Part shown: positions 1 to 64,000 of the stretch, piece by piece
Numbering within the stretch: the first letter of the stretch is position 1
Layout: each line of letters starts with the position of its first letter
Assembly: GCF_014930455.1 (NCBI RefSeq)
Contig: NZ_JAAIYO010000021.1
Location: forward strand, 1 to 64,000
Direction: 5' to 3'
Source of the DNA: Corallococcus soli
GTDB taxonomy: Bacteria; Myxococcota; Myxococcia; Myxococcales; Myxococcaceae
DNA length: 64,000 bases
Position numbers and translations under genes: made by a program
Notes under the pieces: generated by a model
What the model was told of the DNA's origin: nothing
The model's input: only the letters and a program-made list of their open reading frames with translations
Databases searched by the model: none

Positions 1-865
1 GGACGTGAAGAAGACGCGCCAAGGCTACCTCTGGACCTTCCTCACCCAGACGCAGCAGGGCGAGTGGCTCATCGGCTACCGCTTCAGCCTGGGCCGGGCC
101 AGCACGACGCCGAAGGACGTGCTGGGTGGCACCCGGGGCGCCCTCGTCGTGGATGCGTACACGGGCTACAACGCGGTGACGCTGCCCGCAGGCCGCGTCC
201 GCGTCGGCTGTTGGGCGCACGTGCGCCGCCGCTTCTTCGAGGCGCTGCCCACTTCGCCCGAAGCCCGCGAGGCCTTGGACTTCATCCTCGCCCTCTACCG
301 CGTGGAGGCCCAGGCCCGCGACGCGGGCCTCGTGCGCACCGACGCGCACCGCGAGCTGCGCCAGCAGAAGAGTGCTCCCGTCCTCGCCGCGCTGCACGCC
401 TGGCTGGAGAAACAGACGCCGCTCCATCCTCCGAAGGGGCCGCTGGGCCAGGCCCTCTCCTACGCCCGAAAACAGTGGGACGCGCTCACCCGATTCGTCT
501 CCGACGCGCGCCTGCCCCTGGACAACAACCGCAGCGAGGCGGCGCTGCGAAAGGCGGCCCTGGGCAGGAAGAACTTCCTCTTCGTCGGCCACGAGGCCGC
601 GGGGGAGAACCTCGCCGGACTCTACGCGCTGGTCGCCACCTGCGAGGCCAACGGCGTCAATCCCGAGGGCTACCTCGCCGACGTGCTGCTGCGTGTCCAG
701 ACGCACCCGAACGCTCGCATCGGGGAGCTGCTGCCGCACGAATGGAAGCGTCTGCGCGCAGCCGACGCATCCCAACGCCTCGCGTCTTAATCCATCGCAC
801 CGCTCGCCAAGCACGCCTCCCGTCCGTCTTCAAGCGATCCGGCACGTCGTTCGCCGGACGGTTAC
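1..865 (+). mobile_element. IS66-family insertion sequence, right part only
   Basis: The element enters from the left edge and carries the 3' part of its transposase gene. I place the right end at about 865 because the sequence there ends in GTTAC. Read inward from the right the end is GTAACCGTCCGGC, and IS66-family inverted repeats usually begin GTAA. The left inverted repeat lies outside the window, so the end is inferred from one side only. A different transposase reading frame begins directly after this point, which agrees with the boundary. If the usual 8-bp target duplication holds, the copy on this side would be AGTCCTTG (866-873). Confidence 0.6.
2..790 (+). CDS. IS66 family transposase (TnpC), C-terminal part
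   Basis: The reading frame is open at the left edge, so the gene is partial. About 262 residues remain of a protein that is usually near 500. This is the DDE transposase subunit of IS66 elements. Visible landmarks are an aspartate in VVDAYTGYNAV (codon at 152), the LDNNRSEAALR block with the likely catalytic glutamate (codon at 536), and the family's C-terminal segment around GHEAAGENLAGLYALVATCE. The accessory genes tnpA and tnpB would lie to the left and cannot be seen. The visible part has no frameshift. A GTG occurs at position 5 but is not a credible start, because homology continues upstream of it. Confidence 0.9.
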   Translation, partial: DVKKTRQGYLWTFLTQTQQGEWLIGYRFSLGRASTTPKDVLGGTRGALVVDAYTGYNAVTLPAGRVRVGCWAHVRRRFFEALPTSPEAREALDFILALYRVEAQARDAGLVRTDAHRELRQQKSAPVLAALHAWLEKQTPLHPPKGPLGQALSYARKQWDALTRFVSDARLPLDNNRSEAALRKAALGRKNFLFVGHEAAGENLAGLYALVATCEANGVNPEGYLADVLLRVQTHPNARIGELLPHEWKRLRAADASQRLAS

Positions 866-1029
866 AGTCCTTGGTGGGTCTGCGCATGAAGCGACCCGGC
901 AGCCGATGGAAGGAGACGACTGGCCAGCATGTCCTCGACCTCCGCTCCCTGATGCTCAGCGAACGCTGGGACTCCCCCATGAATCTCACGCTCGCCCCTC
1001 TGCAACGCCGCATTCAGGCCGCAGCCTGA
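866..1029 (+). pseudogene. C-terminal remnant of a second transposase, interrupted by the IS66 element
   Basis: The frame starting at about 866 encodes some 54 residues ending at a TGA. It includes RMKRPGSRWKETTGQHVLDL and then a segment with SERWD and NLTL. This resembles the extreme C-terminus of myxobacterial transposases, most likely ISKra4-like, where a Lys-Arg-Pro-Gly-x-x-Trp motif is followed by a leucine-rich helix and an Arg-Trp pair. The remnant starts exactly where the IS66 end is inferred, so the IS66 copy probably landed inside this gene. The family assignment is from recall and is less certain than its being a transposase tail. Confidence 0.5.
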
Positions 1030-1030
1030 T

Positions 1031-1143
1031 CGGATGGGAGCCAGTTCCTCTCCATCCGGATTGCGCAGTGGCGCGTTTCGGGCAACTCGTCCGCAGGAAC
1101 GCCGTGTTCCGAGATGCCTTCGGACTCATCTGATTCAGATGAG
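1031..1143. other. Cluster of three hairpins between the IS remnant and the immunity gene
   Basis: Three inverted repeats occur in 113 bases. They are CGGATGG (1031-1037) with CCATCCG (1052-1058), GGAAC (1096-1100) with GTTCC (1106-1110), and a perfect CTCATCTGA (1125-1133) with TCAGATGAG (1135-1143). The last lies 30 bases beyond the stop codon of the minus-strand immunity gene and could end its transcription, although no T-run follows it on that strand. The others could be terminal structure of the older IS. No gene is seen here. Confidence 0.4.
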
Positions 1144-1172
1144 GGTATTCCTCAGAATTGAAGGTTCACATA

Positions 1173-1655
1173 TCAACCTTTGACTTCACGGCTCCACCAA
1201 GGAAGGGGGACTCTCAAAATCGGATCGTACGCATTCGAAAACTGCCAACTCGCGCCCTTCACCAACAGGACAGCCTCATCGAAAAAATCCGCAATCCGAT
1301 CAAAGCCCGATGCTGCTGGCACAGTAAAAATAAGTGTCGTGCTCCCGCCACCATCCAGTCGCCCCCCTATTTCAGCAATTCTTTCTCGCAACAACTTGTA
1401 TTCAGAGCCACGATTCATCTCCTCTTCCGGAAAAAAATACCAGACGCAAAAATTCCCTCCTCTTTTCAAGACCCTGAACTCTCGACTCTCCTCATCAATC
1501 ACCTCAAATTCATCACCTGCCGCCAGTCCCTCAACCATTCCAGGAGAAAGCAACACACGAAATCGATTCTCTCCCATCACCTCCACAGGCACATCCTCAG
1601 TCACATCAGGAACTTCCGGCACACCACGCACGCGCAACTCAACTTGCACTGACAT
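1173..1655 (-). CDS. DUF4265-like protein, probable immunity protein for the RHS toxin
   Basis: This is a 160-residue acidic cytosolic-type protein with no signal peptide or membrane segment. The N-terminal half (VEVMGENRFRVL, then GLAAGDEFEVID, then a basic VLKRGGNFCVW strand) matches my recollection of DUF4265, in which a loop reading 'GDxxxV' precedes a strand with a conserved Gly-Asn/His. The C-terminal half looks like an alpha/beta domain. The ATG lies five bases after the RHS stop, and the ribosome binding site (AGGA) overlaps that stop, so translation is coupled. The position directly after a toxin tip is that of a cognate immunity protein, and DUF4265 proteins are found in such places. 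Base composition is much more AT-rich than in the upstream operon. The start is secure; the immunity role is inferred from context. Confidence 0.8.
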   Translation of the reverse strand: MSVQVELRVRGVPEVPDVTEDVPVEVMGENRFRVLLSPGMVEGLAAGDEFEVIDEESREFRVLKRGGNFCVWYFFPEEEMNRGSEYKLLRERIAEIGGRLDGGGSTTLIFTVPAASGFDRIADFFDEAVLLVKGASWQFSNAYDPILRVPLPWWSREVKG

Positions 1656-1660
1656 ACATC

Positions 1661-4600
1661 CTACTTTCGACCATACGGGGCCCCACAGCTTCCACGTTCA
1701 GCACAGGACATTCCAGGCGTAACTTCCCCACGATTATTCGCAGACAAGTTACAGGCGGCACCTTCAAGACATGTATTGACCTCCTCAAGATTTCCACCAG
1801 CCGAAGCGGGCACATTTCTATGCCCCAAATGCATATCATCTGGATTCACAGACTCCTGACCACAGCGCCAACATTGATACTTCGCCTTGCCACCACCACT
1901 AGACTTAGCCCGCCTAACCAGTTCCCTAGCGCGGGCATGTCCTTCCTCCGAACCCCGGGCCCCAGCAGTAGGACCTCCTCGGCTTGCAGCAACCTCGGCA
2001 GCAGTCGCACCTTCACCGTCCTTTAACACAACGCCCTTACCGCCAACAGGCTGTTCTCGTGCAGGCCTAATAGGATTCGACTTAGCAATGACATCAATCG
2101 TTTTCCCGTCACCCTTGGCTCGCCTGACGCCAACAAGCATACGCTGACCAGTGGCACCACCCGCCCCCCAAGGCTTGATGTCTATATGGCCGCGCTGGCT
2201 CCTCAGAAATGACGGATGCGAACGACTGAAGTAATTGAATTCAGCAAACGTCTCGCCCAATGCCTTCGACGCAGATTTAACTGTATCTTTCGACTGAAGC
2301 GCGAACGGACCCACCTCAACCAGGAATTGAATTCCAGATTCAATCCGGCTTGCCTCAGATCCAGCTACGGTCGTTCCCGAAACAACTCGCTGGCCCGAAT
2401 CCAGAAGAGGCACCAGCCCCGCTGAACTCTCCGCACCTGCAACGCTGTTCCGAGATGGATTTGACTCCATCGGAACAAGGCGGAATGAGAAGACGCGGTA
2501 CACGCCTCCAAATGCTCCGCCGACACCGTCTCGAGGAGGTGTCCAAGCGACATGACCACTTGCGTCAGCTGTTTGCTGCCCGCCTCCCCAATACTGAAAC
2601 CACCAAGCAAATCCCTGACCTACAATATCCTCCGGGGAAGGCAGCGTAAGCGAAGACCCGAACTGGCCACCAAAGCTCCCCATATCGGCTTGACGGCCGT
2701 CTGGATCCGTATACCGAAGAGGATTGGAATTTCCATACAGCCACGCCTGCATTCCCGTGGGCACGTCCAGATAATTCAATGCACCAACAGGGTCCTCGGA
2801 CAGAAAGCGTCCTGTCCTGGAGTCATACCAACGCTGTTGTGCGTACGTCAGTCCTGCTTCTGCATCCCATGCGTGTCCGGTATACCCAATGCTGGCCTGG
2901 GCCGACGTCGGACCGCTTCCTTCACGGTAATTTCCCCACGCATCGTAGCGATGCTGGGTCGCGGTTCCGCTGGACGGAACGCGCTCCACGGCGCTGCCCA
3001 ATCCATCCTGGAGGATGCGCTCCGAGCCAACCGCTACCGTGAGGCCTGCACCGCGCTGATAGAGCACATCGGTAGAGTTCGGCAGGTGCTCTTCGACCAG
3101 TGTTTCGCCACTCCACAGGTACTTCGTGACGGCAGCGTCGACAGTGCGAGAACGCCTCAAACCCGCGAAGTCATACTGGTACTTCACCTGGCGCTGCTGG
3201 TTGCCTTCCGTCCACTCCGCTTCGACCAGCCGCTCTGCGGCATCGAAGTGGAACAACTTCGTGAGGGCTCCACGCTGTTCGCGCACCACTCGACCCGCTC
3301 GGTCGGTCTGGTACTGCGTGACGACCGCGCCGGCAGACAGCTCATTCCGGGTCTCCTTCAAGCCCCCCAGTGCATCATAGACATACGCCAGATGCTCTTG
3401 CGGCTGGGACGCGGCTTCAAAGCCTGCCTCGCTCAAGGCCCCGGCGTAGCCCGTGACCTTCTTTTCAGCCTTGCGAGACCCATCCTTGTACAGCGAATAA
3501 AGCACCGACTGGCCTTCCGGGTACCGCACCCCTGTCAGCCGGTCCGCTGCGTCATAACCGTACTGCGTGGACTCTGTGCTCCCAGGCGTTTCCGTCTGGA
3601 ACCGGTCCACGACCTCCGTCAGCCGGTTGCCCCGCTCATCATAGGTGTAGCGGTAGCGCAAGAAGGGCGACCCGATCACGGCGTTGCAGTTCTCTCGCCG
3701 TGCATCGTGCGTGACGGAGGCGAGCCGGCCCCGGCTGTCGTGGCAGTAGGTGTGCTTGAGCGCGGCGTTGCCGACCATCGCAACCCGGCCTCCTCCCGCT
3801 TCCCACTCCACGTTCAACGCCGTGCCGTCCGCGAGCGTCACCAGGCTGAGCCGCTGCAGTGGCCCCACGTCGTAGTTCACCGTTCCGGACGGCGACTGCA
3901 CGAACTTCAGCGCACCACTGTCGTGGTATCCGTAGGAGATCGTCTCAGCGCCACCGCCAATGCTCTCCAGCCGGTTGCGCGAGTCGTAGACCAGCGAACG
4001 CACCGTTTGCGTGAGCCCCCGGTGCTCTTTCGCGCTCCGAAGCTGATCCAGTCCGTTGAACACGTAGTCGACCGAGTCCAGGTCCTTGAAGACACGCAAG
4101 GCTCCGGAGGCATCCGCCGTGGCCGGCCCGGCGATGAACTTCTCGTGCACCACGCGGCCGCGGCCATCCACCACCCGCTTGACCCGCTCGCTCAGCTCAT
4201 TGAGAACCTCGGGATTGCCGTCGGTCCACGTCGTGGACCACGCCGCCGAGCCCCGCTTGCGCAACTTCTCACGGCCCAGGAAGTCATAGCCGTACGTCAC
4301 CTCGGGAGTGACGGAGCCGGTCGGGGGCTCAATCCGCTTCAGCCGAGCTTGGCCATCGTAGGTGTACTTGAAGTCGCCCAGCCCGGGAGGCGTGACCTGG
4401 AGGAGCTCGTCCCGCGGACCGTACTTGTATTTCCAGAGAGCCTGATCGGCGGAGCCGTACGCGTGCCGCACCTCGGTGGCGTGACCGGCATTGTCATAGG
4501 CGTCAAAGCGGGTGCGGCTGAGGTCAGGGGCCTTCCCAAAGGTCTCCAACTCCGGCAGGCCACGAGCGTTGTACGTCAGCGTCCGCACCCGCGTATCCGG

Positions 4601-7600
4601 TGAGGTCTCCGACCGAAGCAGGCCGTCCGCGTAATACGCATACGTCGTCTGCTCCGGGCCGAAGCGCATCACCTTCACCCGGCCGCTGGTGTCGTAGACC
4701 CAGCGAGTCACCTCCATGGAGCCAAAGCCAAACGGCTGCGTCCGCAGGGGCTTGCCGTCCGCATAGTAATCCCTTGCGTCCTCGGCCCCTGCCTGGGTGC
4801 GCCGGACCATGTTCCCAAGGCTGTCGACCTTGGCGTGGACTGTCCTGCCTCCCTGGTTCTGGTTGTTCATCAACCACGACTCGATGGTCGAACCGTCGCG
4901 ACCATTCCAGGACGTGCTGGTGGTGTACTTGTAGCTGTAGCCACCCAGGGACCAGCTCTCCTCTTCGTTCCGCGTGCGCCCCCGGTCGTCAATCGCGGTT
5001 GCCTGGTCGCGCGCGACCACCTGCACCGAATCGCCTTCGCGGGTTTCCTGCCGCTTCATCCAGGGGCCGTCGTAGCGGGTCCGGATGGAGCGCTCCTCGC
5101 TTGATCCTCCCTTCCAGACCTCGTGCTCCACCATCCCTCGCGCATTGCGCGTACGGGCAATGACCGTGCCTTCGGGTTCGGTCTCCGTCTCGACGCCATT
5201 GCCTGGATAGGCGTAGGTCCACTGCGCCGGGGGTGTCTGGTCATTCAACGTGCGCGACAACAACCGTCCCAGGTCGTCGTAGGTCAACGTCCACGACTCA
5301 TCCTCTCGCGGCCCCGACTGCGTCAGGACATTGCCTTCCGCGTCATGGGTGAAGGCGGTCATGACATTGCCTGGCCAGGTCACGGACAGCAGGTTCCCCG
5401 CGGAATCATATTCACGGCGCGTCCTGCGCCCGGACGGGTCCACCGACTCGACCTCGCGCCCGAGCGCGTCGTAGTCCATGAGGTGGACGGACAGCTGTCC
5501 GTCCACCGTCTCCGTCACGCTCAGGATTCGTCCCTGCGCATCCACTGAATAGGTGCGCACTTCTTCCCGATCCGCGGGCTCCGTTGGCGTCCCGCCCGAA
5601 AGATTGCGCGTCACCTGGATGGTGCTGGGGCTGTCAGGGCTGTCTGTGTACGCGCGCGTCTCCGTCAGCGTCCTGACGCCATTCACGGACTGCACCATGC
5701 GCTCATATCGCGTCACCCGGCCCAGGGCATCGTCGTACGCATAGGTCTCATCCAGGCCTGTTTCGACGTCCAGACGGTGCAGCACCCTGCCCGCCTTGTC
5801 GTACGTCGTCTGAACGTGGATGCCACCATGGCTCTGGGCATTGCTGTCCACAGACAACTCACGGCCCATCGCGTCCGACACCGAGTCCATCACGTGCGGC
5901 TTCGCGAGCGTGCCGAACGTGCGCGTCTTCACCGCGCCCGCGGCATCCAGCACCACCGTCTCGACATCCGCGAACTGGCATGCCTCGTCGCAGGATTCTC
6001 CTGCGCCCTTGGACTCATACGCCCACCGCACCGGCCGACCCAGGGCGTCGTGTTCAATCCGTGTCTTGAGTCCGCTGCTGTTCGTGACTTCGGTGACGTT
6101 GCCGTCCGCGTCCAGCTCATTCGAGTAGAGCGTCTGTCCATTCACCGTCTCGCCCGTCACCCGGCCTGCACTGTCGTACGTCAGCGTATGCCGTCTCCCC
6201 CGTCCGTCCAGGAACGACATCAGCCGCGTGCCCTGGTAGGTGTCGTAGTCCACGACAGCGGACTGGATGCTCAGCCCGTACGTGTAGCGCTCCGCGCGCT
6301 TGAGCCCTTGCTGGTAGTCCGTTGTGTTCGACTGACTGCGTCCCCACCTGCCGAGATTCAGCGTCTGGGTCACGGTCAACGCATCGTCGGCGAGCTGATA
6401 GTCATACGTCCACGACTGGGCCGGCGTGCCGGCCACCGTGCGCGTCAGCAACCGGCCGACGGCGTCGTAGGTGAGCTGGACGTGCGCCCCGGTCGCCAGG
6501 TTCCGCTCGGAAGTGCGATTGCCGAGCACGTCGTAGCCGTATTCCACTTCGTAGCTTCCAAGGCCCCCGGCGCCGACGAGCGTCCGCGTCACGGTGGCCA
6601 CGAGGGGCAGCCCCAAGGCCTGCGTCTCGTGGCCGGAGTACGTGATGGCGTTGCCTGTCGGATCCTCGCCGCCCTGGACCACGCCATCCGGATCCGGGAA
6701 CTGCTGCGCCGAGAAGACGACCTTCGCCGTCGCGTCCGTCACCGTGACGCCCGTGGGGTCGCCAGCGGCCGACAACGGCCGGCTCACGCTGGCCATGCCG
6801 TGGCCCGTGGCCACCGCCATGCCCAGGACCCGACCCGTCTGGGATTGACGCTCCGTCACGGACCAGAGCGCCCCATCCGTTGCCCCCGGCACCGGATGGC
6901 TGTTCGCTGGCGCGGCCTCCAACGTCACGGCATCCAGTTGGAGACGGGGGTTGAGGGTGTTGCGCAGCGCACGCCCACCGGGTGTCCCAGACACCTCCAC
7001 CTGTACCGGTCCCCCCCGGACATCACTGCCCCACTGCACCGTGCTCGGGCCCAGCCCCGGCACATGGGTCGCGTTCGTGTTGCCATACGCGTTGAGATCG
7101 AGCGCCACGTCCACGCCATCCGGGCGCTTGACGGTGCGCGCTTCCTCGGTCGCTGAAACAATGCGCCAGCCCGGCGCGGGCATCCCCGTGCCGACCACCG
7201 ACGTGACGACCTCCAGGGGGTCCACGTGCGGGTACGTCCCCTGTTGCGACTCGCGCGCGTACGTTGCCTGCCACTGCACCACGGGCGCTCCCCCCGCGGG
7301 CGGGCTCAACATCAACCGCGCCGTCGTCACCTCGTTGGAGGCGCTCCAGAGGGCGTGTCCGCGCAGCTCCGTGGGAAGCGGCACATAGCCATAGTCCCAG
7401 ACCTGCGTCGCGGGCAGCGCGGAGCCCCGGGTGACCGTGAGCAGGTTGCCGCGCTTGTCGTGCGTGAAATCCAGATGGTGCAGCATCTGCTGTGAGGCCT
7501 TGACGCGCACTTCCACCGTCTTCAGCAGCGCGAAGTCCTGGTTGCGCGCCATGTTGCGCAGCCGGTACGCCACGGTCTCGTCGCTGGTGTTGATGTCCTC

Positions 7601-10600
7601 ATAGGTCATCTGAAGCTGGAGGCGTCCCGGCGTGCGCTCCACCGTCTCCACCAGATTGCTCTTGGGCTTGTAGGTCAGCCGGGTCCATCCATCATCCCCA
7701 GACGCCCGCCCGTGGCCGTCATGGAAGCGATCCAGCAACCAGCGTCGGTGCCAGTCTTCCTCGAAGCCCCGGGCCCGTGTCTTGAATTCGTAGACGAAGC
7801 CCTCCGCCGTCGTCACGCGGGCCAGCTCCTGGCCATCACGCTTTTCCACCGACAGCTCCATGCCGTGGGAGCGGTCCGTGAGGCAGCCGGACGCGGTGCG
7901 CGCGTCTTCGTCCACGGAGGCGCAGTCAGGGAAGTCGTATGCCTGTCCCGCCACCACCACCGTGTAGCGCCCCACCCGCTCTTCCTGCACGAAGCCTTCG
8001 TAGTTGTTCGTCCAGCCGACGCCCGTGGGGGTCACGAGGCTGCTCTGGTTGTTGTACGTCCGCGCGAAGCGGACCACCTCCGCGAGCTGCGGCACGGAGA
8101 AGTCCTCGTGCTCGAAGGACAGGTGCCCGTCCGCCACGTTGATGCCCTGGACGGTGAGCTGTCCCGGCGCGCGCGCGTTCACACCCTCGAAGCGGCCGCG
8201 CGGCCGGCCCAGCGTCTGGACCAGTTGCCTCGGCTCCGGAAGGACCACGTCCTGCAGCAGGTAGAAGCGCTTTGACTCCACCCCCGAGCCTGGCATCGAC
8301 ACCAGGTGGGCGGGAATCGGCTGCTGGAAGAGCCGGGCCCCGTTGAGCCCGAACTCCTCCTGCTGCTCCAGGTCGTCCTCGGCCAGGCCTCCGGCGGCCT
8401 CCTGCACGTCGTAGGTTCCATCCGGCAGCAGTCGCACATCCGCCTGGTTCACCACGCTGCCCGCGTCACACTCCTTCGACGTGCAGACCTTCACCGTGCC
8501 GGTGTGGATGACGCCCGGATCCAGGGCGAAGTGCGCGGTGGCCGGCAGGGAGATGGCGCGGTCCGTGACGGAGGTGCCCCCGGTCCCTGTCTCCACCGAG
8601 CGCTGCGCCGTGAAGGCACTGCCCGCCGTCAGCAGGTCCACGCGAGGGGCCATGCCCATCAGGTTGAAGCGGTAGAGGACGTTCTCCGCGTTGCCACTGA
8701 GGTACAGCTCCACGTACAGCAGGTCGTTGGCGGCCAGGACGTCGTCGATGAATTCGTTGTCACACGCGCCGGAGATGGACTCGGCGGTGACCTCGAGCTC
8801 GCACTCCACGCCGTACTGGTCGCTGCCGAAGCGGACGACATAGTCGCCAATGGGCGTGGTGGCCCGGCCGGGCTCTGGCTGCAGCATCTCCGCGAGGAAC
8901 TGGTAGGCCAGGTCGTCCGAATCCGCTTCGGCCTTCTCCCCTTCCAGGACGCGCGAGTCGAGCGAGCCCTGCGCGGTGACCTTCGGGTCGGTGAGCTCCA
9001 CCACCTGGAACTCGTGTTCGCGGGCGGAGTCGTAACGCAGCACCCGGAAGCCGTCCGGATCCAGGCCCGTGTAGACATTCTTCAGCCCCACCGCGCGCGC
9101 GGGGAGCCCGGGGGGATGGTCGGCGATGGCTTCCGTGAAGTCGGGCGGGGGCGCGTTGCGCTCCTCCGGGCGCAGCACGCCGTCGCCGTCCCGGTCGCGG
9201 GGGAATACCTCGTGCCCCACGACGTGCAGGTAGTAGTTGGCCCTGGGCAGGCTGCCCAGGTTGATGCGCTGTCCTGACGGCGTGACGATTCGCATCGTCG
9301 CCTGGAGCGCGGCGGAACCCCGCCCCGGGACCACCCCGAACTGCGCCACCGCCGGCTCCTCCACCGCCGACTGCGTCACCCGCACCACCCGCCCCGCCAG
9401 CGGCGGCACCCCTCCGGGGACGTCCTCCAGGTCTCCCTGGCGGAAGCACGCCACGGTCTTCGTGAGCTGACTCGCCGTGCCCGGGCCATAGGCGGAGCAG
9501 GTCTCCAACAGCCGCCCCGAGATCCCCTCGTCCCGCAGAAAGTCCGGGCTGCACGGCGGCTTGCCGCCATCCGCGCCCGGCTCCCGGCACGACGCCGTGC
9601 CCCCGTCGACCCGATCCTCCGGCAGGCCCGCGTCCACGGGCGTCTCACGCACGCCCCCATCCTCCGAACGCCACTCGACCGGCGCGAGCGTCCGCACGCG
9701 CCAGTGCGTGTCCAGGTGCACGTAGGTGTCCCGCGTGGTCGCGGCGCCGCCCGTGCGCACAAGGGTGGGCGGCTGGTCCTGCCGGACGCCCTCGGAATCC
9801 GCGCTGCGCCACACCCGCACGTCGATCTCCGGCGGGTAGAGGTACACCGGCGCGTTGATGCCCAGTGCCGCCACCGAGCAGCGCGACAGCCGTGCCGGCT
9901 TCCCGAAGTCGTCGACCACCAGCGGTCCCAGCTCATCATCCAGCGCACAGCGCCCTTTCGCGTCGAGCTGCTGCTGGGTGATGGCCGGCACCTGGATGCG
10001 CGTCATGCCGGTGTGGCCCGTCGCGTGGTTCACCGCCACGACCACCAGCGGCTCCCCGGCCGTCAGCCGGAGGAAGTTCGTGCGGTTGTCCCGGCACTCC
10101 GTCTCATAGAAGGCGCGGTCCGCCCCCTCCACGGACTCGGGCGCGGGTGCGCTCGGGTCCTGCTGGATGGCAGGGTTGAGTTCGAGGCAGCGCTCCCGGA
10201 TGACCCGCTTGAAGGGCGCCGTCGGTCCCATCCGCACCCGGGCGTAGTGGCCCTGCGCATCGCGCTTCCCGGGCTGCTGCACCGCGCACTCGGTATAGGG
10301 CACGCCCACGGTGAACTGGGCGATGGGGCGCTCCAGGTCATCCGCGCGGAAGAAGTGGACCTCCGTCCGGGGGATGTCCGCGTTCGCGATGGACGCGTAG
10401 CCGCCCTTCTCCGCGTCGTATTCACTGACGTCCTCCGCGGCGCAGTCATGCCGCAGCGCACGTCCCTCACGGTCCACGAAGTGGAGCGCGCCATGCAGCA
10501 GACGGGCGTCGACGAGGATGTCCGCGCGCGTCTGCCGGCCCGAAAACGCCGTGAAGGTGGGGGAGCAGGCCGGGTAGCTGGCCATCACCAGCGACTGGAC

Positions 10601-13600
10601 GACCGCCGCGCCCGTCTTCGGATCATGCCCCAGCAACGGACGAGGTCCCATCGGGATGTCCGCGCAGGCGATGCCCATGGCTTCGCCTCCCGGAACCAGG
10701 ACGGGGATGCCGTATTCGCCCGTCGCGCCCGTGGTGCCACTCATCGTGGGCCCCGGCCCCGTCACCGTGACGCGCACATCGGGGAAGCGCACGACCGACT
10801 GGAGCTCCTGGCCGCCGGAGCTGGCCTGCTCGTCCAGGGCGAAGTGCAGCCTGTACGCCTGCACGCCCGCGTCCGCCACCGGGACGGTCCGCACGGTGAG
10901 CGTCACCGTGCGCAGCTCGCTGCCCATCCGACCACCGAACGTGATGACCGTGGTGCCCCCCGGGATCAGCTCGACGTTGCCCGCGAGCTCCAGCGCCAGG
11001 TCGTCAGCACGCTGGGCGCTGATCGCCCACGACTCTCCTTCCGGAGGAGAGATTTCCGCCCCCCCTTCGGCCTTCGCCGAAAGGAACAGATCCATGCGCT
11101 CGGTGCCGGAGCCATCCGAGATCCGCGAAGCCCGCAGCGACACGGGCAGCGCGTAGGGGAACGTCACCTGACGGGGGATGGAGATGAATTCGGTCAGGTC
11201 TTCGGAGAGCTTGACGGTGAGCTGCTGATCCTGCGGCGCGCGCAGCCTTCCGGTGATCGCCGCCGGGACCAGGTTCTGGATGTACTGATCCAGGTACGGC
11301 ATGACGCCCAGGACGAGCTGCGCATGCGCCTCGGGGACAAGCACGTCCAGGGCCTGCTTCCACCACGGCACCTCCAGACGCTTCAGCCCTCCCGGGGGCA
11401 GCGCCCCCTCCATGCCGCCATCCGGGAGCGCACTCCCCTGCCCTCCCGTCCGGGCCAGGGCCTCGCGCACCACCGCGTCCTGCTGTTCGGTGAGGGCCAT
11501 GTAGCCCACGAGCTCCACCGAGCGCAGGTCGAGCGGCTCCTGCGTCTGGATGGACGCTTCGTCCTGTGACACCTGGGCCAGGCCCGCGCGCGCGAGCAGG
11601 TGGTTGCGCGGCTCGTACGCGAGCACCACCACGTAGCGCCCCGGCCCCAGATTCGTCACGTTGGGGAACCGCAACTGGACGGGCTTCTGGACCCGGATGC
11701 CTCCGGGCCCCACCTGCCAGACGGCGGTGGGCGTGGCGTTGTTCTCCAGCCGCACGGGGAGCGACACGGGCCGCAGCCGCGTCGCCGTCAACAGGCCCTC
11801 GGTCCGCCCGTCCTCGAACAGCAGCGAGCCCGCTGGACCGTCAAGGGCCAGCGCGCCGTGCCGCTGGGCGAAGTCCACGTGCAGCGACTGCGTGGTGTCC
11901 ACCCGCGTCGCGCTCGCGGTGTCCACGGCGGTCAGCGCCAGCGGCGCGTCCACCGTCTCCACCTCCGGCGTGATGCTCAGGAGCCGGCGCACGGTGGGCA
12001 GGGGCCGCCCGTCCGACGTCGCCCCTCCCTCGTAGCGGACCACGCGCGGTCCCGACACCGACGTGATGAACGACCAGTTTCCGTCCGCCCCCGTGCGCAC
12101 GGACTCGGAGGTGCCCTCCAGGACGACGCGCACGCCGGACAGCGGCTCGAAGGCGTCGTCCATCACGTAGCCGCGCACCCGCGTGAGCGGACGCCGCACC
12201 GTGAGCTCGCTGTAGAAGTCCGCGTCCTGCTGGGGCCCCACCTCCGCCTGCACGCCCTGCACCCGGACCTGCAACAGCGCGCCCTCGGGCAGCGGTGCCT
12301 GGGCGATGAAGCTCGCCGTCTGCCCACCCGGCGCCAGCGAGTAACCGCCCTTGAGCTCCTGCCCCTGGTTCAGGACCTTGAAGCCCTGCCGCACCGACGC
12401 CAGCGTCGCGGCCTTGTTGAAGGACACGCTGATGAGCGCGTCCGACTTGATGTCCCGCGCGCCCGACAGGGGCTGCACTCCCGTGACGACCAGCGGTTCG
12501 GTGGCTGGATTCCGATAGCGCACCACCACGCTGGCGCGGCCCGTCAGCCCATTCACGTCCGTGGCCAGCACATGGAGCGTGTTCTCCCCCAGCGACAGCG
12601 CGAGGTCCGCCCCGTACACCCCGGGAGCCTCTTCCGCGGCGACGCCCGTGCCAATGCGCACCTCCGCCAGCCCGGCGAAGGCCACCACCTTCGCCCGCAC
12701 ATGCACCACCGCCGTCGGGGACTCGCTGCCGCTGACGGGCGAGAGCACCGACACCTGCGGGGGCGCATGGTCGACGTTCAGGATGACGCTCTTGCGCTCC
12801 ACGTTGCTGGCCTGGTCGACCGCCACCACCTCCACGACCGTCTGTCCCTGCACCAGCGATACCGGCACGCTGAAGGCACCGCCCAGCACCGTCGCGGGCT
12901 GTCCCTGCACGGTGACGCCCGCCAGGTGCGTGTCACCGACGGTTCCCCTCACGACATAGGGAGACTCAGTCACCGTGGCCGGACTCGCCGCCGGCTGCGT
13001 CACCACCACGGTCGGCCTCGTGCGGTCCACCGCGATGACGCGCGACGTGTTCGCCGCGCGGCCCTCCGCGTCCGTCACCTGCACGTCCAGCGTGTGGTCG
13101 CCCTCCGGGAGCGCCATCGACAGGGTGAAGCTGCGCACCGACACCGAGGCGTTGACGCCGTTGACCTTCACCTGCAACGGCAGCGTGCCACCCTGCACCT
13201 GGCCCACCACCGCCACGCTCGTCCCGCCCAGGACCGCCCCCTGCACGGGGGCCTCCAGCGACAGCAGCGGCGCGGCCGTTCCACTGCCCGCGTCAAAGGA
13301 CGGACCCGCATCCGCCGAATTGCCTCCGCCATCCGGCGGGCTGCCCGCATCCAGCCCCGTGCCGGCATCCCCCACCGTGCCCGCATCCGCGAGTCCTCCG
13401 TCGGGCAGCGTGACGTTGCGCGTGACATTGACGGTGGCCTCCGTGCGCAGGCCATAGCCATCCATCGCCACGACCTTCAGCGCCTGCGCTCCGGGCGACA
13501 GCTGCACCGTGCGCGTGAACGTCTGGTTCGACGACGTCGCGGCCAGCGCGCCCGCCACCACCACCGTCACGCTGTCCGTGCTGTCCGCGGACGACGCGCT

Positions 13601-16408
13601 TCCCTGCACCGTCACCGAGCCCTGCTCCGTCACCAGTCCGTCCACGGGCGCCGTCAACGACAGGGAGGGCGCCGTCGAGTTGGCGCGCAGCTGCAGCGTC
13701 TCCTCGTCCAGGTTGTCCGCCGCGTCCGTGAGCCTCAGCAGGAGCGTGTTCGCGCCCTGCGCCAGCGCGTGCGTCACCTCGAAGGTGCCGTCCGGCGCCA
13801 GGGGGGCGGGCGCACCGTTCACCGTGAGCACCATCGGCGTGGCATCCGTCGCGGTGCCCCGCACCTTCACGGAGAGCGCGCCGATGCGCGCGTTGACGGA
13901 AGGACTCGTCACCACGAGCTGGGGGGCAATCGAATCTCGCAGCACCGTCACGCTCGCGCTCGAGGCGTTGCCCGCCGCGTCCAGCACGCTCACCACCAGC
14001 TGGTTGGGCCCTTCGTTCAGCGGCACCATCCGTCGCCACACGTTGCCAGTCCCCTTCACCAGTTCCACGCCCCCCACCTCCACGCGGACCACCTGTTCGG
14101 GGTCCGTCACGGACACCGCGACCTCCACCTGCGCCTCACGCGTCACCAGGCCGTTCTGCGGCGATTGGATGCTGGGCACCACGGGTGCCGTGTCCAGGGA
14201 GAAGGTCCGCTGCACCTGGGCGCTGTTTCCCACCTGGTCCACGGCCGTGACGACCAGCGTGTGGGCGCCCGGGGCCTCCACGACGCCCCCGCTGGTGAAG
14301 GGCGAGCCGTCCAGCGTCGCGGTGACGGTGCCCGGGTGCACGTCCTCCACCGTCCACGTGAGCGTCACCGGCGTGTTGACGTGTTGTCCCTCCGCCACGC
14401 CCGTCACCGTGATGACCGGCGCGGTGCGGTCGATGCTGAAGGAAGCAACGCTCGACGCCGTGTTGCCGGCCAGGTCTTCAGCGGTCACCTCCAGCAGGTA
14501 CACGCCGTCGAGCGTGACCTCCGTGCCGCTCAGGAAGGGCGCGCCGTTCAACGTCGCGCTCACCGACGCCAGGTTCGGTTCCACCAGGGTGAAGACAGGG
14601 GTTACCGACGTGGTGACCGGGCTCGTCGCGGGCAGGCCGCTCAACGTGATGGCCGGCGGCGTGAAGTCCAGGGTGAAGTGCAGCGACTTCACGGTCCGGT
14701 TGCCGGCCAGGTCCAAGGCCTCCACCTCCACCGTGTGGGGCCCCGGGGAGGAGATGGTGTTTCCGCTGGCGAACGGAGCCCCATCGAGCCGGGCCGTTAC
14801 GCCGTCCTCGCGCAGGTACAGGTCCGTGGCGCTGTAGGTCACCTCCACCGGCACGTTGCGGTGCGCCCCCTCCGGCACGCCCGCCAGCGTGACGTTCGGG
14901 AAGGTCAGGTCGATGGTGAAGGGGACCTCAAGGATGCCGTAGTTGGCCGCCCGGTCCTTCGCGACGAGGTGGAGCGTGTGCGGTCCCGGGAGGGACACCG
15001 GGGTGCCGTTCTGCCAGCCCACGAAGTCCAGCGTGAAGGCGGTGGTCTCCAGGTAGTCGCTTTGCACCGTCACGATGGGCGTCACGGTGCCCGGGTAGTG
15101 CTTGTGGGGGATGACACCCGCGACCTGGATCGTGGGGCCGGTGAGCTGGAGGCGGAAGCGCACCCGCTTCTTCGCCACCCGTCCCTCCACGTCCTCCGCG
15201 GTCACGAGCCAGTCGTAGGAGCCTTCCAGGGAGACCGTCGCTCCGTTCACGACCGGCTGTCCGTTGAGCGTGGCCGAGGTGGACGCCAGGTCGGTTCCCG
15301 TCGCCTGCCAGGAGAGCGTGACGGGCCCCCGGGTGATCTCCCCTTCCGTCACGCCGCTCAGCGTGAGGACGGGCGCCTGGCTGTCGAGCGCGACCGGACG
15401 GCACACGCGGGTCGTGTTGCCGCAGGAGTCCTGGAGCACCGTGGTGACGGCATTGACGCCCTCCACCAGGGGCACATCCAGGTGGAATCCGCTCTGTCCC
15501 GACAGGGCGGCCGACACGCCGTTGATGACGACGCTCTTGCTGTCCACGCCGAACTGGCCGGACACGGAGATGGGGGAGCTGGTGAAGAAGGCGCCCGGCT
15601 CCGGCTCCAGGACGTTCAACATGGAGGGCAGGGTGTCCGCATCGAACAGCGCCACGCGCACCGACGACTCCGGGCCGCCCAGGACCGTCAGCGCCAGGTG
15701 GTTCGTGGCCGCCAGCGGCACCTTCGCCGCGAACGCGCGCTTCTGCGCCCCGGTCAGGCCCGCGAACATGTCCACGCCATTGAGGACGACGGCGCCATCC
15801 GCATCAGGGCCCACCATGTCCACCACCAGCACGCCCACCGTGCCCTGCCCGGGCGGCGCGAAGTCCGCCGCCCACGAAGGGGTGGCCGCTCCGGCCTGGA
15901 GGTAGCCCGAGTTCACCACCTGGCACGGCAACGCGCCCAGCGGTGCCACGGACACCCGCACCGCGCCACCGCCGGTCGTCGTCACCGAGAGCTCGTTGGC
16001 CACCTGCAATGCCACGCGGTACACGGCCAGCGGGGTGCCGGTGGCGACACGGCCCAGCACCGCGCCGTTGAGCGTCACCTCCGAGGACGTCACCTCGTTC
16101 GCGCCACGCGCATCGCCGTTCTGCACGACGACGAGGGCGGGTTCGCCCAGGGTCCCCGTGAAGGAGGAGGTCCCCGGCGAGCCGCCCTGCACCACCAGGG
16201 TGCCACCGCGCCACGCCGGCCCCACGGCCTGCTCGATGACGCCATTGCACGCGGGCGCCAGCTCCGCCGCGGACAGATGCACGCGGGTGGAGGCCACGGG
16301 GGCCGCCGCCGCGACCTCGACGGGGCGCTCCGGCGTCTTGTCGCATCCCACCACCGCCGTCAGCAACAGCGCTGCCCACAGCCCCCAGACCTGCTTCCGC
16401 CCGCTCAT
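1661..16408 (-). CDS. Giant RHS/YD-repeat lipoprotein with C-terminal HNH-like nuclease toxin tip
   Basis: The protein has 4,915 residues, far longer than most RHS proteins. It starts with a lipoprotein signal (LLTAVVGC, lipid Cys at residue 22). In order it shows Ig-like and glucodextranase-type beta domains (about 250-1000), an Asp/Gly/Ala-rich linker (about 1000-1050), more Ig-like domains, a Big_5-like domain (about 1310-1420), a carboxypeptidase-regulatory-like domain (about 1415-1500), a long mixed beta region, a DUF6531-type RHS entry domain (about 2760-2900), YD repeats (about 3290-4480), the RHS core ending RYTDPDGR (about 4483-4573), and a 340-residue variable tip. The tip ends in an HNH-like zinc motif: CWRCG, then LGHR, then GGNLEE, then CNLSANNRG (about 4840-4900). 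In this class the shell encloses the toxin. No PAAR or VgrG part is present, so export is probably Sec-dependent and not type VI. The ATG overlaps the preceding gene by 4 nt and follows a strong GGGGGAGGAG site. Confidence 0.93.
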   Translation of the reverse strand: MSGRKQVWGLWAALLLTAVVGCDKTPERPVEVAAAAPVASTRVHLSAAELAPACNGVIEQAVGPAWRGGTLVVQGGSPGTSSFTGTLGEPALVVVQNGDARGANEVTSSEVTLNGAVLGRVATGTPLAVYRVALQVANELSVTTTGGGAVRVSVAPLGALPCQVVNSGYLQAGAATPSWAADFAPPGQGTVGVLVVDMVGPDADGAVVLNGVDMFAGLTGAQKRAFAAKVPLAATNHLALTVLGGPESSVRVALFDADTLPSMLNVLEPEPGAFFTSSPISVSGQFGVDSKSVVINGVSAALSGQSGFHLDVPLVEGVNAVTTVLQDSCGNTTRVCRPVALDSQAPVLTLSGVTEGEITRGPVTLSWQATGTDLASTSATLNGQPVVNGATVSLEGSYDWLVTAEDVEGRVAKKRVRFRLQLTGPTIQVAGVIPHKHYPGTVTPIVTVQSDYLETTAFTLDFVGWQNGTPVSLPGPHTLHLVAKDRAANYGILEVPFTIDLTFPNVTLAGVPEGAHRNVPVEVTYSATDLYLREDGVTARLDGAPFASGNTISSPGPHTVEVEALDLAGNRTVKSLHFTLDFTPPAITLSGLPATSPVTTSVTPVFTLVEPNLASVSATLNGAPFLSGTEVTLDGVYLLEVTAEDLAGNTASSVASFSIDRTAPVITVTGVAEGQHVNTPVTLTWTVEDVHPGTVTATLDGSPFTSGGVVEAPGAHTLVVTAVDQVGNSAQVQRTFSLDTAPVVPSIQSPQNGLVTREAQVEVAVSVTDPEQVVRVEVGGVELVKGTGNVWRRMVPLNEGPNQLVVSVLDAAGNASSASVTVLRDSIAPQLVVTSPSVNARIGALSVKVRGTATDATPMVLTVNGAPAPLAPDGTFEVTHALAQGANTLLLRLTDAADNLDEETLQLRANSTAPSLSLTAPVDGLVTEQGSVTVQGSASSADSTDSVTVVVAGALAATSSNQTFTRTVQLSPGAQALKVVAMDGYGLRTEATVNVTRNVTLPDGGLADAGTVGDAGTGLDAGSPPDGGGNSADAGPSFDAGSGTAAPLLSLEAPVQGAVLGGTSVAVVGQVQGGTLPLQVKVNGVNASVSVRSFTLSMALPEGDHTLDVQVTDAEGRAANTSRVIAVDRTRPTVVVTQPAASPATVTESPYVVRGTVGDTHLAGVTVQGQPATVLGGAFSVPVSLVQGQTVVEVVAVDQASNVERKSVILNVDHAPPQVSVLSPVSGSESPTAVVHVRAKVVAFAGLAEVRIGTGVAAEEAPGVYGADLALSLGENTLHVLATDVNGLTGRASVVVRYRNPATEPLVVTGVQPLSGARDIKSDALISVSFNKAATLASVRQGFKVLNQGQELKGGYSLAPGGQTASFIAQAPLPEGALLQVRVQGVQAEVGPQQDADFYSELTVRRPLTRVRGYVMDDAFEPLSGVRVVLEGTSESVRTGADGNWSFITSVSGPRVVRYEGGATSDGRPLPTVRRLLSITPEVETVDAPLALTAVDTASATRVDTTQSLHVDFAQRHGALALDGPAGSLLFEDGRTEGLLTATRLRPVSLPVRLENNATPTAVWQVGPGGIRVQKPVQLRFPNVTNLGPGRYVVVLAYEPRNHLLARAGLAQVSQDEASIQTQEPLDLRSVELVGYMALTEQQDAVVREALARTGGQGSALPDGGMEGALPPGGLKRLEVPWWKQALDVLVPEAHAQLVLGVMPYLDQYIQNLVPAAITGRLRAPQDQQLTVKLSEDLTEFISIPRQVTFPYALPVSLRASRISDGSGTERMDLFLSAKAEGGAEISPPEGESWAISAQRADDLALELAGNVELIPGGTTVITFGGRMGSELRTVTLTVRTVPVADAGVQAYRLHFALDEQASSGGQELQSVVRFPDVRVTVTGPGPTMSGTTGATGEYGIPVLVPGGEAMGIACADIPMGPRPLLGHDPKTGAAVVQSLVMASYPACSPTFTAFSGRQTRADILVDARLLHGALHFVDREGRALRHDCAAEDVSEYDAEKGGYASIANADIPRTEVHFFRADDLERPIAQFTVGVPYTECAVQQPGKRDAQGHYARVRMGPTAPFKRVIRERCLELNPAIQQDPSAPAPESVEGADRAFYETECRDNRTNFLRLTAGEPLVVVAVNHATGHTGMTRIQVPAITQQQLDAKGRCALDDELGPLVVDDFGKPARLSRCSVAALGINAPVYLYPPEIDVRVWRSADSEGVRQDQPPTLVRTGGAATTRDTYVHLDTHWRVRTLAPVEWRSEDGGVRETPVDAGLPEDRVDGGTASCREPGADGGKPPCSPDFLRDEGISGRLLETCSAYGPGTASQLTKTVACFRQGDLEDVPGGVPPLAGRVVRVTQSAVEEPAVAQFGVVPGRGSAALQATMRIVTPSGQRINLGSLPRANYYLHVVGHEVFPRDRDGDGVLRPEERNAPPPDFTEAIADHPPGLPARAVGLKNVYTGLDPDGFRVLRYDSAREHEFQVVELTDPKVTAQGSLDSRVLEGEKAEADSDDLAYQFLAEMLQPEPGRATTPIGDYVVRFGSDQYGVECELEVTAESISGACDNEFIDDVLAANDLLYVELYLSGNAENVLYRFNLMGMAPRVDLLTAGSAFTAQRSVETGTGGTSVTDRAISLPATAHFALDPGVIHTGTVKVCTSKECDAGSVVNQADVRLLPDGTYDVQEAAGGLAEDDLEQQEEFGLNGARLFQQPIPAHLVSMPGSGVESKRFYLLQDVVLPEPRQLVQTLGRPRGRFEGVNARAPGQLTVQGINVADGHLSFEHEDFSVPQLAEVVRFARTYNNQSSLVTPTGVGWTNNYEGFVQEERVGRYTVVVAGQAYDFPDCASVDEDARTASGCLTDRSHGMELSVEKRDGQELARVTTAEGFVYEFKTRARGFEEDWHRRWLLDRFHDGHGRASGDDGWTRLTYKPKSNLVETVERTPGRLQLQMTYEDINTSDETVAYRLRNMARNQDFALLKTVEVRVKASQQMLHHLDFTHDKRGNLLTVTRGSALPATQVWDYGYVPLPTELRGHALWSASNEVTTARLMLSPPAGGAPVVQWQATYARESQQGTYPHVDPLEVVTSVVGTGMPAPGWRIVSATEEARTVKRPDGVDVALDLNAYGNTNATHVPGLGPSTVQWGSDVRGGPVQVEVSGTPGGRALRNTLNPRLQLDAVTLEAAPANSHPVPGATDGALWSVTERQSQTGRVLGMAVATGHGMASVSRPLSAAGDPTGVTVTDATAKVVFSAQQFPDPDGVVQGGEDPTGNAITYSGHETQALGLPLVATVTRTLVGAGGLGSYEVEYGYDVLGNRTSERNLATGAHVQLTYDAVGRLLTRTVAGTPAQSWTYDYQLADDALTVTQTLNLGRWGRSQSNTTDYQQGLKRAERYTYGLSIQSAVVDYDTYQGTRLMSFLDGRGRRHTLTYDSAGRVTGETVNGQTLYSNELDADGNVTEVTNSSGLKTRIEHDALGRPVRWAYESKGAGESCDEACQFADVETVVLDAAGAVKTRTFGTLAKPHVMDSVSDAMGRELSVDSNAQSHGGIHVQTTYDKAGRVLHRLDVETGLDETYAYDDALGRVTRYERMVQSVNGVRTLTETRAYTDSPDSPSTIQVTRNLSGGTPTEPADREEVRTYSVDAQGRILSVTETVDGQLSVHLMDYDALGREVESVDPSGRRTRREYDSAGNLLSVTWPGNVMTAFTHDAEGNVLTQSGPREDESWTLTYDDLGRLLSRTLNDQTPPAQWTYAYPGNGVETETEPEGTVIARTRNARGMVEHEVWKGGSSEERSIRTRYDGPWMKRQETREGDSVQVVARDQATAIDDRGRTRNEEESWSLGGYSYKYTTSTSWNGRDGSTIESWLMNNQNQGGRTVHAKVDSLGNMVRRTQAGAEDARDYYADGKPLRTQPFGFGSMEVTRWVYDTSGRVKVMRFGPEQTTYAYYADGLLRSETSPDTRVRTLTYNARGLPELETFGKAPDLSRTRFDAYDNAGHATEVRHAYGSADQALWKYKYGPRDELLQVTPPGLGDFKYTYDGQARLKRIEPPTGSVTPEVTYGYDFLGREKLRKRGSAAWSTTWTDGNPEVLNELSERVKRVVDGRGRVVHEKFIAGPATADASGALRVFKDLDSVDYVFNGLDQLRSAKEHRGLTQTVRSLVYDSRNRLESIGGGAETISYGYHDSGALKFVQSPSGTVNYDVGPLQRLSLVTLADGTALNVEWEAGGGRVAMVGNAALKHTYCHDSRGRLASVTHDARRENCNAVIGSPFLRYRYTYDERGNRLTEVVDRFQTETPGSTESTQYGYDAADRLTGVRYPEGQSVLYSLYKDGSRKAEKKVTGYAGALSEAGFEAASQPQEHLAYVYDALGGLKETRNELSAGAVVTQYQTDRAGRVVREQRGALTKLFHFDAAERLVEAEWTEGNQQRQVKYQYDFAGLRRSRTVDAAVTKYLWSGETLVEEHLPNSTDVLYQRGAGLTVAVGSERILQDGLGSAVERVPSSGTATQHRYDAWGNYREGSGPTSAQASIGYTGHAWDAEAGLTYAQQRWYDSRTGRFLSEDPVGALNYLDVPTGMQAWLYGNSNPLRYTDPDGRQADMGSFGGQFGSSLTLPSPEDIVGQGFAWWFQYWGGGQQTADASGHVAWTPPRDGVGGAFGGVYRVFSFRLVPMESNPSRNSVAGAESSAGLVPLLDSGQRVVSGTTVAGSEASRIESGIQFLVEVGPFALQSKDTVKSASKALGETFAEFNYFSRSHPSFLRSQRGHIDIKPWGAGGATGQRMLVGVRRAKGDGKTIDVIAKSNPIRPAREQPVGGKGVVLKDGEGATAAEVAASRGGPTAGARGSEEGHARARELVRRAKSSGGGKAKYQCWRCGQESVNPDDMHLGHRNVPASAGGNLEEVNTCLEGAACNLSANNRGEVTPGMSCAERGSCGAPYGRK

Positions 16409-17316
16409 CGCGACTCCTCCCCCACCCGACTGCCCGCATCCGGCGGGGTCGCTTCCAGCGGACGCAGCGCCTGCTGGAAGCGCTCCACCGACACGCGCTC
16501 CCGCAGGTCCTTCATCAACCGGTCTTCCGCCTCGCGGCGCGACTGCGCCGCCAGCCGTCCCCGCGCCTCCTCGAACGACGGCACCCGCGTCTCCACGGGC
16601 GCGAGCGCCTGGACGATGTGGAGGCCGTAAGGCGTCTCAAACGGCTTGCTCACCTCGTCCTTCTTCAGGGCCGCGGCGGCTTCGAAGAAGGAGGGGTGGA
16701 TCTGGCCTTCCAAGATCCTGCCCAGGTCCCCGCCGCGCGGCGCGGTGGCCTCGTCCTGGCTGGACTCGCGCGCCACCTGTTCGAAGGACGCTCCGCCCAA
16801 CAGGTGGGCGTAGAGGAGGTTGGCGCGGTCCCGGGCCCGGCGCTTTTCAGCCTCGTCCGCCCCCTGCGGCAGGCGGAGCATGATGTGGCGCACGTGGAGT
16901 TCCCGGCGGGACAGGGCCTCCTTCGAGGACGCGAAGCGCGCACGCAGCGCCTGCTCCTGGGTGGCGTCCTTCAGCTGCTCCTCCAGCAGGGCCTGGGCGA
17001 GCACCTCGCGCCGGGCCGCCGCCAGCCGCGCGCGCAAGCCCGGGCGGTCATCAAGCCCCTGCGCTTCGGCCTGTTCAGCGAGCCGGGCCCGGTCGATGAG
17101 CGCCTCCAGCTGCGCCTGCGTGTCACCGGAGTCAGGGGCGCGTTGGGAAGCGAAGGCCTCCACGTCCGCACGTCGCAGTTCGGTGCGGCCCACCCGGGCC
17201 ACCACGTCCTCGTCGCGGCAGCCAGCGACGAGCGCGGCTGTCAGAAAGAGGACGGTCGTGATTCGCACAGACGGGTGAAGCACGGAGGTGCTCCGGTCGC
17301 GAGGAAGACGGGTCAT
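16405..17316 (-). CDS. Parvulin-type peptidyl-prolyl isomerase lipoprotein (second in operon)
   Basis: The protein has 303 residues. It has a lipobox (LVAGC, Cys33), a helical SurA/PrsA-like N-domain (about 38-135), and a parvulin domain (about 138-240) with HVRHIMLRL, GGDLGRI and the closing PYGLHIV strand. A helical tail follows. It should catalyse proline isomerisation or act as a chaperone at the envelope for exported proteins. It sits between two giant secreted proteins and overlaps both by 4 nt (17313-17316 and 16405-16408), so it is probably devoted to them. The ATG at 17316 has no clear ribosome site. A GTG at 17283 has GGAG seven bases upstream and gives a more typical 22-residue signal sequence, so it may be the true start. 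Confidence 0.9.
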   Translation of the reverse strand: MTRLPRDRSTSVLHPSVRITTVLFLTAALVAGCRDEDVVARVGRTELRRADVEAFASQRAPDSGDTQAQLEALIDRARLAEQAEAQGLDDRPGLRARLAAARREVLAQALLEEQLKDATQEQALRARFASSKEALSRRELHVRHIMLRLPQGADEAEKRRARDRANLLYAHLLGGASFEQVARESSQDEATAPRGGDLGRILEGQIHPSFFEAAAALKKDEVSKPFETPYGLHIVQALAPVETRVPSFEEARGRLAAQSRREAEDRLMKDLRERVSVERFQQALRPLEATPPDAGSRVGEESR

Positions 17317-20300
17317 GGGAGGTTGTGGGTCGACGACTGCAAGCGCGAACTGGAGTCCACGGTCAGGGTGCCGGTGATGTTCAGCGCGTCCGGCGTGGCC
17401 AGGGAGGCCTTCCGGGTGACGGTGAGGTTGCGGAAGGTCCGCGAGCCCGTGGCGTTGATGAGCAGCGGTGTCGGGAGCTGGGTCGACGGGTTGAACTGGC
17501 CGTTGGCGTTGTCGACGATGAGGTCCCCGTACGGCTGGGCATGGGCCTTCAGATACACGGTGCCGGGTCCACCGCCCTGGTAGCCACCGACTGCATTGAT
17601 TCGGGTCCAGTCAAAGGTGGTGCTGCTCTCATCGTAATAGACGGCCACGCGACCACCGCCTCCGCTGGTCCCACCCACCAGGGCCATGGACCCCGTGCCC
17701 GTCAGCGCGCCGACGTCCAGCCAGATGCTGCCGCCCGCGCCACTGTAGTAGCCCGAGCCACTGTCCTTGCCGCTCGCCAGGAGCATGCCGTCCAGCCGCA
17801 GGCTCGCCGCCTCCAGCCGAAGCACGCCCCCCCCATTGCCTCCCGGCTGGGCTCCCGGGCCGCCCGAACCGCCTCCGCCCGCCTCCTTCGGTTCCTGGTA
17901 GTCGCCATAGGGCGCCACATTCATGTTCGCCCCATGGCCGGCATGGCTCCCGTGGGCGTTGTTCAGCCCGGTCGAGAGGTTTCCCAGGGTCCGCCCCGCC
18001 TGCGTCTTGTTCACGCCCTGCCGCCCTCCCAGATATCCGGCCCCGTCCAGGTTGATGGCGGCGCCAGGCCCCACCTCCACCGCGCCACTGACCTCCAGAT
18101 TCAAGGGCAACGGGCTGCCGTCCTCGGCCCGGCCCGCGCCCAGGGTCGCATTCAGGCCGGTCACCTTCAGGCTCGAAAGCAGTCGCGGCTGGACTCCAGA
18201 CAGGAGCAGGCCCGTCCCGGTCCCCTCGACCTGGATGATGGAGGTGGACACCCCCTCCAGGATTTCCGCCCAGGCGGCGTTGCGCGCCAGGATCCGGTCA
18301 TACGTTCCGGTTGACACCACCGTGGGTGCGAGGATGGCGCGATTGAGGGCATGGTTCGACTGGTCCAGCACCAGTTCGCCATTCGGCTGCTGGCTGCCTT
18401 TGAGGAACACGGTGCCCGTTCCTCCCGAGACCCCGCCTGGCGCCGAAATCCTGCTCCAGTCGAAGGTGCTGGTCGCCGTGTCGTAGGTGACGGCCACACG
18501 CCCGCCGCCACCGCCGCCGCTGCCGACGTCGCCACCGCCAGAGGCCTGGATGCTTCCGGTCCCGGTCAGGGCCCCCACCTCCAGTCGGATGCTTCCTCCC
18601 GCCCCATCGTAGCCCGTGGAGAAGAGACTCCGCGCGCCATTGGAGAGGAGTCTGCCATCCAACTTCAAGCTGCCCGCCTTCAACCAGAGCACGCCACCAC
18701 CGCTTGCTCCTGTCAGCGAAGACACGGCGCCTCCCGAGCCCCCCGCGCCGGAGTCCATCGGGGCGTGAAGGTCACCATGGAGTGGCACCGCCGTGGAGCT
18801 GGATTCCACGTCTCCGAAACCACCGTGGCTGCCGGCCGCCGCGTTCCTGCCCGTCGAAACATTCCCGACGGTCCGGCCCGGACGTTGCTCATTCGCGCCC
18901 TGCCACCCGCCCAGGTATCCGGCGCCGCTCACGTCGAGGGAGGCCCCGGTGCCCACCTCCACCGTCGCGGCCTCCAAGGCCAGGGGCTGCGGCGCCGACC
19001 CATCCAGACTGGCGTTCAACGCCAGCGTGGCACCGGTGCCCGTCACCTTCAGGGTCGAAAGACGCAACGGATTGCCGCCGGTCACCCTCAGGGCCGCGTT
19101 CGCTCCGTTCACCTCCACCGCCAGCCCATCAGCGAAGGCCCAGGGCTGCCGCAGGTCCAGGAGCCCCCCGCTGCCCAGCACCCGCAGCGCGGTGAGGTCT
19201 CCGCTCAGCGCGCCCTGGACGATGACCGAGGCCCCGTCCACCAGCAGGTCGGACGCCCAGAGCGCTCCCGTCACTTCCACGAAAGCCTTGTTGCGCGCCA
19301 CGAAGCGGTCATACGTGCCCCCCGGCACCCGGGTGGGCTTCGGGTTGTTGGTGCTGACGGTGCTGGTGCCGTGGTCCAGGATGAGCTCACCGTCCTGCTG
19401 CTGGCTCCCCTTCAGGAACACCGTTCCCGGCCCCGCGGCGTTACCACCCCTCGCGGACACCTTGCTCCAGTCGAAGCTGGTGCGGGCCGTGTCGTAGTAG
19501 ACGGCCACACGCCCGCCACCACCGTTATCCGCGCCCACGGCTTCCAGGGCCCCCGTGCCGGTCAGCGCCCCCACGTCCACCCGGACGCTTCCGCCCGCGC
19601 CACCGAAGGGACCCGCGCTCTTCCCTCCATTGGCCCGGACAGTGCCGTTCAACTGCAGGGTGTCCACCGTCAACCGGAGCAGGCCGCCGCCATTGCCACC
19701 CAAAGCTCCCGCCGGGTTTCCGCCCGAGCCTCCAGAACCGAAGTCTGACGGGTTCTTGGAGTCACCATAGGTCGGCACTGGCACGGCGCCGATTGCCAGG
19801 ACGTTCGAGTATCCGTGGCCCCCGTGGCTGCCTCCCGCCACGCTCTTGCCGGAAGAGACGTTGCCGGTCGTCCGCCCTGGCTCCAGTTCATTGACTCCCT
19901 GGTGCCCACCGAGGTAGCCGGCCCCCGTTGCGTCAATGGACGCCCCGCTGCCCACCTCCACCGTGGGGGCCTCCAACTCCAGCGACCGCGGCTGACCGTC
20001 CAGGTTGGCATTCAGTGCCAGCGTCGCGCCGGTTCCCGTCACCTTCAGGTTCGACAATCGCAGCGGCGCTCCACCCGTCACCCTCAGTGCCGAATTGTTG
20101 CCCGTCACCTCCACCGCCATGCCAGCCGCGTAGGACCACGGCTGCCGCAGGTCCAAGGTACCGCCCCCCTGCACCCGCAGCGTCGTGAACCCCCCAGCCA
20201 GTTCGTCCAGGAAGACGACGCTGCCTCCGTTCACTTCCAGAGTCGGGGTCGTGAGGAGTTGCTCCACCTCCACCACGGCCCTGCCGCGCACCGCGAAGCG

Positions 20301-23300
20301 GTCATACGTCCCCCCCGGCACCGGGGTGGGCTTCACGCTCGAAAGGCTGGGCGAGTTGTCCCCATTGTTCAGGATGAGCTCGCCGTCCTGCTGCAGGCTG
20401 CCCTTCAAATAGACCGTGCCCGCCCCTCCCACGGTTCCACCCTTCGCGGACACCTTGCTCCAGTCAAAGGAGCTGGTCTCCGTGTCGTAGTAGACGGCCA
20501 CCCGTCCACCGGCGCCGGAGATCGACCCGGCCTCCATGCTTCCCACGCCCGTCAACGCGCCCACATCCACCCGGATGCCGCCACCAGCGCCTGCCCGAGA
20601 GTTGGTTGGCCCATCGTTCGCCAGAAGCCTGCCATCCAGCTTCATGCTGCCCGCGCGCAACCGGATCAGACCGCCTCCCGAGCCCCCCAGTGAAGTCGAC
20701 GAGACACCGCCCGAGCCTCCGGCGCCGAAGTCATCCGGATCCCAGTAGTCGCCATAGACAGGCGTCGGCGGGTTGCTGCCCGCCTTGTAGCCCTCCGCAT
20801 ACCCGTAGCCGCCGTGGCTTCCCCCCACGTCCGTCTTCCCGGTCGAGGCATGTCCCGTCGTCAAGCCGGGCCGCTGCTGATTCGCCCCCCGCCAGCCGCC
20901 CAGGTAGCCGCGCCCGCTCACGTCGATCTTGCTGGAGCTGTCGACGCGCACCTCCTGCGTCACGGTCAGGTCCAGGAGGTTGCGGCCCGACACGCCCTGC
21001 TCGCTGTGCGTGAGCGTGGCGCCTCCCAGCACATAGAGATTGCGGAAGGTGTGCGCTCCGTCGATCCGCAGCGTCTTGCTGCCCTGGACGAGGATGTCCA
21101 TGCCTTCGTACTGCATGTCGTCGGCGGCGATGACGCCCGTGGGCTCCTGCGGATCCACCACCATCACATCCTGGAAGGACTCCCCGACAAGGCCCAGCTG
21201 ATCCTGCGCGACCAGCGAGATGCGAATCACCCCCACTGTCGGGGGAGACCAGGTGCGCTTCAGGGAGGCCCCGACCCCTGGTGCGTTCATGCGGGTCCCC
21301 ACGAGCGCTCCGTTCACCCGGAACTCCGCCCAGGCCAGCGGGCCGCGTTCGTCCTGCACCGAACCGGACAACGTCACGTTCACGCCCTTGCTCACGGAGG
21401 TGAGCGGGGCCAGGGCCACGACCGGCGGTTGATTGGCCACGACCGGGAACGTGTGGGTGTTTTCGGTGAGCGCGCCCAGGTCATCCGAGGCGCTCGCCGC
21501 CGCCACCAGTTGCGTGGCCGCCGCCCCCGCCGTCACGGCCAGGCACCGGGAGCGACACCCCGCGCCACACGATGTCGGCGCGCCCAGCGGTGCGCCCTCC
21601 ACCGTGGCGACGAAGGTTTCGATGTTCGCGTTGTCCTTCGCCTCGACGCAGACGGTCACCGTCTCCCCTCGAAGCGCGGGTGGGGTGGGCGTCATCGTGA
21701 AGCGGAGCACGGGAGGCAGGTTCGCCAGCACCGTGGTCGTGCGTTCGGTGAAATCCGTGCGGCCCCGCTTGTCGGTCGCGACCGCGCGGAACACGACCGC
21801 CGACTTCACCGCGAGAAGCGGCATCGTGTACGTCGCCGTCACGAACGTCCCCGTACCCGTGCCAATCAGCGCCCCGTCCGCGTACAACTGGATGCCCGCC
21901 AGGTCCCCGTCGACGTCGGAAGCCGTCGCCTGGACCTGGATGTTGCTGCCTTCAATGGCCGTCGTCGGCGGCTGGGTCGAGTACAGGGTGACCTTCGGCG
22001 CCACCCCATCCGGCGCCACCGTGTAGGTCTTCTCCACCGGGGTCTGCCGTCCCGCGGCATCCCGGGCCGTCACCTTGAGCGTCACCTGCGTTCCCACCGC
22101 GTCCTCGGGGAGGAGCAGGGCGTACGCGAGGTTCGCGTTGCCGTTGGCCTCGGGCGAGGTCGCCAGCCCGACGCCGTCCTTCTCCAGTTCCAGCGACACC
22201 ACGCCGTCATCCGAGGCGTACACCTGGAACGCATTCACGTACGGCCCGGCGCGCAGCTGCGCGGGAAGCCCCGCGGGCACACCTGGCGCCAGCGAGTCCG
22301 CCAGCAGGCGCACCGGAGTGGACGCTTCCGCCACCCGGCCCGCGCCGTCCGACAGCACCACCGTGAGCGTCTCCTCCACCGCGGCGTCGACCACCGGTAG
22401 GCGCACCGGCGCCTTGTAGACCTGGGGGTTCGCCGCATCCGGGAACAGCCGCCCCAGCGACAGCGTCCCCAGGCGCGCCACCATCGTGGCCGGGGACAGT
22501 CCCCCCGTGCGACGCGCGGAGAGCGTCACCAGGGCCCCCGAGCGCAGTTGCTGGTTCGCCGCCGGCGAATCCAGCGCCACCGCCGGGGCTCCCGTCGTCG
22601 GGGCCTTCACCTCCACCGTGAGGACGGGCGACAGCGCCTCCGTGCCTCCCGCGCCCCGCACCCGGACCTGGAGCGCGTGCCGCTGCCCCGCGACCGAGCC
22701 TCCCGGCACCGTCCAGCGCGCCCGCGGCGCCGACTCGTCGAGCGCCACCACCGGCTGGCCATCCACCACCAGCTCCGCCGCATCCAGGCCCACGCCGGAC
22801 GCCAGGGCCGACAGCGCGACCTCGGCCCCCGTCTCCGCCACCGCCGTCCCCGTCGGCGCGGTCACCCGCACCGCCGGCAGCACGTCCGTGGGCGGCGTGA
22901 AGGCCCGCACCCCGGCCGACCCCGCGGCGACCAGCACCTGCCCCGCCGCCAGCACCGCGTCACTCGCGCCCATCCCCGCCAGCTGTGCCTTGCGCGTGAA
23001 GGGCTGGCCTTCCGGCAGGTGCCACAGTTCGACCCCCGCGGCACCCTCGCTGACGAGCGCCAGCCGGCCCTCCAACCGGATGCGCTGCACCGCCCCCGCC
23101 GTCGGCACCGTGCCCACCAGCAGCGGTGCCCCCCCGTCCTCCAACGCGAACACGGAGAACGACGTCGCACCGCCAGCGACCGCCAGCGGTCCCGCCAGCG
23201 CCACGGTGGAGGCATTCACGGGCAGCGTCGCCACGCGGCGGAGCTGGCCGGATGGCGCCACCTCCACCACCGCCACGCCCTGGGCTCCCAGCGCCACCAA

Positions 23301-26300
23301 CGCCCGTTGGTCGTCGCCCGCCACATCCATCACCGCGCTGCCCAGGAGCAGCGAGGCCGCGCCCTCCGCGGCGGGCCAACGCAGCGACTTCACCGTTCCC
23401 GCGGACACGGCCCAGAGCCGCCCCGGGGACGCCGCGAAGCGATCCACATTGCCCAGCGCCGCCAGCAACGCCGTGTCCCGGCTGTCCGACGACGGCAGCG
23501 ACCCATCCGGGGCCTCGCGGGAGACCTTCAGCTCCTGGCCATCCAGCACCAGCACGTCGCGGCCCGCGCGCTCCACCTGGCGCACGTCCACCCCTGCCCG
23601 TGCCACCCCCACGTCCCGCGGTGCCGAGCCGCCTGCCACGGACACGGAGCGCACCCCGGCGGTCCGCGCCGCCACCAGCGCCCCCCCCCGGAACGGGGTC
23701 AGCCCGAGCGCCGTGTCGTTCAGGACCACCGCCCCTGCCGCCACACCCGCCGTGGGGACGGGCAGACGCAGCACCCGCGCACCCTCCGGCCCCGCGGTGA
23801 ACAGCAGGCCGCCGCCCATCTTCAGGTCGTTCGCACCCAGCCACGTCCTCGACACGAGCTGCGGCGAGGTCGGCTCGCGCAGGTCCACGACGCGCAGCCA
23901 GCCGTCGTCATCCAGGACATAGGCCACGCCCCGCGCCACTTCGAGCGCGCGCACGCCCGACGGCAGGGGCACATCCGCCACCTGCGTCAACAAGAGGTTC
24001 GCAGCCCAAGGCCGCATCCAGGCCCGCAGCGACCGGTCCGTCCCCATCACCAGCAGGTCCCCATCCACATGGACCCCACGAACCAGCGCCGGTTGCACGG
24101 AGAGAGAGCGCACCCCCACGTTGCCCGTTTCGGAAACCATCGGCACCTGGACGGACGAAGCATTCGTCACGATGAGCGGCCCATCCATCACGGCTCCCGC
24201 CAGGGCCATGGTGCTGGACTGGTTCACCATCGTCCGCAGCGGCGCGGATGGGTCTCCTACGTCCAGCGACTCCACCAGTCGCGTACCGCCCTGGGTCCGG
24301 GCCGTATAGAAGCGGTCCGACGCGGCGACGGCGGTGTAGTGGCCCGCGAGGCGTGACACCACGACCGGCGTCGTGGGGGTGCCCACGTCCACCAACCACA
24401 GGCCTGCCTCTCCCAGGGCCAGCGCCACATGCGAGCCCAGCGCCGCCAGCGATAGCGGCGCGGACGGCGTGGTCACGCCTCCCAGTGCCTCCAACACGGG
24501 CGCCTCCGCCGGCCCGGTCACCCGCCCCACCCACAAGCCCTTCGCATGGGCGACGTAGACGCGCTCTCCCAGCCGCGTCACGTGCGTGGCCCCCTGCAAT
24601 GCCACCCCGGTGACGTCCACGGGCAGCGCGGGCCCCACCACCGTGCGCATCACCGTGAGCGGCGTCACGTTGCCCGACCGATCCTCGGCCCGGGCCCTCA
24701 GCTCCAGCGCCGTCCCCACCGGCGTCTGCTCCGGCACGAGGAAGCGCACCTCCGTGCCCCCCCGGGCCTGTCGCACGCCCGCGAGCCACAGCTCCAGCGT
24801 CACGCGCTCCAGCGACGTGTCGTCCGCCGAAGCGGCCCTGGCCAGAAGCTCGCTGCCCGCGGCCACGGAGGGCCCCGGAGGATCCGTCGTGATGGACAGC
24901 GAGGGGGCCTCCACGTCATCCGACACCCCGAACGTCAGCGTCGCCGGAGCGGACTCGGGGCCATTGCCATTCCGGGCCACCGCGCTCACCACCACCTGAC
25001 GCGCCCCCACGCCCAGCGGCATCATCACCATGGCCTCGGTGATCGCACCCATCCCCCGCGCCACCTCCGTCTGGCCCACCAGGAAGCGCACGGAGGTGGC
25101 GACCGAGCCGACCGTGGTCGTCGCCCGCACCTTCACGAACCGTCCCTCGACGGCGGACAAGCTGAGGTCGTCCACGGGCTCGAGCGAAACCGACGGCACC
25201 TGGACCGCGCCGCTGTCGCGAACAATCAGCGTGCTCGCGGAAGCCGGGCCACGGCGCCCCTCGGCGTCGATGGCCACGAAGGACACCTGCATCGACGCCT
25301 GCTCGCCCACCAGCGGGGCCAGCAGTTCCCCCGCCAGCATGGGGGCCGTCAGCATCACGGGGCTTCCGCCCGCGAGCGTGACCTCCACCTGCGCGACCCG
25401 TGCGGGGTCCTTCGGAACGGCCACCACCTGGAAGAAGGTCCCTTCATCCACGTAGGCCGGCGCGTTCACGCTCGCGAGCTCCGGCCCGCTGGTGGCCGCC
25501 GTCAGTGACAGCTCGCGCAGGACGCGCGCCTGGCATCCGGCGAGGTCCCGCACCACCAGCTCCACCGTCGCGGTGCTTCCCGAGACCGGCAGGTCGACCC
25601 ACGTCGGCAGACGCGAGTCCCTTACGTCCACCACCACGCCGTTCACGGACAGCTCCGCCGTGAACGCGTTGAGCGGCAGCACGTCATCCGTCACCTGCGC
25701 CCCCAGCGCCAGCCGCGAGCCCTGGACCGCGGTGGATGGCAGCGTCATCGCCAGGTGGGGCGTGGCGGGACCGCGCACCACCGGCAGCCGTGCCACCCCC
25801 CGGGAATGGCCACCCATGAGCGCTCCCGGCACCAGGGTCGCCGGTCCGGAGACCGCCGGATACAGACCGGACACCCGGGGCGGGCCTCGCACGTCCAGCA
25901 CACGGGCGCCCGAAGCGGTTCCCATCACCAGCATCTCGCCCAAGGCGCTCGCATTCACCGCGACCGCGCCCGGCACCGCCTCTCCGCGCGAGACGAGCGC
26001 CTTCGCGGCGTCCATCCCGAAGCAGCGCACCCGCGCGCCCACCACGCACGCCCCCCCGTCCGCCAGCGCCGCGACGGCCGTGAAGTCCGACGCGCCCAGT
26101 TCGACGTGCGACAGCTCCAGCGAAGCAGGCTGGGCGTCGGAGACCTCCACCGCGCTCAACCCCGTGTCCGTGAGCGCGAAGAACCGTTCGCCCTCCGCCG
26201 ACACGCTCTTCACCCGCCCGAGCGCCAGTTGACCCGCGAGGCTTCCGTCAGGACGGCGCACTTCCACTCCCTGGTCCGTCGCCAGCGCGATCCATCCGTC

Positions 26301-29300
26301 CGCTCCGTCCATGGCCTGGGGGGCACGGGGAAGCGACGTCGCATCCTGGAAGACGAGCCCGGGCAGGGCGTAGCGCTCCAACGCCCCCGCGCCCTTGCGA
26401 CGCACCGCCACCAACACCGAGTCCCCCATGAAGACCGCGCCCACCGGCGTCCCGAGCACGTCCTGCGTCGCCAGCTTCGCGCCCGTCTGCCGCGAGCGCA
26501 GCTCCAGCAGCCCGCTCCCGGCGTCCCCGCGAACCACCAGCACCGTGTCGCCGCGCGACACCAGCGCCACCGGTGTCAGGGCATCCACGGAGTCCTCCAG
26601 CCGCGTCGCCACGCCACCGGCCAGCACGGCCAGGGTGCCGGTCCGCTCCACCGTCGCCGACGCGCCGCCCACCGCCAGCGCCGTCGCCCGCGTCACCACC
26701 GTCGCGCCCTCGGGCCCGTCCGGCAGCAGCGCCTCACCCCTGGTGCCCCCGGCAAGCGCATCCACCGGCAGCAGGACGTCCCCGACGCGCGCGGACAGCA
26801 CCGGCGTCCCTCCGCCATCCGTGGCGCCCGTCAGCGCCAGGGTCGAGCCGCCCAGCAGCAGCAGCCCATCCGGCTCCTGGGACAGCGACAGGGCCACCGA
26901 CGCCTGCCCGTCGTCCACCACGTTGACCTGCGTGTGCACCGTGGGGCTCGTGACACCGACACGGTCCGTCACCCGCGCCTCCAGCATCAGCGCCATCGGC
27001 GAGGAGCCGCCCTCCAACACGGGCGCGACCACGGTGAGCCGCCACGGCGCCTGCGTGAGGTTGAACTCCTGGTCTCCCGCGCGCACCCACACGGAGGCCA
27101 CTCCCGCCGGGGCCGTGGCCGTCACCACGATCTCGAAGGAACGTCCCTCGGGGAGCGATGCCCCCACCGCGGGCTCGCTCAGCGCCACGTACGGCTGGGA
27201 GGAGGCCGGCTCCACCGTGAAGCTGGCGGAGGCCTCCCCTGCGTTTCCACGGGAGTCCCGGGCCACCGCCTTGACGGTATGCGGCTCTGCGGACTCCGCG
27301 CCGGGAGCCCTCCAGGTCAGCGCCCAAGGCGCCTTCTGGACCGTCCCCACGGACGCGCCATCCACGAGGAACTCCACCGAGCCCACGCCATTGGCGTCGG
27401 ACGCGGTCGCCTGGAGCAACAAGTCCGCTCCCCCCACCACGCGGCCCCCGTCCACCGGCGAGCGCAGCACCACCGTGGGCGCCTGCGCATCGCGGAGCAC
27501 CGTCAGCGTGCGCGGCTCCGCGGCGGACACCTGCCCCTGGTTGTCCGTGGCGTAGGCGGTCAACACCCGCGTCACCTGGGTGGCCGTGCCCGGCACCGGG
27601 GCCAGCACCACCGTGTGGGACAAGGTCCCGCTCACGCCGCTCGGCACGTCCAGCTTCGCGAGCGGCACGCCGTCCAATTGCAACTCGATGGACGCAAGCC
27701 CATGGTTGTCGGAGGCCGCCACGACGATGGCCTGCGACGCGCCCTCGTCGTGGGTCGCGTCCGCCAGCGGGGTCTGGAAGGAGACCTCCGGCGGCGAGTC
27801 GTCCACCACATCCACCGTCACCGACACGGTGTCACTGACGTTGCCGCTCGCGTCCGTCGCGGTGGCGGTCAGCACGGAGGACGAGCCCACCGCCGTCACC
27901 GGCCAGGTGTAGCGGTAGCTCCCGTTCGACAGCGTGACCGGCTGCCCATCCACGTGGAGCGTGGTCGTCACGGAGCCATCGCCGTCGTCGGTGGCTTCCA
28001 CCTGGAACGCCCAGGAAACAGCCGCCGCGAAGCGCGCGTCATCCGTCACCACCGCGCCACCGGCGCGGCGCAGCCGTAGGGTGGGCTTCACCGTGTCCAC
28101 GGTGCGGAACACGCGCGTGGAGGTGAGCGCCACGTTGCCCGCCACGTCCGTCACGCCGTTGATGCTCAGCGCGTACGACGTGGTGGACGTCAGCACCGCG
28201 TCCGGCGTGAAGCGCAGGGTGCGCCCATCGCCCAGCAGGCCCACCGTGCCCGGCACGACCACGCCGGACGGATGGCGCAGCAGCCACAGTCCCTGCGCAC
28301 TGGCGCCCGCCACCGCTTCGTCGAAGCGGACGTCGAAGACCGCCGCCAGCGGCACGTTCTGGCTGCCCACGGTGGCCATCGGCTCCACGCGCTCGATGAG
28401 CGGGGCGCGCACGTCGCCGCGATAGACGGCCTGCGCCACCACCTCCGGCACCGCGCCGGGCTGGCTGAGCGTCAGCGTCAGGTGCCGCTCGTCACCCGCC
28501 GGCACCCGCGCGTCCACGGAGGTGGCCGTCAGGTTCTGGGTGTCCGCCTTCTCTCCGTCGAAACGCACTTCCAGGCCCCGGTGGAACCCGGTGCCGGAGA
28601 TGCGCACCGTGCCACCGGCCACGTCCACCGCGCGGGGCGTCACGCTCGCGAAGGACAGCGGCGCGACGTACAGGAAGCGCGACGGCGCGAAGGCCTCCGC
28701 GCCGGAGTCGCGCCACACGCGCACCACGGCCGGGCCCGGCACCACCGCCTGCGGCAACATCACCTGCAACCGCTCCGGCTCCGCCGGGGCGATGGGCGTC
28801 GCCTGGACGCCGCCGATGGACACCCGCGTGTCCGACGTGAAGCCCGCGCCCAGCACGCTCACGGCCACGCCACCCGCGACCGGCCCGCTGTCCGGGCTCA
28901 CCGAGGCGACGCTCATCGACACCGCATCGCCGCCCGCTCGCAGCGCGTACTGCCACGGCCCCAGCACGGTGCCGCCCACGACCTCCGGCACCGGCCCCAG
29001 CCCCAGCCGCGCTACATAGGTGCGCGACGGCTCCAGTCCCTCCGTCGGAACGAAGGCCAGCGACTGGCTCGACGGCAGGACGGTGCCCGGCACCGGCACC
29101 GCGTCGTCCCACAGCCCCAACGTGGAGGCCGCGACCACAGGGCCCGCCAGCTCCGAGGCCAGCACCACGGACACATTCGCCCCCGGTGCCACCCGCCCAC
29201 CAGGCAGCGGTGACAGCGCGTCCACCGTCGGGTAGGGCAGCTTCAGCACCTGCAGGGAGCCCGAGGCGGTCGCCGCCACGGCCACGCCGTTGATCACGGC

Positions 29301-32300
29301 CACACCCGACACGTTGCCCAGGCCCTCCGCGAACGTGCGCTCCTGGAGCCCCTGCGTGGTGTCCACCCACGAGGCCCGGCCCCCATTGCCCGCCAGCAGC
29401 CAGGGCCCCGCGAGGGCCAGCGTGTCCGACGTGCCCGCGCTCGGATCCAACGCGGACGCCATGAGGTCCGGTGCGTCCAGCGCCGTCACGTCGAAGAGGT
29501 ACAGGCGGTTGCCCGCGGACGCCGCCACGCGCGTTCCCTCATGGGCCAGGGCCCCGGAACCGCCGGACGTCATCCCCAGCCCACGCACCTCGCTGATGAG
29601 CGGGAGGCTGGCGTTCTCCGTGCCGCGCACCTCCAGACGCGTGCCCGAAGCACCGTCCGCCACCAGCACCAGCAGCGCGCCCTGCACCATGTCCAGGTCC
29701 AGCACCGTGCCCGTGTCGAGCAGGGTCCGCGCCACCACCGCGTACACACCGTTCACCGGCGCCAGCAGCGCCAGTTCGTTGCCGCCCGCCACCGCCACGT
29801 AGGCCCCCGAGTCCCCCGCCGCCACGGCGCGCAGGTCCACCCCGGACGTCGGCGCGAGCTTCACGCGACTCCTCTCCACGGGGTTGCACGTCGCCATCGG
29901 GACCGCCGCGCACGCCTGCGGCGTCAGCTCGTAGCGGACGACCTCGCCCCGGCCCGCGAGGAACAGGTTGTGCCCATGAAGGGCGATGTCCACCGGCTCC
30001 TGCACGCCGTCCACCGTCCCCACCTGCGTCGGGGAGGCCGGTGAGGAGAAGTCCATCACGGTGAGTGCCCCGTCGCGGGCCACGAACAGCCGGTGGGCTT
30101 CGCGGGCCACCACCCGCCCGAGGCCCTCCAACTGGGCGCGCTTCGCCAGCGTGAAGGTGAAACCTCCAGCGAGCGTGGCCTGCTGGGGTGGCACGCCCGG
30201 CGTGAGGACGGTGAGGTCCACGCGGCCCGTCACCCCGTCCGGAACCTCCACCTGGAGCACCCCGGACTCGTTGAACGTCACCGAGCGCGCGGGCACCGAA
30301 CCGAACGTCACCTGCGAGCCCGGGAAGAGCCCCTGGCCCTTGAGCGTCACCACCTGCCGGCTGTCGAACGGCGCGCGCGCCGGGGTGACCTCCGCCAGCG
30401 CGGGCAGCGACAGGTACCGGTAGGCGCCCAGTCGCAGGTGCGACAGGCCGCCCGGGTTGATGACCTCGACCGCGGCGGCCCCCGCCGTCCCCGGAGGCAC
30501 CGTCACCCGCACGCGGCGGCCATCCGGCGCGACCTGCGACACGAGCGCGGTGGCCCCCCCGAACTTCACGACGCAGTCGCGCAGGAAGCCCGTCCCCACC
30601 ACGTCCACCTCGTTGCCCCCCGCCTCCAGGCCATAGGCCGGCGACACCGAGGCCACCTCCGGCCGCTCCTGGGACGCATCGCGGCTGGTGCGGAAGCGCA
30701 CCCGGGCCTCGGCGCCCAGCGTGGCGCCCCGGAGGTCCTTCAACTGCGCGCCCACGCGCAGCTCGTACCGGGTGTCCTGCGCGAGCGGCGACGCGGGCGT
30801 CAGCACCACCTGGCCGCCCTGCGCGTCGGCCAGCACCGAGCGCGAGACCGGCACCGGCTCGCCGTCATCCACGCGCACCAGCGTCACCTGACTGGCGCTC
30901 GACACGTCTGGCAGCGAGGTCAACAGCACCCGCGGCGCCACACCCGCGGCGACGAGTTCGCCTTCCGCCGGCTGGGTGCCACGAATCTCCAGCGTGTCCA
31001 GCTCCACCGAGGCCAGCGCGCCCGCCAGCGGCAGCATCGCCTGGGCCGGGTCGCTCAGCGGCAGCTCCACCGCGTTGCCCGCGTCGTCCAGCACCAGCGT
31101 GCCCACCAGCAGGTGGTGGCCCATGAACGCCAGCGTCCGGGCATCCCCCACCACCGAGGCCTGCCCCAGCTTCACCGGCGCCTCGCCCTCGCGCACGGAG
31201 AAGCGCTGCACCTTGCCGCCGCCCGCGGCGACGTAGGCCATGCCCGCGGCCACGCGCGTCTGCTCGGCGGACACCCAGGTGCCGCCCAACGGAGCTTCCA
31301 GCACCATCGCGCCCACGGGCGTGGGATGGGTCGGATCCGCCAGTTCATAGAGGGCCACCTGCTTCGCCGCGCCGAGCGACAGGAACGCCCGCGTGCCCTC
31401 CGCCGTGATGTGCACCGCCGGCGCCATCAGCCCCACCGCGCCCCGCTCCGCCAGGTCTCCGGTCCGCGCGTCCAGCACGCGGAACATCGGCGCGCTCGTC
31501 GTCGCGCTGGACACCAGCAGGTGGCCGCCATGCAACGCCAGCGCGCTCACGCCTCCAGCGATGGCGCGCGCGCCGACGCGCAGCGGCTGCGCCGCGTCGT
31601 TGGACACGTCGAACACCTTGACGCCTTCGCTATCACCCACGAACAGCAGGGGCCCGCTCAACGCGATGTCCGCCGCGTTCCCCGCGAGGGCCGGGAGCTC
31701 CGACGCTTCGTCCGGCGTGGTGACGTTCACCCGTCGAACACCGCCCGAACCGGCGGCGACGAAGACGGTGTTGCCCCGCTTGAGCACGCGGCGGCTGCCG
31801 CCCTGTCCCGCGAAGGAGAGCTCCTTGAGGGAGGTGACATGGGTGGGTTCACTGAGGCTGGCCAGCAGCAGCCCTCCGCCCGCCGTCTTCCGGCCGGCGG
31901 CCAGCAGGTCGCCGTTGGCACCGAAGATGTCCACGGTGGCGCCCAGCGCCGCGTAGGCCACGCCGCCTTCCACCACCACGTGGCGCACCGGGGGCGTCGT
32001 CAACCGCGACACCGCGCCCGCCCCATACAGGAACGAAGACGGCAGCACGGACACGTCGCTGCCCAACGTCACCGACACATCCGCCATCCCCGGCCCCTGG
32101 GAGGGCGCCACGGCCTCCGCCACCTGCGTGCCGAGCACGCGAACGTCGAAGGAGTTCGTGCCCCCGAACGCCACCTTCATGCCCGGCGCGAAGCCACGGC
32201 CGGCCAGCCGCACCTTCACCCCGCCCTGCTGGGGCGCGCGGTCCGGCGTCAGGCTGACCAGCTTCAGCTCATCGCGGTACACGAAGCCGCCCAGCCGCAG

Positions 32301-35300
32301 GGCGAACAGGCCGCTCGGGTCCACCACCTCCACCGACGCCGCGCCCGCCACCGGCAGACCGGAGAGGTCCAGCGGCGCCGGAGGAATCAGGAGCGTGAGG
32401 GTGTTCTCGGTCGTCTCCGTCACCGTGACGGGCCGCCCGCCCACGCGCACGACATCTCCCGCGCGGAAGCCGCTGCCGGTGAGGACCACCGCCGTCGTCT
32501 GGTCCGCCCGGCCCGACGCCGGGGACAGCGACACGATGCGCGGCTGGAGCGCCTGCTGGCCCACCACCGTGAACGTCCCCTGGAAGGCGGCCGCCTGCGG
32601 CGCGAGCCCAAGGGACACGAGGCCATCCACGTACACCGACACGTCGTCGCCGTCCTGGAACTGGAACGGCGGCGTCGGCGTGAAGACGACGGAGGAGCCG
32701 CGCACGGCGTACTCCACCGCGCGCGCCCCAGGCACCGGCGCGCTCGTCCCCGCGCGCGTGACGGTCACCTCGAATGCCTGCGCGCTGATGGGCTCCTTCA
32801 CCGGCAGGGTGAAGTCCACCCGCACCGACGTCGGCGGCGCGGACAGCGTGCCCGCGGCGGGCGTCATGCCCACCGGCAGCAGCTCCACGGGCGGCACCGT
32901 CTGCACGGTGGTGGTCGCGCTGTCCGTGGACACGAACAGCGTGCCACCCACCCAGCCCAGCCCCGCCAGCTCCACGCCCAGGTCGGTGGACTGCACCCGG
33001 ACCGGAGCGGCTTCGTTCGACAGGTCGAACACGTGCAGCCGTCGCCCCGCCGTCACGTAGGCCCGTCGTGCCCGCACCACCACGCGGCTGCGCACCAGGT
33101 CCTCGAACTGCGTGAGCGCGCTGTCCACGGCGAGATGGCCCAGGCGTGAACCGTCGCGATCATGGATGGACAGGACAAGGCCGTTGCCCTGCGTGCCCAC
33201 CACGTCCGACGTGAGCAGGTAGATGCGCTCCGGCCCCAGGTCCAGGGCCAGCGCATCCGACACCAGGGGGACCGTCCGCACGAGGTCCAGCGCGGGCGAG
33301 CCGGCGTCGAACACCTGCACGGAGCCGGGGGCCCCGGTGTGATTCACCGTGGTGACGAAGGCCCTCTGGGCCTCCAGCCGGACCCCGGTGGCCGCGCCCT
33401 CCGTGGACACCCGGCGCACGAGGAACGGCGTCTCCGGACGCGACACGTCCACCGCCGCGAGGCCCGCCACGTCATTGGCCAGCAGCGCCAGCGCCCCGTC
33501 CACGTCCAGGCCCCGCACGGGCGACAGGGTGCTCAGGCCGCCCAGCCGCAGGGGACGCTCCTCCAGCCGGACGTCGAAGACCTCCAGGCCCGACCGCGAG
33601 GGCGTGGACACACCGACGTAGAGCCGGTCTCCCACCAGCTTGATGTCGGACGCCTCCAGCGGAGGGAATCCGGGCAGGCGCATCGTCACGCCAATCGGCA
33701 GGTCGTACGAGAAGGTGCCCACCGGGACCGGGATGACGTTGCCTTCGGTGTCCTTGTCCTCCGGACGCGACAGCGCCACGGCGACCAGCCCCGCGCCATC
33801 CGTCATGGGCGTGGTGAACTCCAGCGTCGACAGGTCGATGACATCCACGTCCGTGCCGTCCTGCGTGCCCACCCGGACCGTCGTTCCCGGCGCCATGGAC
33901 CTGGCGGCCACGCTCACACGCACGCGCGTCCCACCCTCCACGGGCCCGTGGTTCGGGCTGAGCGTCACCGTCTTCCCGGCCAGCGGCTCCAGCGCGAGCA
34001 GGCCCGCGGGGAAGAGGGCCTCGGGGCCGCCCACGTCGACGAGCCGCACGTCCACCGGCCCTGCGGACAGCGTCGGCAGGGTGAAGGTCAAGGTCTCGTC
34101 ATCCACCGCGTGGAGCGCGGTGCCTTCCTGCCCGGCCCCCAGCACCACCCGGTTCACGCCCGTGAGGCCGTGGCCGTGCACCGTCACCGTCCCGCCCCCG
34201 TCCGTGGAGACCGTGGACGGGGTGAAGGACGTGATGACCGGAGCGCGCGCTCCGCTCTTCGCGGTCCGGAAGGAGGTGCGCAGCGGCAACAGCAGCGCGC
34301 CGCCGCGCTGATCCGTGACGGAGGTCTCCACCTCCAGCGAATAGAGCGACTCGGCCAGCAGCGCCTGCTGCGGCACCGCGACGATGGCGAAGTCGAGCTG
34401 TCCGGGGATGTTCCTCACCGACAGCGTCAGCGGCACCGGCAGGCCCTGCGGATCCCGCAGGCGCACGGAGTCGGCGGTGACGCTGCCGGGCGACACGGGC
34501 CGGTTCATGCGGACCACCAGCTCCGCCAGCCCCGGCGGCACGCGTTCGCCGCGTGCCGGCGAGGTGCCCGTCACCAGCATGAACGGCGTCTCCAGCTCGC
34601 TCACGGCCGTGCGGCCCGCCAGCATCAGCCGGTCGCCCACGGGCAGCACGTCCATCGCCGCCTCCGTGTTGCCGCCGCTCAGCAGCACCGGGTGGCGCAG
34701 GTCGGAGACGTCCACCAGCACGACGCCGCCCTGGTTCGCCGCCACGAACAGCACGTCCCCGACGAGGCGCAGGCGCTGCGGCTCACCCGGCGTGTTGGAC
34801 ATCTCCTCGTTGAAGGCGATGCGGGTGATGACCGACGGGGCCTGGGGGTTCGTCACGTCCACGAACGTCAGGCCGAACTCGGCCGAAGCGAGGATGGCCA
34901 CGCCGTCCCGGACCACCACGTCCGTGAGGTTGCCCTCCTCCAGCAGCGTCCCTTCCACCACCGCGTCCGCGCCCGCCGAGGAGTACACGAGCAGCGAGCC
35001 CTTCGGCGTCGCCGCGTCGGGCTTGTAGAGCGTGCGCTGTCCACCGCGGGCGCCTCCCTTGAGGGAGACCTCCGGCAGGGGCGGCAGCGGCTGATCCGGG
35101 CTGCACCGGGTGTAGCGCACGCCCTGGTGGTGTCCCGTCACGACGAACAGACGCCCGTCGGCCACGGTGGCGCCATAGGGTTCGAAGCCCTCGCCTCCCG
35201 CCTGCGTCACGAGCACCGGATCGCCCGGCGCCCGTGCGTCCACCAGGAAGACCTTTCCATCAGTGCCGATCTGGTCGCGCACCGGCTGGCACGTCCCGGC

Positions 35301-38300
35301 CGACCCGCCCGGCGGCTCCATCAACCCGTTGCTCAGCACCCAGGCGCCCACCGGGGTGGGCACCACGCGCGTGGAGAGCAGCCCCGTCGCCCCCCCCAGC
35401 TTCGCCCGGCCGAGCAGCCCGAGCGTCTCCAGTCCACCGCTGGCGTTCGTCTCCAGCGTGCCCGTTCCATCCAGCACCGCGAGGCCGCTCAAGCCGCTGG
35501 CCACGTACAGCCGCGTTCCGGACAGCGCCAGGTCCAGCGAGTCGGGCATCAGCTCGATGTCGGGCAGCGGTGTGCTGGCGGGCAGGTAGTGGTTGAGCAC
35601 CGCCATCACCAGGTCCACGCTGGCGTCGTCCGCCTTGACGATCTGATTGCCCGCGGCGCGCGGGCGCCCCGCGAGTTGCACGTCATAGGCCACCGCGCGG
35701 TAGGTCTGCGGCACCGTGCCGCCCCCCGTCAGCGCGCCCAGGTAGGTCTGCGGGAACATGTTGCCGCTGGCCGCCGCCCCCGCCGCCGCATAGACGTAGA
35801 AGGGCGACAGGGGGCTGCGCGAAAGCGCATGGGGCCGCACCGCCAACGCGGGCTCCTGCCCCAGGAACGGCAGGCCGTAGCCCGCAGGGCTGGGCGCCAC
35901 GCTGCGCTCCACGCCATCCGAGGACACCACCATCACCGGCGCGTCACCGAAGGAGCCCGGAGGCGCCAGCGCGCGCAGCTTCGTGAGCGACAGCACCTCC
36001 ACCTGCGTGGCGGGAATGCCGCGCACCCGCACCTGCGTGGACACGCCCAGCGAGTCCGCCCAGTCCGGCAGGAAGCCCTCGCCCACCACCTCCACCGTGC
36101 TGCCACCGCGCGGGTTCAGGAAGCGCGGCGTCGCGGCGAAGGCCTGGAGGGGCAGCGTGTAGAAGTAGCCGCCCGGACGGCGGGCGCCCAGGCCGGTGTC
36201 CGTGTTGAGCACCACCACGTCCGCGAGCCCCGGAGCACCGGCCGGCGCTCGCACGTCGAGCCGCGTCGAGGAGCGCGTCAGCACCGTCGCGGGCCTGCCG
36301 CCGATGGACACCTCGCAGGAGGCGTCGAAGTCGGAGCCCAGCACCTGCAGCACGCCACCTCCCGACACGGGCCCGACGCGGGGCACGAGCTGGGAGATGC
36401 TGGGGGCCGCGCCGGCCGACAGGGCCGTCCGGAAGTCCACCTGCAGCGGTGCGGCGAGCGACCGGCCATCGCGGCTCTCCAGGGTCTGGGCGACGGTCAG
36501 GCGCATCGCGGCGTCCGCGGGCAGCGGCGCCGTGAGCGGGAACACCACCGTGCTGAGCGCCTGCTGCGCGTCTCCTGCTTGCAGGGTCCCGGCCACCACC
36601 TGGCCGTTCGCCGTCAACTGGAACGCATCCCGGGCGGACGTCGGGTCCACCGTCGAGGAGAACACCACCGTGAGGGAGGGCAGGTCCACCGGCACCACGT
36701 CCCCCTGCGCCACGCTCGCGCTGACGACGGACAGGTCCGTGCCGGGACCGAAGTCCACCGACCACGCGCCGGAATCGTTGCGCTGGCGCAGGCTCACCAC
36801 CCGTCCACCCGGCGTCAGCACCGCGGCGTACGTGCTGCCGGGTTGGGCCCCCGTGACGTGATGGCGCAACTGGGGTGACAGGGGATTGCTGATGTCCACC
36901 ACCGCCACGCCCGCCGCCCCGGCGGACACGTAGGCCAGATCGCCGGCCAGCCGCACATCCGTGGCGAAGCCCTTCACGTCGATGTCGCCCAGCCGCACCA
37001 GGTGCGCCGGATCGCTCACGTCGACCAGCACGAGCCCCTCGGCCCCCGCTGCCACCGCGGCCAGCGTGCCGCGCAGGCGCACCCGCTGCACGTTCACGCC
37101 CAGCTCCCCCCGCACCGTGACCGGGCCCTCCACCGACAGCATCCGCAGCCGGCCGTCCTGGACCGTGCCCGAGGCCGTCCGCGTGCCCACGCCCACCGCC
37201 GCCTGCCCGCCTTCGACGGACAGCGCCTGCGCGCCCGGGTCCGACGGATCCTTCCGGATCGGGAAGGGCTGATGGGAGATGTCGAAGGTGTGGAAGCCCT
37301 GGGTCGCCGCCGCGGCCAGCAGCCGGTCGCCCCGCGCATCCACCCCGTAGGCGCCGTCGCCCGGGATGCTCCGCGTGGACACGAGCTTCGGCTGGAAGGG
37401 ATTGGAGACGTCGAACTCGTGGACCGCGCCCGCGGTGGGCTGGTCGTTCCCATCCTTGGACAGGACACCGCTCGCGAAGATGCGGTCGCCGCCGGAGGCC
37501 GGATAGGACACGGCCCACAGGTCCCCCGCCGCCACCGAGCCGACGATGCGATCGTCGCCGTTCATCCCATCCGCGTCCACCAGCCCGCCCTGGCGATCCG
37601 GCGGGATGGGGACACCCCCGCCCGCCAGGGGCCCCCGGGTGTAGAGGCCGGACATGTCCACCACGGTGAGGCCCGTGCTGCCCACCACGTAGGCGTAGGA
37701 GCCGATGACCACCGAGTCGCGCAGCGTACCCTTCAGCGCCACCGAGGCGCCGGTGGGCTGGTCGAAGGTGAAGCCGTTGGGGAGCGTGGCCGTGGTCCCG
37801 TCCGGGTTCACCACCGTCACATCCACCACGCCTCGCGCGCCGTTGGGGGTCGTGACCTCCAACTGGTTGAGTCCCAGCACCCGGGCATTCACGCAATCCA
37901 CCTGCGTCCTGAAGCAGACCTTCACCGTGCCCGTGGGCGAGAAGCCGTGTCCGGACAGCACCAGGCGCGTCCCGCCCGCGGTGGGGCCTCGCGGCGGCGC
38001 CAGCGACAGCAGCTCCAGGTCGCCCGTGTAGACGAACGCCCCCGGGAGCACGAAGCGGGTCCCCGACCCGGTGTTGCGGATCTCCAGCGTCGCCGCGCCC
38101 TCCACGCCAGGGGGCATGATGAGCGTCACCTGCGAGTCACTGGCCTGAGCGGCCTCCACCGTCTGCCCGTTGATCAGCACGTGCGGCAGGCCCTGCCCGG
38201 TCCCCCTGAACCCATTGCCTTCGATCGTCACCGCCGTGCCACCCGCCACGAGGCCCTGACGCGGGGACACCGATGTCACCTGGAGCGGAACGGGGCTGGC

Positions 38301-41300
38301 CACCTTCGCCGTGCCAAACTCCAGCGTGAACGTGCCGGGCATCACCGCGTGGGTGTCCGCATCGCGCAGGCCCTTCACGCTCAGCCGGTAGCGCTTCGAC
38401 ATCTCCAGGGAGGTGGCGGGGTCGACCGTCAGCTCCTCGTTGAACACCGTCGCGGTGGACGCAACGAAGAGGCCGGTCGCGGAGCCGTCGAGCTGGACCA
38501 GCCGCGCGTCGAAGGAGGGCCCCTTCTCCACGGGCACGTTGAACGTCAGGCGCACCGCTTCGGCGGGGCGCGCCGCCACTTCACCGGCGACAGGATGGGA
38601 CGCCACCACCACCGGGAACGGCATCCGCACCACGGCAAGGCCGTCCGTCGCCCGTCCCTGCATCGTGCCGGAGATGGACACCACCGCGACATCCCCTTCG
38701 AGGTCCACGCCGGACAGCTGGGTCGCGGGGTACAGGTCGATGGCATCAATGCCACGGGGCGCGGACAGGTCCGACGCCTCCACGAACTGGAGCGAGGCGG
38801 GGCTTCCGGATTGCCCGATGGGGGACGTCACCGCCACCGCCACCTGGGGGCCCAGCGCACCGGAGGCGAAGAGGCCCCCGCGCATCAGCGCGGGCACGAC
38901 CGCCTGGAGGTACGGCCGCGACGCCGGCACCAGCGACGCCGTGCGCAGCGTGCGCCACGCGGAGAGCGCCTGCGTATCGCGCAGGGGCATGGCGCCGAAC
39001 TCACCGGGCAGCTCGCCCACCGCAGGGAACCCGGGCAGGGTCAGGTCCAGCAGCAACGTGCTGATGGCCGTGCCGCGCTTCACCTGCGCCAGCGCCAGAC
39101 TGCCTGACGCCGTCACCTGCTCGACGCTCACCGCCGCCGTGCTGCCCCCCATCAGGAACTGCGTCCGGGCCCCGAGCAGCAGGGGCCGGTCCGGGTCCGT
39201 CAGCGAGAACGTCAGCAGCCCCGCGTCTCCCGCCGCGACCAGCGCCAGGTCCCCCACCAGCGCGATGGACCGCCCCGTTCCCGGGAACGGCACGGCCCCC
39301 TTGGACAGGGGCGCGGTGCGCTGGGACACGTCGAACACCAGCAGCGAGGGGCCGCCCTCGCCGACCACGTCCACGAAGGGAAGCATCGGCGCGTTGGCCA
39401 CCACGTAGGCGCGGTTGCCGCGCACCGCCAGCGCCGCCGGCATGTAGGGCGGCAGGATGGGAATGCCGCCCAGCACGAAGGCATCCTCTGGCACCGACAC
39501 ATCCACCGCGCCCAGGCCGCCTGGCAGGCTGGTTTCCATCATGTGCGTGGCGCTCAGGGCCTGCGTGTTCACGCTCGCCTCGGACAACACCCACGCGGTC
39601 TGCGCCTGCAACGCGACCGCCACCGGAGTGCCCCTGGCCAGGACGTCGTCGGGCTGGGAGGGGACGTCGGGCGTGGGGTTGTAGCGCCCGATGACGCGCG
39701 ACACGGCCAGCCGGCTGTAGAGGAAGGCCTCCGCCGCGAAGGCCTGCTGCGTGTCCGGGTTCACCACCACCACGTCGGCCGGGCCGAAGGCGCCCGGGGG
39801 CGTCGTCGCCTCCAGCCGTCCCGGCGCCAGCACGCGCACGTTCAGGGCCGGAGCGCCGTTGAACGTCACCGTGGCACCCCGCTGGAAGCCCGCGCCGGAC
39901 ACCTCCACCCGCGTGCCGCCCAGCAGAGGCCCCGACGCCGGGGCGACGAAGGAGACCTGCAGCATGGGCAGGTACAGGAAGCCGCCGTAGAGCGTCCCCT
40001 CGCCGCCATCCGGGTTCACCACCGTCACCACCGCCGGGCCCTCCTGGCGCGCTGGCGTGGTCACGCGGAGGCTCATCCCATCCGCCGCCACCTCCACGCC
40101 CTGCCCCTCCCCACCGGCGAAGTACACCTGGGCGCCCGCGACGAAATGCTGGCCCGTCACCGTCACCCGCGTGCCGCCCTCGAGGGGGCCCGCGGCCGGC
40201 ACCAACGTCGTGATCCGTGGCGCCTCGTGGGCGGTGGCGCGGGTCCGGAAGCCGGCGATGAAAGGCTTCGCGAGCGCCTTGCCCGCGATGTCGCGCAGCG
40301 AGGACGTCACCACGACGAAGTACGGCGTGGACACCGTCAGGTCCTCGTCCGGCGTGAGCGTCACCGTCCGGCCGGAGGCCGTCAGCGTCGCCGTCACCCG
40401 GCGACCCAGCACGGGGTCCCCTTCGCGCAGCATCACCGTCTCGGCGGTGACCTCCGCCCCGTCGGGAGGCGCGGAGAACTCCAGCGCCACCGCGGAGTCC
40501 ACGGCCACATCCGGGGATCCGTCCCACGGCGTCACGCCCGTGACGGCGAAGCGTGGCAGCGTGAAGACGGCGCCGCCTTCGTCCCCGTAGAGCGCCACCG
40601 GCGTGCCCGACGCCAGCGTCACCCCGCCCGCGCGCGGCAGGTTGGCCCGCACGAAGGGCGTCACGGCGCCGTCCGTGTCCAGCAGCGAGGCGGTCAGCAG
40701 GCCCTTCACCGGGGTCTGCTGCAGCCCCTTCACGAGCGAGGCCACCACCACCGCCAGGTTGCCCTCCACCACCACGTCCGACAGGCCCGTGGCCATCAGG
40801 TCCTGGCGCGCTGAACGGTGCGGCACCAGCGCCTGGATCAGCGGCTCCTCGGGGTTCGATACATCCACCACCGCCAGCGTGGCGGCGGCGTCGCGGCATG
40901 CCACGTACGCCAGGTGGCCCTGGGTCACGACCCGCACGGCCTCACCCGGCAAGGCCACCTGGCCTCGCGGGGCCAGGGTCGGACTGCGCAGGTCGTGCAC
41001 CCGCAGTCCGCCGGTTCCGGCCGCCACCAGCAGCAGGTCCCCCTGCACCGCGACGTCGTAGGCCGTGCCCACCACGGAGCGCGTGTTCAAGCGGACCGGA
41101 GCCTCGGGGTCCCCCAGGTCCACCACCGCCACGCCCGCGGCGCCATTGGCCACGAAGGCCAACTGGCCCACGGCGGCGGCGCCGTGGATGTCCTGTCCCG
41201 GCAGGTCGACGGACCCCAGCCTCAGGGGCATGCCCCCGGCGGGAACGGCCAGCACCGTGAGCTGCGGCGGGAAGGCAGGCGTGCCGCCCGCGGCCGGCGC

Positions 41301-44300
41301 GGCGGACGTCGCCACGACCGCGTGGGTGCCCGCGAAGGCCGCCGCGCGGGGAGGGCCATCCACGTCCACGGCTCCCAGCCCGGTGGTGCTTCCCTGGTCG
41401 ATGCGCGTGAGCACCACCTGGTGCTTCGGCGTGCCCCCGGTCTTCCCCAGGAGGACCACACGCCCCGGCCCACGGCGCAGCAACGTCTGGGTGATGTCGC
41501 CCGGGAACGGCACGAAGCGGCCCGAAGGCGCCATGCCAATCTCCACGGACTCCGGAAGTGACACACCCCGGTTGCCGGACGGGTCCGTCGCGGCCGCATG
41601 GAACTGCCGCAGCTCGCCTGCGGCGCCCATCGGCGGCGTCCACGACACCTGGTACAGCGGCCGGTTGGCCGGCCCTGGCTGCGGGGTCGAGTCGGAGTCG
41701 ATGACGCCCCCGTCCAGGAGGAAGTCCACCCGCTGCACCGCTGCGTTGTTCCCGCTCGCCGCGTTGTCCTCGGCCGCCGCCGACAGCACCAGCGGTTCGC
41801 CCTCCGTCACCACGTCATGCCCGGGCGGGTCCACCAGCTCCACGTCGGGGGGGACGGTGTCGCGCACCGTGCCCACCGTCACCGGCACCGACGTCGTCTC
41901 CTGGCCCGCCGAGTCCACCGCCACCGCCGTGAGCACCAGGAGGCGGTTGCCGCTGCCCACGTCCGGCTGGAAGGTGGCGGAGAACACCGTGGGCTTGCCG
42001 GCGTAGCCCGCGGGCGCGCTCGACGTGGCCACCTTGCGGCCGTCCACGAAGAAGTGCACCGACTGGACCGGCGCCTCCACATCCTGCGCATCCACGTCGA
42101 AGCGCACCGGCGTGCCTTCGAAGATGGCGCTTCCGTCCAGGGGCTGGAGGATGGCCACCGCCGGCTCCTGATCCCTCTCCACCACGCCGGAGACGGCCGG
42201 ACTCCAACGCGCCTGGCCCGCGAGGTCCAGGGCCCGGGCGCGGAACACCACCGTCTTGCCGACCTCCTCCGGCTGCGGAGTGTAGAGGACCTGGAAGGGC
42301 AGTTGCTCGCGTCGGCCCACCTCCATCTCGGCGCCACCGGCGTGCGAGGCATGGAAGCCGACGCTGGCGATGGCGACGTCGTCCGACGCGGTCGCCGACA
42401 GCGGCGTGGGCCGGCCCACCACCAACCGCCCCACGGGCAGCATCGCGACCTCGGGAAGTGCGTCCTCCTTCACCGCGACCGTGCGCGACGCCACGATGCT
42501 CTGGAGACCGGACGTGTCGGTGGCGATGGCCTCGATGAGCAGGTTCGTGGTCGCGAGGTTCGCGGGCACCCGGTAGGTGAAGGCGAAGGGCGCCGCGGGC
42601 ATCGTCGCGTACGGCGTGTGGTTGATGCGGAAGTCCATGCGCACCACGGCGACGTTGTCGTCCGCGTCCGCCTCCACGCGCAGCGCCTGCCCGGCGGTGA
42701 TCTCCGAATTGTTCGCCGGCGTGCGGAAGCTCACCGTGGGCGGTGTCGTGTCAGCCTGCACCTGCACCGTCACCACCGGCGCCAGGGCCTGCTTCTGGGC
42801 GGTATCCCTGGCGCTGGCGCGCAGGGTGAGCGTCCGGCCCGCGGACCCGGGCGGCAGCGGCACCCGGAAGCGGTGGGGCGCGCTGGTGCTGACGAAGCGC
42901 AGCGTGCCGCCCAACCCGCCCTCCACCGTGGCCTCCACGGACCGGATGCCCACGTCGTCCTGAGCGGCCACCAGGAAGGCGAAGTCGCGGCCTTCCGTGA
43001 CGTGGGTGGCGTTCTGCGGTTCGGCGATGGCCACCGTGGGCGGCGCATCCTGCTTCACCGACACCACCACCACCTGGCTGCGCACCTCGTGGTTGAAGGA
43101 GTCCCGGGCCACCGCCTGGAATGACACCGTCGGGGCGCCCACGGGAACGGGAACGCTGAACACGTACGGGGGCGCACGCAGGATGAGTCCCTGGGGCACC
43201 CCGTTGACGAGCACCCCCACGCTGGTGACCGCCACGTCATCCTCGGCCGACACCGTCACCGTCACCGGGGTCTGCTCCACCACCGACGTGCCATCTCCCG
43301 GAGAGATGAGCGATACCGCGGGGGGCTGATCCCTCACGATGTCAATCAACTGCAACGCCTGCGCGCTGACGTTGCCCGCCGAATCCCACACCTTCACGAC
43401 GACGAAGTACGGCGCCGAGTCCCCAGCCCCCATTTCGCTCAGGCGGGGCGCGGTGAACTCCGCGCGCACCACGGGACTGGAGACGCCGTAGCTCTCCTGG
43501 AAGACGGAGTCCCCGGGAGAGAAGCCGCCCGCGCGGCGCAGGGTCCGAAGCTGGCCAAGGTGGGGGCCCGCGAGGATCTCCACCGCCTCGACGAAGACGT
43601 TGTCGATGCCCATCGCCTCGATGACGACGGGGCTGCCCTCCACCACATCCTGGCCGAGCGACGGGCGCAGGACGATGGCTTCCGGCGCGGAGGCGTCCTC
43701 CACCACGTCCACGGTGTGCTCCACCCCGGTGGTGTGGTTCTCCAGGTCCCGGGCCACGGCGCGGATCACCAGCTTCGTCGGGTGCGCCGGATCCCGCTTC
43801 ACGAGCCCGGGCGGCAGCCACACGCGTCCCTGGAACTCCTTGAGCAGGGAGACATCATTGAACGGCACGGGCAGCCTCCCCGCCGCATCCCGCAGCGCCG
43901 GCTCATCCGCCCGGGGAAGGCTTCCCGGGGAGCCGTCCGCCGGCTCCGCATCAATGGGGCGCGCCTGGGAACGGGACACCGTCAGCGCGGACTGGCCGTT
44001 GACGAAGAACTCCACGCGGTCCACGCCCGTGTCGTCCCCCGCCACCGCGGAGAGCACCATCGAGATGCTGCCCTCGGTCAGCGTCATCCCGGGCGTCGGC
44101 GTGGCGATGGCGATGGCGGGTGCCCGCGGCGCCCGGGGCTCCACCAGGACCCGCACGGTCTGGGAGACGTTCTTCGTATCGGTGACGGTCACCCGCAGCA
44201 GCGCGGGCGCGCCGCCGGCCTTGCGCAGCGGCGTGAAGGACACCGTGCGGCTCAGGCTCCTGGCCAGCGTGCCCGGCGTGTCCGACGCGAGCAGCACGTC

Positions 44301-47300
44301 GTCGTACCAGGCCTCCACCTTCGACAGCCCGACATCGTCCTCGGCCTGCAACTTCACCGAGTGCACGACCCCTTCCAGCACCCGCACGTAGCCGCTCTGG
44401 AGCTCCGTCTCCGAAACACGGTTGCCTCCCGTGGGAGGGCCGTTGGGCAGCGCGTACTCCAGGTGGGACAGGGCCACGGTCGGCGCCGAGTCCTTGCGGA
44501 TCTCCAGGTAGACGACCGGTGACACGGACGCATTGCCGGAGCGGTCCTCGGCCACCGCCACCAACTGCAACGGCGCCCCGGTCGTCGCCGCCGGGATGCT
44601 CAGGGGGAAGCTCACGGTGCCCAGCCGCGCACCCGCGCGCGTACCACGGCTGACGCCGTCCACGAGCAGCTCCACGCGGCGCACATCCACGTTGTCCGAG
44701 GCTTCAACCTGGACGTTGAACGACTCCTTCTCCACGCGGAACGCGCCACTGAGGGGCTGCGAGATGCTCACCGTGGGCCCGAGCGTGTCCGGCGCGGCCC
44801 TGAACTGTCGCCCCTGCACCGTCAGCGCGCCCGCCAGGTCGCGCACCGCCACGGTGAGCCGGACCGGCTCCGGGCTCCAGCCCTCCGGCAGCCGGTACGT
44901 CCCCTGCGCCGTGAAGACCTTGCCGGGCGTCACCGCCATCTGCCAGGGCTGCACCGTCAGCCGCTGTCCCCGGGCCACCGCACGGACCTGGGCGAAGGCG
45001 CCCTCGTAGCGCACGCCCACCTCCGAGATGGCCGACACCGCGTCGCCCCCCTGGGCGGGCAGCAGCAGCACCCGGACCTCCTCCATGTCCAGCGCCGAGG
45101 GGAACAGCAGGTCCACGCAGTGGGGCCCACCCGGCACGTCTCCGCAGCGCGGCGCGGTGCCCAGGTCCACCTGCCTCCGGCCGCCCGGATTCGCGGCCAG
45201 GAAGGCCAGCAGCTGGGCGTCGTCCTCCAGGCCCGGCCTCACGGTGTAGCGATAGCGCACCTCCGCGCGCAGCCCCTCGGCCGCCGCGGGTTCCAGGGAC
45301 AGGACGAGCCGCCGCGGTGACGCGCCGAGCAGCCCGGTCGCCGGAGCGTGGACCTCCAGCGCCGTCGCTCCGGCCTGGAGCACGAAGGACTGCTCCTGCC
45401 CGAACTCCAGCTTCACGGCGGAGCCCCGCGTGCCGCCAGCCGCGTTCGGAGTGGGCAGCAGGAAGTGGCCGTTGCCGCTGAAGCCCGTGGGAGCGCCCGT
45501 CGACCCCACCAGCCAGCCGGCCGCGAGGCCCGTGTCCTCCTCCACCTCCACCCGGAGCGCCTGAGTCCCCTCTTCCAGCAACGCCGCGTCCGTGGCGGGC
45601 AGTGCCCAGCGCACCACCGGAGGCGCGTCGGCCACCAGTTCGCACGCCAGCGTGGCGTGGGTGGTGCGCCCGGCGGTGTCCGTCACCTGGGCCGTGAAGG
45701 CATAGGTCCGCGAACCGAAGGAGCCCAGCGCGGGCAGCGTCAGCGGCCAGGTGCGCAGGAGCTTCGCCACCGGCCCGAAGGGGGCGACCGTGAGCGCCTG
45801 GCCATCCGCCTTCACCGCGAGCGACGCCAGCATGCCGTCGTCATCCGCCTGCGCCCGCAGCGTGACCTGGGAGCCCGCCACGCAGGTCTTCGAGGAGGGC
45901 GTTCCCTCCAACGCCAGGAAGAGGCGCGGCGCCTCCAGGTCCTGGGCCTCGACGATGTTGAACGTCAGCGGCGCGGTGGACGTGGCGTTGCCGGCCGGAT
46001 CCACCGCCTTCGCCACCAGCACGTAGCCGTCGTGCGAGGGCAGGTCCTTCAGGCTGAGCGTGCCCTCGAAGCTGGCCAGGAAGCGCCGGCTGACGAGGAT
46101 CTCCCCGGGAGACAGCGGGTTCGGCGTCCGCGTTTCTTCGTAGCGTCCATCCTTGGAGGTGAGCAGCGCAGCCCCCTCCGGCAGCACCACCGGGGTGCCA
46201 CCGCGCCGCAGCTCGACCTCGACCCGCGCCACGCGCACGTCGTCGCCCACGTCCACCCGCAGGCCCAGCGCTCCGCCCTGCTTCACGGTGACGGTGGCCG
46301 ACGGGGACGGCAGCGGAGCGACCAGCACGGCGGATGGGGCGGACGTGTCCGCGCGCACGTCCAGGTGCACCTCGGCCTTGCCCGTATGCCCCCCGGTGTC
46401 CCGCGCCTCGATGCCCACGCTGGGCGGAGCGCCCTTGCTGACGATGGGGGCCTGCACGACGAGGGTCTGCTGGCCGGAGAGGAGCAGCGGCGGTCCCGAC
46501 AGGGGCAGCGTGCCCTGGCGGACGCCGCCCGACAGGCCCACGAGGCCCACCACGCCGTCGTCGTCGCCCACGGTGGCCACCAGCCGCACGTCCTCGCCCT
46601 CCGTGTAGGGGGTGCCCGCGGCCGGTGCGACGAGGGCGACCACGGGGTCCTGGTCCTTCACCACCGCCACCTCCAGCGTGCGCACCGTGGTGAGGTTGGA
46701 GGAGTCCGTCGCCTCGGCCTGGAGCGTGAGCGTCTGCCCCTCCAGCTCCGGCCCCACGGTCACCGTCCCGTGGAACACCCGGATCAACTGCCCCTCGGCG
46801 TCACTGGTGGTGAGCACCTTGCGAGGGCCGGGTGAAACCAACGCCACCTGCGTCACCCCGACGTCGTCCGACGCGGCGACCGCCACATCGAGCGTGCGGC
46901 CCGCGAACACCGGCGAACCGGGCGGCGGCGTCCGGAAGGTGAGCATCGGCGGCTGGAGGTCCTTCGCGACGGTCAGGTCCATCTGCACCGACGAGACGTG
47001 CGTGTCGTCCGACGCCCGTGCCTCCAGCACCGCGACGCGCTCGGGCCCCTGGACCCGGAAGGAGAAGTGGTAGGGGGGCACCAGATCACGCCCCAGGCTC
47101 TGGCCGTCCAGGAACAGCTCCACGGCCTTCACCGCCACGTCGTCGCGGGCCTCCACGGCCACGTCCACCTTCGTCCCGATGGTGGCCCTCGAGGGCGTGA
47201 GCAGGGGGAAGGACACCAGGGGTGCCCCGTCCGCCTTCGTGTGGACCACCACCTTGGGCGCGGCGCCCGCATTGCCCGACGTGTCCCAGGCGCGCGCGCT

Positions 47301-50123
47301 CAGCACATGCGTGCTGCCCGCGGGCCCGAGCTTCGATGACGGCACCACGACATGGGTGACGAAGGAGCCCCGCACGCCGCCGTTCTCTCCCGGCGACGCG
47401 TCCAGCAGGAGGCGGACCTCATCCAGGAGGATCTCCACCTTCTCCACGTCCACGTCGTCCAGCCCCGCGACGGTGACGAGCAGGTCCTGCGTGTCCGTCA
47501 CCTCCGCTGGCTCCTTGGGCACCACGAAGGACACCGAGGGCGGCACCGCGTCCGGGACGACGAACACCTCCGTCTGCGTCAGCGTGGTGAGCCCCGCGGC
47601 ATCGCGCGCCTCGGCGGAGATCTTGAGCTGGGTCGACTGCGTCACGGTGGGCAGCGTGTACCCAAGGGTGTAGGGCGCCTGCGTCGACTGCCCCACCGCG
47701 GCACCCGCCACGAACCACCGCACCTGCACCGCGTCTGGTTTCTCGTCCGTGACCCGGGCGCTCAGCGACACGCGGCTGCCGCCCACCAGGGTGGACTGCG
47801 CGGCGGGCGTGAGGATGCTGAAGTCCCTGGGAGGCGCGTCCGCCTTGACGTGGGCGGTGAGGGTGTAGCGGGACGACTGGTTGGCGCTGTCGGTGGCCAC
47901 GATCTCCACCTGGCGCGCGCGCCCCAGGTCGCCGGAGGTCGGCGTCCAGGACAGCGCGAAGGGTTCGCTTCCCGCCGCGGTGCCCCCCGTCCCTCCACGC
48001 GTCAGCCGCACTGACTGCACGGTGGTCCCGCCCACCCGCAGGGCCACCTGCGTACCGAAGGCCAGGCTGTCATCGCCCACCGTCCCGCTCACGAGGAACG
48101 GGACGCCCACCACGGCGTCGGCGGCGGCGCCGCGCGGCTGCTTCACGGTGAGCAGGGGCGGCGCGTCCGCGACGACGCGCAGCAGGAGCGTCTCCGAGCG
48201 CACCAGCGCCCCCGCGTGGTCCAGCGCCTCCACGCGCAGCGCCATGCTGGTGCCCGCCGTTCCCTGGCGTGGCGTGAAGGTCAGCTCCCACAGGGGCACG
48301 GGAACGGCCGCGTGGGTTTCAGGGTGCTCGCGCACCTCCACACGCGGAAGGTCCACCGCGCCCGCGAAGGCGTCATCCAGGTAGTAGCGCACCACCTGGA
48401 AGTCCTCGGTGGACAGGCCGCCGCCGGTCCACTCGCCACTGGTGACGCGCAGCACCTGGGGAAGGCCCTGCACCAGCATGGCGCCGGGCGTGGGCAGTTC
48501 GATGAGGACCGGCTGCTTGCTGGCGGGGGGCGTGCCCGCCACCCGCACGTTCACGTCGGGGCCCACCACCTGCTGCCCGCCGCTGTCCACCACCGCCGCG
48601 GACACGTTGAGCGTCGCGCCTCCATACGGGGGCGCCTGGATGCGCAGCGTGTACGGGGCCTCCGGGTCCCGGCCCGCGGGCACGCCGTTGATCCGGAACT
48701 CGACGTACGCCACGCCGAGGTCGTCGGTGGCCACGGCATCCAGGTCGAACGCGGTGCCCGCCGTCACCGTCGACGGCGCCGCGAGCCGCACCGACGGTGC
48801 GCCGTCATTGACGACGACGTCGGCGGTGGCCTGAAATGACTCGTGGGTCGAACGGATGCGTGCCACGCCGGGGCGCAGACCGGTCACCCTTCCGTTGCCG
48901 TCCACCGTCGCGATGTCCGGTGCTTCCGACGTCCACTTCGTCCCCAGCGCTCCGGAGGAAAGGTCCACGCGCCGCGCGGGCGTCCCGGTGAGCACGCCCT
49001 CCAGGCGCAGCGACGTCGTGCCCCCCACCCGGGCGACCTGCGGGCTGACGGGAAGCACCTGCACGCTGGCGAGGTCCGCGCCCGCGTCCACCAGCACCTG
49101 GGTCGTGGCGCTCAACCCGCCGAACGTCGCGGTGAGCTGGGCGGTGCCATCCGTGCGGGCCTGGACGCGGCCGTCCTCGGACACCCCGAACACGGAGGGA
49201 TTGGACGACGCGTAGACGACGCCCTGGAGCGCCCCGCTCAGGTTCACGTCGCCCGCGAGCGCGAAGTGCCCCGTCACCTGCACGGTCGCGGTGGAGCCAT
49301 ACCCGCCAGACAGCAGCAGCGGCGAGGGGCTGACGGAGAGTGACACGAGCGGATCGAACGCGCGCCCGCTGGTGAACTCCACGGCGGATCCGTTGACCAC
49401 CCGCCCATACGGATCATGCACCGCGACGTCGGCCACGACGACGCCGTCGGCCGGGACCTGGAGATCGCCCGACAGGGGAACGACGAACTCCACCTGGCTC
49501 GAGCCCTGCGCCTGGGGCCGGGCCACCTGGCGGCGCACGCTGGCGAAGGCCACGGCCTCCGCGTCACTGAGGCTGCCGTGCACCCGGCGCAGCGCCTCCA
49601 CCGAGGCCCCCACGAGCGTCAGCTCCGCGTGCGACACGGGTCCCTGCACCGTCACCCGCACCACGAGGTGGGACAGGTCCCCGCTCGCGTTCACCCGCAC
49701 CGCTCCGGCCGGCAGCACCGGGGGGGCGCTCGCGAGGTCGAAGCTCGCGTGCTGGACATCGCCCCCTCCACCGCTGGCGGGAGCGGCCTCCACGGTCACC
49801 ACGGCATCGGGGGGCAACGCGCGCCGCAGCGGCACCCGGACGTGGAAGGGCACCGCGCCCGCCAGGTCCTGTTCCACCACGACATCCTGCACGTCCACCA
49901 GGACGCCCTGGGAGACGGACGTCGCCTTCACCGCCACGCGCAACTGCGTGACGGCCCCGCCGGTGGTGGTGAATCCCAGGTCCAGGGCGCTCGCGCCGGG
50001 CCGCAGCGGCATCAGCGGGAACACGGCGGCCACGCGCGTCTGCGCCTGGGCGTTTCCCGCCGCGATGAGCCCTGCCACCAGCGCGAGCAGCGACAGGCAC
50101 CGCTTCAAGTTTTCAAGGAGCAC
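17313..50123 (-). CDS. 10,936-residue secreted multidomain beta protein (Ig, LVIVD, Big_5, IPT/TIG, Gly-rich repeats)
   Basis: A single uninterrupted frame of 32.8 kb encodes a product of over 1 MDa. It starts with a Sec signal (NAQA, cleavage near residue 28). Layout by residue: a beta N-domain; two BIG2-like domains (260-438); at least 20 Ig-like repeats with a recurring Asp-Asp-x-Val-x-x-Val-Glu motif (440-2855); seven supermodules of LVIVD/propeller-like blades, a Big_5-like domain and two IPT/TIG-like domains (2875-7231); alternating Ig-like and propeller-like blocks (7350-9658); and four glycine-rich repeats (9661-10931). There is no C-terminal sorting signal, membrane helix or enzymatic domain that I recognise. 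The role is probably an extracellular matrix or adhesion filament, or a scaffold for the RHS protein encoded downstream. The start is a GTG preceded by GAGGGGGAG. The absence of frameshifts over such repetitive DNA argues for selection on the whole protein. Confidence 0.92.
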   Translation of the reverse strand: MLLENLKRCLSLLALVAGLIAAGNAQAQTRVAAVFPLMPLRPGASALDLGFTTTGGAVTQLRVAVKATSVSQGVLVDVQDVVVEQDLAGAVPFHVRVPLRRALPPDAVVTVEAAPASGGGGDVQHASFDLASAPPVLPAGAVRVNASGDLSHLVVRVTVQGPVSHAELTLVGASVEALRRVHGSLSDAEAVAFASVRRQVARPQAQGSSQVEFVVPLSGDLQVPADGVVVADVAVHDPYGRVVNGSAVEFTSGRAFDPLVSLSVSPSPLLLSGGYGSTATVQVTGHFALAGDVNLSGALQGVVYASSNPSVFGVSEDGRVQARTDGTAQLTATFGGLSATTQVLVDAGADLASVQVLPVSPQVARVGGTTSLRLEGVLTGTPARRVDLSSGALGTKWTSEAPDIATVDGNGRVTGLRPGVARIRSTHESFQATADVVVNDGAPSVRLAAPSTVTAGTAFDLDAVATDDLGVAYVEFRINGVPAGRDPEAPYTLRIQAPPYGGATLNVSAAVVDSGGQQVVGPDVNVRVAGTPPASKQPVLIELPTPGAMLVQGLPQVLRVTSGEWTGGGLSTEDFQVVRYYLDDAFAGAVDLPRVEVREHPETHAAVPVPLWELTFTPRQGTAGTSMALRVEALDHAGALVRSETLLLRVVADAPPLLTVKQPRGAAADAVVGVPFLVSGTVGDDSLAFGTQVALRVGGTTVQSVRLTRGGTGGTAAGSEPFALSWTPTSGDLGRARQVEIVATDSANQSSRYTLTAHVKADAPPRDFSILTPAAQSTLVGGSRVSLSARVTDEKPDAVQVRWFVAGAAVGQSTQAPYTLGYTLPTVTQSTQLKISAEARDAAGLTTLTQTEVFVVPDAVPPSVSFVVPKEPAEVTDTQDLLVTVAGLDDVDVEKVEILLDEVRLLLDASPGENGGVRGSFVTHVVVPSSKLGPAGSTHVLSARAWDTSGNAGAAPKVVVHTKADGAPLVSFPLLTPSRATIGTKVDVAVEARDDVAVKAVELFLDGQSLGRDLVPPYHFSFRVQGPERVAVLEARASDDTHVSSVQMDLTVAKDLQPPMLTFRTPPPGSPVFAGRTLDVAVAASDDVGVTQVALVSPGPRKVLTTSDAEGQLIRVFHGTVTVGPELEGQTLTLQAEATDSSNLTTVRTLEVAVVKDQDPVVALVAPAAGTPYTEGEDVRLVATVGDDDGVVGLVGLSGGVRQGTLPLSGPPLLLSGQQTLVVQAPIVSKGAPPSVGIEARDTGGHTGKAEVHLDVRADTSAPSAVLVAPLPSPSATVTVKQGGALGLRVDVGDDVRVARVEVELRRGGTPVVLPEGAALLTSKDGRYEETRTPNPLSPGEILVSRRFLASFEGTLSLKDLPSHDGYVLVAKAVDPAGNATSTAPLTFNIVEAQDLEAPRLFLALEGTPSSKTCVAGSQVTLRAQADDDGMLASLAVKADGQALTVAPFGPVAKLLRTWPLTLPALGSFGSRTYAFTAQVTDTAGRTTHATLACELVADAPPVVRWALPATDAALLEEGTQALRVEVEEDTGLAAGWLVGSTGAPTGFSGNGHFLLPTPNAAGGTRGSAVKLEFGQEQSFVLQAGATALEVHAPATGLLGASPRRLVLSLEPAAAEGLRAEVRYRYTVRPGLEDDAQLLAFLAANPGGRRQVDLGTAPRCGDVPGGPHCVDLLFPSALDMEEVRVLLLPAQGGDAVSAISEVGVRYEGAFAQVRAVARGQRLTVQPWQMAVTPGKVFTAQGTYRLPEGWSPEPVRLTVAVRDLAGALTVQGRQFRAAPDTLGPTVSISQPLSGAFRVEKESFNVQVEASDNVDVRRVELLVDGVSRGTRAGARLGTVSFPLSIPAATTGAPLQLVAVAEDRSGNASVSPVVYLEIRKDSAPTVALSHLEYALPNGPPTGGNRVSETELQSGYVRVLEGVVHSVKLQAEDDVGLSKVEAWYDDVLLASDTPGTLARSLSRTVSFTPLRKAGGAPALLRVTVTDTKNVSQTVRVLVEPRAPRAPAIAIATPTPGMTLTEGSISMVLSAVAGDDTGVDRVEFFVNGQSALTVSRSQARPIDAEPADGSPGSLPRADEPALRDAAGRLPVPFNDVSLLKEFQGRVWLPPGLVKRDPAHPTKLVIRAVARDLENHTTGVEHTVDVVEDASAPEAIVLRPSLGQDVVEGSPVVIEAMGIDNVFVEAVEILAGPHLGQLRTLRRAGGFSPGDSVFQESYGVSSPVVRAEFTAPRLSEMGAGDSAPYFVVVKVWDSAGNVSAQALQLIDIVRDQPPAVSLISPGDGTSVVEQTPVTVTVSAEDDVAVTSVGVLVNGVPQGLILRAPPYVFSVPVPVGAPTVSFQAVARDSFNHEVRSQVVVVSVKQDAPPTVAIAEPQNATHVTEGRDFAFLVAAQDDVGIRSVEATVEGGLGGTLRFVSTSAPHRFRVPLPPGSAGRTLTLRASARDTAQKQALAPVVTVQVQADTTPPTVSFRTPANNSEITAGQALRVEADADDNVAVVRMDFRINHTPYATMPAAPFAFTYRVPANLATTNLLIEAIATDTSGLQSIVASRTVAVKEDALPEVAMLPVGRLVVGRPTPLSATASDDVAIASVGFHASHAGGAEMEVGRREQLPFQVLYTPQPEEVGKTVVFRARALDLAGQARWSPAVSGVVERDQEPAVAILQPLDGSAIFEGTPVRFDVDAQDVEAPVQSVHFFVDGRKVATSSAPAGYAGKPTVFSATFQPDVGSGNRLLVLTAVAVDSAGQETTSVPVTVGTVRDTVPPDVELVDPPGHDVVTEGEPLVLSAAAEDNAASGNNAAVQRVDFLLDGGVIDSDSTPQPGPANRPLYQVSWTPPMGAAGELRQFHAAATDPSGNRGVSLPESVEIGMAPSGRFVPFPGDITQTLLRRGPGRVVLLGKTGGTPKHQVVLTRIDQGSTTGLGAVDVDGPPRAAAFAGTHAVVATSAAPAAGGTPAFPPQLTVLAVPAGGMPLRLGSVDLPGQDIHGAAAVGQLAFVANGAAGVAVVDLGDPEAPVRLNTRSVVGTAYDVAVQGDLLLVAAGTGGLRVHDLRSPTLAPRGQVALPGEAVRVVTQGHLAYVACRDAAATLAVVDVSNPEEPLIQALVPHRSARQDLMATGLSDVVVEGNLAVVVASLVKGLQQTPVKGLLTASLLDTDGAVTPFVRANLPRAGGVTLASGTPVALYGDEGGAVFTLPRFAVTGVTPWDGSPDVAVDSAVALEFSAPPDGAEVTAETVMLREGDPVLGRRVTATLTASGRTVTLTPDEDLTVSTPYFVVVTSSLRDIAGKALAKPFIAGFRTRATAHEAPRITTLVPAAGPLEGGTRVTVTGQHFVAGAQVYFAGGEGQGVEVAADGMSLRVTTPARQEGPAVVTVVNPDGGEGTLYGGFLYLPMLQVSFVAPASGPLLGGTRVEVSGAGFQRGATVTFNGAPALNVRVLAPGRLEATTPPGAFGPADVVVVNPDTQQAFAAEAFLYSRLAVSRVIGRYNPTPDVPSQPDDVLARGTPVAVALQAQTAWVLSEASVNTQALSATHMMETSLPGGLGAVDVSVPEDAFVLGGIPILPPYMPAALAVRGNRAYVVANAPMLPFVDVVGEGGPSLLVFDVSQRTAPLSKGAVPFPGTGRSIALVGDLALVAAGDAGLLTFSLTDPDRPLLLGARTQFLMGGSTAAVSVEQVTASGSLALAQVKRGTAISTLLLDLTLPGFPAVGELPGEFGAMPLRDTQALSAWRTLRTASLVPASRPYLQAVVPALMRGGLFASGALGPQVAVAVTSPIGQSGSPASLQFVEASDLSAPRGIDAIDLYPATQLSGVDLEGDVAVVSISGTMQGRATDGLAVVRMPFPVVVASHPVAGEVAARPAEAVRLTFNVPVEKGPSFDARLVQLDGSATGLFVASTATVFNEELTVDPATSLEMSKRYRLSVKGLRDADTHAVMPGTFTLEFGTAKVASPVPLQVTSVSPRQGLVAGGTAVTIEGNGFRGTGQGLPHVLINGQTVEAAQASDSQVTLIMPPGVEGAATLEIRNTGSGTRFVLPGAFVYTGDLELLSLAPPRGPTAGGTRLVLSGHGFSPTGTVKVCFRTQVDCVNARVLGLNQLEVTTPNGARGVVDVTVVNPDGTTATLPNGFTFDQPTGASVALKGTLRDSVVIGSYAYVVGSTGLTVVDMSGLYTRGPLAGGGVPIPPDRQGGLVDADGMNGDDRIVGSVAAGDLWAVSYPASGGDRIFASGVLSKDGNDQPTAGAVHEFDVSNPFQPKLVSTRSIPGDGAYGVDARGDRLLAAAATQGFHTFDISHQPFPIRKDPSDPGAQALSVEGGQAAVGVGTRTASGTVQDGRLRMLSVEGPVTVRGELGVNVQRVRLRGTLAAVAAGAEGLVLVDVSDPAHLVRLGDIDVKGFATDVRLAGDLAYVSAGAAGVAVVDISNPLSPQLRHHVTGAQPGSTYAAVLTPGGRVVSLRQRNDSGAWSVDFGPGTDLSVVSASVAQGDVVPVDLPSLTVVFSSTVDPTSARDAFQLTANGQVVAGTLQAGDAQQALSTVVFPLTAPLPADAAMRLTVAQTLESRDGRSLAAPLQVDFRTALSAGAAPSISQLVPRVGPVSGGGVLQVLGSDFDASCEVSIGGRPATVLTRSSTRLDVRAPAGAPGLADVVVLNTDTGLGARRPGGYFYTLPLQAFAATPRFLNPRGGSTVEVVGEGFLPDWADSLGVSTQVRVRGIPATQVEVLSLTKLRALAPPGSFGDAPVMVVSSDGVERSVAPSPAGYGLPFLGQEPALAVRPHALSRSPLSPFYVYAAAGAAASGNMFPQTYLGALTGGGTVPQTYRAVAYDVQLAGRPRAAGNQIVKADDASVDLVMAVLNHYLPASTPLPDIELMPDSLDLALSGTRLYVASGLSGLAVLDGTGTLETNASGGLETLGLLGRAKLGGATGLLSTRVVPTPVGAWVLSNGLMEPPGGSAGTCQPVRDQIGTDGKVFLVDARAPGDPVLVTQAGGEGFEPYGATVADGRLFVVTGHHQGVRYTRCSPDQPLPPLPEVSLKGGARGGQRTLYKPDAATPKGSLLVYSSAGADAVVEGTLLEEGNLTDVVVRDGVAILASAEFGLTFVDVTNPQAPSVITRIAFNEEMSNTPGEPQRLRLVGDVLFVAANQGGVVLVDVSDLRHPVLLSGGNTEAAMDVLPVGDRLMLAGRTAVSELETPFMLVTGTSPARGERVPPGLAELVVRMNRPVSPGSVTADSVRLRDPQGLPVPLTLSVRNIPGQLDFAIVAVPQQALLAESLYSLEVETSVTDQRGGALLLPLRTSFRTAKSGARAPVITSFTPSTVSTDGGGTVTVHGHGLTGVNRVVLGAGQEGTALHAVDDETLTFTLPTLSAGPVDVRLVDVGGPEALFPAGLLALEPLAGKTVTLSPNHGPVEGGTRVRVSVAARSMAPGTTVRVGTQDGTDVDVIDLSTLEFTTPMTDGAGLVAVALSRPEDKDTEGNVIPVPVGTFSYDLPIGVTMRLPGFPPLEASDIKLVGDRLYVGVSTPSRSGLEVFDVRLEERPLRLGGLSTLSPVRGLDVDGALALLANDVAGLAAVDVSRPETPFLVRRVSTEGAATGVRLEAQRAFVTTVNHTGAPGSVQVFDAGSPALDLVRTVPLVSDALALDLGPERIYLLTSDVVGTQGNGLVLSIHDRDGSRLGHLAVDSALTQFEDLVRSRVVVRARRAYVTAGRRLHVFDLSNEAAPVRVQSTDLGVELAGLGWVGGTLFVSTDSATTTVQTVPPVELLPVGMTPAAGTLSAPPTSVRVDFTLPVKEPISAQAFEVTVTRAGTSAPVPGARAVEYAVRGSSVVFTPTPPFQFQDGDDVSVYVDGLVSLGLAPQAAAFQGTFTVVGQQALQPRIVSLSPASGRADQTTAVVLTGSGFRAGDVVRVGGRPVTVTETTENTLTLLIPPAPLDLSGLPVAGAASVEVVDPSGLFALRLGGFVYRDELKLVSLTPDRAPQQGGVKVRLAGRGFAPGMKVAFGGTNSFDVRVLGTQVAEAVAPSQGPGMADVSVTLGSDVSVLPSSFLYGAGAVSRLTTPPVRHVVVEGGVAYAALGATVDIFGANGDLLAAGRKTAGGGLLLASLSEPTHVTSLKELSFAGQGGSRRVLKRGNTVFVAAGSGGVRRVNVTTPDEASELPALAGNAADIALSGPLLFVGDSEGVKVFDVSNDAAQPLRVGARAIAGGVSALALHGGHLLVSSATTSAPMFRVLDARTGDLAERGAVGLMAPAVHITAEGTRAFLSLGAAKQVALYELADPTHPTPVGAMVLEAPLGGTWVSAEQTRVAAGMAYVAAGGGKVQRFSVREGEAPVKLGQASVVGDARTLAFMGHHLLVGTLVLDDAGNAVELPLSDPAQAMLPLAGALASVELDTLEIRGTQPAEGELVAAGVAPRVLLTSLPDVSSASQVTLVRVDDGEPVPVSRSVLADAQGGQVVLTPASPLAQDTRYELRVGAQLKDLRGATLGAEARVRFRTSRDASQERPEVASVSPAYGLEAGGNEVDVVGTGFLRDCVVKFGGATALVSQVAPDGRRVRVTVPPGTAGAAAVEVINPGGLSHLRLGAYRYLSLPALAEVTPARAPFDSRQVVTLKGQGLFPGSQVTFGSVPARSVTFNESGVLQVEVPDGVTGRVDLTVLTPGVPPQQATLAGGFTFTLAKRAQLEGLGRVVAREAHRLFVARDGALTVMDFSSPASPTQVGTVDGVQEPVDIALHGHNLFLAGRGEVVRYELTPQACAAVPMATCNPVERSRVKLAPTSGVDLRAVAAGDSGAYVAVAGGNELALLAPVNGVYAVVARTLLDTGTVLDLDMVQGALLVLVADGASGTRLEVRGTENASLPLISEVRGLGMTSGGSGALAHEGTRVAASAGNRLYLFDVTALDAPDLMASALDPSAGTSDTLALAGPWLLAGNGGRASWVDTTQGLQERTFAEGLGNVSGVAVINGVAVAATASGSLQVLKLPYPTVDALSPLPGGRVAPGANVSVVLASELAGPVVAASTLGLWDDAVPVPGTVLPSSQSLAFVPTEGLEPSRTYVARLGLGPVPEVVGGTVLGPWQYALRAGGDAVSMSVASVSPDSGPVAGGVAVSVLGAGFTSDTRVSIGGVQATPIAPAEPERLQVMLPQAVVPGPAVVRVWRDSGAEAFAPSRFLYVAPLSFASVTPRAVDVAGGTVRISGTGFHRGLEVRFDGEKADTQNLTATSVDARVPAGDERHLTLTLSQPGAVPEVVAQAVYRGDVRAPLIERVEPMATVGSQNVPLAAVFDVRFDEAVAGASAQGLWLLRHPSGVVVPGTVGLLGDGRTLRFTPDAVLTSTTSYALSINGVTDVAGNVALTSTRVFRTVDTVKPTLRLRRAGGAVVTDDARFAAAVSWAFQVEATDDGDGSVTTTLHVDGQPVTLSNGSYRYTWPVTAVGSSSVLTATATDASGNVSDTVSVTVDVVDDSPPEVSFQTPLADATHDEGASQAIVVAASDNHGLASIELQLDGVPLAKLDVPSGVSGTLSHTVVLAPVPGTATQVTRVLTAYATDNQGQVSAAEPRTLTVLRDAQAPTVVLRSPVDGGRVVGGADLLLQATASDANGVGSVEFLVDGASVGTVQKAPWALTWRAPGAESAEPHTVKAVARDSRGNAGEASASFTVEPASSQPYVALSEPAVGASLPEGRSFEIVVTATAPAGVASVWVRAGDQEFNLTQAPWRLTVVAPVLEGGSSPMALMLEARVTDRVGVTSPTVHTQVNVVDDGQASVALSLSQEPDGLLLLGGSTLALTGATDGGGTPVLSARVGDVLLPVDALAGGTRGEALLPDGPEGATVVTRATALAVGGASATVERTGTLAVLAGGVATRLEDSVDALTPVALVSRGDTVLVVRGDAGSGLLELRSRQTGAKLATQDVLGTPVGAVFMGDSVLVAVRRKGAGALERYALPGLVFQDATSLPRAPQAMDGADGWIALATDQGVEVRRPDGSLAGQLALGRVKSVSAEGERFFALTDTGLSAVEVSDAQPASLELSHVELGASDFTAVAALADGGACVVGARVRCFGMDAAKALVSRGEAVPGAVAVNASALGEMLVMGTASGARVLDVRGPPRVSGLYPAVSGPATLVPGALMGGHSRGVARLPVVRGPATPHLAMTLPSTAVQGSRLALGAQVTDDVLPLNAFTAELSVNGVVVDVRDSRLPTWVDLPVSGSTATVELVVRDLAGCQARVLRELSLTAATSGPELASVNAPAYVDEGTFFQVVAVPKDPARVAQVEVTLAGGSPVMLTAPMLAGELLAPLVGEQASMQVSFVAIDAEGRRGPASASTLIVRDSGAVQVPSVSLEPVDDLSLSAVEGRFVKVRATTTVGSVATSVRFLVGQTEVARGMGAITEAMVMMPLGVGARQVVVSAVARNGNGPESAPATLTFGVSDDVEAPSLSITTDPPGPSVAAGSELLARAASADDTSLERVTLELWLAGVRQARGGTEVRFLVPEQTPVGTALELRARAEDRSGNVTPLTVMRTVVGPALPVDVTGVALQGATHVTRLGERVYVAHAKGLWVGRVTGPAEAPVLEALGGVTTPSAPLSLAALGSHVALALGEAGLWLVDVGTPTTPVVVSRLAGHYTAVAASDRFYTARTQGGTRLVESLDVGDPSAPLRTMVNQSSTMALAGAVMDGPLIVTNASSVQVPMVSETGNVGVRSLSVQPALVRGVHVDGDLLVMGTDRSLRAWMRPWAANLLLTQVADVPLPSGVRALEVARGVAYVLDDDGWLRVVDLREPTSPQLVSRTWLGANDLKMGGGLLFTAGPEGARVLRLPVPTAGVAAGAVVLNDTALGLTPFRGGALVAARTAGVRSVSVAGGSAPRDVGVARAGVDVRQVERAGRDVLVLDGQELKVSREAPDGSLPSSDSRDTALLAALGNVDRFAASPGRLWAVSAGTVKSLRWPAAEGAASLLLGSAVMDVAGDDQRALVALGAQGVAVVEVAPSGQLRRVATLPVNASTVALAGPLAVAGGATSFSVFALEDGGAPLLVGTVPTAGAVQRIRLEGRLALVSEGAAGVELWHLPEGQPFTRKAQLAGMGASDAVLAAGQVLVAAGSAGVRAFTPPTDVLPAVRVTAPTGTAVAETGAEVALSALASGVGLDAAELVVDGQPVVALDESAPRARWTVPGGSVAGQRHALQVRVRGAGGTEALSPVLTVEVKAPTTGAPAVALDSPAANQQLRSGALVTLSARRTGGLSPATMVARLGTLSLGRLFPDAANPQVYKAPVRLPVVDAAVEETLTVVLSDGAGRVAEASTPVRLLADSLAPGVPAGLPAQLRAGPYVNAFQVYASDDGVVSLELEKDGVGLATSPEANGNANLAYALLLPEDAVGTQVTLKVTARDAAGRQTPVEKTYTVAPDGVAPKVTLYSTQPPTTAIEGSNIQVQATASDVDGDLAGIQLYADGALIGTGTGTFVTATYTMPLLAVKSAVVFRAVATDKRGRTDFTERTTTVLANLPPVLRFTMTPTPPALRGETVTVCVEAKDNANIETFVATVEGAPLGAPTSCGAGCRSRCLAVTAGAAATQLVAAASASDDLGALTENTHTFPVVANQPPVVALAPLTSVSKGVNVTLSGSVQDERGPLAWAEFRVNGALVGTRMNAPGVGASLKRTWSPPTVGVIRISLVAQDQLGLVGESFQDVMVVDPQEPTGVIAADDMQYEGMDILVQGSKTLRIDGAHTFRNLYVLGGATLTHSEQGVSGRNLLDLTVTQEVRVDSSSKIDVSGRGYLGGWRGANQQRPGLTTGHASTGKTDVGGSHGGYGYAEGYKAGSNPPTPVYGDYWDPDDFGAGGSGGVSSTSLGGSGGGLIRLRAGSMKLDGRLLANDGPTNSRAGAGGGIRVDVGALTGVGSMEAGSISGAGGRVAVYYDTETSSFDWSKVSAKGGTVGGAGTVYLKGSLQQDGELILNNGDNSPSLSSVKPTPVPGGTYDRFAVRGRAVVEVEQLLTTPTLEVNGGSVVFLDELAGGFTTLRVQGGGTLDLRQPWSYAAGMAVEVTGNNSALRVTGGAPLRLSNLKVTGTGATLALNANLDGQPRSLELEAPTVEVGSGASIDATGAGYLGGHQGVNELEPGRTTGNVSSGKSVAGGSHGGHGYSNVLAIGAVPVPTYGDSKNPSDFGSGGSGGNPAGALGGNGGGLLRLTVDTLQLNGTVRANGGKSAGPFGGAGGSVRVDVGALTGTGALEAVGADNGGGGRVAVYYDTARTSFDWSKVSARGGNAAGPGTVFLKGSQQQDGELILDHGTSTVSTNNPKPTRVPGGTYDRFVARNKAFVEVTGALWASDLLVDGASVIVQGALSGDLTALRVLGSGGLLDLRQPWAFADGLAVEVNGANAALRVTGGNPLRLSTLKVTGTGATLALNASLDGSAPQPLALEAATVEVGTGASLDVSGAGYLGGWQGANEQRPGRTVGNVSTGRNAAAGSHGGFGDVESSSTAVPLHGDLHAPMDSGAGGSGGAVSSLTGASGGGVLWLKAGSLKLDGRLLSNGARSLFSTGYDGAGGSIRLEVGALTGTGSIQASGGGDVGSGGGGGGRVAVTYDTATSTFDWSRISAPGGVSGGTGTVFLKGSQQPNGELVLDQSNHALNRAILAPTVVSTGTYDRILARNAAWAEILEGVSTSIIQVEGTGTGLLLSGVQPRLLSSLKVTGLNATLGAGRAEDGSPLPLNLEVSGAVEVGPGAAINLDGAGYLGGRQGVNKTQAGRTLGNLSTGLNNAHGSHAGHGANMNVAPYGDYQEPKEAGGGGSGGPGAQPGGNGGGVLRLEAASLRLDGMLLASGKDSGSGYYSGAGGSIWLDVGALTGTGSMALVGGTSGGGGRVAVYYDESSTTFDWTRINAVGGYQGGGPGTVYLKAHAQPYGDLIVDNANGQFNPSTQLPTPLLINATGSRTFRNLTVTRKASLATPDALNITGTLTVDSSSRLQSSTHNLP
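17330..21000 (-). repeat. Four tandem glycine-rich repeats at the C-terminus of the giant protein
   Basis: Four copies of a roughly 300-330-residue unit are marked by GYLGG at about 20901, 19911, 18911 and 18031, so the period is about 990, 1000 and 880 bases. Each unit contains, in order, GYLGG-x-x-G-x-N, a GGSHGGYG-type motif, a short YGD segment, a GAGGSGG run, a strand with LDGRLLA, a GGRVAVYYD strand, an FDW-S-K/R motif and a GTVFLKGS-type strand. The regular short strands and glycines suggest a beta-helix or beta-solenoid. The last copy is truncated and ends in a single final strand region. Confidence 0.8.
28430..41500 (-). repeat. Sevenfold supermodule: LVIVD/propeller-like + Big_5-like + two IPT/TIG-like domains
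   Basis: The same domain order recurs seven times inside the giant protein. The blocks start at about 41500, 39700, 37720, 35850, 33690, 32030 and 30110, so each unit is 1.7-2.2 kb. The propeller-like part has strands such as AYVAAGxxGVxVVDVSDP. The Big_5-like part runs from a Pro-rich turn to an FRT strand. The two IPT-like domains have the GGTxVxVxGxGF signature followed by VVNPDGG. The copies are diverged, so the duplication is old. The seventh unit is followed by an extra Big_5-like domain (28400-28090). Confidence 0.75.
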
Positions 50124-50125
50124 CG

Positions 50126-50134
50126 CTCCCCCTC
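50126..50134 (-). promoter_or_regulatory. Ribosome binding site of the giant gene, supporting a GTG start
   Basis: On the minus strand GAGGGGGAG ends two bases before the GTG at 50123-50121. Pairing through GAGGGG leaves a normal five-base spacer. No ATG occurs at the head of the frame, and the signal peptide begins directly here, so GTG is the likely start. Confidence 0.6.
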
Positions 50135-50199
50135 ATTCCCAACGAAGACCAAATGCTGACCGGCAACCCACCCCGCCCCCACCCGCCGCCACGAACCCG

Positions 50200-51123
50200 T
50201 CAGTCCTTCAAGACCGTGTCTTCCACTGCCGCGCCGCCATCCGACACCTTGACGGAGGACGCGGCCCGGAGGCGCGCCAGGGTCTGTTCGAACACCCGCC
50301 GCTGGGCAACCGGAGCCATCTGACCCAACACGGCTTCCCGCACTTCCTCGAAGGGCGGCACCCGCGCGGACCGGCGCTCCTGGAGCACCAGCACGCCCAC
50401 GCCCGTCGCGTCCTGCACCACCGGGGACACCGCCCCGGGACGCGTCAGCGCCAGCGCCGCCTTCTCCACGTCCGCGCTCCCGAATTCGCCGCGCGACAGC
50501 AGGCCCCATTCACCGCCCCGGGAGCGTTCGGGGCCGTCGCCGGCGGCGGCGACCTTCGCCACGGGCTCGCCGGCCACCAACCGCTTGCGCAGCCCCTCCG
50601 CGCGCTGGCGGGCCTGCTCCCAGACAGGACGCGGGCTCCCCGCAGGCACCGACACCCAGGCACGGGCCATCCGCAGCCGCTCGGGTTCGGCGAAGCGCTC
50701 CAGGTGGCCCTGATAGAAGGCCCGGGCCTCTGCCTCCGTGGGCGCCGGGGCGGCCTTCTGCTCCTCGGCCAGGAGGGCCTGGATGCTCAGCCGCTCCTCC
50801 AGCTCACGCACCTGACGCCGGATGTCAGGGTCCTGGGTGAACCCCCGACGGACTGCCTCCTGGAAGAGCAGTCGCTTATCAACCAGGGAGCGGATGAACT
50901 CCTGACGTCCCGGCCCCCGCTCGAAACGCTTTCGAAGGTCGGGGGGCAGGCGCTGGCTCTCACGCAGGACTTCTTCCTCGGTGACCACCCCGCCGTCGAA
51001 GCGGGCCACGATGGAAGGAGCAGCAGCCGGGGGGACCGGGGCGGGGCCTGACGGCCCGCAAGCCGAGGCCAGGAACAGGGAAGAGACGGCGATCCACGAA
51101 ACTGCGCCCTGCTGGTGTCCCAT
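50200..51123 (-). CDS. SurA/parvulin-like lipoprotein, first gene of the giant-protein operon
   Basis: The frame could extend to 51363, but the ATG at 51123 gives a compact lipoprotein signal (FLASAC, lipid Cys22) and a 307-residue protein of the usual size. Features are a Pro/Ala linker, a SurA-like N-domain (about 36-130), and a parvulin-like domain (about 148-250) with GGEWGLLSRGEF and a closing GVGVLVLQER strand, then a helical tail. The domain is more diverged than in the other two parvulins here: the first strand reads RMARAWVSV and lacks the usual histidine, so activity could be chaperone-only. The gene ends 76 bases before the giant gene and is read in the same direction. It probably assists folding or export of the giant products. 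Confidence 0.87.
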   Translation of the reverse strand: MGHQQGAVSWIAVSSLFLASACGPSGPAPVPPAAAPSIVARFDGGVVTEEEVLRESQRLPPDLRKRFERGPGRQEFIRSLVDKRLLFQEAVRRGFTQDPDIRRQVRELEERLSIQALLAEEQKAAPAPTEAEARAFYQGHLERFAEPERLRMARAWVSVPAGSPRPVWEQARQRAEGLRKRLVAGEPVAKVAAAGDGPERSRGGEWGLLSRGEFGSADVEKAALALTRPGAVSPVVQDATGVGVLVLQERRSARVPPFEEVREAVLGQMAPVAQRRVFEQTLARLRAASSVKVSDGGAAVEDTVLKD

Positions 51124-51272
51124 ACCGTCCCGAGCCCGCTTCCCAATGGGGCCAGGAAATACTCCAGTTCGGACATTGATCTCAAGCACCTGTAGGATAA
51201 CGGACAGCCTGACATTCAATGGCGTGGGGCCCGCGCATGCGCCCTGGGAGTCGTTTGACCGTGGAGCGTTCG
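51124..51272. promoter_or_regulatory. Divergent intergenic region with candidate promoter for the 50-kb operon
   Basis: These 149 bases separate two divergent parvulin genes and must hold both promoters. On the minus strand TTGAGA (51185-51180) and TATTTC (51161-51156) lie 18 bases apart and could be a sigma-70-like promoter for the operon. The -35 is good and the -10 weak. For the plus-strand gene I see no convincing pair. Its ribosome site is GGAG (51263-51266), six bases before the ATG. Confidence 0.3.
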
Positions 51273-52241
51273 ATGGTTTGGAATTTCCGGTGGGTGGGGA
51301 TGGCCGTGGTGGGGCTGTCACTGGGAGTGAGTGGTTGTGGCAAGGAGAAGTCCGCCGCGACACCCTCCGTCGAGGGACCGGTGGTGGCGCATGTGGGGGA
51401 TGCGAAAATCACCCAGGCGGAGCTGGAGGCGAAGCTGGCGGAACAGCCCGCCTTCGTCAGGGCCCGTTACGACACCCCTGAGAAGAAGAAGGAATTCCTA
51501 GACAACCTTGTTCGCTTTGAATTGCTTGTCCAGGAGGCGCGGCGGCGCGGGCTGGAGTCGGACCCGGAGGTCCGCTCGATGCTTGAGAAGGTGATGGTGC
51601 AACACCTTGTCAAAGCCCAGACCGAAGCCGTGGATGCGGCGGTGAGCGACGCGGACGCGCGGGCCTACTACGACGCCCACCTTTCGGAGTTCGTGAAGCC
51701 GGAGCGGGTGCGGGTGAGCCAGTTGTTGTTGAAGGCGCCCAAGGGCAGCCCGGAGCGCCAGAAGGCGCTCACCCAGGCCGTGAAGCTGGCGGCGGAGGCA
51801 CAGCGGGGCGGGGATGTGCTGCGAGCCTTCGACACGGCGGTCCGTGCCCACTCACAGGACACGGCGACGCAGGCACAGGGTGGAGACCTGGGATTCCGGA
51901 CCCGAGAGGAATTGACGGTGGCGGGGGGCGAGGCCCTCGCGGAGTCCGCCTGGGGCCTGAAGACAGTGGGGCAACTGACGGCGCCCATCGAATCCGACGC
52001 GGGCGTCCACCTGCTGATGTTGCAGGCGCGTCAGCTGGGGAATGAACAGACGTTTGAACAGGCAAAGCCTCGCATCCTCCAGCGTCTGGGAGCGGAGCGA
52101 CGGGCGAAGGCCCTGGACACGCTTGTCGAGAAACTGCGTGCCCAGACGAAGGTGGAGGTGGACGAGGGCGTGCTCGCGAAGGTGAACCCCGAAGCGGGTG
52201 TGAAGCCCGCGGCGGATCAGGCGGGGGCTCAGCCCCGGTAG
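51273..52241 (+). CDS. Parvulin-type peptidyl-prolyl isomerase lipoprotein (divergent gene)
   Basis: The frame opens at 51219, but the ATG at 51273 has GGAG at an ideal distance and starts a lipoprotein signal (LGVSGC, Cys22), giving 322 residues. The N-domain (about 36-130) is SurA-like, and the parvulin domain (about 143-254) contains RVSQLLLKAPKGSPER, GGDLGFRTREEL and a closing GVHLLMLQAR strand. The Gln in place of the usual His in the first strand (VSQLLL) is a substitution worth noting. The tail is charged and helical, ending in an Ala/Gln/Pro stretch. It is transcribed away from the giant-protein operon but is clearly related to the two parvulins inside it, so all three may form one folding set. 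Confidence 0.9.
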   Translation: MVWNFRWVGMAVVGLSLGVSGCGKEKSAATPSVEGPVVAHVGDAKITQAELEAKLAEQPAFVRARYDTPEKKKEFLDNLVRFELLVQEARRRGLESDPEVRSMLEKVMVQHLVKAQTEAVDAAVSDADARAYYDAHLSEFVKPERVRVSQLLLKAPKGSPERQKALTQAVKLAAEAQRGGDVLRAFDTAVRAHSQDTATQAQGGDLGFRTREELTVAGGEALAESAWGLKTVGQLTAPIESDAGVHLLMLQARQLGNEQTFEQAKPRILQRLGAERRAKALDTLVEKLRAQTKVEVDEGVLAKVNPEAGVKPAADQAGAQPR

Positions 52242-52289
52242 CAACCAGTCTTCGCGAGGGGGCCTGACGGTGCGGAGCTTGAGCGGTCT

Positions 52290-52487
52290 TCAGGCCCGCG
52301 CGCCGTCGTCGTACGACACGCGCAGGCCCTGGTGCGTCACCGTGATGAACGGGCGGCCCATCCAGCCGCAGTGCGTACAGACCGCGCTCGGGCCGCGTGC
52401 CGTCACGCGCACCGGCAGGTCCGCCTCGCACACGGGGCACCCTTCGGGGAGGGTGTATTCGCGGGTCTGGTTCGCGATTCCGGTCAT
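52290..52487 (-). CDS. Small zinc-ribbon protein
   Basis: This is a 65-residue protein with two CxxC pairs (CPVC and CTHC, 20 residues apart) that would bind one zinc ion as a ribbon, followed by a short beta tail ending in Asp-Asp-Gly-Ala-Arg-Ala. I chose the ATG at 52487. The frame extends to 52562, but the added residues look like translated non-coding DNA. No strong ribosome site is seen at either start. The gene is convergent with the upstream parvulin gene. Small proteins of this type may bind nucleic acid or be accessory subunits, but no specific role can be assigned. Confidence 0.6.
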   Translation of the reverse strand: MTGIANQTREYTLPEGCPVCEADLPVRVTARGPSAVCTHCGWMGRPFITVTHQGLRVSYDDGARA

Positions 52488-52630
52488 GCACTCAGGGGTA
52501 ATGCAGCGTCCGGCTCCGCAAGCCCGCCTGCCTGCCGCATCCCGCCACCCCACGTCACCCATTCCGTCGAATGCCTGTTCAAACAGCCATCGGCCTCACG
52601 CATCGCTCGTCCGCCTGTCTCCCCCTTCAG

Positions 52631-52667
52631 GAACGTTTTTCGGATGAACGTTCGGCCATGAACGGTT
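52631..52667 (+). repeat. Three short direct repeats upstream of the metallophosphatase gene
   Basis: GAACGTT occurs at 52631 and 52646, and GAACGGTT at 52660, with spacings of 15 and 14 bases. The middle copy is also the palindrome GAACGTTC. They lie 37-73 bases before the start of the phosphatase gene, a suitable place for an operator. No regulator is identified. Confidence 0.3.
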
Positions 52668-52703
52668 GGGCTCCGGTCCCGAATGCCTCGGGCCGGAGGA
52701 TGC

Positions 52704-54368
52704 ATGGACCGGACGAAGTCTCTGTCGCTCGCCCCCCTGGCTGCCCTGCTCGTGATGGGCTTTGCCTCGGGCACCGCGCTCGCCCTGCCGCGTGATCCCT
52801 ATCTGCAGCGCGTGGGCCCCGACACCGCCACCGTGGCGTTCCGGCTGGCCTCGAACTGCTCGGCGGCCCAGGTCCGCTATGGCGTGGGCAACACCAGCGC
52901 GGCGGCACGCTCGACAGCCACGTCCCGTATCCACGCCGTGGTCCTCACCGGCCTCACCCCCGCCACCACCTATACGTACTCCGTGGACGCGTGCGGTGAG
53001 ACGACCCCGGCCAAGACGTTCGTCACCGCGCCCGTCCCCGGCACCCGGCGCGTGCACTTCGCCGCCGTGGGCGACTTCGGCACGGGCGGCAGCGACCAGC
53101 GGAAGGTCGCCGCCTCCATGCTCACCAACAAGCCGGAGCTCTTCGTCGCGCTGGGTGACAATGCCTACGCGTCCGGGACGGAGACCGAGTTCCAGACGAA
53201 CCTCTTCACCCCCATGGCCGCCCTGCTCGCGCAGGTGCCCATGTTCGCGACGCCGGGCAATCACGAGTACGTGACCAACGAGGCCCAGCCCTACCTGGAC
53301 AACCTCTACCTGCCCACCAACAACGCAGAGGGCTCGGAGCGCTACTACTCGTTCGACTGGGGCCACGTGCACTTCGTGTCCATCGACTCCAACTGCGCCG
53401 TGGGGCTCGCGTCCGCTTCCAAGTGCACGCTCGCCGCGCAGAAGGCCTTCGTGGAGAAGGACCTCGCCGCCACCACCCAGCCGTGGAAGGTCGTCTTCTT
53501 CCACCACCCGTCGTGGTCCAGCGGCGAGCACGGCTCGCAGCTCACCATGCGCCGCCAGTTCGGCCCCCTGTTCGAGAAGTACGGCGTGGACCTGGTGCTC
53601 ACCGGCCATGACCACAACTACGAGCGCAGCAAGCCCATGCTCGGCGACGCCGAGTCCGGCAAGTCGGAGCGCGGCGTCCCCTACCTCGTCGTCGGCGGCG
53701 GCGGCGCCACCCTGCGCAAGTTCGCCACCTCCCGTCCGTCCTGGAGCGTCATGCGCGATGACGCCGCCCATGGCTTCCTCGACGTGGAGGTCGTGGAGGG
53801 CACCCTCACCGCGAAGCTCGTGAAGACGAACGGCGGCACCCTCGACTCCTTCTCCCTCACCAAGGAGCTGCCCGCCCCTCCCCCGCCGCCCCAGGGCACG
53901 CTCAACGTCACCGTCGGCAGCGCCAGCGGCACCGCCCCCCACACGGCCTCGTTCGTCGCGACGGCCTCCCAGGCGGGCACCTCCGTCACCTGGGACTTCG
54001 GCGACGGCGTCACCGCCCAGGGCGCCCAGGTGGAGCACGTCTACACGCAGCCCGGCACCTACACCGCCACGGCGACCGCCACTTCCCAGGGCGCCGCGCC
54101 CCTGACCGCCACCACCGTCGTCACCGTGACGGGCAGCGGCACCACCGACCCGGGCACCGGCGAGGAAGACCCGGGCACGGACACCGGAGCCGACCCGGGC
54201 ACCCCCACCAACCCGCGCCCGGAACTGCCCTCAACGCCTTCGACGCCGGGCATCACGCCCGGGGAAGACTCCGAAGGGGGCGGAGGCTGCGCCGCCGGTC
54301 CGGGCGTCCTGCTCCCCGCCGCCGCGCTCCTCCTCGCGGGCCTCATCCGCCGCCGCCGGAGCCGCTGA
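52704..54368 (+). CDS. Secreted metallophosphatase with PKD domain and MYXO-CTERM-like tail
   Basis: The protein has 554 residues. A Sec signal (GTALA, about residues 1-27) is followed by a fibronectin-like domain as in purple acid phosphatases (about 30-112), a calcineurin-type phosphoesterase domain (about 118-370), a PKD domain (about 399-476), a Gly/Asp/Thr/Pro-rich spacer, and a tail of Gly-Gly-Gly-Cys, a hydrophobic helix and RRRRSR. Metal ligands are visible in order: GDFG (D124), GDNAY (D152, N153), GNHEY (N186, H187), HHP (H267) and GHDHN (H302, H304). It should be a surface or outer-membrane-anchored phosphomonoesterase. The tail matches the MYXO-CTERM sorting pattern known from myxobacteria. 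The ATG at 52704 follows GGAGGA and is preferred to the one at 52683. Confidence 0.92.
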   Translation: MDRTKSLSLAPLAALLVMGFASGTALALPRDPYLQRVGPDTATVAFRLASNCSAAQVRYGVGNTSAAARSTATSRIHAVVLTGLTPATTYTYSVDACGETTPAKTFVTAPVPGTRRVHFAAVGDFGTGGSDQRKVAASMLTNKPELFVALGDNAYASGTETEFQTNLFTPMAALLAQVPMFATPGNHEYVTNEAQPYLDNLYLPTNNAEGSERYYSFDWGHVHFVSIDSNCAVGLASASKCTLAAQKAFVEKDLAATTQPWKVVFFHHPSWSSGEHGSQLTMRRQFGPLFEKYGVDLVLTGHDHNYERSKPMLGDAESGKSERGVPYLVVGGGGATLRKFATSRPSWSVMRDDAAHGFLDVEVVEGTLTAKLVKTNGGTLDSFSLTKELPAPPPPPQGTLNVTVGSASGTAPHTASFVATASQAGTSVTWDFGDGVTAQGAQVEHVYTQPGTYTATATATSQGAAPLTATTVVTVTGSGTTDPGTGEEDPGTDTGADPGTPTNPRPELPSTPSTPGITPGEDSEGGGGCAAGPGVLLPAAALLLAGLIRRRRSR

Positions 54369-54369
54369 C

Positions 54370-54407
54370 CCGGAAGCCCCGGGGGCGGGCCTCGTGCCCG
54401 CTTCCGG
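54370..54407 (+). terminator. Hairpin after the metallophosphatase gene
   Basis: CCGGAAGC (54370-54377) pairs with GCTTCCGG (54400-54407), and additional GC pairing is possible inside. It begins two bases after the stop codon. No T-run follows, so it may act as an mRNA 3' stabiliser or a weak terminator. Confidence 0.4.
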
Positions 54408-54513
54408 AACCGCTCCCTCCGGGGACAGGGCCCTCGCGTCCACGCCCCGGGGTGGAAACCCGGCCCCGGGGAGGCCCTTTTCCGGTCCCCCGCCCCCTTC
54501 CCCCTGACGCCTG

Positions 54514-54559
54514 GACGCCCGCCGGCCGGTCCCCTGGGGGCCTTCCGGGGGCGTCTTTT
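54514..54559 (+). terminator. Probable Rho-independent terminator
   Basis: GACGCCC (54514-54520) pairs with GGGCGTC (54549-54555), with further GCCGG/CCGGG pairing inside, and TTTT (54556-54559) follows directly. It lies between the phosphatase gene and the methyltransferase gene, so it probably separates their transcripts. Confidence 0.45.
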
Positions 54560-54609
54560 GCGTTCCCTGCTTGTCAAGCCGGCCCGGGGGATGCAAAGGC
54601 CCATGGCAC

Positions 54610-56235
54610 ATGGCCACGACTCGCAAGCCTGGACCTTCCCGCGGTGCCGCCTCGAAGTCCGGCGGGCCCCGCTCGTCCCGCCCCGGCGGCCCGGGACCCT
54701 CCCGCAGTGCCGCCCCGAAGTCCGGCGGCCCCCGCTCGCCCCGCCCCGACGGTCCGGCACCCTCCCGCAGTGCCGCCTCGAAGCCCAAGGGTGGCGGCGG
54801 GCTCCACCCGCCCCGGCGCCCCGGCGCCCCGAAGCGCAAGGAAGCCGGCGGACGCCCCGACAAACCCAAGATGAGCCGCGCCCAGCACGAGCGCGCCCGT
54901 CCCAACCCGAACCGCCCCCTGCGCGAAGACCTGGTCCTCCAGGCCTGTCTGGAGGCCTACGGCGGCGTGCGCCGCGAGGGCCGGCTGTCCGACCGCGCCC
55001 TGGAGTTCGTCCTGCGCCGCAAGACGCTCCTGTACTCCACGGAGCGCCGCGCCGTGGCCGAGCGCGTCTACGCGCTGCTGCGCCGCCAGCGCACCGTGGA
55101 CTTCCTGCTGGAGCGCTCCCACCACAACTTCGAGACCCTGGACGGCACCCGCCAGGACGTCATGCGGCTGGCCACGTCCCGCATCCTCCACGGCGAGGAC
55201 CCCAACTACGTCTCGCGCACCAGCGGCCTGTCCGGCACGGACCTCTCCGTGCTTGATCGGCTCCCGGACGCCGCCGCCGAACTGGACGGCCTGCCCGACG
55301 CGCAGCGCTTCCCCATCGCCGCGTCGCTGCCGGACTTCCTCGCGGAGAAGTTCCGCGCCGTCTTCGGCAAGGACGCCAGCCGCGCCGCCGAGGCGATGAA
55401 CGAGCGCGCCCCGCTCAACGCCCGCGTCAACTCGCTCAAGGGCGACCGCGACGTGCTCCAGGAGCGCCTGGCCGCCGAGGACGTGGAGTCCACGAAGCCC
55501 ACGCCGCTGTCCCCGCTGGGCATCACGCTGGAGACGCGCCTCAACATCTTCTCGCTCCAGAACTTCAAGGACGGCTGGCTCGAAATCCAGGACGAGGGCA
55601 GCCAGCTGCTCGGCATGCTCGTGGACGCGCCGCCCACCCGCGTCGTGGACGCGTGCGCGGGCGCCGGCGGCAAGACGCTCCAGCTGGCCGCGCAGATGAA
55701 GAACCGCGGTGACCTGCACGCGCTCGACGTGGACGAGGGCCGCATGGAGGACCTGCGCAAGCGCGCGCGCCGTGCCGGCGTGCACAACGTGCGCACGCAG
55801 ATCATCCCGCCCGAAGGTCCGGAGGCGGAGGCCGCGCTGGAGCCCCTCAAGGGTCAGGCGGACCGCGTGCTGGTGGACGCGCCGTGCAGCGGCACCGGCA
55901 CCTTCCGCCGCAAGCCGGACGCCCGCTACCGCCTCACGCCGGAGTCCCTGGAGATGCACGTCGCCCGGCAGAAGGCCCTGCTCGAGCGCTTCTCCACCCT
56001 GGTGAAGCCCGGCGGCCGGCTCATCTACGGGACGTGCAGCGTGCTGCGCGAGGAGAACGAGGACGTGGTGCAGGACTTCCTGTCCCGGCACCCGGAGTTC
56101 ACCGTGCGCCCCGTGGCCGAAATCCTGGGCGCGGAGCTGGGCAAGAAGGTGAGCGCCGGCCCCTTCATGCGCCTGGCCCCGCACCTCCACGGCACTGACG
56201 GCTTCTTCGGCGCCGTGCTCGTCCGCGCGAAGTAA
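54610..56235 (+). CDS. RsmB/NOL1-family rRNA cytosine-C5 methyltransferase
   Basis: The protein has 541 residues. Residues 1-90 are a basic, low-complexity extension rich in Ser, Gly, Pro and Arg. A helical NusB-like segment follows (about 95-200), then a SAM-dependent methyltransferase domain. Motifs are DACAGAGGKT (D347, SAM loop), DAPCSGTG (C426) and GTCSVLREENE (C476). The two cysteines are the release and nucleophile pair of m5C RNA methyltransferases. The closest known relatives modify 16S rRNA, but the exact base cannot be told from sequence. The ATG at 54610 was chosen over 54571 because AAAGG precedes it and the extra residues look non-coding. It is cytoplasmic. Confidence 0.9.
   Translation: MATTRKPGPSRGAASKSGGPRSSRPGGPGPSRSAAPKSGGPRSPRPDGPAPSRSAASKPKGGGGLHPPRRPGAPKRKEAGGRPDKPKMSRAQHERARPNPNRPLREDLVLQACLEAYGGVRREGRLSDRALEFVLRRKTLLYSTERRAVAERVYALLRRQRTVDFLLERSHHNFETLDGTRQDVMRLATSRILHGEDPNYVSRTSGLSGTDLSVLDRLPDAAAELDGLPDAQRFPIAASLPDFLAEKFRAVFGKDASRAAEAMNERAPLNARVNSLKGDRDVLQERLAAEDVESTKPTPLSPLGITLETRLNIFSLQNFKDGWLEIQDEGSQLLGMLVDAPPTRVVDACAGAGGKTLQLAAQMKNRGDLHALDVDEGRMEDLRKRARRAGVHNVRTQIIPPEGPEAEAALEPLKGQADRVLVDAPCSGTGTFRRKPDARYRLTPESLEMHVARQKALLERFSTLVKPGGRLIYGTCSVLREENEDVVQDFLSRHPEFTVRPVAEILGAELGKKVSAGPFMRLAPHLHGTDGFFGAVLVRAK
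54646..54771 (+). repeat. Two 63-bp tandem repeats in the methyltransferase gene
   Basis: A 63-base unit encoding 21 residues (Ala-Ala-Ser/Pro-Lys-Ser-Gly-Gly-Pro-Arg...Pro-Ser-Arg-Ser) occurs twice in tandem and partially on either side. It forms the basic N-terminal tail and could vary in copy number between strains. Confidence 0.7.
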
Positions 56236-56273
56236 CCCCACCCGAAGTCCCCCGCGAGAAAGGCACCCCGGCC

Positions 56274-58046
56274 ATGTCGCAAGCCGTCCACTACCGCGTC
56301 GCCATGCCCCGTCCGCATGCGCACCTGTTCGAGGTGGAGGCCTCCTTCCCCGCCGGACCCGACACGCTCGACGCGGTGATGCCGGTGTGGACACCGGGCA
56401 GCTACCTGGTGCGCGAGTACGCCCGCCAGGTGCAGGACGTCACCGCCACCGGCGAGGACGGCCAGCCCCTGCCGGTGCGCCGCGTGGACAAGCGCACCTG
56501 GCGCGTGGAGGCGCGCGGCCACGCCGTCACCCTGCGCTACCGCGTCTACGCGAACGAGCTCACCGTGCGCACCAGCCACCTGGACGGCAGCCACGGCTAC
56601 TTCAACGGCGCCACCGTGTTCCTCTACACGGAGGCCACGCGGGAGCTGCCCCACCGCGTCACCGTGGACGCGCCCCCGGGCTGGCGCACCTTCTGCGCCC
56701 TGGACTCCGAAGCCGGCACGTTCCACGCGGAGGACTACGACACGCTGGTGGACAGCCCGTTCGAAGTGGGGCCGCACACGCCGCTCACCTTCACCGCCGC
56801 GGGCGTGCCCCATGAAGTCGTGGTGTGGGGCGACGGCGTGCCGGACGCGGAGCGGCTGTGCGCGGACATGCAGCGCATCTGCGAAGCGCAGGCGCGCATG
56901 TATGACGGGCTCCCGCTCAAGCGCTACCTGTTCCTCGTCTACCTCACCGACAAGGGCCGGGGCGGGCTGGAGCACCAGGCCTCCACCGCGCTGCTCTTCC
57001 CGCGCACGGGCCTGGCCTCGCACCGGGGCTGGGAGGACTTCCTCACGCTGGTGGCGCACGAGTACTTCCACCTGTGGAACATCAAGCGCGTGAAGCCCCG
57101 CGCGCTGGTGCCGTTCGACTACTCGCAGGAGAACTACACCACGCTCCTGTGGGCCTTCGAGGGCGGCACCGCCTACTACGACAACCTCTTCGTGCGCCGC
57201 GCCGGGCTGATGTCCGCGTCGCGCTACCTGGCCCGCCTGGGGGAGACGTTCAGCCTGCTGCACTCCACGCCGGGCCGCCGCGTGCAGACGCTCACGGAGG
57301 CGTCGCTCGTCAGTTGGGTGAAGCACTACCGCCCCGACGAGCACTCCCCCAACAGCGCCGTCTCCTACTACCTGAAGGGCGAGGTCGTCTGCGCGCTGCT
57401 GGACATGGAGGTGCGCCGCGCCACGCGGGACGCGAAGAGCCTGGATGACGTCATGCGCTGGCTGTGGCGGCACCACGGCGACGGCTCCGGCGTGCCGGAG
57501 GACGGCGTGGAGAAGGCGGCCAGCGCGGTGGCGGGCGTGGACCTGACGCCCTTCTTCGACCGGGCGGTGCGCTCCACGGAGGACCTGGACTACAGCGTCT
57601 TCGCGCACGTCGGGCTGGAGGTGTCCTTCCGCGTGCGCGAAGCCCCCAACGACAAGGGCGGCACGCCGCCGCGCCTCAAGCAGGAGCCCCGGCCGAAGGG
57701 CTGGCTGGGCGTCACCCTGCGCGGCGCCTCCACGCTGTCCACCGTGCCGGAGGGCACGCCCGCGCTGGAGGCGGGCCTCTACCCGGACGACGAGGTGGTG
57801 GCGCTGGACGGCTGGCGCGCGGACGGCGCGGGCCTGATTGCGCGCTGCGAGGACAAGCGCCCCGGTGACACGGTGAAGGTGACGCTGTTCCGCCGCGACC
57901 GGCTGCTGGAGGTCCCCGTGGTGTTGGGCCAGAAGCCCGCGGACGCCGTGTGGCTCCAGCGCGTGGAGCGCCCCACCGACGCCCAGAAGGCCGCGTTCCA
58001 GGCCTGGCTCGGCGCGCCCTGGGACGAGACGCCCGGACCGGCGTAG
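56274..58046 (+). CDS. M61-family metallopeptidase with PDZ domain
   Basis: The protein has 590 residues. It has an N-terminal beta domain of M61 peptidases (about 1-180), a gluzincin catalytic domain with GGLEHQAS, HEYFH (H262, E263, H266) and a downstream glutamate in WAFEGGTAYYDN (E296), then a helical region and a PDZ-like domain (about 475-570) with GWLGV. Family members are glycyl aminopeptidases. The zinc ligands are all present, so activity is expected. No signal peptide is seen, so it is probably cytoplasmic. The gene starts 38 bases after the methyltransferase gene, with GAGAAAGG upstream, and may be cotranscribed with it. Confidence 0.93.
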   Translation: MSQAVHYRVAMPRPHAHLFEVEASFPAGPDTLDAVMPVWTPGSYLVREYARQVQDVTATGEDGQPLPVRRVDKRTWRVEARGHAVTLRYRVYANELTVRTSHLDGSHGYFNGATVFLYTEATRELPHRVTVDAPPGWRTFCALDSEAGTFHAEDYDTLVDSPFEVGPHTPLTFTAAGVPHEVVVWGDGVPDAERLCADMQRICEAQARMYDGLPLKRYLFLVYLTDKGRGGLEHQASTALLFPRTGLASHRGWEDFLTLVAHEYFHLWNIKRVKPRALVPFDYSQENYTTLLWAFEGGTAYYDNLFVRRAGLMSASRYLARLGETFSLLHSTPGRRVQTLTEASLVSWVKHYRPDEHSPNSAVSYYLKGEVVCALLDMEVRRATRDAKSLDDVMRWLWRHHGDGSGVPEDGVEKAASAVAGVDLTPFFDRAVRSTEDLDYSVFAHVGLEVSFRVREAPNDKGGTPPRLKQEPRPKGWLGVTLRGASTLSTVPEGTPALEAGLYPDDEVVALDGWRADGAGLIARCEDKRPGDTVKVTLFRRDRLLEVPVVLGQKPADAVWLQRVERPTDAQKAAFQAWLGAPWDETPGPA

Positions 58047-58063
58047 TAGGCTTCCGCGGCACC

Positions 58064-59500
58064 ATGGCCGCCCCTGCCTCCACCCGGTGCCCGTCCCACC
58101 CCGCCGCCGTCGCCGGCTGGCGATGCGAGCAGTGCGAGTGCCTGCTGTGCCCCTCCTGCGTGGAGACCCGGCGCATGGGGACGGTGGAGTACTTCGCCTG
58201 CGGACGCTGTGGGGGCACCGCGAACGTGCTCCTGCGCCACCGCTCGGACTCCGACTTCCGGCAGCGCCTGAAGGACGCCCTGCGCTACCCGCTCACGGGC
58301 CCGGGCCTGCAGACGCTCGTCGCCGTCAGCCTGATGCTGGCCGTGCTGCGCTCGCTGGGCGTGGGCATCCGCCTCTTCCAGGTGCTGCCGCTGACCCTGG
58401 CGCTGGGCGTCTTCTGGACCACCTTCTTCGCACTCGTGCGCGGCGCGGCCCGGGGCGACGCGGATCCGGAGTCCCCCGACTTCAGCGACATCGTCCGGGA
58501 CAACCTGTGGCCGGGCCTGCGCGGCCTGTGCGTCACCGTCGGCGTCTTCCTGCCCGCGATAGCGCGCGCCCTGTTCCTGGCCCCGCCGTCCGCGGACCCC
58601 TTCCTCCTCCTCGTGGTGGGCGCGCCCCTGGAGACCGTGCTGTCCCCCGCCGCGCTGGCGGACCCGCTCACCTGGGGCCTGGCGCTGCTGGGCTTCCTGT
58701 GGCTGCCGTGGGCGTGGCTGCTGGCCTCCATGGGCCAGTCCATCCTCGGCGCCCTCCACCCCTTGCGCGCGCTCGCGTGCATCCGGGCCCTGGGGCGCGC
58801 CGCGGCCACCGTGATGGGCGTGTTCGTGATGCTGGCCATCGTCCACGCGGCGATGCACCGGCAGGCGGACGCCATCCTGGAGTTCCAGGTCTTCTTCCTG
58901 TCGCGGTGGTTCGCGGAGGCGACCACGTTGATTGCCCCCTTCGCCGCCGCGAACGTGCTGGGGCTCGTGCTGTACGTGTACGGCGATGCGCTGGGCTACC
59001 TGCCCACGCGCGAGTTCATGGAGCCGGTGCTCGCCCACGCCGTCCCGGAGCGCGCCCCCCAGCCCCTGCGCGGCGGCGAACCGGAAGCCCCGCCCCCTGA
59101 GCCCGCGGACGCGGCGCTGTCCGCGCAGGAGGTGGCGTCGCGGCTGGCCACGTTCACGCAGGCGGTGGAGGCGCGCGACGTGCCGCAGGCGCTCGCCCTG
59201 TACACGGCCCTGCGCGTTCTGCCCCGTCTGAACGTTTCGCCCACGCAGCACCTGTTCGTCGGGCAGGCCGCGGCAGTGGAAGGAAACTTCCCACTGTCGG
59301 TCGAAGCGCTGGAGGCCGCGGCGGACGCGGCGCCCGAGGAGCCCACCGCGCCCCGCGCCCTGGTGCTGCTGGCGCGCGTGCAGGGGGAGAAGATGGGAAA
59401 CGCGGTGCGCGCGGAGGAAATCTACCGGTACATCCTGCACCGCTATCCGGACACGGATGCCGCCCGTTTTGCCCATGCGAAGGTGATGCCCGCCGCATGA
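58064..59500 (+). CDS. Membrane protein with N-terminal zinc-finger-like motif and C-terminal helical repeats
   Basis: The protein has 478 residues. The N-terminus carries cysteines and a histidine (CPSH, then CEQCECLLCPSC, then CGRCGG at about residues 8-50), arranged like a B-box or zinc finger. It is followed by about five to six hydrophobic segments (about 80-325), a Pro/Glu linker (about 330-360) and a helical C-terminal region (about 365-478) that looks like TPRs, ending in an Ala-rich helix. I do not recognise a named family. The layout suggests a membrane platform with two soluble ends, probably cytoplasmic. The start at 58064 follows the peptidase gene by 17 bases. The frame extends upstream into that gene, but those residues are not credible. 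Confidence 0.8.
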   Translation: MAAPASTRCPSHPAAVAGWRCEQCECLLCPSCVETRRMGTVEYFACGRCGGTANVLLRHRSDSDFRQRLKDALRYPLTGPGLQTLVAVSLMLAVLRSLGVGIRLFQVLPLTLALGVFWTTFFALVRGAARGDADPESPDFSDIVRDNLWPGLRGLCVTVGVFLPAIARALFLAPPSADPFLLLVVGAPLETVLSPAALADPLTWGLALLGFLWLPWAWLLASMGQSILGALHPLRALACIRALGRAAATVMGVFVMLAIVHAAMHRQADAILEFQVFFLSRWFAEATTLIAPFAAANVLGLVLYVYGDALGYLPTREFMEPVLAHAVPERAPQPLRGGEPEAPPPEPADAALSAQEVASRLATFTQAVEARDVPQALALYTALRVLPRLNVSPTQHLFVGQAAAVEGNFPLSVEALEAAADAAPEEPTAPRALVLLARVQGEKMGNAVRAEEIYRYILHRYPDTDAARFAHAKVMPAA

Positions 59501-59567
59501 TTCTCGCGTTGCGGCACCCGTCCCCCGGTACCAGATTGCGTGCATGGGACGGGTTGGGGACGTGGGG

Positions 59568-59960
59568 ATGGGGAAGCGGATTCGGACGTATGGATGGTGG
59601 GGGCTCCTCGCGAGCGCGCTGGTGGTGACGGGCTGTGACGAAGCCCCGAGCGCCAATCGCCAAGAGGACTCGTGCGCGGAGCCCATGTCGCTGCGGGTAC
59701 AGGTGGTGTCGTCGGATGGCGCGCGCATCCAGGGGGCCACCGTGACGGCCACCAACCTGGAGAGCAACGTCAGCATCACCGGCGTGACGGATGACCGGGG
59801 CATCACCACGGCCATCAACGAGCACCTCGCGCCCAGCCCCATCCGGGTGATGGCCACTGCGGGCTCGCACGTCACGGCCGCGCAGCGCGTGGAGTGGACG
59901 TGTGACGCATGTCACTGCACGCCTGTTCCCGCCGAGCTGACCCTCGAATTGCAGGACTGA
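59568..59960 (+). CDS. Small lipoprotein with carboxypeptidase-regulatory-like domain
   Basis: The protein has 130 residues: a lipobox (LVVTGC, Cys23), a short linker, then a beta-sandwich (about 45-125). Its strand RVQVVSSDGARIQGATVTAT and the following GVTDDRGITT match the carboxypeptidase-regulatory or Ig-like fold that starts with a 'GxPVxGAxVT...TDxxG' pattern. Cysteines in CDACHC near the end may form disulfides. It is probably an outer-membrane lipoprotein of unknown role. The ATG at 59568 has GGGGA seven bases upstream and is preferred to 59544. Confidence 0.75.
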   Translation: MGKRIRTYGWWGLLASALVVTGCDEAPSANRQEDSCAEPMSLRVQVVSSDGARIQGATVTATNLESNVSITGVTDDRGITTAINEHLAPSPIRVMATAGSHVTAAQRVEWTCDACHCTPVPAELTLELQD

Positions 59961-60250
59961 CGTCCACACCTGTCAGGCAGGGCCCGGACGGCGCGGAAAT
60001 CCGCCGTCTGGGGCCGTGGGGCGGTTGTGCTGACCTGCCCGCGTGCGGTACGGCTTACGCCATGCGTCAAACCCGCATGCGCGCCCCCGCTTTGGACAGG
60101 CTCCCCTTCCTCCAGGCCGCCCGCTCGGTGAGCCAGACGTCGGGGTGCTGGACGTGTTGTCGCGGCACTGGTGTTCCCCCGCCCCAGTAAGCCGTGCAAC
60201 CGCGCTACCCGCCGGGTAGGCATTACCGCAGCTCCCCTTGAAGGTCCCCC
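59961..60250. other. Intergenic region with two hairpins upstream of rnhB
   Basis: No gene is seen. GACGGCG (59987-59993) pairs with CGCCGTC (60002-60008), which may end the lipoprotein transcript. CTACCC (60205-60210) pairs with GGGTAG (60214-60219) in the leader of rnhB. The rnhB ribosome site is GAAGG at 60240-60244. No clear promoter is visible. Confidence 0.4.
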
Positions 60251-61129
60251 ATGTCCGCAGACAGTGTGGAAGTGCTGCTCCAGTGCTCGGTCACCGAGCT
60301 GACGGGGCGGTTCGTCACCCAGGCACAGCCCATCCCCCAGGGCCTGCTGGAGGCGCTGGAAGCCGACCCCCGCCAGGGCGCGCAGGGCCTGGCCCGCCGG
60401 CTGCGCTCGCGCCAGGAGAAGAACCGGGCGGAGGGCCAGCGGCTGCGCCACCTGCTCAAGTTCGAGACGGAGCTGTGGGAGCAGGGGCTGCTGAAGGTGG
60501 CGGGCGTGGACGAGGCGGGCATGGCGCCGCTCGCGGGCCCCGTCGTCGCCGCCGCGGCCATCCTGCCCCGGGGCTACCGGCTGCGGGGGTTGGACGACTC
60601 GAAGAAGATTTTGGATCCGGACAAGCGCGAGGCGCTGGCGGAGGCCCTCAAGCGCGACGTGGTGGCGTGGGCGGTGGGCCAGGCGGAGGTGGAGGAGATT
60701 GATCGGCTCAATATCTACCACGCGGGCCTGCTGGCCATGCGCCGCGCGGTGGAGGGGCTGGGGCTGACGCCGGACTACGTGCTGGTGGACGCGCGCACGA
60801 TCCCCCAGTGCCCGTCGCCGCAGCGGGGCATCATCAAGGGCGACTCGCTGTCGCTGAGCATCGCGGCGGCGTCGGTGCTGGCGAAGACGACGCGAGACCG
60901 GCTGATGGCGGAGCTGGACACGCGCTACCCGGGCTATGGGCTGGCGGCGCACAAGGGCTACCCCACCGCGCAGCACGTCGCGGCGATTCAAGCCCTGGGG
61001 GTGCTGCCCATCCACCGGAGGAGCTTCGGGCCGGTGCGCGAGGCGCTCGGCCTGGGGCAGCCTTCCGCGCCCTCCCCGATGCAGTCGGACCTGTTCGCCG
61101 CTACGTCTGAACAGGTGGCGAAGCGATGA
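60251..61129 (+). CDS. rnhB: Ribonuclease HII
   Basis: The protein has 292 residues, longer than the usual 200-220 because of a helical N-terminal extension (about 1-80). It removes ribonucleotides from DNA and degrades RNA in RNA-DNA hybrids. The DEDD metal site is intact: D87 and E88 (GVDEAG), D180 (LVDAR) and D198 (KGDS). The block LDDSKK and the [13 protein letters not shown] helix are also typical. In most bacteria the first motif reads DEAGRG, where Gly-Arg-Gly contacts the RNA-DNA junction. Here it is DEAGMA (M91, A92). The start ATG has GAAGG six bases upstream. The gene overlaps the next by 4 nt. Confidence 0.93.
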
Positions 61130-61767
61130 GCGCGGACCGGGACATCGACGGGTGGTTGGCCGAGCGGGGCGTCACGCTGATGGACGCCCGCGTGCGAGCG
61201 CGCGGCGTGCTGGAGGAGGCGGGGCTCACGCGGCCGGGCAAGGCGCGCATGAGCGAGCCCAAGCTGCTGCGAGCGGCCGAGGTGCTGACCGAGCGCTTCT
61301 TCCAGGTGTGCGCGGATCCCGCCTGCCTTCAGGTGGCGACGGCGAGCGGCCGGGAGCCCCTGCGCGTGGAGCCCCGGAGCCACTGCGCGCGGTGCGGCGG
61401 GTCCGCGAACCGGCGCGCGGAGGTGGCGTTCCTGGAGGTCTGCCGCGACCAGAACGTGAACCGCGTGGTGGTGGTCGGTGGCTCGCCCGCGGTGCGAGAG
61501 GAGTTGGAGTCGAAGCTGGGCGGCCACATCGACCTGCGCATGGTGGACGGCACGGAGCGGCGCACGTCGGACCGCGCGCGGAGCGACCTGGAGTGGGCGG
61601 ACCTGGTGTTGGTGTGGGGTGCCACGGAGCTACACCACAAGGTGTCTGGCCATTACACGCACGGGCCGCCCGCGCATCACCACAAGGTGGTGCACGTCGT
61701 GAAGCGGGGCGTGGCCGCGCTGCTGGATGAGGCGATGATCCACCTGCAACGCGCCGCCGCGCGCTGA
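61126..61767 (+). CDS. DUF2325-like protein with zinc-binding cysteines
   Basis: The protein has 213 residues. The N-terminal half is helical and then carries CADPAC and CARCGG (about residues 62-89), a likely zinc site. The C-terminal half (about 105-205) has the alternating strand-helix pattern of DUF2325, starting VVVVGGS and with an acidic-hydrophobic strand DLVLVWG, then [18 protein letters not shown]. The family is uncertain and no function is assigned. Its start overlaps the rnhB stop in ATGA, so translation is coupled and both proteins may act in the same pathway. Confidence 0.75.
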
Positions 61768-61824
61768 GGGCTCAGGGCTTGAGTTGCGGTCTGTATCAAG
61801 ACATCGGGCGGTGACTTCAAGGCG

Positions 61825-61852
61825 GAGGGCTCGATTCCCTCCGCCTCCACAA
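61825..61852 (+). other. tmRNA (ssrA) 3'-end-like fragment
   Basis: GAGGG (61825-61829), a CTCGATT loop and CCCTC (61837-61841) form a T-arm. It is followed by the acceptor half CGCCTCC, A and CAA (CCA would be expected). This is the 3' end typical of tmRNA. The matching 5' acceptor GGAGGCG is not found 70-100 bases upstream, so no complete tRNA is present. The sequence upstream is a protein gene, so no full tmRNA fits. It is best read as a 3' fragment, such as an attachment-site copy. Confidence 0.5.
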
Positions 61853-61873
61853 GAAGTAACCCACCGCCTTGAG

Positions 61874-61905
61874 CCGCGCCCCCTCCAGCAGAGGGGGCGC
61901 GGTTT
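61874..61905 (+). terminator. Strong Rho-independent terminator
   Basis: CCGCGCCCCCTC (61874-61885) pairs perfectly with GAGGGGGCGCGG (61891-61902) across a five-base loop and is followed by TTT. It lies 22 bases after the tmRNA-like fragment and could be the natural terminator of that RNA, or of the rnhB operon. Confidence 0.75.
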
Positions 61906-61913
61906 GACTCCAG

Positions 61914-61949
61914 GGACCAAATTCGGTCAGTTGGGACCGAAATTGGACC
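61914..61949. repeat. Imperfect 15-bp inverted repeat near the tmRNA-like fragment
   Basis: GGACCAAATTCGGTC (61914-61928) and GACCGAAATTGGACC (61935-61949) pair at 13 of 15 positions. Repeats of this GGGACCAAATT type are seen at the ends of integrated elements next to tRNA or tmRNA genes, so this may be a recombinase-binding arm or a leftover of one. Confidence 0.4.
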
Positions 61950-62163
61950 AAAGTTGAACGTCTTTGAGAGGTGAAGCCTCCAACTCTCCAGTGCGCCAAC
62001 GGGCTCGTGTTCTGTCTTCTTCGCCTGACGGTGGTTCATCCCCTTGGACACCTCTTCCCGTTGGCCGAGTAGGGCCGAAAAACCTCTGCGCATGCGGTGT
62101 TCATAGCGAGCTTTGCATTGTCGGCCTGCCTTATAGGCCGATCCGGCGCAGCGCTTCGCGTCT

Positions 62164-62606
62164 GAGGTGGCCCGGGACTTTGGGTCTGGCCACCCTTGCG
62201 CACGGGATGGGCACCACGGGGGCCGAGGTGGCGCTCGGCGCGAGTGTCCGCCGCGCACCGGGCAAACTCCGCAGCCCCGAGGTGGTGGTCGGCACGGGCT
62301 CTGGCCGCTACTGCGCACCGGGCAAGCTCCACGGCGCCCGGGTGGTGCTCGGCGCGGAGGCTGGCAGTCACTCCATATGGCGAGGACACCACGGCTCCGA
62401 GGTGTTGCTCGGCACGGGTCATCTATACAGCCCGAGGTGGTGCTCGGCGCGGGCAAGCTCAACGGCCCCGCCTTGGCGCTCGGCACGGACGTTGGCGGCC
62501 ACCACGCACCGGCAGGCGCCACGGCCCCGAGGTAGTGCTCGGCATAAATCCTCGCCGCCGCTGCGTACCTCGCAGATGCCACGCCATGAGGTGGCGCTCG
62601 GGGAGG
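62164..62606. repeat. About nine degenerate tandem repeats with palindromic CCGAG...CTCGG core
   Basis: A core like CCGAGGTGGTGCTCGGCGCG recurs near 62164 (weak), 62223, 62278, 62338, 62398, 62432, 62470, 62527 and 62587. Most steps are 55-60 bases, and two are shorter (34 and 38). CCGAG and CTCGG can form a 5-bp stem with a GTGGTG-type loop. A second segment, GCACCGGGCAAGCTCC, recurs between cores. The copies differ at several positions, so the array is old. On the minus strand it stays open in one frame, but this is a by-product of the repeat length. Confidence 0.75.
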
Positions 62607-62679
62607 CCCGATCCGCTGGGTTCTGGCCGTGGCCCTACCTCGCCCTGGAGGATGAAGCTCTTTCCTGCTGGGGGACTTG

Positions 62680-64000
62680 ATGAGGGTACATCGCGCTGTC
62701 GCGCTACTCCTGCTGGTTTGGCTGACAGGCTGTGCCTCAGGGCGCATGGTGCGCTTGGAAACAGGCCAGGGGTCGCCAGTCGTCTTCACGCCTCACAGCG
62801 ACGAAGCCGGGCCGGTGGAGGTGGAGCGGCGCGAGTTCAAAGCGGCCGTGGCGAGGCTGGCGCGGGGCGTGAGTCTCCCGGCCAATCCCGAGCAGGCCGC
62901 GCGGCGCCTGATGGGAGTGGACGCCCGAGGCGGCACGTACCTCTTCGATCCGCGCACCCGGCGGATGACGCCAATGGAGGGGGCTGCACTGGTCTCCGAC
63001 ATGCCGCTAGCAGAGGTGGAGCTGACGCGGGCATATCTGCGTTGGTGCGAGCGCACCGGGCGCAAGGGCGACTGTCTGCATTTGCTGGCGGAGAATCCTA
63101 CCGTCACCGGAGACGGGCGCTATGCGCTGGCCATGGCCATGGCTCAAGGGGTTGTCCTGGAAGAGATGCTGGATGCCTTCAAAGGGATGGCCGATCCGCA
63201 TGCGGCGCTCTCGGCAGCGCTGTGGACCATGACCCTCTATCTGGTCCTCTGGTCGGTGCCCGAGCCGGTGAGCAAGGGCCTGGCTGCCGTGATGACGGCG
63301 ACAGCCATTGTCTACCTCGGGGTGGACACCTTCTGGACGCTGATAGCGGGCTTCAAACGGCTGGTGGAAGAGGCGGACCGGGCCACCACGTTTGACGAAC
63401 TCCGCGATGCGGGTGAGGGCTACGGCAAGGTGATGGGCCGGAACGCGGCGCGGGCCTTCGCGCTGCTGGCGACGGTGGCCGTCGGTAACACGGCTGCGGG
63501 CTTCGCCTCGAAGGTGCCGACTCTGCCCGGTTCAGTCCAGGCGGCAGCGCTGGCCGGGGGCCGCGCGGGTATCCGCCTTGCCGCCGTGGGCGAAGTAGGA
63601 GCGGTGGCGGTGACGGGCGAGGCTGTCACCGTGGCGCTGGCCCCCAACGCGGTGGCCATGACGGCACGGGCCATGGGGGGCGCGGCTGCCGCACCGGTAG
63701 ACGCGAAGGGCCATGACCACCACATCGCTACGAACAAGTGGTGGAAGTCCGCGAACAATGACGGCCCGTGGTCGCCTGAGTTTCAGAAGATTTTCGACAA
63801 GGCGGGCATGTCGCTGGACGACCCGGCCAACATCGTCCACGTCAAGGGCCACAAGGGGCCGCACCCGCTGGCGTACCACGAGCGAATTTTCGAGCGGCTG
63901 ACTGGTGCGACAAGAGGGTGCCGCACCATGCAGCAATGCCGCGAGGCGCTGACAGAGGAACTCCGCAAGTTGGGGCAGGAAATAGCCACTCCAGGCACCA
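62680..64000 (+). CDS. SitA-type lipoprotein toxin with AHH nuclease domain (partial, runs off the edge)
   Basis: Reading from the ATG at 62680 gives 440 residues with no stop before the window ends. A GGGGGA ribosome site precedes it. The signal ends in LVWLTGC (Cys18), so it is a lipoprotein. The middle (about 50-260) has the conserved segment around ELTRAYLRWCERTGRKGDC and AMAMAQGVVLEEML and two hydrophobic segments (about 175-225). The C-terminal domain (from about 340) has GHDHHIATNKWW (H345, H347, H348) and GPWSPEFQKIFDKAGM, followed by a GHKGPHP motif, typical of AHH nucleases in the HNH/Endo VII group. It matches what I recall of myxobacterial SitA-family polymorphic toxins, which pass between cells by outer membrane exchange. 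The immunity gene should lie just past 64000. Confidence 0.82.
   Translation, partial: MRVHRAVALLLLVWLTGCASGRMVRLETGQGSPVVFTPHSDEAGPVEVERREFKAAVARLARGVSLPANPEQAARRLMGVDARGGTYLFDPRTRRMTPMEGAALVSDMPLAEVELTRAYLRWCERTGRKGDCLHLLAENPTVTGDGRYALAMAMAQGVVLEEMLDAFKGMADPHAALSAALWTMTLYLVLWSVPEPVSKGLAAVMTATAIVYLGVDTFWTLIAGFKRLVEEADRATTFDELRDAGEGYGKVMGRNAARAFALLATVAVGNTAAGFASKVPTLPGSVQAAALAGGRAGIRLAAVGEVGAVAVTGEAVTVALAPNAVAMTARAMGGAAAAPVDAKGHDHHIATNKWWKSANNDGPWSPEFQKIFDKAGMSLDDPANIVHVKGHKGPHPLAYHERIFERLTGATRGCRTMQQCREALTEELRKLGQEIATPGT

Follow-up and report, generated by a model that had tools for sequence, protein, structure and literature searches.

A candidate toxin-delivery island in Corallococcus soli with two giant exported proteins and three parvulin-type lipoproteins

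Introduction

Several described systems place a very large protein with an exchangeable toxin at the bacterial surface. In CDI (CdiB/CdiA), a very long surface protein carries a swapped C-terminal toxin, accompanied by an immunity gene and by orphan tips. For large secreted myxobacterial Rhs toxins, a CDI-like mode of action is so far a presumption (PMC10433427). That account describes Rhs4 and Rhs5 of M. xanthus, which are about 4,000 aa long, have a signal sequence, RHS repeats and a C-terminal toxin, and kill in T6SS-independent kin discrimination. Teneurin-like proteins (TLPs), which are common in Myxococcota, are lipoprotein RHS/YD-shell toxins with N-terminal adhesion domains and a polymorphic tip, and their genes are followed by one for immunity (PMC13018210). 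The SitA toxins of myxobacteria are polymorphic lipoproteins with an immunity gene that are moved by outer membrane exchange (PMC5562445). Rhs proteins are also common T6SS cargo (PMC7170923, PMC8765631).

We analysed 64,000 nucleotides of C. soli DNA (contig NZ_JAAIYO010000021.1, positions 1 to 64,000), referred to hereafter as the window, and found an island that resembles each of these systems in part. Unlike CDI, it has no CdiB-type transporter, TPS or haemagglutinin repeats, and its toxin and its giant protein are separate polypeptides. The described SitA locus (sitB, sitA, sitI) is far smaller and contains neither a giant nor parvulins. Rhs4 and Rhs5 are set apart by description, the passages of PMC10433427 that describe them mentioning no giant partner or parvulins. 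Compared with the TLPs, propellers sit here in a separate giant, and isomerases or parvulins are unmentioned in PMC13018210. A literature search that lacked most subscription journals found no described equivalent of the island.

Results

A sequence-only reading of the window had proposed a five-gene unit of parvulin foldases, two giant proteins and a toxin-immunity pair on one strand at 1173-51123. The spacings of 76, -4, -4 and +5 bases between these genes were confirmed, and all five frames are intact and on the minus strand. Pfam upheld the gene identities, and we confirmed lipoboxes in G1, G3 and G4 and an ordinary Sec signal peptide in G2. The five genes stand, but the unit was incomplete: a divergent third parvulin gene, PV3, had been overlooked. 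The conserved set comprises PV3, G1, the giant G2, G3, the RHS giant G4 and an immunity gene, laid out as follows.

1173..1655, minus strand: G5, DUF4265 gene, candidate immunity protein (Pfam DUF4265, 2e-13)
1661..16408, minus strand: G4, 4,915-aa RHS lipoprotein, predicted polymorphic toxin carrier (lipobox, Pfam/NCBIfam)
1661..2695, minus strand: predicted C-terminal toxin tip of G4, 344 aa (hypervariable, ~8% identity)
2696..8143, minus strand: RHS shell of G4, DUF6531 to the end of the RHS-associated core (Pfam/NCBIfam)
8159..11491, minus strand: G4 residues 1640-2750, conserved region rich in invariant cysteines (block identity, Cys columns)
16405..17316, minus strand: G3, parvulin lipoprotein related to SurA/PrsA (Pfam Rotamase, 6e-24)
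17313..50123, minus strand: G2, Sec-exported giant of Ig-like, TIG and beta-propeller domains (intact ORF, domain searches)
17316..21116, minus strand: G2 residues ~9670-10936, glycine-rich beta repeats (repeat counts, alignment)
28419..41546, minus strand: G2 residues 2860-7235, seven copies of a propeller - Big_5 - TIG - TIG super-module (AlphaFold2, Foldseek, copy comparison)
50200..51123, minus strand: G1, parvulin-like lipoprotein without catalytic histidines (Pfam Rotamase_2, 8e-11)
51219..52241, plus strand: PV3, parvulin lipoprotein with a SurA-like N-terminal domain (Pfam Rotamase 6e-13, SurA_N_3 6e-09)
52242..52290, no strand: island boundary on the PV3 side (flank comparisons)

Scans of the locus returned no sigma-70-like promoter site, which says little at the 71% GC of the window and for non-sigma-70 promoters, and no terminator, a result of equally little weight at this GC.

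The giant protein G2 starts at a GTG and is 10,936 aa long, with Big_7, Big_2, TIG, LVIVD and Big_5 domains. Orthologues at 33-76% pairwise identity have G2-like frames of 9.7-12.7 kaa, all uninterrupted. Because these frames are intact in many genomes and the gene order recurs, we rejected a chance ORF or an assembly artefact as the explanation for G2. Colinearity among 22 orthologues spans about 9,600 residues, and each super-module copy is closest to its positional counterpart in distant orthologues. Only the glycine-rich repeats vary in copy number (four in the window, 0-5 in orthologues); in this C-terminal region conservation drops and gaps increase. Since the first 9,600 residues show a constant copy number and each module is specific to its position, a simple repeat adhesin was rejected. 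The AlphaFold2 model of the fifth super-module copy (pLDDT 91.5) gave MET and plexins as its top Foldseek matches. The likeness is one of fold only, a propeller followed by Ig-like IPT/TIG domains; G2 differs in having seven tandem copies and about 10% sequence identity to these ectodomains, and no kinship is implied.

The three parvulins share with the SurA/PrsA group an exported PPIC domain and a SurA-like N-terminal part, and SurA was the best PDB match of the G3 family profile (7e-27). They differ in being lipoproteins, in numbering three paralogues for one island, and in that one lacks the active-site histidines. G3 is 303 aa long and its lipobox Cys33 is invariant among 27 sequences. PV3 is kept at the same position in relatives (32-92% pairwise identity). 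In alignments the first active-site His is partly Gln in G3 and PV3. Both parvulin active-site histidines are missing from G1 (307 aa from the ATG at 51123; the frame opens at a GTG at 51363) in 25 of 25 aligned sequences. For G1, "foldase" may therefore mean holdase; chaperone activity may not require the parvulin histidines. Genome G070 carries two tandem modules without room for G3, and this, together with the missing histidines of G1, suggests that at least one parvulin is dispensable. The sequence-only reading had overlooked the degenerate G1 active site, as well as PV3 and the fact that the locus is an island.

G4 consists of an Ig-like Glucodextran_B/Big_13 array, DUF6531 (3e-07), RHS repeats (RHS_repeat, 2e-27) and an RHS-associated core. 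PDB relatives of its RHS shell are Rhs proteins and teneurin-like proteins. Residues 1640-2750 are 35-61% identical per 100-residue block, with invariant and near-invariant Cys columns. The SPII signal, YD shell and polymorphic tip of the TLPs are all present in G4, and a candidate immunity gene comes after it. Pfam and phmmer against TLP structures gave no match to an NHL propeller/FN-plug; the AlphaFold model of the pre-shell region (residues 1640-2800) was too weak for use (pLDDT 60).

When the core, tip and downstream ORF of G4 were compared among 20 loci, the RHS cores matched in all 190 pairs but the C-terminal tips in only 3 of 190. This comparison bears out the earlier proposal of a toxin carrier with a candidate immunity gene behind it and identifies G4 as a predicted polymorphic toxin. 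Three tips among the loci show similarity to known toxin families, in two cases with scores under the curated cut-off. By eye, the Cys/His/Asn pattern of the tip in the window is reminiscent of HNH nucleases, a reading that drew no support from Pfam or PDB searches. G5, a protein of 160 aa, starts 5 bases after G4 and has a GC content of 0.51, compared to 0.71 for the window; in most of the 20 loci a low-GC ORF (0.49-0.62) follows G4 at a distance of -23 to +33 bases. These ORFs directly after G4, as variable as the tips, are candidate immunity genes.

The gene order, on whose conservation the sequence-only reading had staked its proposal, recurs in several genera and outside the family. Within the order, the set is conserved across Myxococcaceae and extends to further families. 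The same 32 of 96 Myxococcaceae genomes encode G1 and G2, which never occur apart, and 31 of these 32 also have G3. The signal types of the proteins are conserved across orthologues. Divergence of all five proteins is correlated (r = 0.85-0.94; r = 0.94 for G2 and G4). The order in some Myxococcus is G1-G3-G4-gap-G2. Genome G131, which we take to be an Anaeromyxobacter since the family fits, has the complete G1-G4 module and two orphan tip-plus-immunity cassettes with core DNA 96-98% identical to the G4 core. No outer-membrane transporter is encoded in the island, and beyond the set no gene is shared between the flank types.

Comparison of one chromosomal site in Corallococcus delimits the island. 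In genome G027 it measures 53,947 bp and holds just the six genes, while genome G022 has about 31 bp at the same site. The island is absent from genomes G018 and G016, where orphan immunity genes remain, and a divergent version (~43% identity) occupies the site in genome G028. The flank common to all six Corallococcus tested begins at 52290; relative to G028, flank DNA identity of 85-90% stops at about 52290, just beyond PV3. These comparisons show that the six genes are gained, lost and replaced together.

Discussion

Gene order, co-occurrence, joint divergence, the toxin/immunity pattern and the discrete island support well the claim of a dedicated system. In the soil-dwelling myxobacteria that carry it, the cassette comes, goes and is exchanged as a whole, and so has the look of a hitherto undescribed system for delivering toxins. 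We consider it probable that the locus is a polymorphic-toxin island that is self-contained and horizontally exchanged and brings its own giant delivery or display proteins and chaperones, working by a mechanism such as that outlined below. The conserved signal types, the invariant cysteines of G4, the closeness of G3 to SurA and the colinearity of G2 with its position-specific modules also favor this reading. The lack of an encoded outer-membrane transporter, the missing histidines of G1 and the tandem modules of G070 that leave no space for G3 weigh against it.

Other explanations assign the delivery of G4 elsewhere. It is very improbable that G4 is the cargo of a secretion machine encoded outside the island (T6SS or Tad/Kil), with the giants as accessories. 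Rhs proteins are common among T6SS cargo, yet such cargo normally exits from the cytoplasm, and G4 bears a lipoprotein signal peptide and an Ig array, with no PAAR or VgrG-type domain found in domain searches. Since a lipobox and Ig array take the place of a PAAR/VgrG-associated N-terminus without signal peptide, T6SS cargo identity was rejected for G4. CDI two-partner secretion was rejected as well, there being no CdiB/TpsB or TPS domain in G1-G5 or PV3 and no conserved extra gene in the flanks. An RHS toxin acting alone at the surface, as proposed for Rhs4/Rhs5 or WapA, would leave G2 and the parvulins as an adhesin or matrix passenger. The killing by Rhs4/Rhs5 without T6SS and the order G1-G3-G4-gap-G2 in some Myxococcus would suit such a toxin; however, G1 and G2 are never apart in 96 genomes, G2 and G4 diverge in step, and the G027 island contains the six genes and nothing more, so that we regard this as unlikely. 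Unlikely, too, is that G4 is a SitA-like lipoprotein toxin passed by outer membrane exchange (TraA/TraB), with G2 an unrelated adhesin or an aid to adhesion. G4 is indeed a lipoprotein with a polymorphic tip and an immunity gene, as SitA toxins are, and carriers are mostly Myxococcaceae. Against this, the full G1-G4 module is present in the presumed Anaeromyxobacter, a genus reported to be without traAB (PMC6372800), and described SitA loci (sitB/sitI) have no giants or parvulins. The PA14 family, used as a proxy for TraA, matched only fibro-slime, lectin-type and PKD proteins and no TraA, so this proxy was set aside as uninformative.

For the self-contained island that we favor, Sec would carry G2 and G4 over the inner membrane, and lipid-anchored G1, G3 and PV3 would hold and fold these very long, beta-rich polypeptides in the periplasm. 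G4 would be anchored by its lipid in the outer membrane, with an Ig stalk and an RHS shell enclosing the toxin. G2, with its Ig, TIG and propeller domains, might form a surface fibre about 0.3 micrometre long that attaches to the partner cell, presents G4, or both. On contact, the target cell would receive the released tip, and survival would require the matching immunity gene. Targets would be other bacteria, probably including close relatives; related myxobacteria would be the main ones and prey are possible. The roles proposed earlier, a scaffold or fibre for G2, parvulins acting on the giant proteins and display of the toxin outside the cell, are plausible, and we infer from the locus the fibre role of G2, outer-membrane crossing and entry into targets. 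More tentatively, the island may be a contact-dependent injector of a new kind in which the G2 fibre and the G4 RHS lipoprotein warhead are two parts, folded by dedicated membrane-anchored parvulins that aid outer-membrane crossing without a known secretion system, and whose 50-kb cassette spreads by competing for one chromosomal site.

The island ties a secreted Rhs toxin to dedicated chaperones and to a conserved, colinear giant, about 10,000 residues long, without which it is almost never found. At a single Corallococcus site some strains have the island, others a replacement, no island or immunity genes alone, which amounts to a clean natural experiment. A protein family of near fixed length (10-12 kaa) that resembles tandem MET/plexin ectodomains also deserves attention for what it may tell about how proteins fold and are exported.

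Six genes form one island

The sequence-only reading had claimed five genes, all of which proved real, with coordinates and spacings as claimed (76, -4, -4 and +5 bases from G1 to G5) and all on the minus strand. Pfam also bore out their identities as parvulins (G1, G3), an RHS protein (G4) and a DUF4265-like protein (G5).

G1, 50200-51123, minus strand, parvulin domain (Pfam)
G2, 17313-50123, minus strand, 10,936 aa; Ig-like, TIG, LVIVD and Big_5 domains
G3, 16405-17316, minus strand, parvulin domain (Pfam)
G4, 1661-16408, minus strand, 4,915 aa; RHS repeats and DUF6531 (Pfam)
G5, 1173-1655, minus strand, DUF4265 (Pfam), candidate immunity gene
PV3, 51219-52241, plus strand, parvulin with a SurA-like N-terminus, divergent from G1

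G1-G5 do belong together as had been supposed, but the sixth gene, PV3, had been overlooked. In genome G027 (three-digit handles denote compared genomes) the flanks lie 53,947 bp apart and enclose PV3, G1-G4, an immunity ORF and little else, while in G022, in which the module is absent, the same two flanks are ~31 bp apart and the site is clean. This spacing indicates that the operon and PV3 form one discrete island. The PV3-side flank was common to 6 of 6 Corallococcus genomes tested; the toxin-side flank is out of view in the window because the contig ends in an IS66-family transposase gene (5-790, plus strand), beyond the island's toxin end. Short transposase-like ORFs resembling IS66 accessory genes follow G4 in G028. 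Comparison of island flanks gave no additional gene family recurring across different chromosomal contexts.

The pairwise identity matrices of G1, PV3, G2, G3 and G4 correlate (r = 0.85-0.94), and the divergence of these genes is out of step with that of the species. G023 and G026 match the window genome at 100% identity in RpoB but at only 42% in the G2 N-terminus; the corresponding values for G027 are 99% and 78%. Flank DNA of G028 is 83-90% identical to the window up to ~52290, 49 bases beyond the PV3 stop, and then diverges (G2 N-terminus, 43%), while in G027 homology runs on through the module at 81%. Judged by sequence, this is a six-gene exchangeable island. All island genes compared are under purifying selection, with dN/dS between the window and G027 of 0.15 for G1 and PV3 and 0.28-0.43 for the G4 core, G3 and G2.

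Distribution and gene order

A profile search found a G3-specific clade, clearly apart from background parvulins, in 32 of 96 Myxococcaceae genomes. The G2 N-terminus was also present in 32 of the 96, G1 in the identical 32, and G1, G2 and G3 together in 31. Contig ends explain, at least in part, the two genomes that break this co-occurrence: the G010 contig stops inside G2 and that of G054 soon after G3. No p-value is attached because the 96 genomes are not independent. The earlier proposal that gene order would be conserved in relatives held: neighbourhood comparison showed PV3-G1-G2-G3-G4 in most loci, with an alternative G1-G3-G4-gap-G2 arrangement in some Myxococcus. Carriers include Corallococcus exercitus AB043A, C. 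sicarius, Myxococcus xanthus AM003, M. eversor, M. qinghaiensis and Citreicoccus inhibens; in other families of the same taxonomic order the module, or contig-end portions of it, occurs in G131, G155-G157 and G121.

Several loci depart in detail. One Myxococcus group has an extra exported RHS-repeat protein of ~1,400 aa between G3 and G4 (L042:456-4616, plus strand; equivalents in G059, G074, G075 and G078). A trypsin-like lipoprotein gene (~550 aa) lies between G1 and G2 at L080:10158-11840, minus strand, and a similar gene is found in G035. G070 (L164-L168) has two tandem modules in which no G3 separates G2 from G4; at another place in the genome lies a G3-like copy with a TGA stop. Two modules lie ~100 kb apart in M. 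eversor (G055:C21), separated by what look like NRPS-type megasynthase genes. The G059 locus (L056-L058) is otherwise intact but has G2 in two frames (6,118 and 4,266 aa), owing to either a frameshift or an error in sequencing. The second hit in G014 (L153-L155) is what remains of a decayed module: a G3-like gene and, after it, a G4 fragment of 92 aa.

Giant proteins and parvulins

The 22 orthologues of G2 are 32-57% identical to it and alignable over ~9,600 residues, mostly with 0-6% gaps per 200-residue block; copy number varies only in the last 1,100-1,300 residues, which are glycine-rich repeats. Residues 2860-7235 hold seven copies of a propeller-Big_5-TIG-TIG super-module. Each copy is 33-53% identical to its positional counterpart in distant orthologues but ~25-31% identical, over long stretches, to the other copies; the super-modules are therefore ancient and tied to their positions, whereas in many adhesins the repeats fluctuate. 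An AlphaFold2 model of the fifth copy (pLDDT 91.5) matched best, in fold likeness only, MET and plexins (propeller plus IPT/TIG) in the PDB. From the domain count, we estimate that a putative G2 fibre would be ~0.3 micrometre long. The conserved part of G4 spans residues ~1300-4570, and numerous invariant cysteines at 1640-2750 are as expected of a location outside the cytoplasm.

The best PDB match of the G3 profile was SurA. Both active-site histidines are missing from G1 in 25 of 25 sequences; G3 and PV3 retain most of theirs, although Gln replaces the first His in several. Since SurA-type parvulin chaperones can work without isomerase activity (cf. PMC2556385), G1 is likely a holdase.

Proposed delivery and known systems

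The island proteins carry predicted export signals (lipoprotein for G1, G3 and G4, Sec type I for G2), kept in type among orthologues. We propose that the parvulins would chaperone the giants, that the proteins would be displayed on the surface with G2 as a fibre, and that the toxin tip (the hypervariable C-terminal part of G4) would be released into a neighbouring cell. That G4 is a lipoprotein makes a serious rival of delivery by outer membrane exchange (TraA/TraB), the route of the SitA toxin (PMC5562445). The case for this rival is weakened by the module's occurrence in G131, which we take to be Anaeromyxobacter. That genus is reported to be without traAB (PMC6372800).

The proposed system resembles CDI in its manner of working, but the island is not CDI because it has no CdiB/TPS part. 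G4 is not a T6SS Rhs effector. It has much in common with bacterial teneurin-like proteins (PMC13018210), although their defining NHL/FN-plug was not detected in it; the secreted Rhs4/Rhs5 of M. xanthus (PMC10433427) may be related. The island falls among polymorphic toxin systems, and its delivery part is undescribed: like the sequence-only reading, which knew of no system of this composition, we found no description of giant-plus-parvulin-plus-RHS islands in the literature searched.

Toxin tips and candidate immunity genes

The G4 core matched in 190 of 190 pairs (mean identity 38%) while the tips (297-403 residues) matched in 3 of 190, the pattern by which G4 is classed as a polymorphic toxin. 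At most loci a small ORF of GC 0.49-0.62 (window, 0.71) starts -23 to +33 bases from the stop of G4; these ORFs are candidate immunity genes and would protect against the adjoining tip. One tip scored above the cut-off for the toxin-type deaminase family XOO_2897-deam; two resembled Toxin-deaminase and Ntox50, both below cut-off, and the family search assigned no toxin family to the rest. By eye, the C-x2-C / H-x2-H / N pattern of the window tip is HNH-like, a reading without search support. G131 (L180) shows tip swapping by recombination directly: two further cassettes lie immediately downstream of G4, and each joins a stretch of G4 core DNA (1.1-1.6 kb, 96-98% identical) to a different tip and a low-GC ORF of its own.

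In 3 of 4 examined strains that lack the module, orphan immunity-like genes or pieces of toxin tips occupy the empty island site. ORFs in G018 (L181) share 50% (154 aa) and 30% (160 aa) identity with the post-G4 ORFs of G078 and G039, one in G016 (L184) shares 45% (173 aa) with its counterpart after G4 in G055, and G029 (L183) has tip- or immunity-like pieces. Non-producers thus seem to retain antidotes, and this retention, the best evidence on targets, points indirectly to killing among myxobacteria.

Follow-up and report, generated by a model that had tools for sequence, protein, structure and literature searches.

A predicted Rhs lipoprotein encoded beside an even larger secreted protein and parvulin folding helpers suggests a two-giant weapon between myxobacterial cells

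Introduction

How would a polymorphic toxin be delivered when its Rhs shell is carried at the end of a very long lipoprotein arm? The question is raised by a locus of the predatory soil bacterium Corallococcus soli, analysed here in a window of 64,000 nucleotides (the start of contig NZ_JAAIYO010000021.1). An earlier note on this DNA had described an RHS lipoprotein with about 2,750 residues of β-domains ahead of the shell, and had held that most RHS effectors are type VI or toxin-complex (Tc) cargo or shorter wall-associated proteins. That generalisation overlooks Rhs4 and Rhs5 of Myxococcus xanthus, which are of about 4,000 aa, have signal sequences and act in kin discrimination independently of the type VI secretion system (T6SS) (PMC10433427), and it overlooks the teneurin-like proteins (TLPs), predicted Sec/SPII substrates in Gram-negatives that occur in more than 20% of Myxococcota (PMC13018210). 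According to the latter source the delivery of TLPs is unknown, with no obvious delivery machinery. Since signal-peptide Rhs proteins of M. xanthus and Sec/SPII teneurin-like proteins have been reported, an Rhs toxin with a lipid anchor is no novelty, and large myxobacterial Rhs proteins exported by Sec are likewise already known.

The apparently new part is a giant secreted protein and a set of parvulins. The gene for the Rhs lipoprotein (here the carrier) stands beside one for an even larger secreted protein (the giant) and those for folding helpers, an arrangement suggestive of a weapon made of two giants and used between cells. From the sequence evidence we consider it reasonably probable that carrier, giant and parvulins make up a self-contained polymorphic toxin system that kills neighbouring, mostly related, cells, and the system is probably contact-dependent. 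A search of the open PubMed Central literature gave no paper that was recognisable, among the best matches listed and by title or opening of the abstract, as describing a giant-parvulin-Rhs module, and the word 'isomerase' is absent from the available part of a polymorphic-toxin survey (PMC3482391). The features of the locus are collected in Table 1.

Table 1. Features of the carrier-giant-parvulin locus, in window coordinates.
Feature	Position	Strand	Basis or remark
Rhs lipoprotein (carrier)	1661..16408	-	single intact frame, 4,915 aa, ATG start
Lipoprotein signal peptide, residues 1-21	16346..16408	-	Cys22 is mature +1; by eye and pattern
β-domain arm, residues 23-2744	8177..16342	-	Pfam Ig-like families and partial model
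Best conserved arm part, residues 1400-2700, many invariant Cys	8309..12211	-	alignment
Rhs shell, residues 2745-4570, up to TDPDG core motif	2699..8176	-	modelled to residue 3790 only
Polymorphic tip, residues 4571-4915 (345 residues)	1664..2698	-	identity drop, tip comparison
HNH-like nuclease part of tip	1733..1996	-	phrog_960 HNH endonuclease, E 1.3e-4
Probable immunity protein, DUF4265, 160 aa	1173..1655	-	5 nt past Rhs stop
PPI2, PpiC-type parvulin lipoprotein, 303 aa	16405..17316	-	4-nt overlap with Rhs start
Giant secreted protein, 10,936 aa, Sec-type signal	17313..50123	-	4-nt overlap with PPI2
Giant residues 2850-7200, about seven modules of ~620 aa (LVIVD, Big_5, TIG)	28524..41576	-	
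Giant C-terminal repeats, residues 9600-10936, clade-specific	17316..21326	-	
PPI1, parvulin-like, lipoprotein-type signal	50200..51123	-	upstream of giant
PPI3, SurA/PpiC-like lipoprotein, divergent	51219..52241	+	start likely 51273

The Rhs carrier

The N-terminus of the carrier (MSGRKQVWGLWAALLLTAVVGC; start-codon context GGGGGAGGAGTCGCGATG) is basic at first, then hydrophobic, and leads into the lipobox VVGC, the signal being called by pattern and by eye. A lipobox-like pattern, slightly wider for part of the homologs than for the window protein, recurs in 28 of 34 homologous N-termini, and the signal is therefore no chance feature; in the remaining six a Cys closes the hydrophobic stretch next to a non-canonical neighbour. 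The frame is intact throughout, and the lipoprotein call of the earlier note is upheld.

Over the whole protein, Pfam finds Glucodextran_B six times, Big_13 and Big_7 (just below cut-off), together with weak CarboxypepD_reg and Big_5 matches. DUF6531 follows at residues 2756-2813 and then RHS_repeat, and Rhs_assc_core is identified by TIGR03696 (E 2e-16), so that the succession of DUF6531, YD repeats and RHS core is as the earlier note had read it. The best conserved part of the arm, 41-78% identical over 15 homologs, has no solved relative apart from a weak CarboxypepD-like stretch. When residues 1500-2640 were scanned separately, Pfam gave a single weak CarboxypepD_reg match (E 0.086). The predicted model of residues 1560-2745 is β-rich but of low confidence (mean pLDDT 58), and its PDB matches are generic β-sandwich proteins only (query TM <0.1). 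Closer to the shell, the model of residues ~2618-2740 resembles Ig-like domains with Z scores from 8.3 to 5.7, partly inside the range of common arrangements. The Ig-like families and the β-rich model agree with the long β arm described before.

The predicted model of residues 2610-3790 is good (mean pLDDT 80.6), and as it meets T6SS Rhs shells from residue ~2744, the figure of about 2,750 residues ahead of the shell proves correct. The model aligns with 8qja (Z 22.8, rmsd 5.7, 839 aligned) and with RhsA 7q97 (Z 22.3, rmsd 7.1, 811 aligned), scores lower against teneurins and the teneurin-like protein 9ifo (for 9ifo Z 16.7, rmsd 7.2, 770 aligned), and also aligns with TcB-TcC. The Rhs-core aspartyl cleavage motif (DPxG ... 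DPxG) is present as EDPVG ... TDPDG. In the carrier alignment (16 rows, the window protein as reference, three contig-cut homologs excluded) both Asp residues are aligned in all 16 rows, with the following residues varying somewhat; the spacing between the two halves exceeds the X18 described in PMC13018210.

That T6SS Rhs proteins are closest in shell fold, and that the T6SS sheath protein VipB is matched in the window's own genome, would suit a type VI effector. We give this reading hardly any credence in view of the lipobox, the absence of PAAR, VgrG and any other type VI domain from the whole carrier (Pfam), and the lack of a VipB match in three of 31 carrier genomes. The domain content and these three genomes lead us to reject type VI cargo, in keeping with what the earlier note had said on this point.

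Polymorphic tips and immunity genes

Along the whole carrier, identity to the window protein is about 0.3-0.7 per 100 residues in the 16-row alignment. Right past TDPDG at residue 4570 it drops from 0.67 to 0.22 and then to about 0.1. Among the tips of 29 of 34 homologs (five in which the motif was not recognised were dropped) similarity is found in 6 of 406 pairs, and in four of these six it is limited to the first part of the tip. The earlier note had called for a survey of the same N-terminus with other tips; the same arm was found in 31 of 96 Myxococcaceae genomes, with mostly unrelated tips. As in other Rhs/YD polymorphic toxins, a conserved carrier is thus joined to a variable C-terminal tip, and a putative immunity gene, recognised by position and family, lies directly downstream.

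For the window tip there is no convincing match in NCBIfam, Pfam or PDB, and its HNH-like part suggests that it is probably DNA-cutting. Resemblance to known toxins is seen in 4 of 15 homologous tips: an XOO_2897-type deaminase is the only one above the curated cut-off, and YwqJ-type deaminase, BURPS668-type deaminase and Ntox50 tips fall below it, in one homolog each. The other 11 match no toxin family, which we count against the reading as a toxin system.

The DUF4265 protein is, by position and family, the probable immunity protein. Our literature search for DUF4265 as a described immunity family gave one paper containing both words, a Fusobacterium study. A downstream ORF was found by a crude rule in 20 of 33 loci. 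The 13 loci that lack one by this rule weigh against a toxin system, and the rule misses ORFs, as a short downstream ORF is listed in at least 3 of the 13. Ten downstream ORFs of relatives were scanned, and SUKH-3, Imm33-like, ankyrin and TPR matches were obtained, once each; that the other six match no known family also speaks against the toxin reading.

Orphan cassettes, in which a repeated shell end is followed by another tip and an ORF, lie downstream of the carrier in genome G131 (locus L104, oriented ~15557-20000), and these are a usual sign of tip exchange. In the window, the immunity ORF is followed closely, where the contig starts, by the C-terminal part of an IS66 transposase (5-790, + strand). 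ORFs judged by eye to be IS66-like come after the tip in G028 too. Such elements perhaps aid tip exchange.

Co-occurrence of carrier and giant

The lipoprotein signal, the arm and the absence of a type VI part, as given in the earlier note, all stand; what its interpretation missed is the giant partner and the parvulins. The carrier was surveyed with a profile of arm residues 1400-2700 and the giant with a profile of its first 348 residues. In the 96 Myxococcaceae genomes the arm profile matches 31 at E<1e-80 (35 genomes at E<1e-3, four being dropped as matching over only ~50-90 positions), and the giant N-terminus is found in 32 at E<1e-40, out of 42 listed overall. All 31 arm genomes also have the giant (Fisher p 2e-24, relatedness ignored). 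Four genomes (G053, G055, G063 and G070) have two Rhs loci each and two giants each, and in the sole giant-only genome of the family, G010, the giant is cut by a contig end.

Named genomes with the carrier include those of Corallococcus exercitus, C. praedator, C. sicarius, M. xanthus AM003, M. eversor, M. vastator, M. llanfairpwllgwyngyllgogerychwyrndrobwllllantysiliogogogochensis AM401, Pyxidicoccus caerfyrddinensis and Citreicoccus inhibens. Within the window's genus the arm is patchy, being present in 7 of 16 genomes, which implies that the match of carrier and giant is not forced by shared ancestry alone.

A survey of 195 genomes of the phylum, in which few candidates were scored per genome, listed 46 for the arm. 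Of these, 35 match at E<1e-80, the others being short matches, and 34 of the 35 have a near full-length giant N-terminus. In the other, G156, the giant match is partial and lies in the Ig-like end of the profile, which counts against the toxin-system reading. For the giant profile 113 phylum genomes are listed, most of them matching this Ig-like end only. In a second giant-only genome, G157, a contig end again truncates the giant.

At the 36 giant loci of the family the giant precedes the Rhs gene in 24 and follows it in 6, and 6 are split across contigs; for some loci with divergent giant C-termini this adjacency rests on coordinates. The two proteins also diverge together, the Rhs and giant distances being correlated over 10 loci (Mantel r 0.92, p 2e-4). 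In G071 the system seems to have decayed, with short giant-gene remnants (C1, 9102351-9102763) some 6 kb away from a PPI3-like gene.

The giant protein

An ORF of 10,936 aa might be taken for an NRPS or PKS, and this identity is ruled out by its signal peptide and its Ig-like, TIG and LVIVD modules. BLAST of the whole giant against itself showed no repeats; tiling revealed them, with mutual identity of the internal modules at or below 47%. Residues 1-9300 are colinear in six giants, with an occupancy of 0.94-1.0 almost throughout (minimum 0.90) and 0.30-0.57 identity to the distant clade; the giant G070b has no start in this alignment, being cut by the boundary of the extracted stretch. The C-terminus differs between clades. 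The 29 of 36 giant frames that exceed 9,600 aa and are not known to be cut have a mean length of 10,634 aa (SD 434), the seven excluded being that of G010 and six shorter ones, which include a split frame in G059 and are not all accounted for.

Near-constant length and module order set the giant apart from repeat adhesins. This bears on the possibility that the pair is a cell-surface organ of adhesion or motility in which the toxin tip is secondary. Adhesin-type domains do make up most of giant and arm, and an M. xanthus rhs mutant, MXAN_6679, is affected in predation and motility (PMC10433427). Set against the fixed module order, the tip polymorphism and the immunity-type ORFs, these points leave such an organ very unlikely.

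Parvulins and locus layout

In the window the order is giant, PPI2, Rhs carrier, DUF4265 ORF. PPI2 is present in 33 of the 35 loci that have upstream DNA, among 37 loci examined. It is missing at two loci of G070, which we set against the toxin-system reading; there, two giant-Rhs pairs stand in tandem (C5, 59 kb to 143 kb), with PPI2 at neither. PPI1 precedes the giant or PPI2 in the loci whose DNA there was examined. In 26 of 36 loci PPI3 lies no more than 3 kb from where the giant starts, and in 5 more it is, by coordinates, beside PPI1. PPI3-like genes also occur in genomes that lack the module. In G059, G063, G074, G075 and G078 (loci L032, L033, L037, L035 and L034) an extra secreted YD/Rhs-like protein of ~1,400 aa is encoded between PPI2 and the carrier (the G059-type variant), and the two of these examined whole carry no toxin tip.

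Localisation and proposed delivery

In M. xanthus, Lys at +2 marks lipoproteins for the inner membrane and Ala at +7 for the matrix (PMC3222651). The mature carrier begins CDKTPERP and, lacking both marks, is consistent with an outer-membrane location. Among 19 homologous N-termini, Lys at +2 is found in none and Ala at +7 in two. The +2 Asp rule of E. coli would instead retain the carrier in the inner membrane, and this we count against the proposed system. An arm acting outside the cell would have to cross the outer membrane, and that the module contains no gene recognised as an outer-membrane exporter tells against a toxin system as well.

The carrier-giant-parvulin system is real and conserved. 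The reading as a toxin system draws on co-occurrence, adjacency and co-divergence, on PPI2, tip polymorphism, immunity-type ORFs and the kept core motif, and on Rhs4 and Rhs5 of M. xanthus; the predicted toxin function itself has good support by analogy. For the giant we infer the part of a dedicated partner that serves display or delivery. All proteins of the system would be exported via Sec, the parvulins would keep carrier and giant foldable in the periplasm, and the carrier would end lipid-anchored at the outer membrane, its Rhs-core aspartates presumably cutting the tip free inside the shell. With less certainty, the giant might form a rod of fixed build from its Ig-like, TIG and propeller-like modules. 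Docked to the conserved arm, it could reach, grip or open a target cell, whereupon the nuclease tip could enter cells that lack the immunity protein. We tentatively suggest, at somewhat less than even confidence, that the giant serves outside the cell as an apparatus dedicated to delivering the Rhs shell, representing a new bipartite, contact-dependent delivery class with its own parvulin foldases.

A different route would be TraAB-dependent outer-membrane exchange, with the Rhs lipoprotein as SitA-like cargo and the giant serving another surface role. A lipoprotein with a nuclease-like tip and a probable immunity gene in a myxobacterial host is what such a route would use, and a SitA-like AHH lipoprotein is encoded in the same window. 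SitA carriers have one of six escort domains of ~375 aa (PMC8546572), compared with 4,570 aa here, and exchange leaves the strict pairing with giant and parvulins unexplained, so that we regard it as unlikely. A PA14 search for TraA gave six matches in the own genome, and by eye none of five translated loci is TraA-like. The SitA-like gene (62677-64000, + strand, running on past the window; L041 to 4029) encodes 450 aa with lipobox LTGC and AHH nuclease PF14412; the 192-aa ORF that comes next is probably the matching immunity gene.

A two-part machine like the Tc toxins, with the giant as pore or needle and a loaded cocoon formed by the Rhs shell, perhaps released for predation too, is in our view quite unlikely. 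It would account for a shell with a larger partner bearing propeller-like modules, and for the alignment of the shell model with TcB-TcC; against this, the T6SS Rhs shells fit the model best, and Pfam finds no Tc family (TcA/TcB) in the giant, a statement that covers a sequence-family scan only.

Finding a partner that co-occurs and co-diverges with a related lipid-anchored Rhs family makes the delivery question testable by single deletion. Delivery by the giant, if true, would show one way in which Rhs toxins with a lipid anchor and teneurin-like toxins get to their targets with no T6SS. It is also unusual for a Gram-negative cell to have to export and fold a protein of ~10,600 residues whose module order is nearly fixed and which has parvulins of its own.

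Comparison with known systems

Among the closest counterparts by description are Rhs4 and Rhs5, which have the size class and signal sequence of the carrier. They are reported to lie on Mx-alpha prophages, and a giant or parvulin partner is unmentioned in the consulted parts of PMC10433427. TLPs share with the carrier the predicted Sec/SPII signal, adhesion domains, YD shell, polymorphic tip and immunity genes (PMC13018210). They have an NHL propeller between FN-plug and shell, which the carrier seems to lack: Pfam finds no NHL in it and its predicted shell comes directly after DUF6531. A teneurin YD-shell model matches the carrier weakly (E 0.028).

Pfam likewise finds no TPS haemagglutination domain, as in CDI and two-partner secretion, in the whole carrier or the whole giant. 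Tc toxins resemble the present system in combining an Rhs shell with a larger partner, whereas here no Tc family is recognised in the partner, and a lipid anchor and an immunity-type gene are predicted. SitA toxins are, like the carrier, myxobacterial lipoproteins with a nuclease-type tip and an immunity gene; unlike it, they are about ten times smaller and have neither Rhs shell nor giant partner. The T6SS Rhs effectors RhsA, RhsP and Tse5 have the shell fold and the core cleavage motif in common with the carrier, in which PAAR, VgrG and T6SS adaptor are replaced by a lipoprotein arm.
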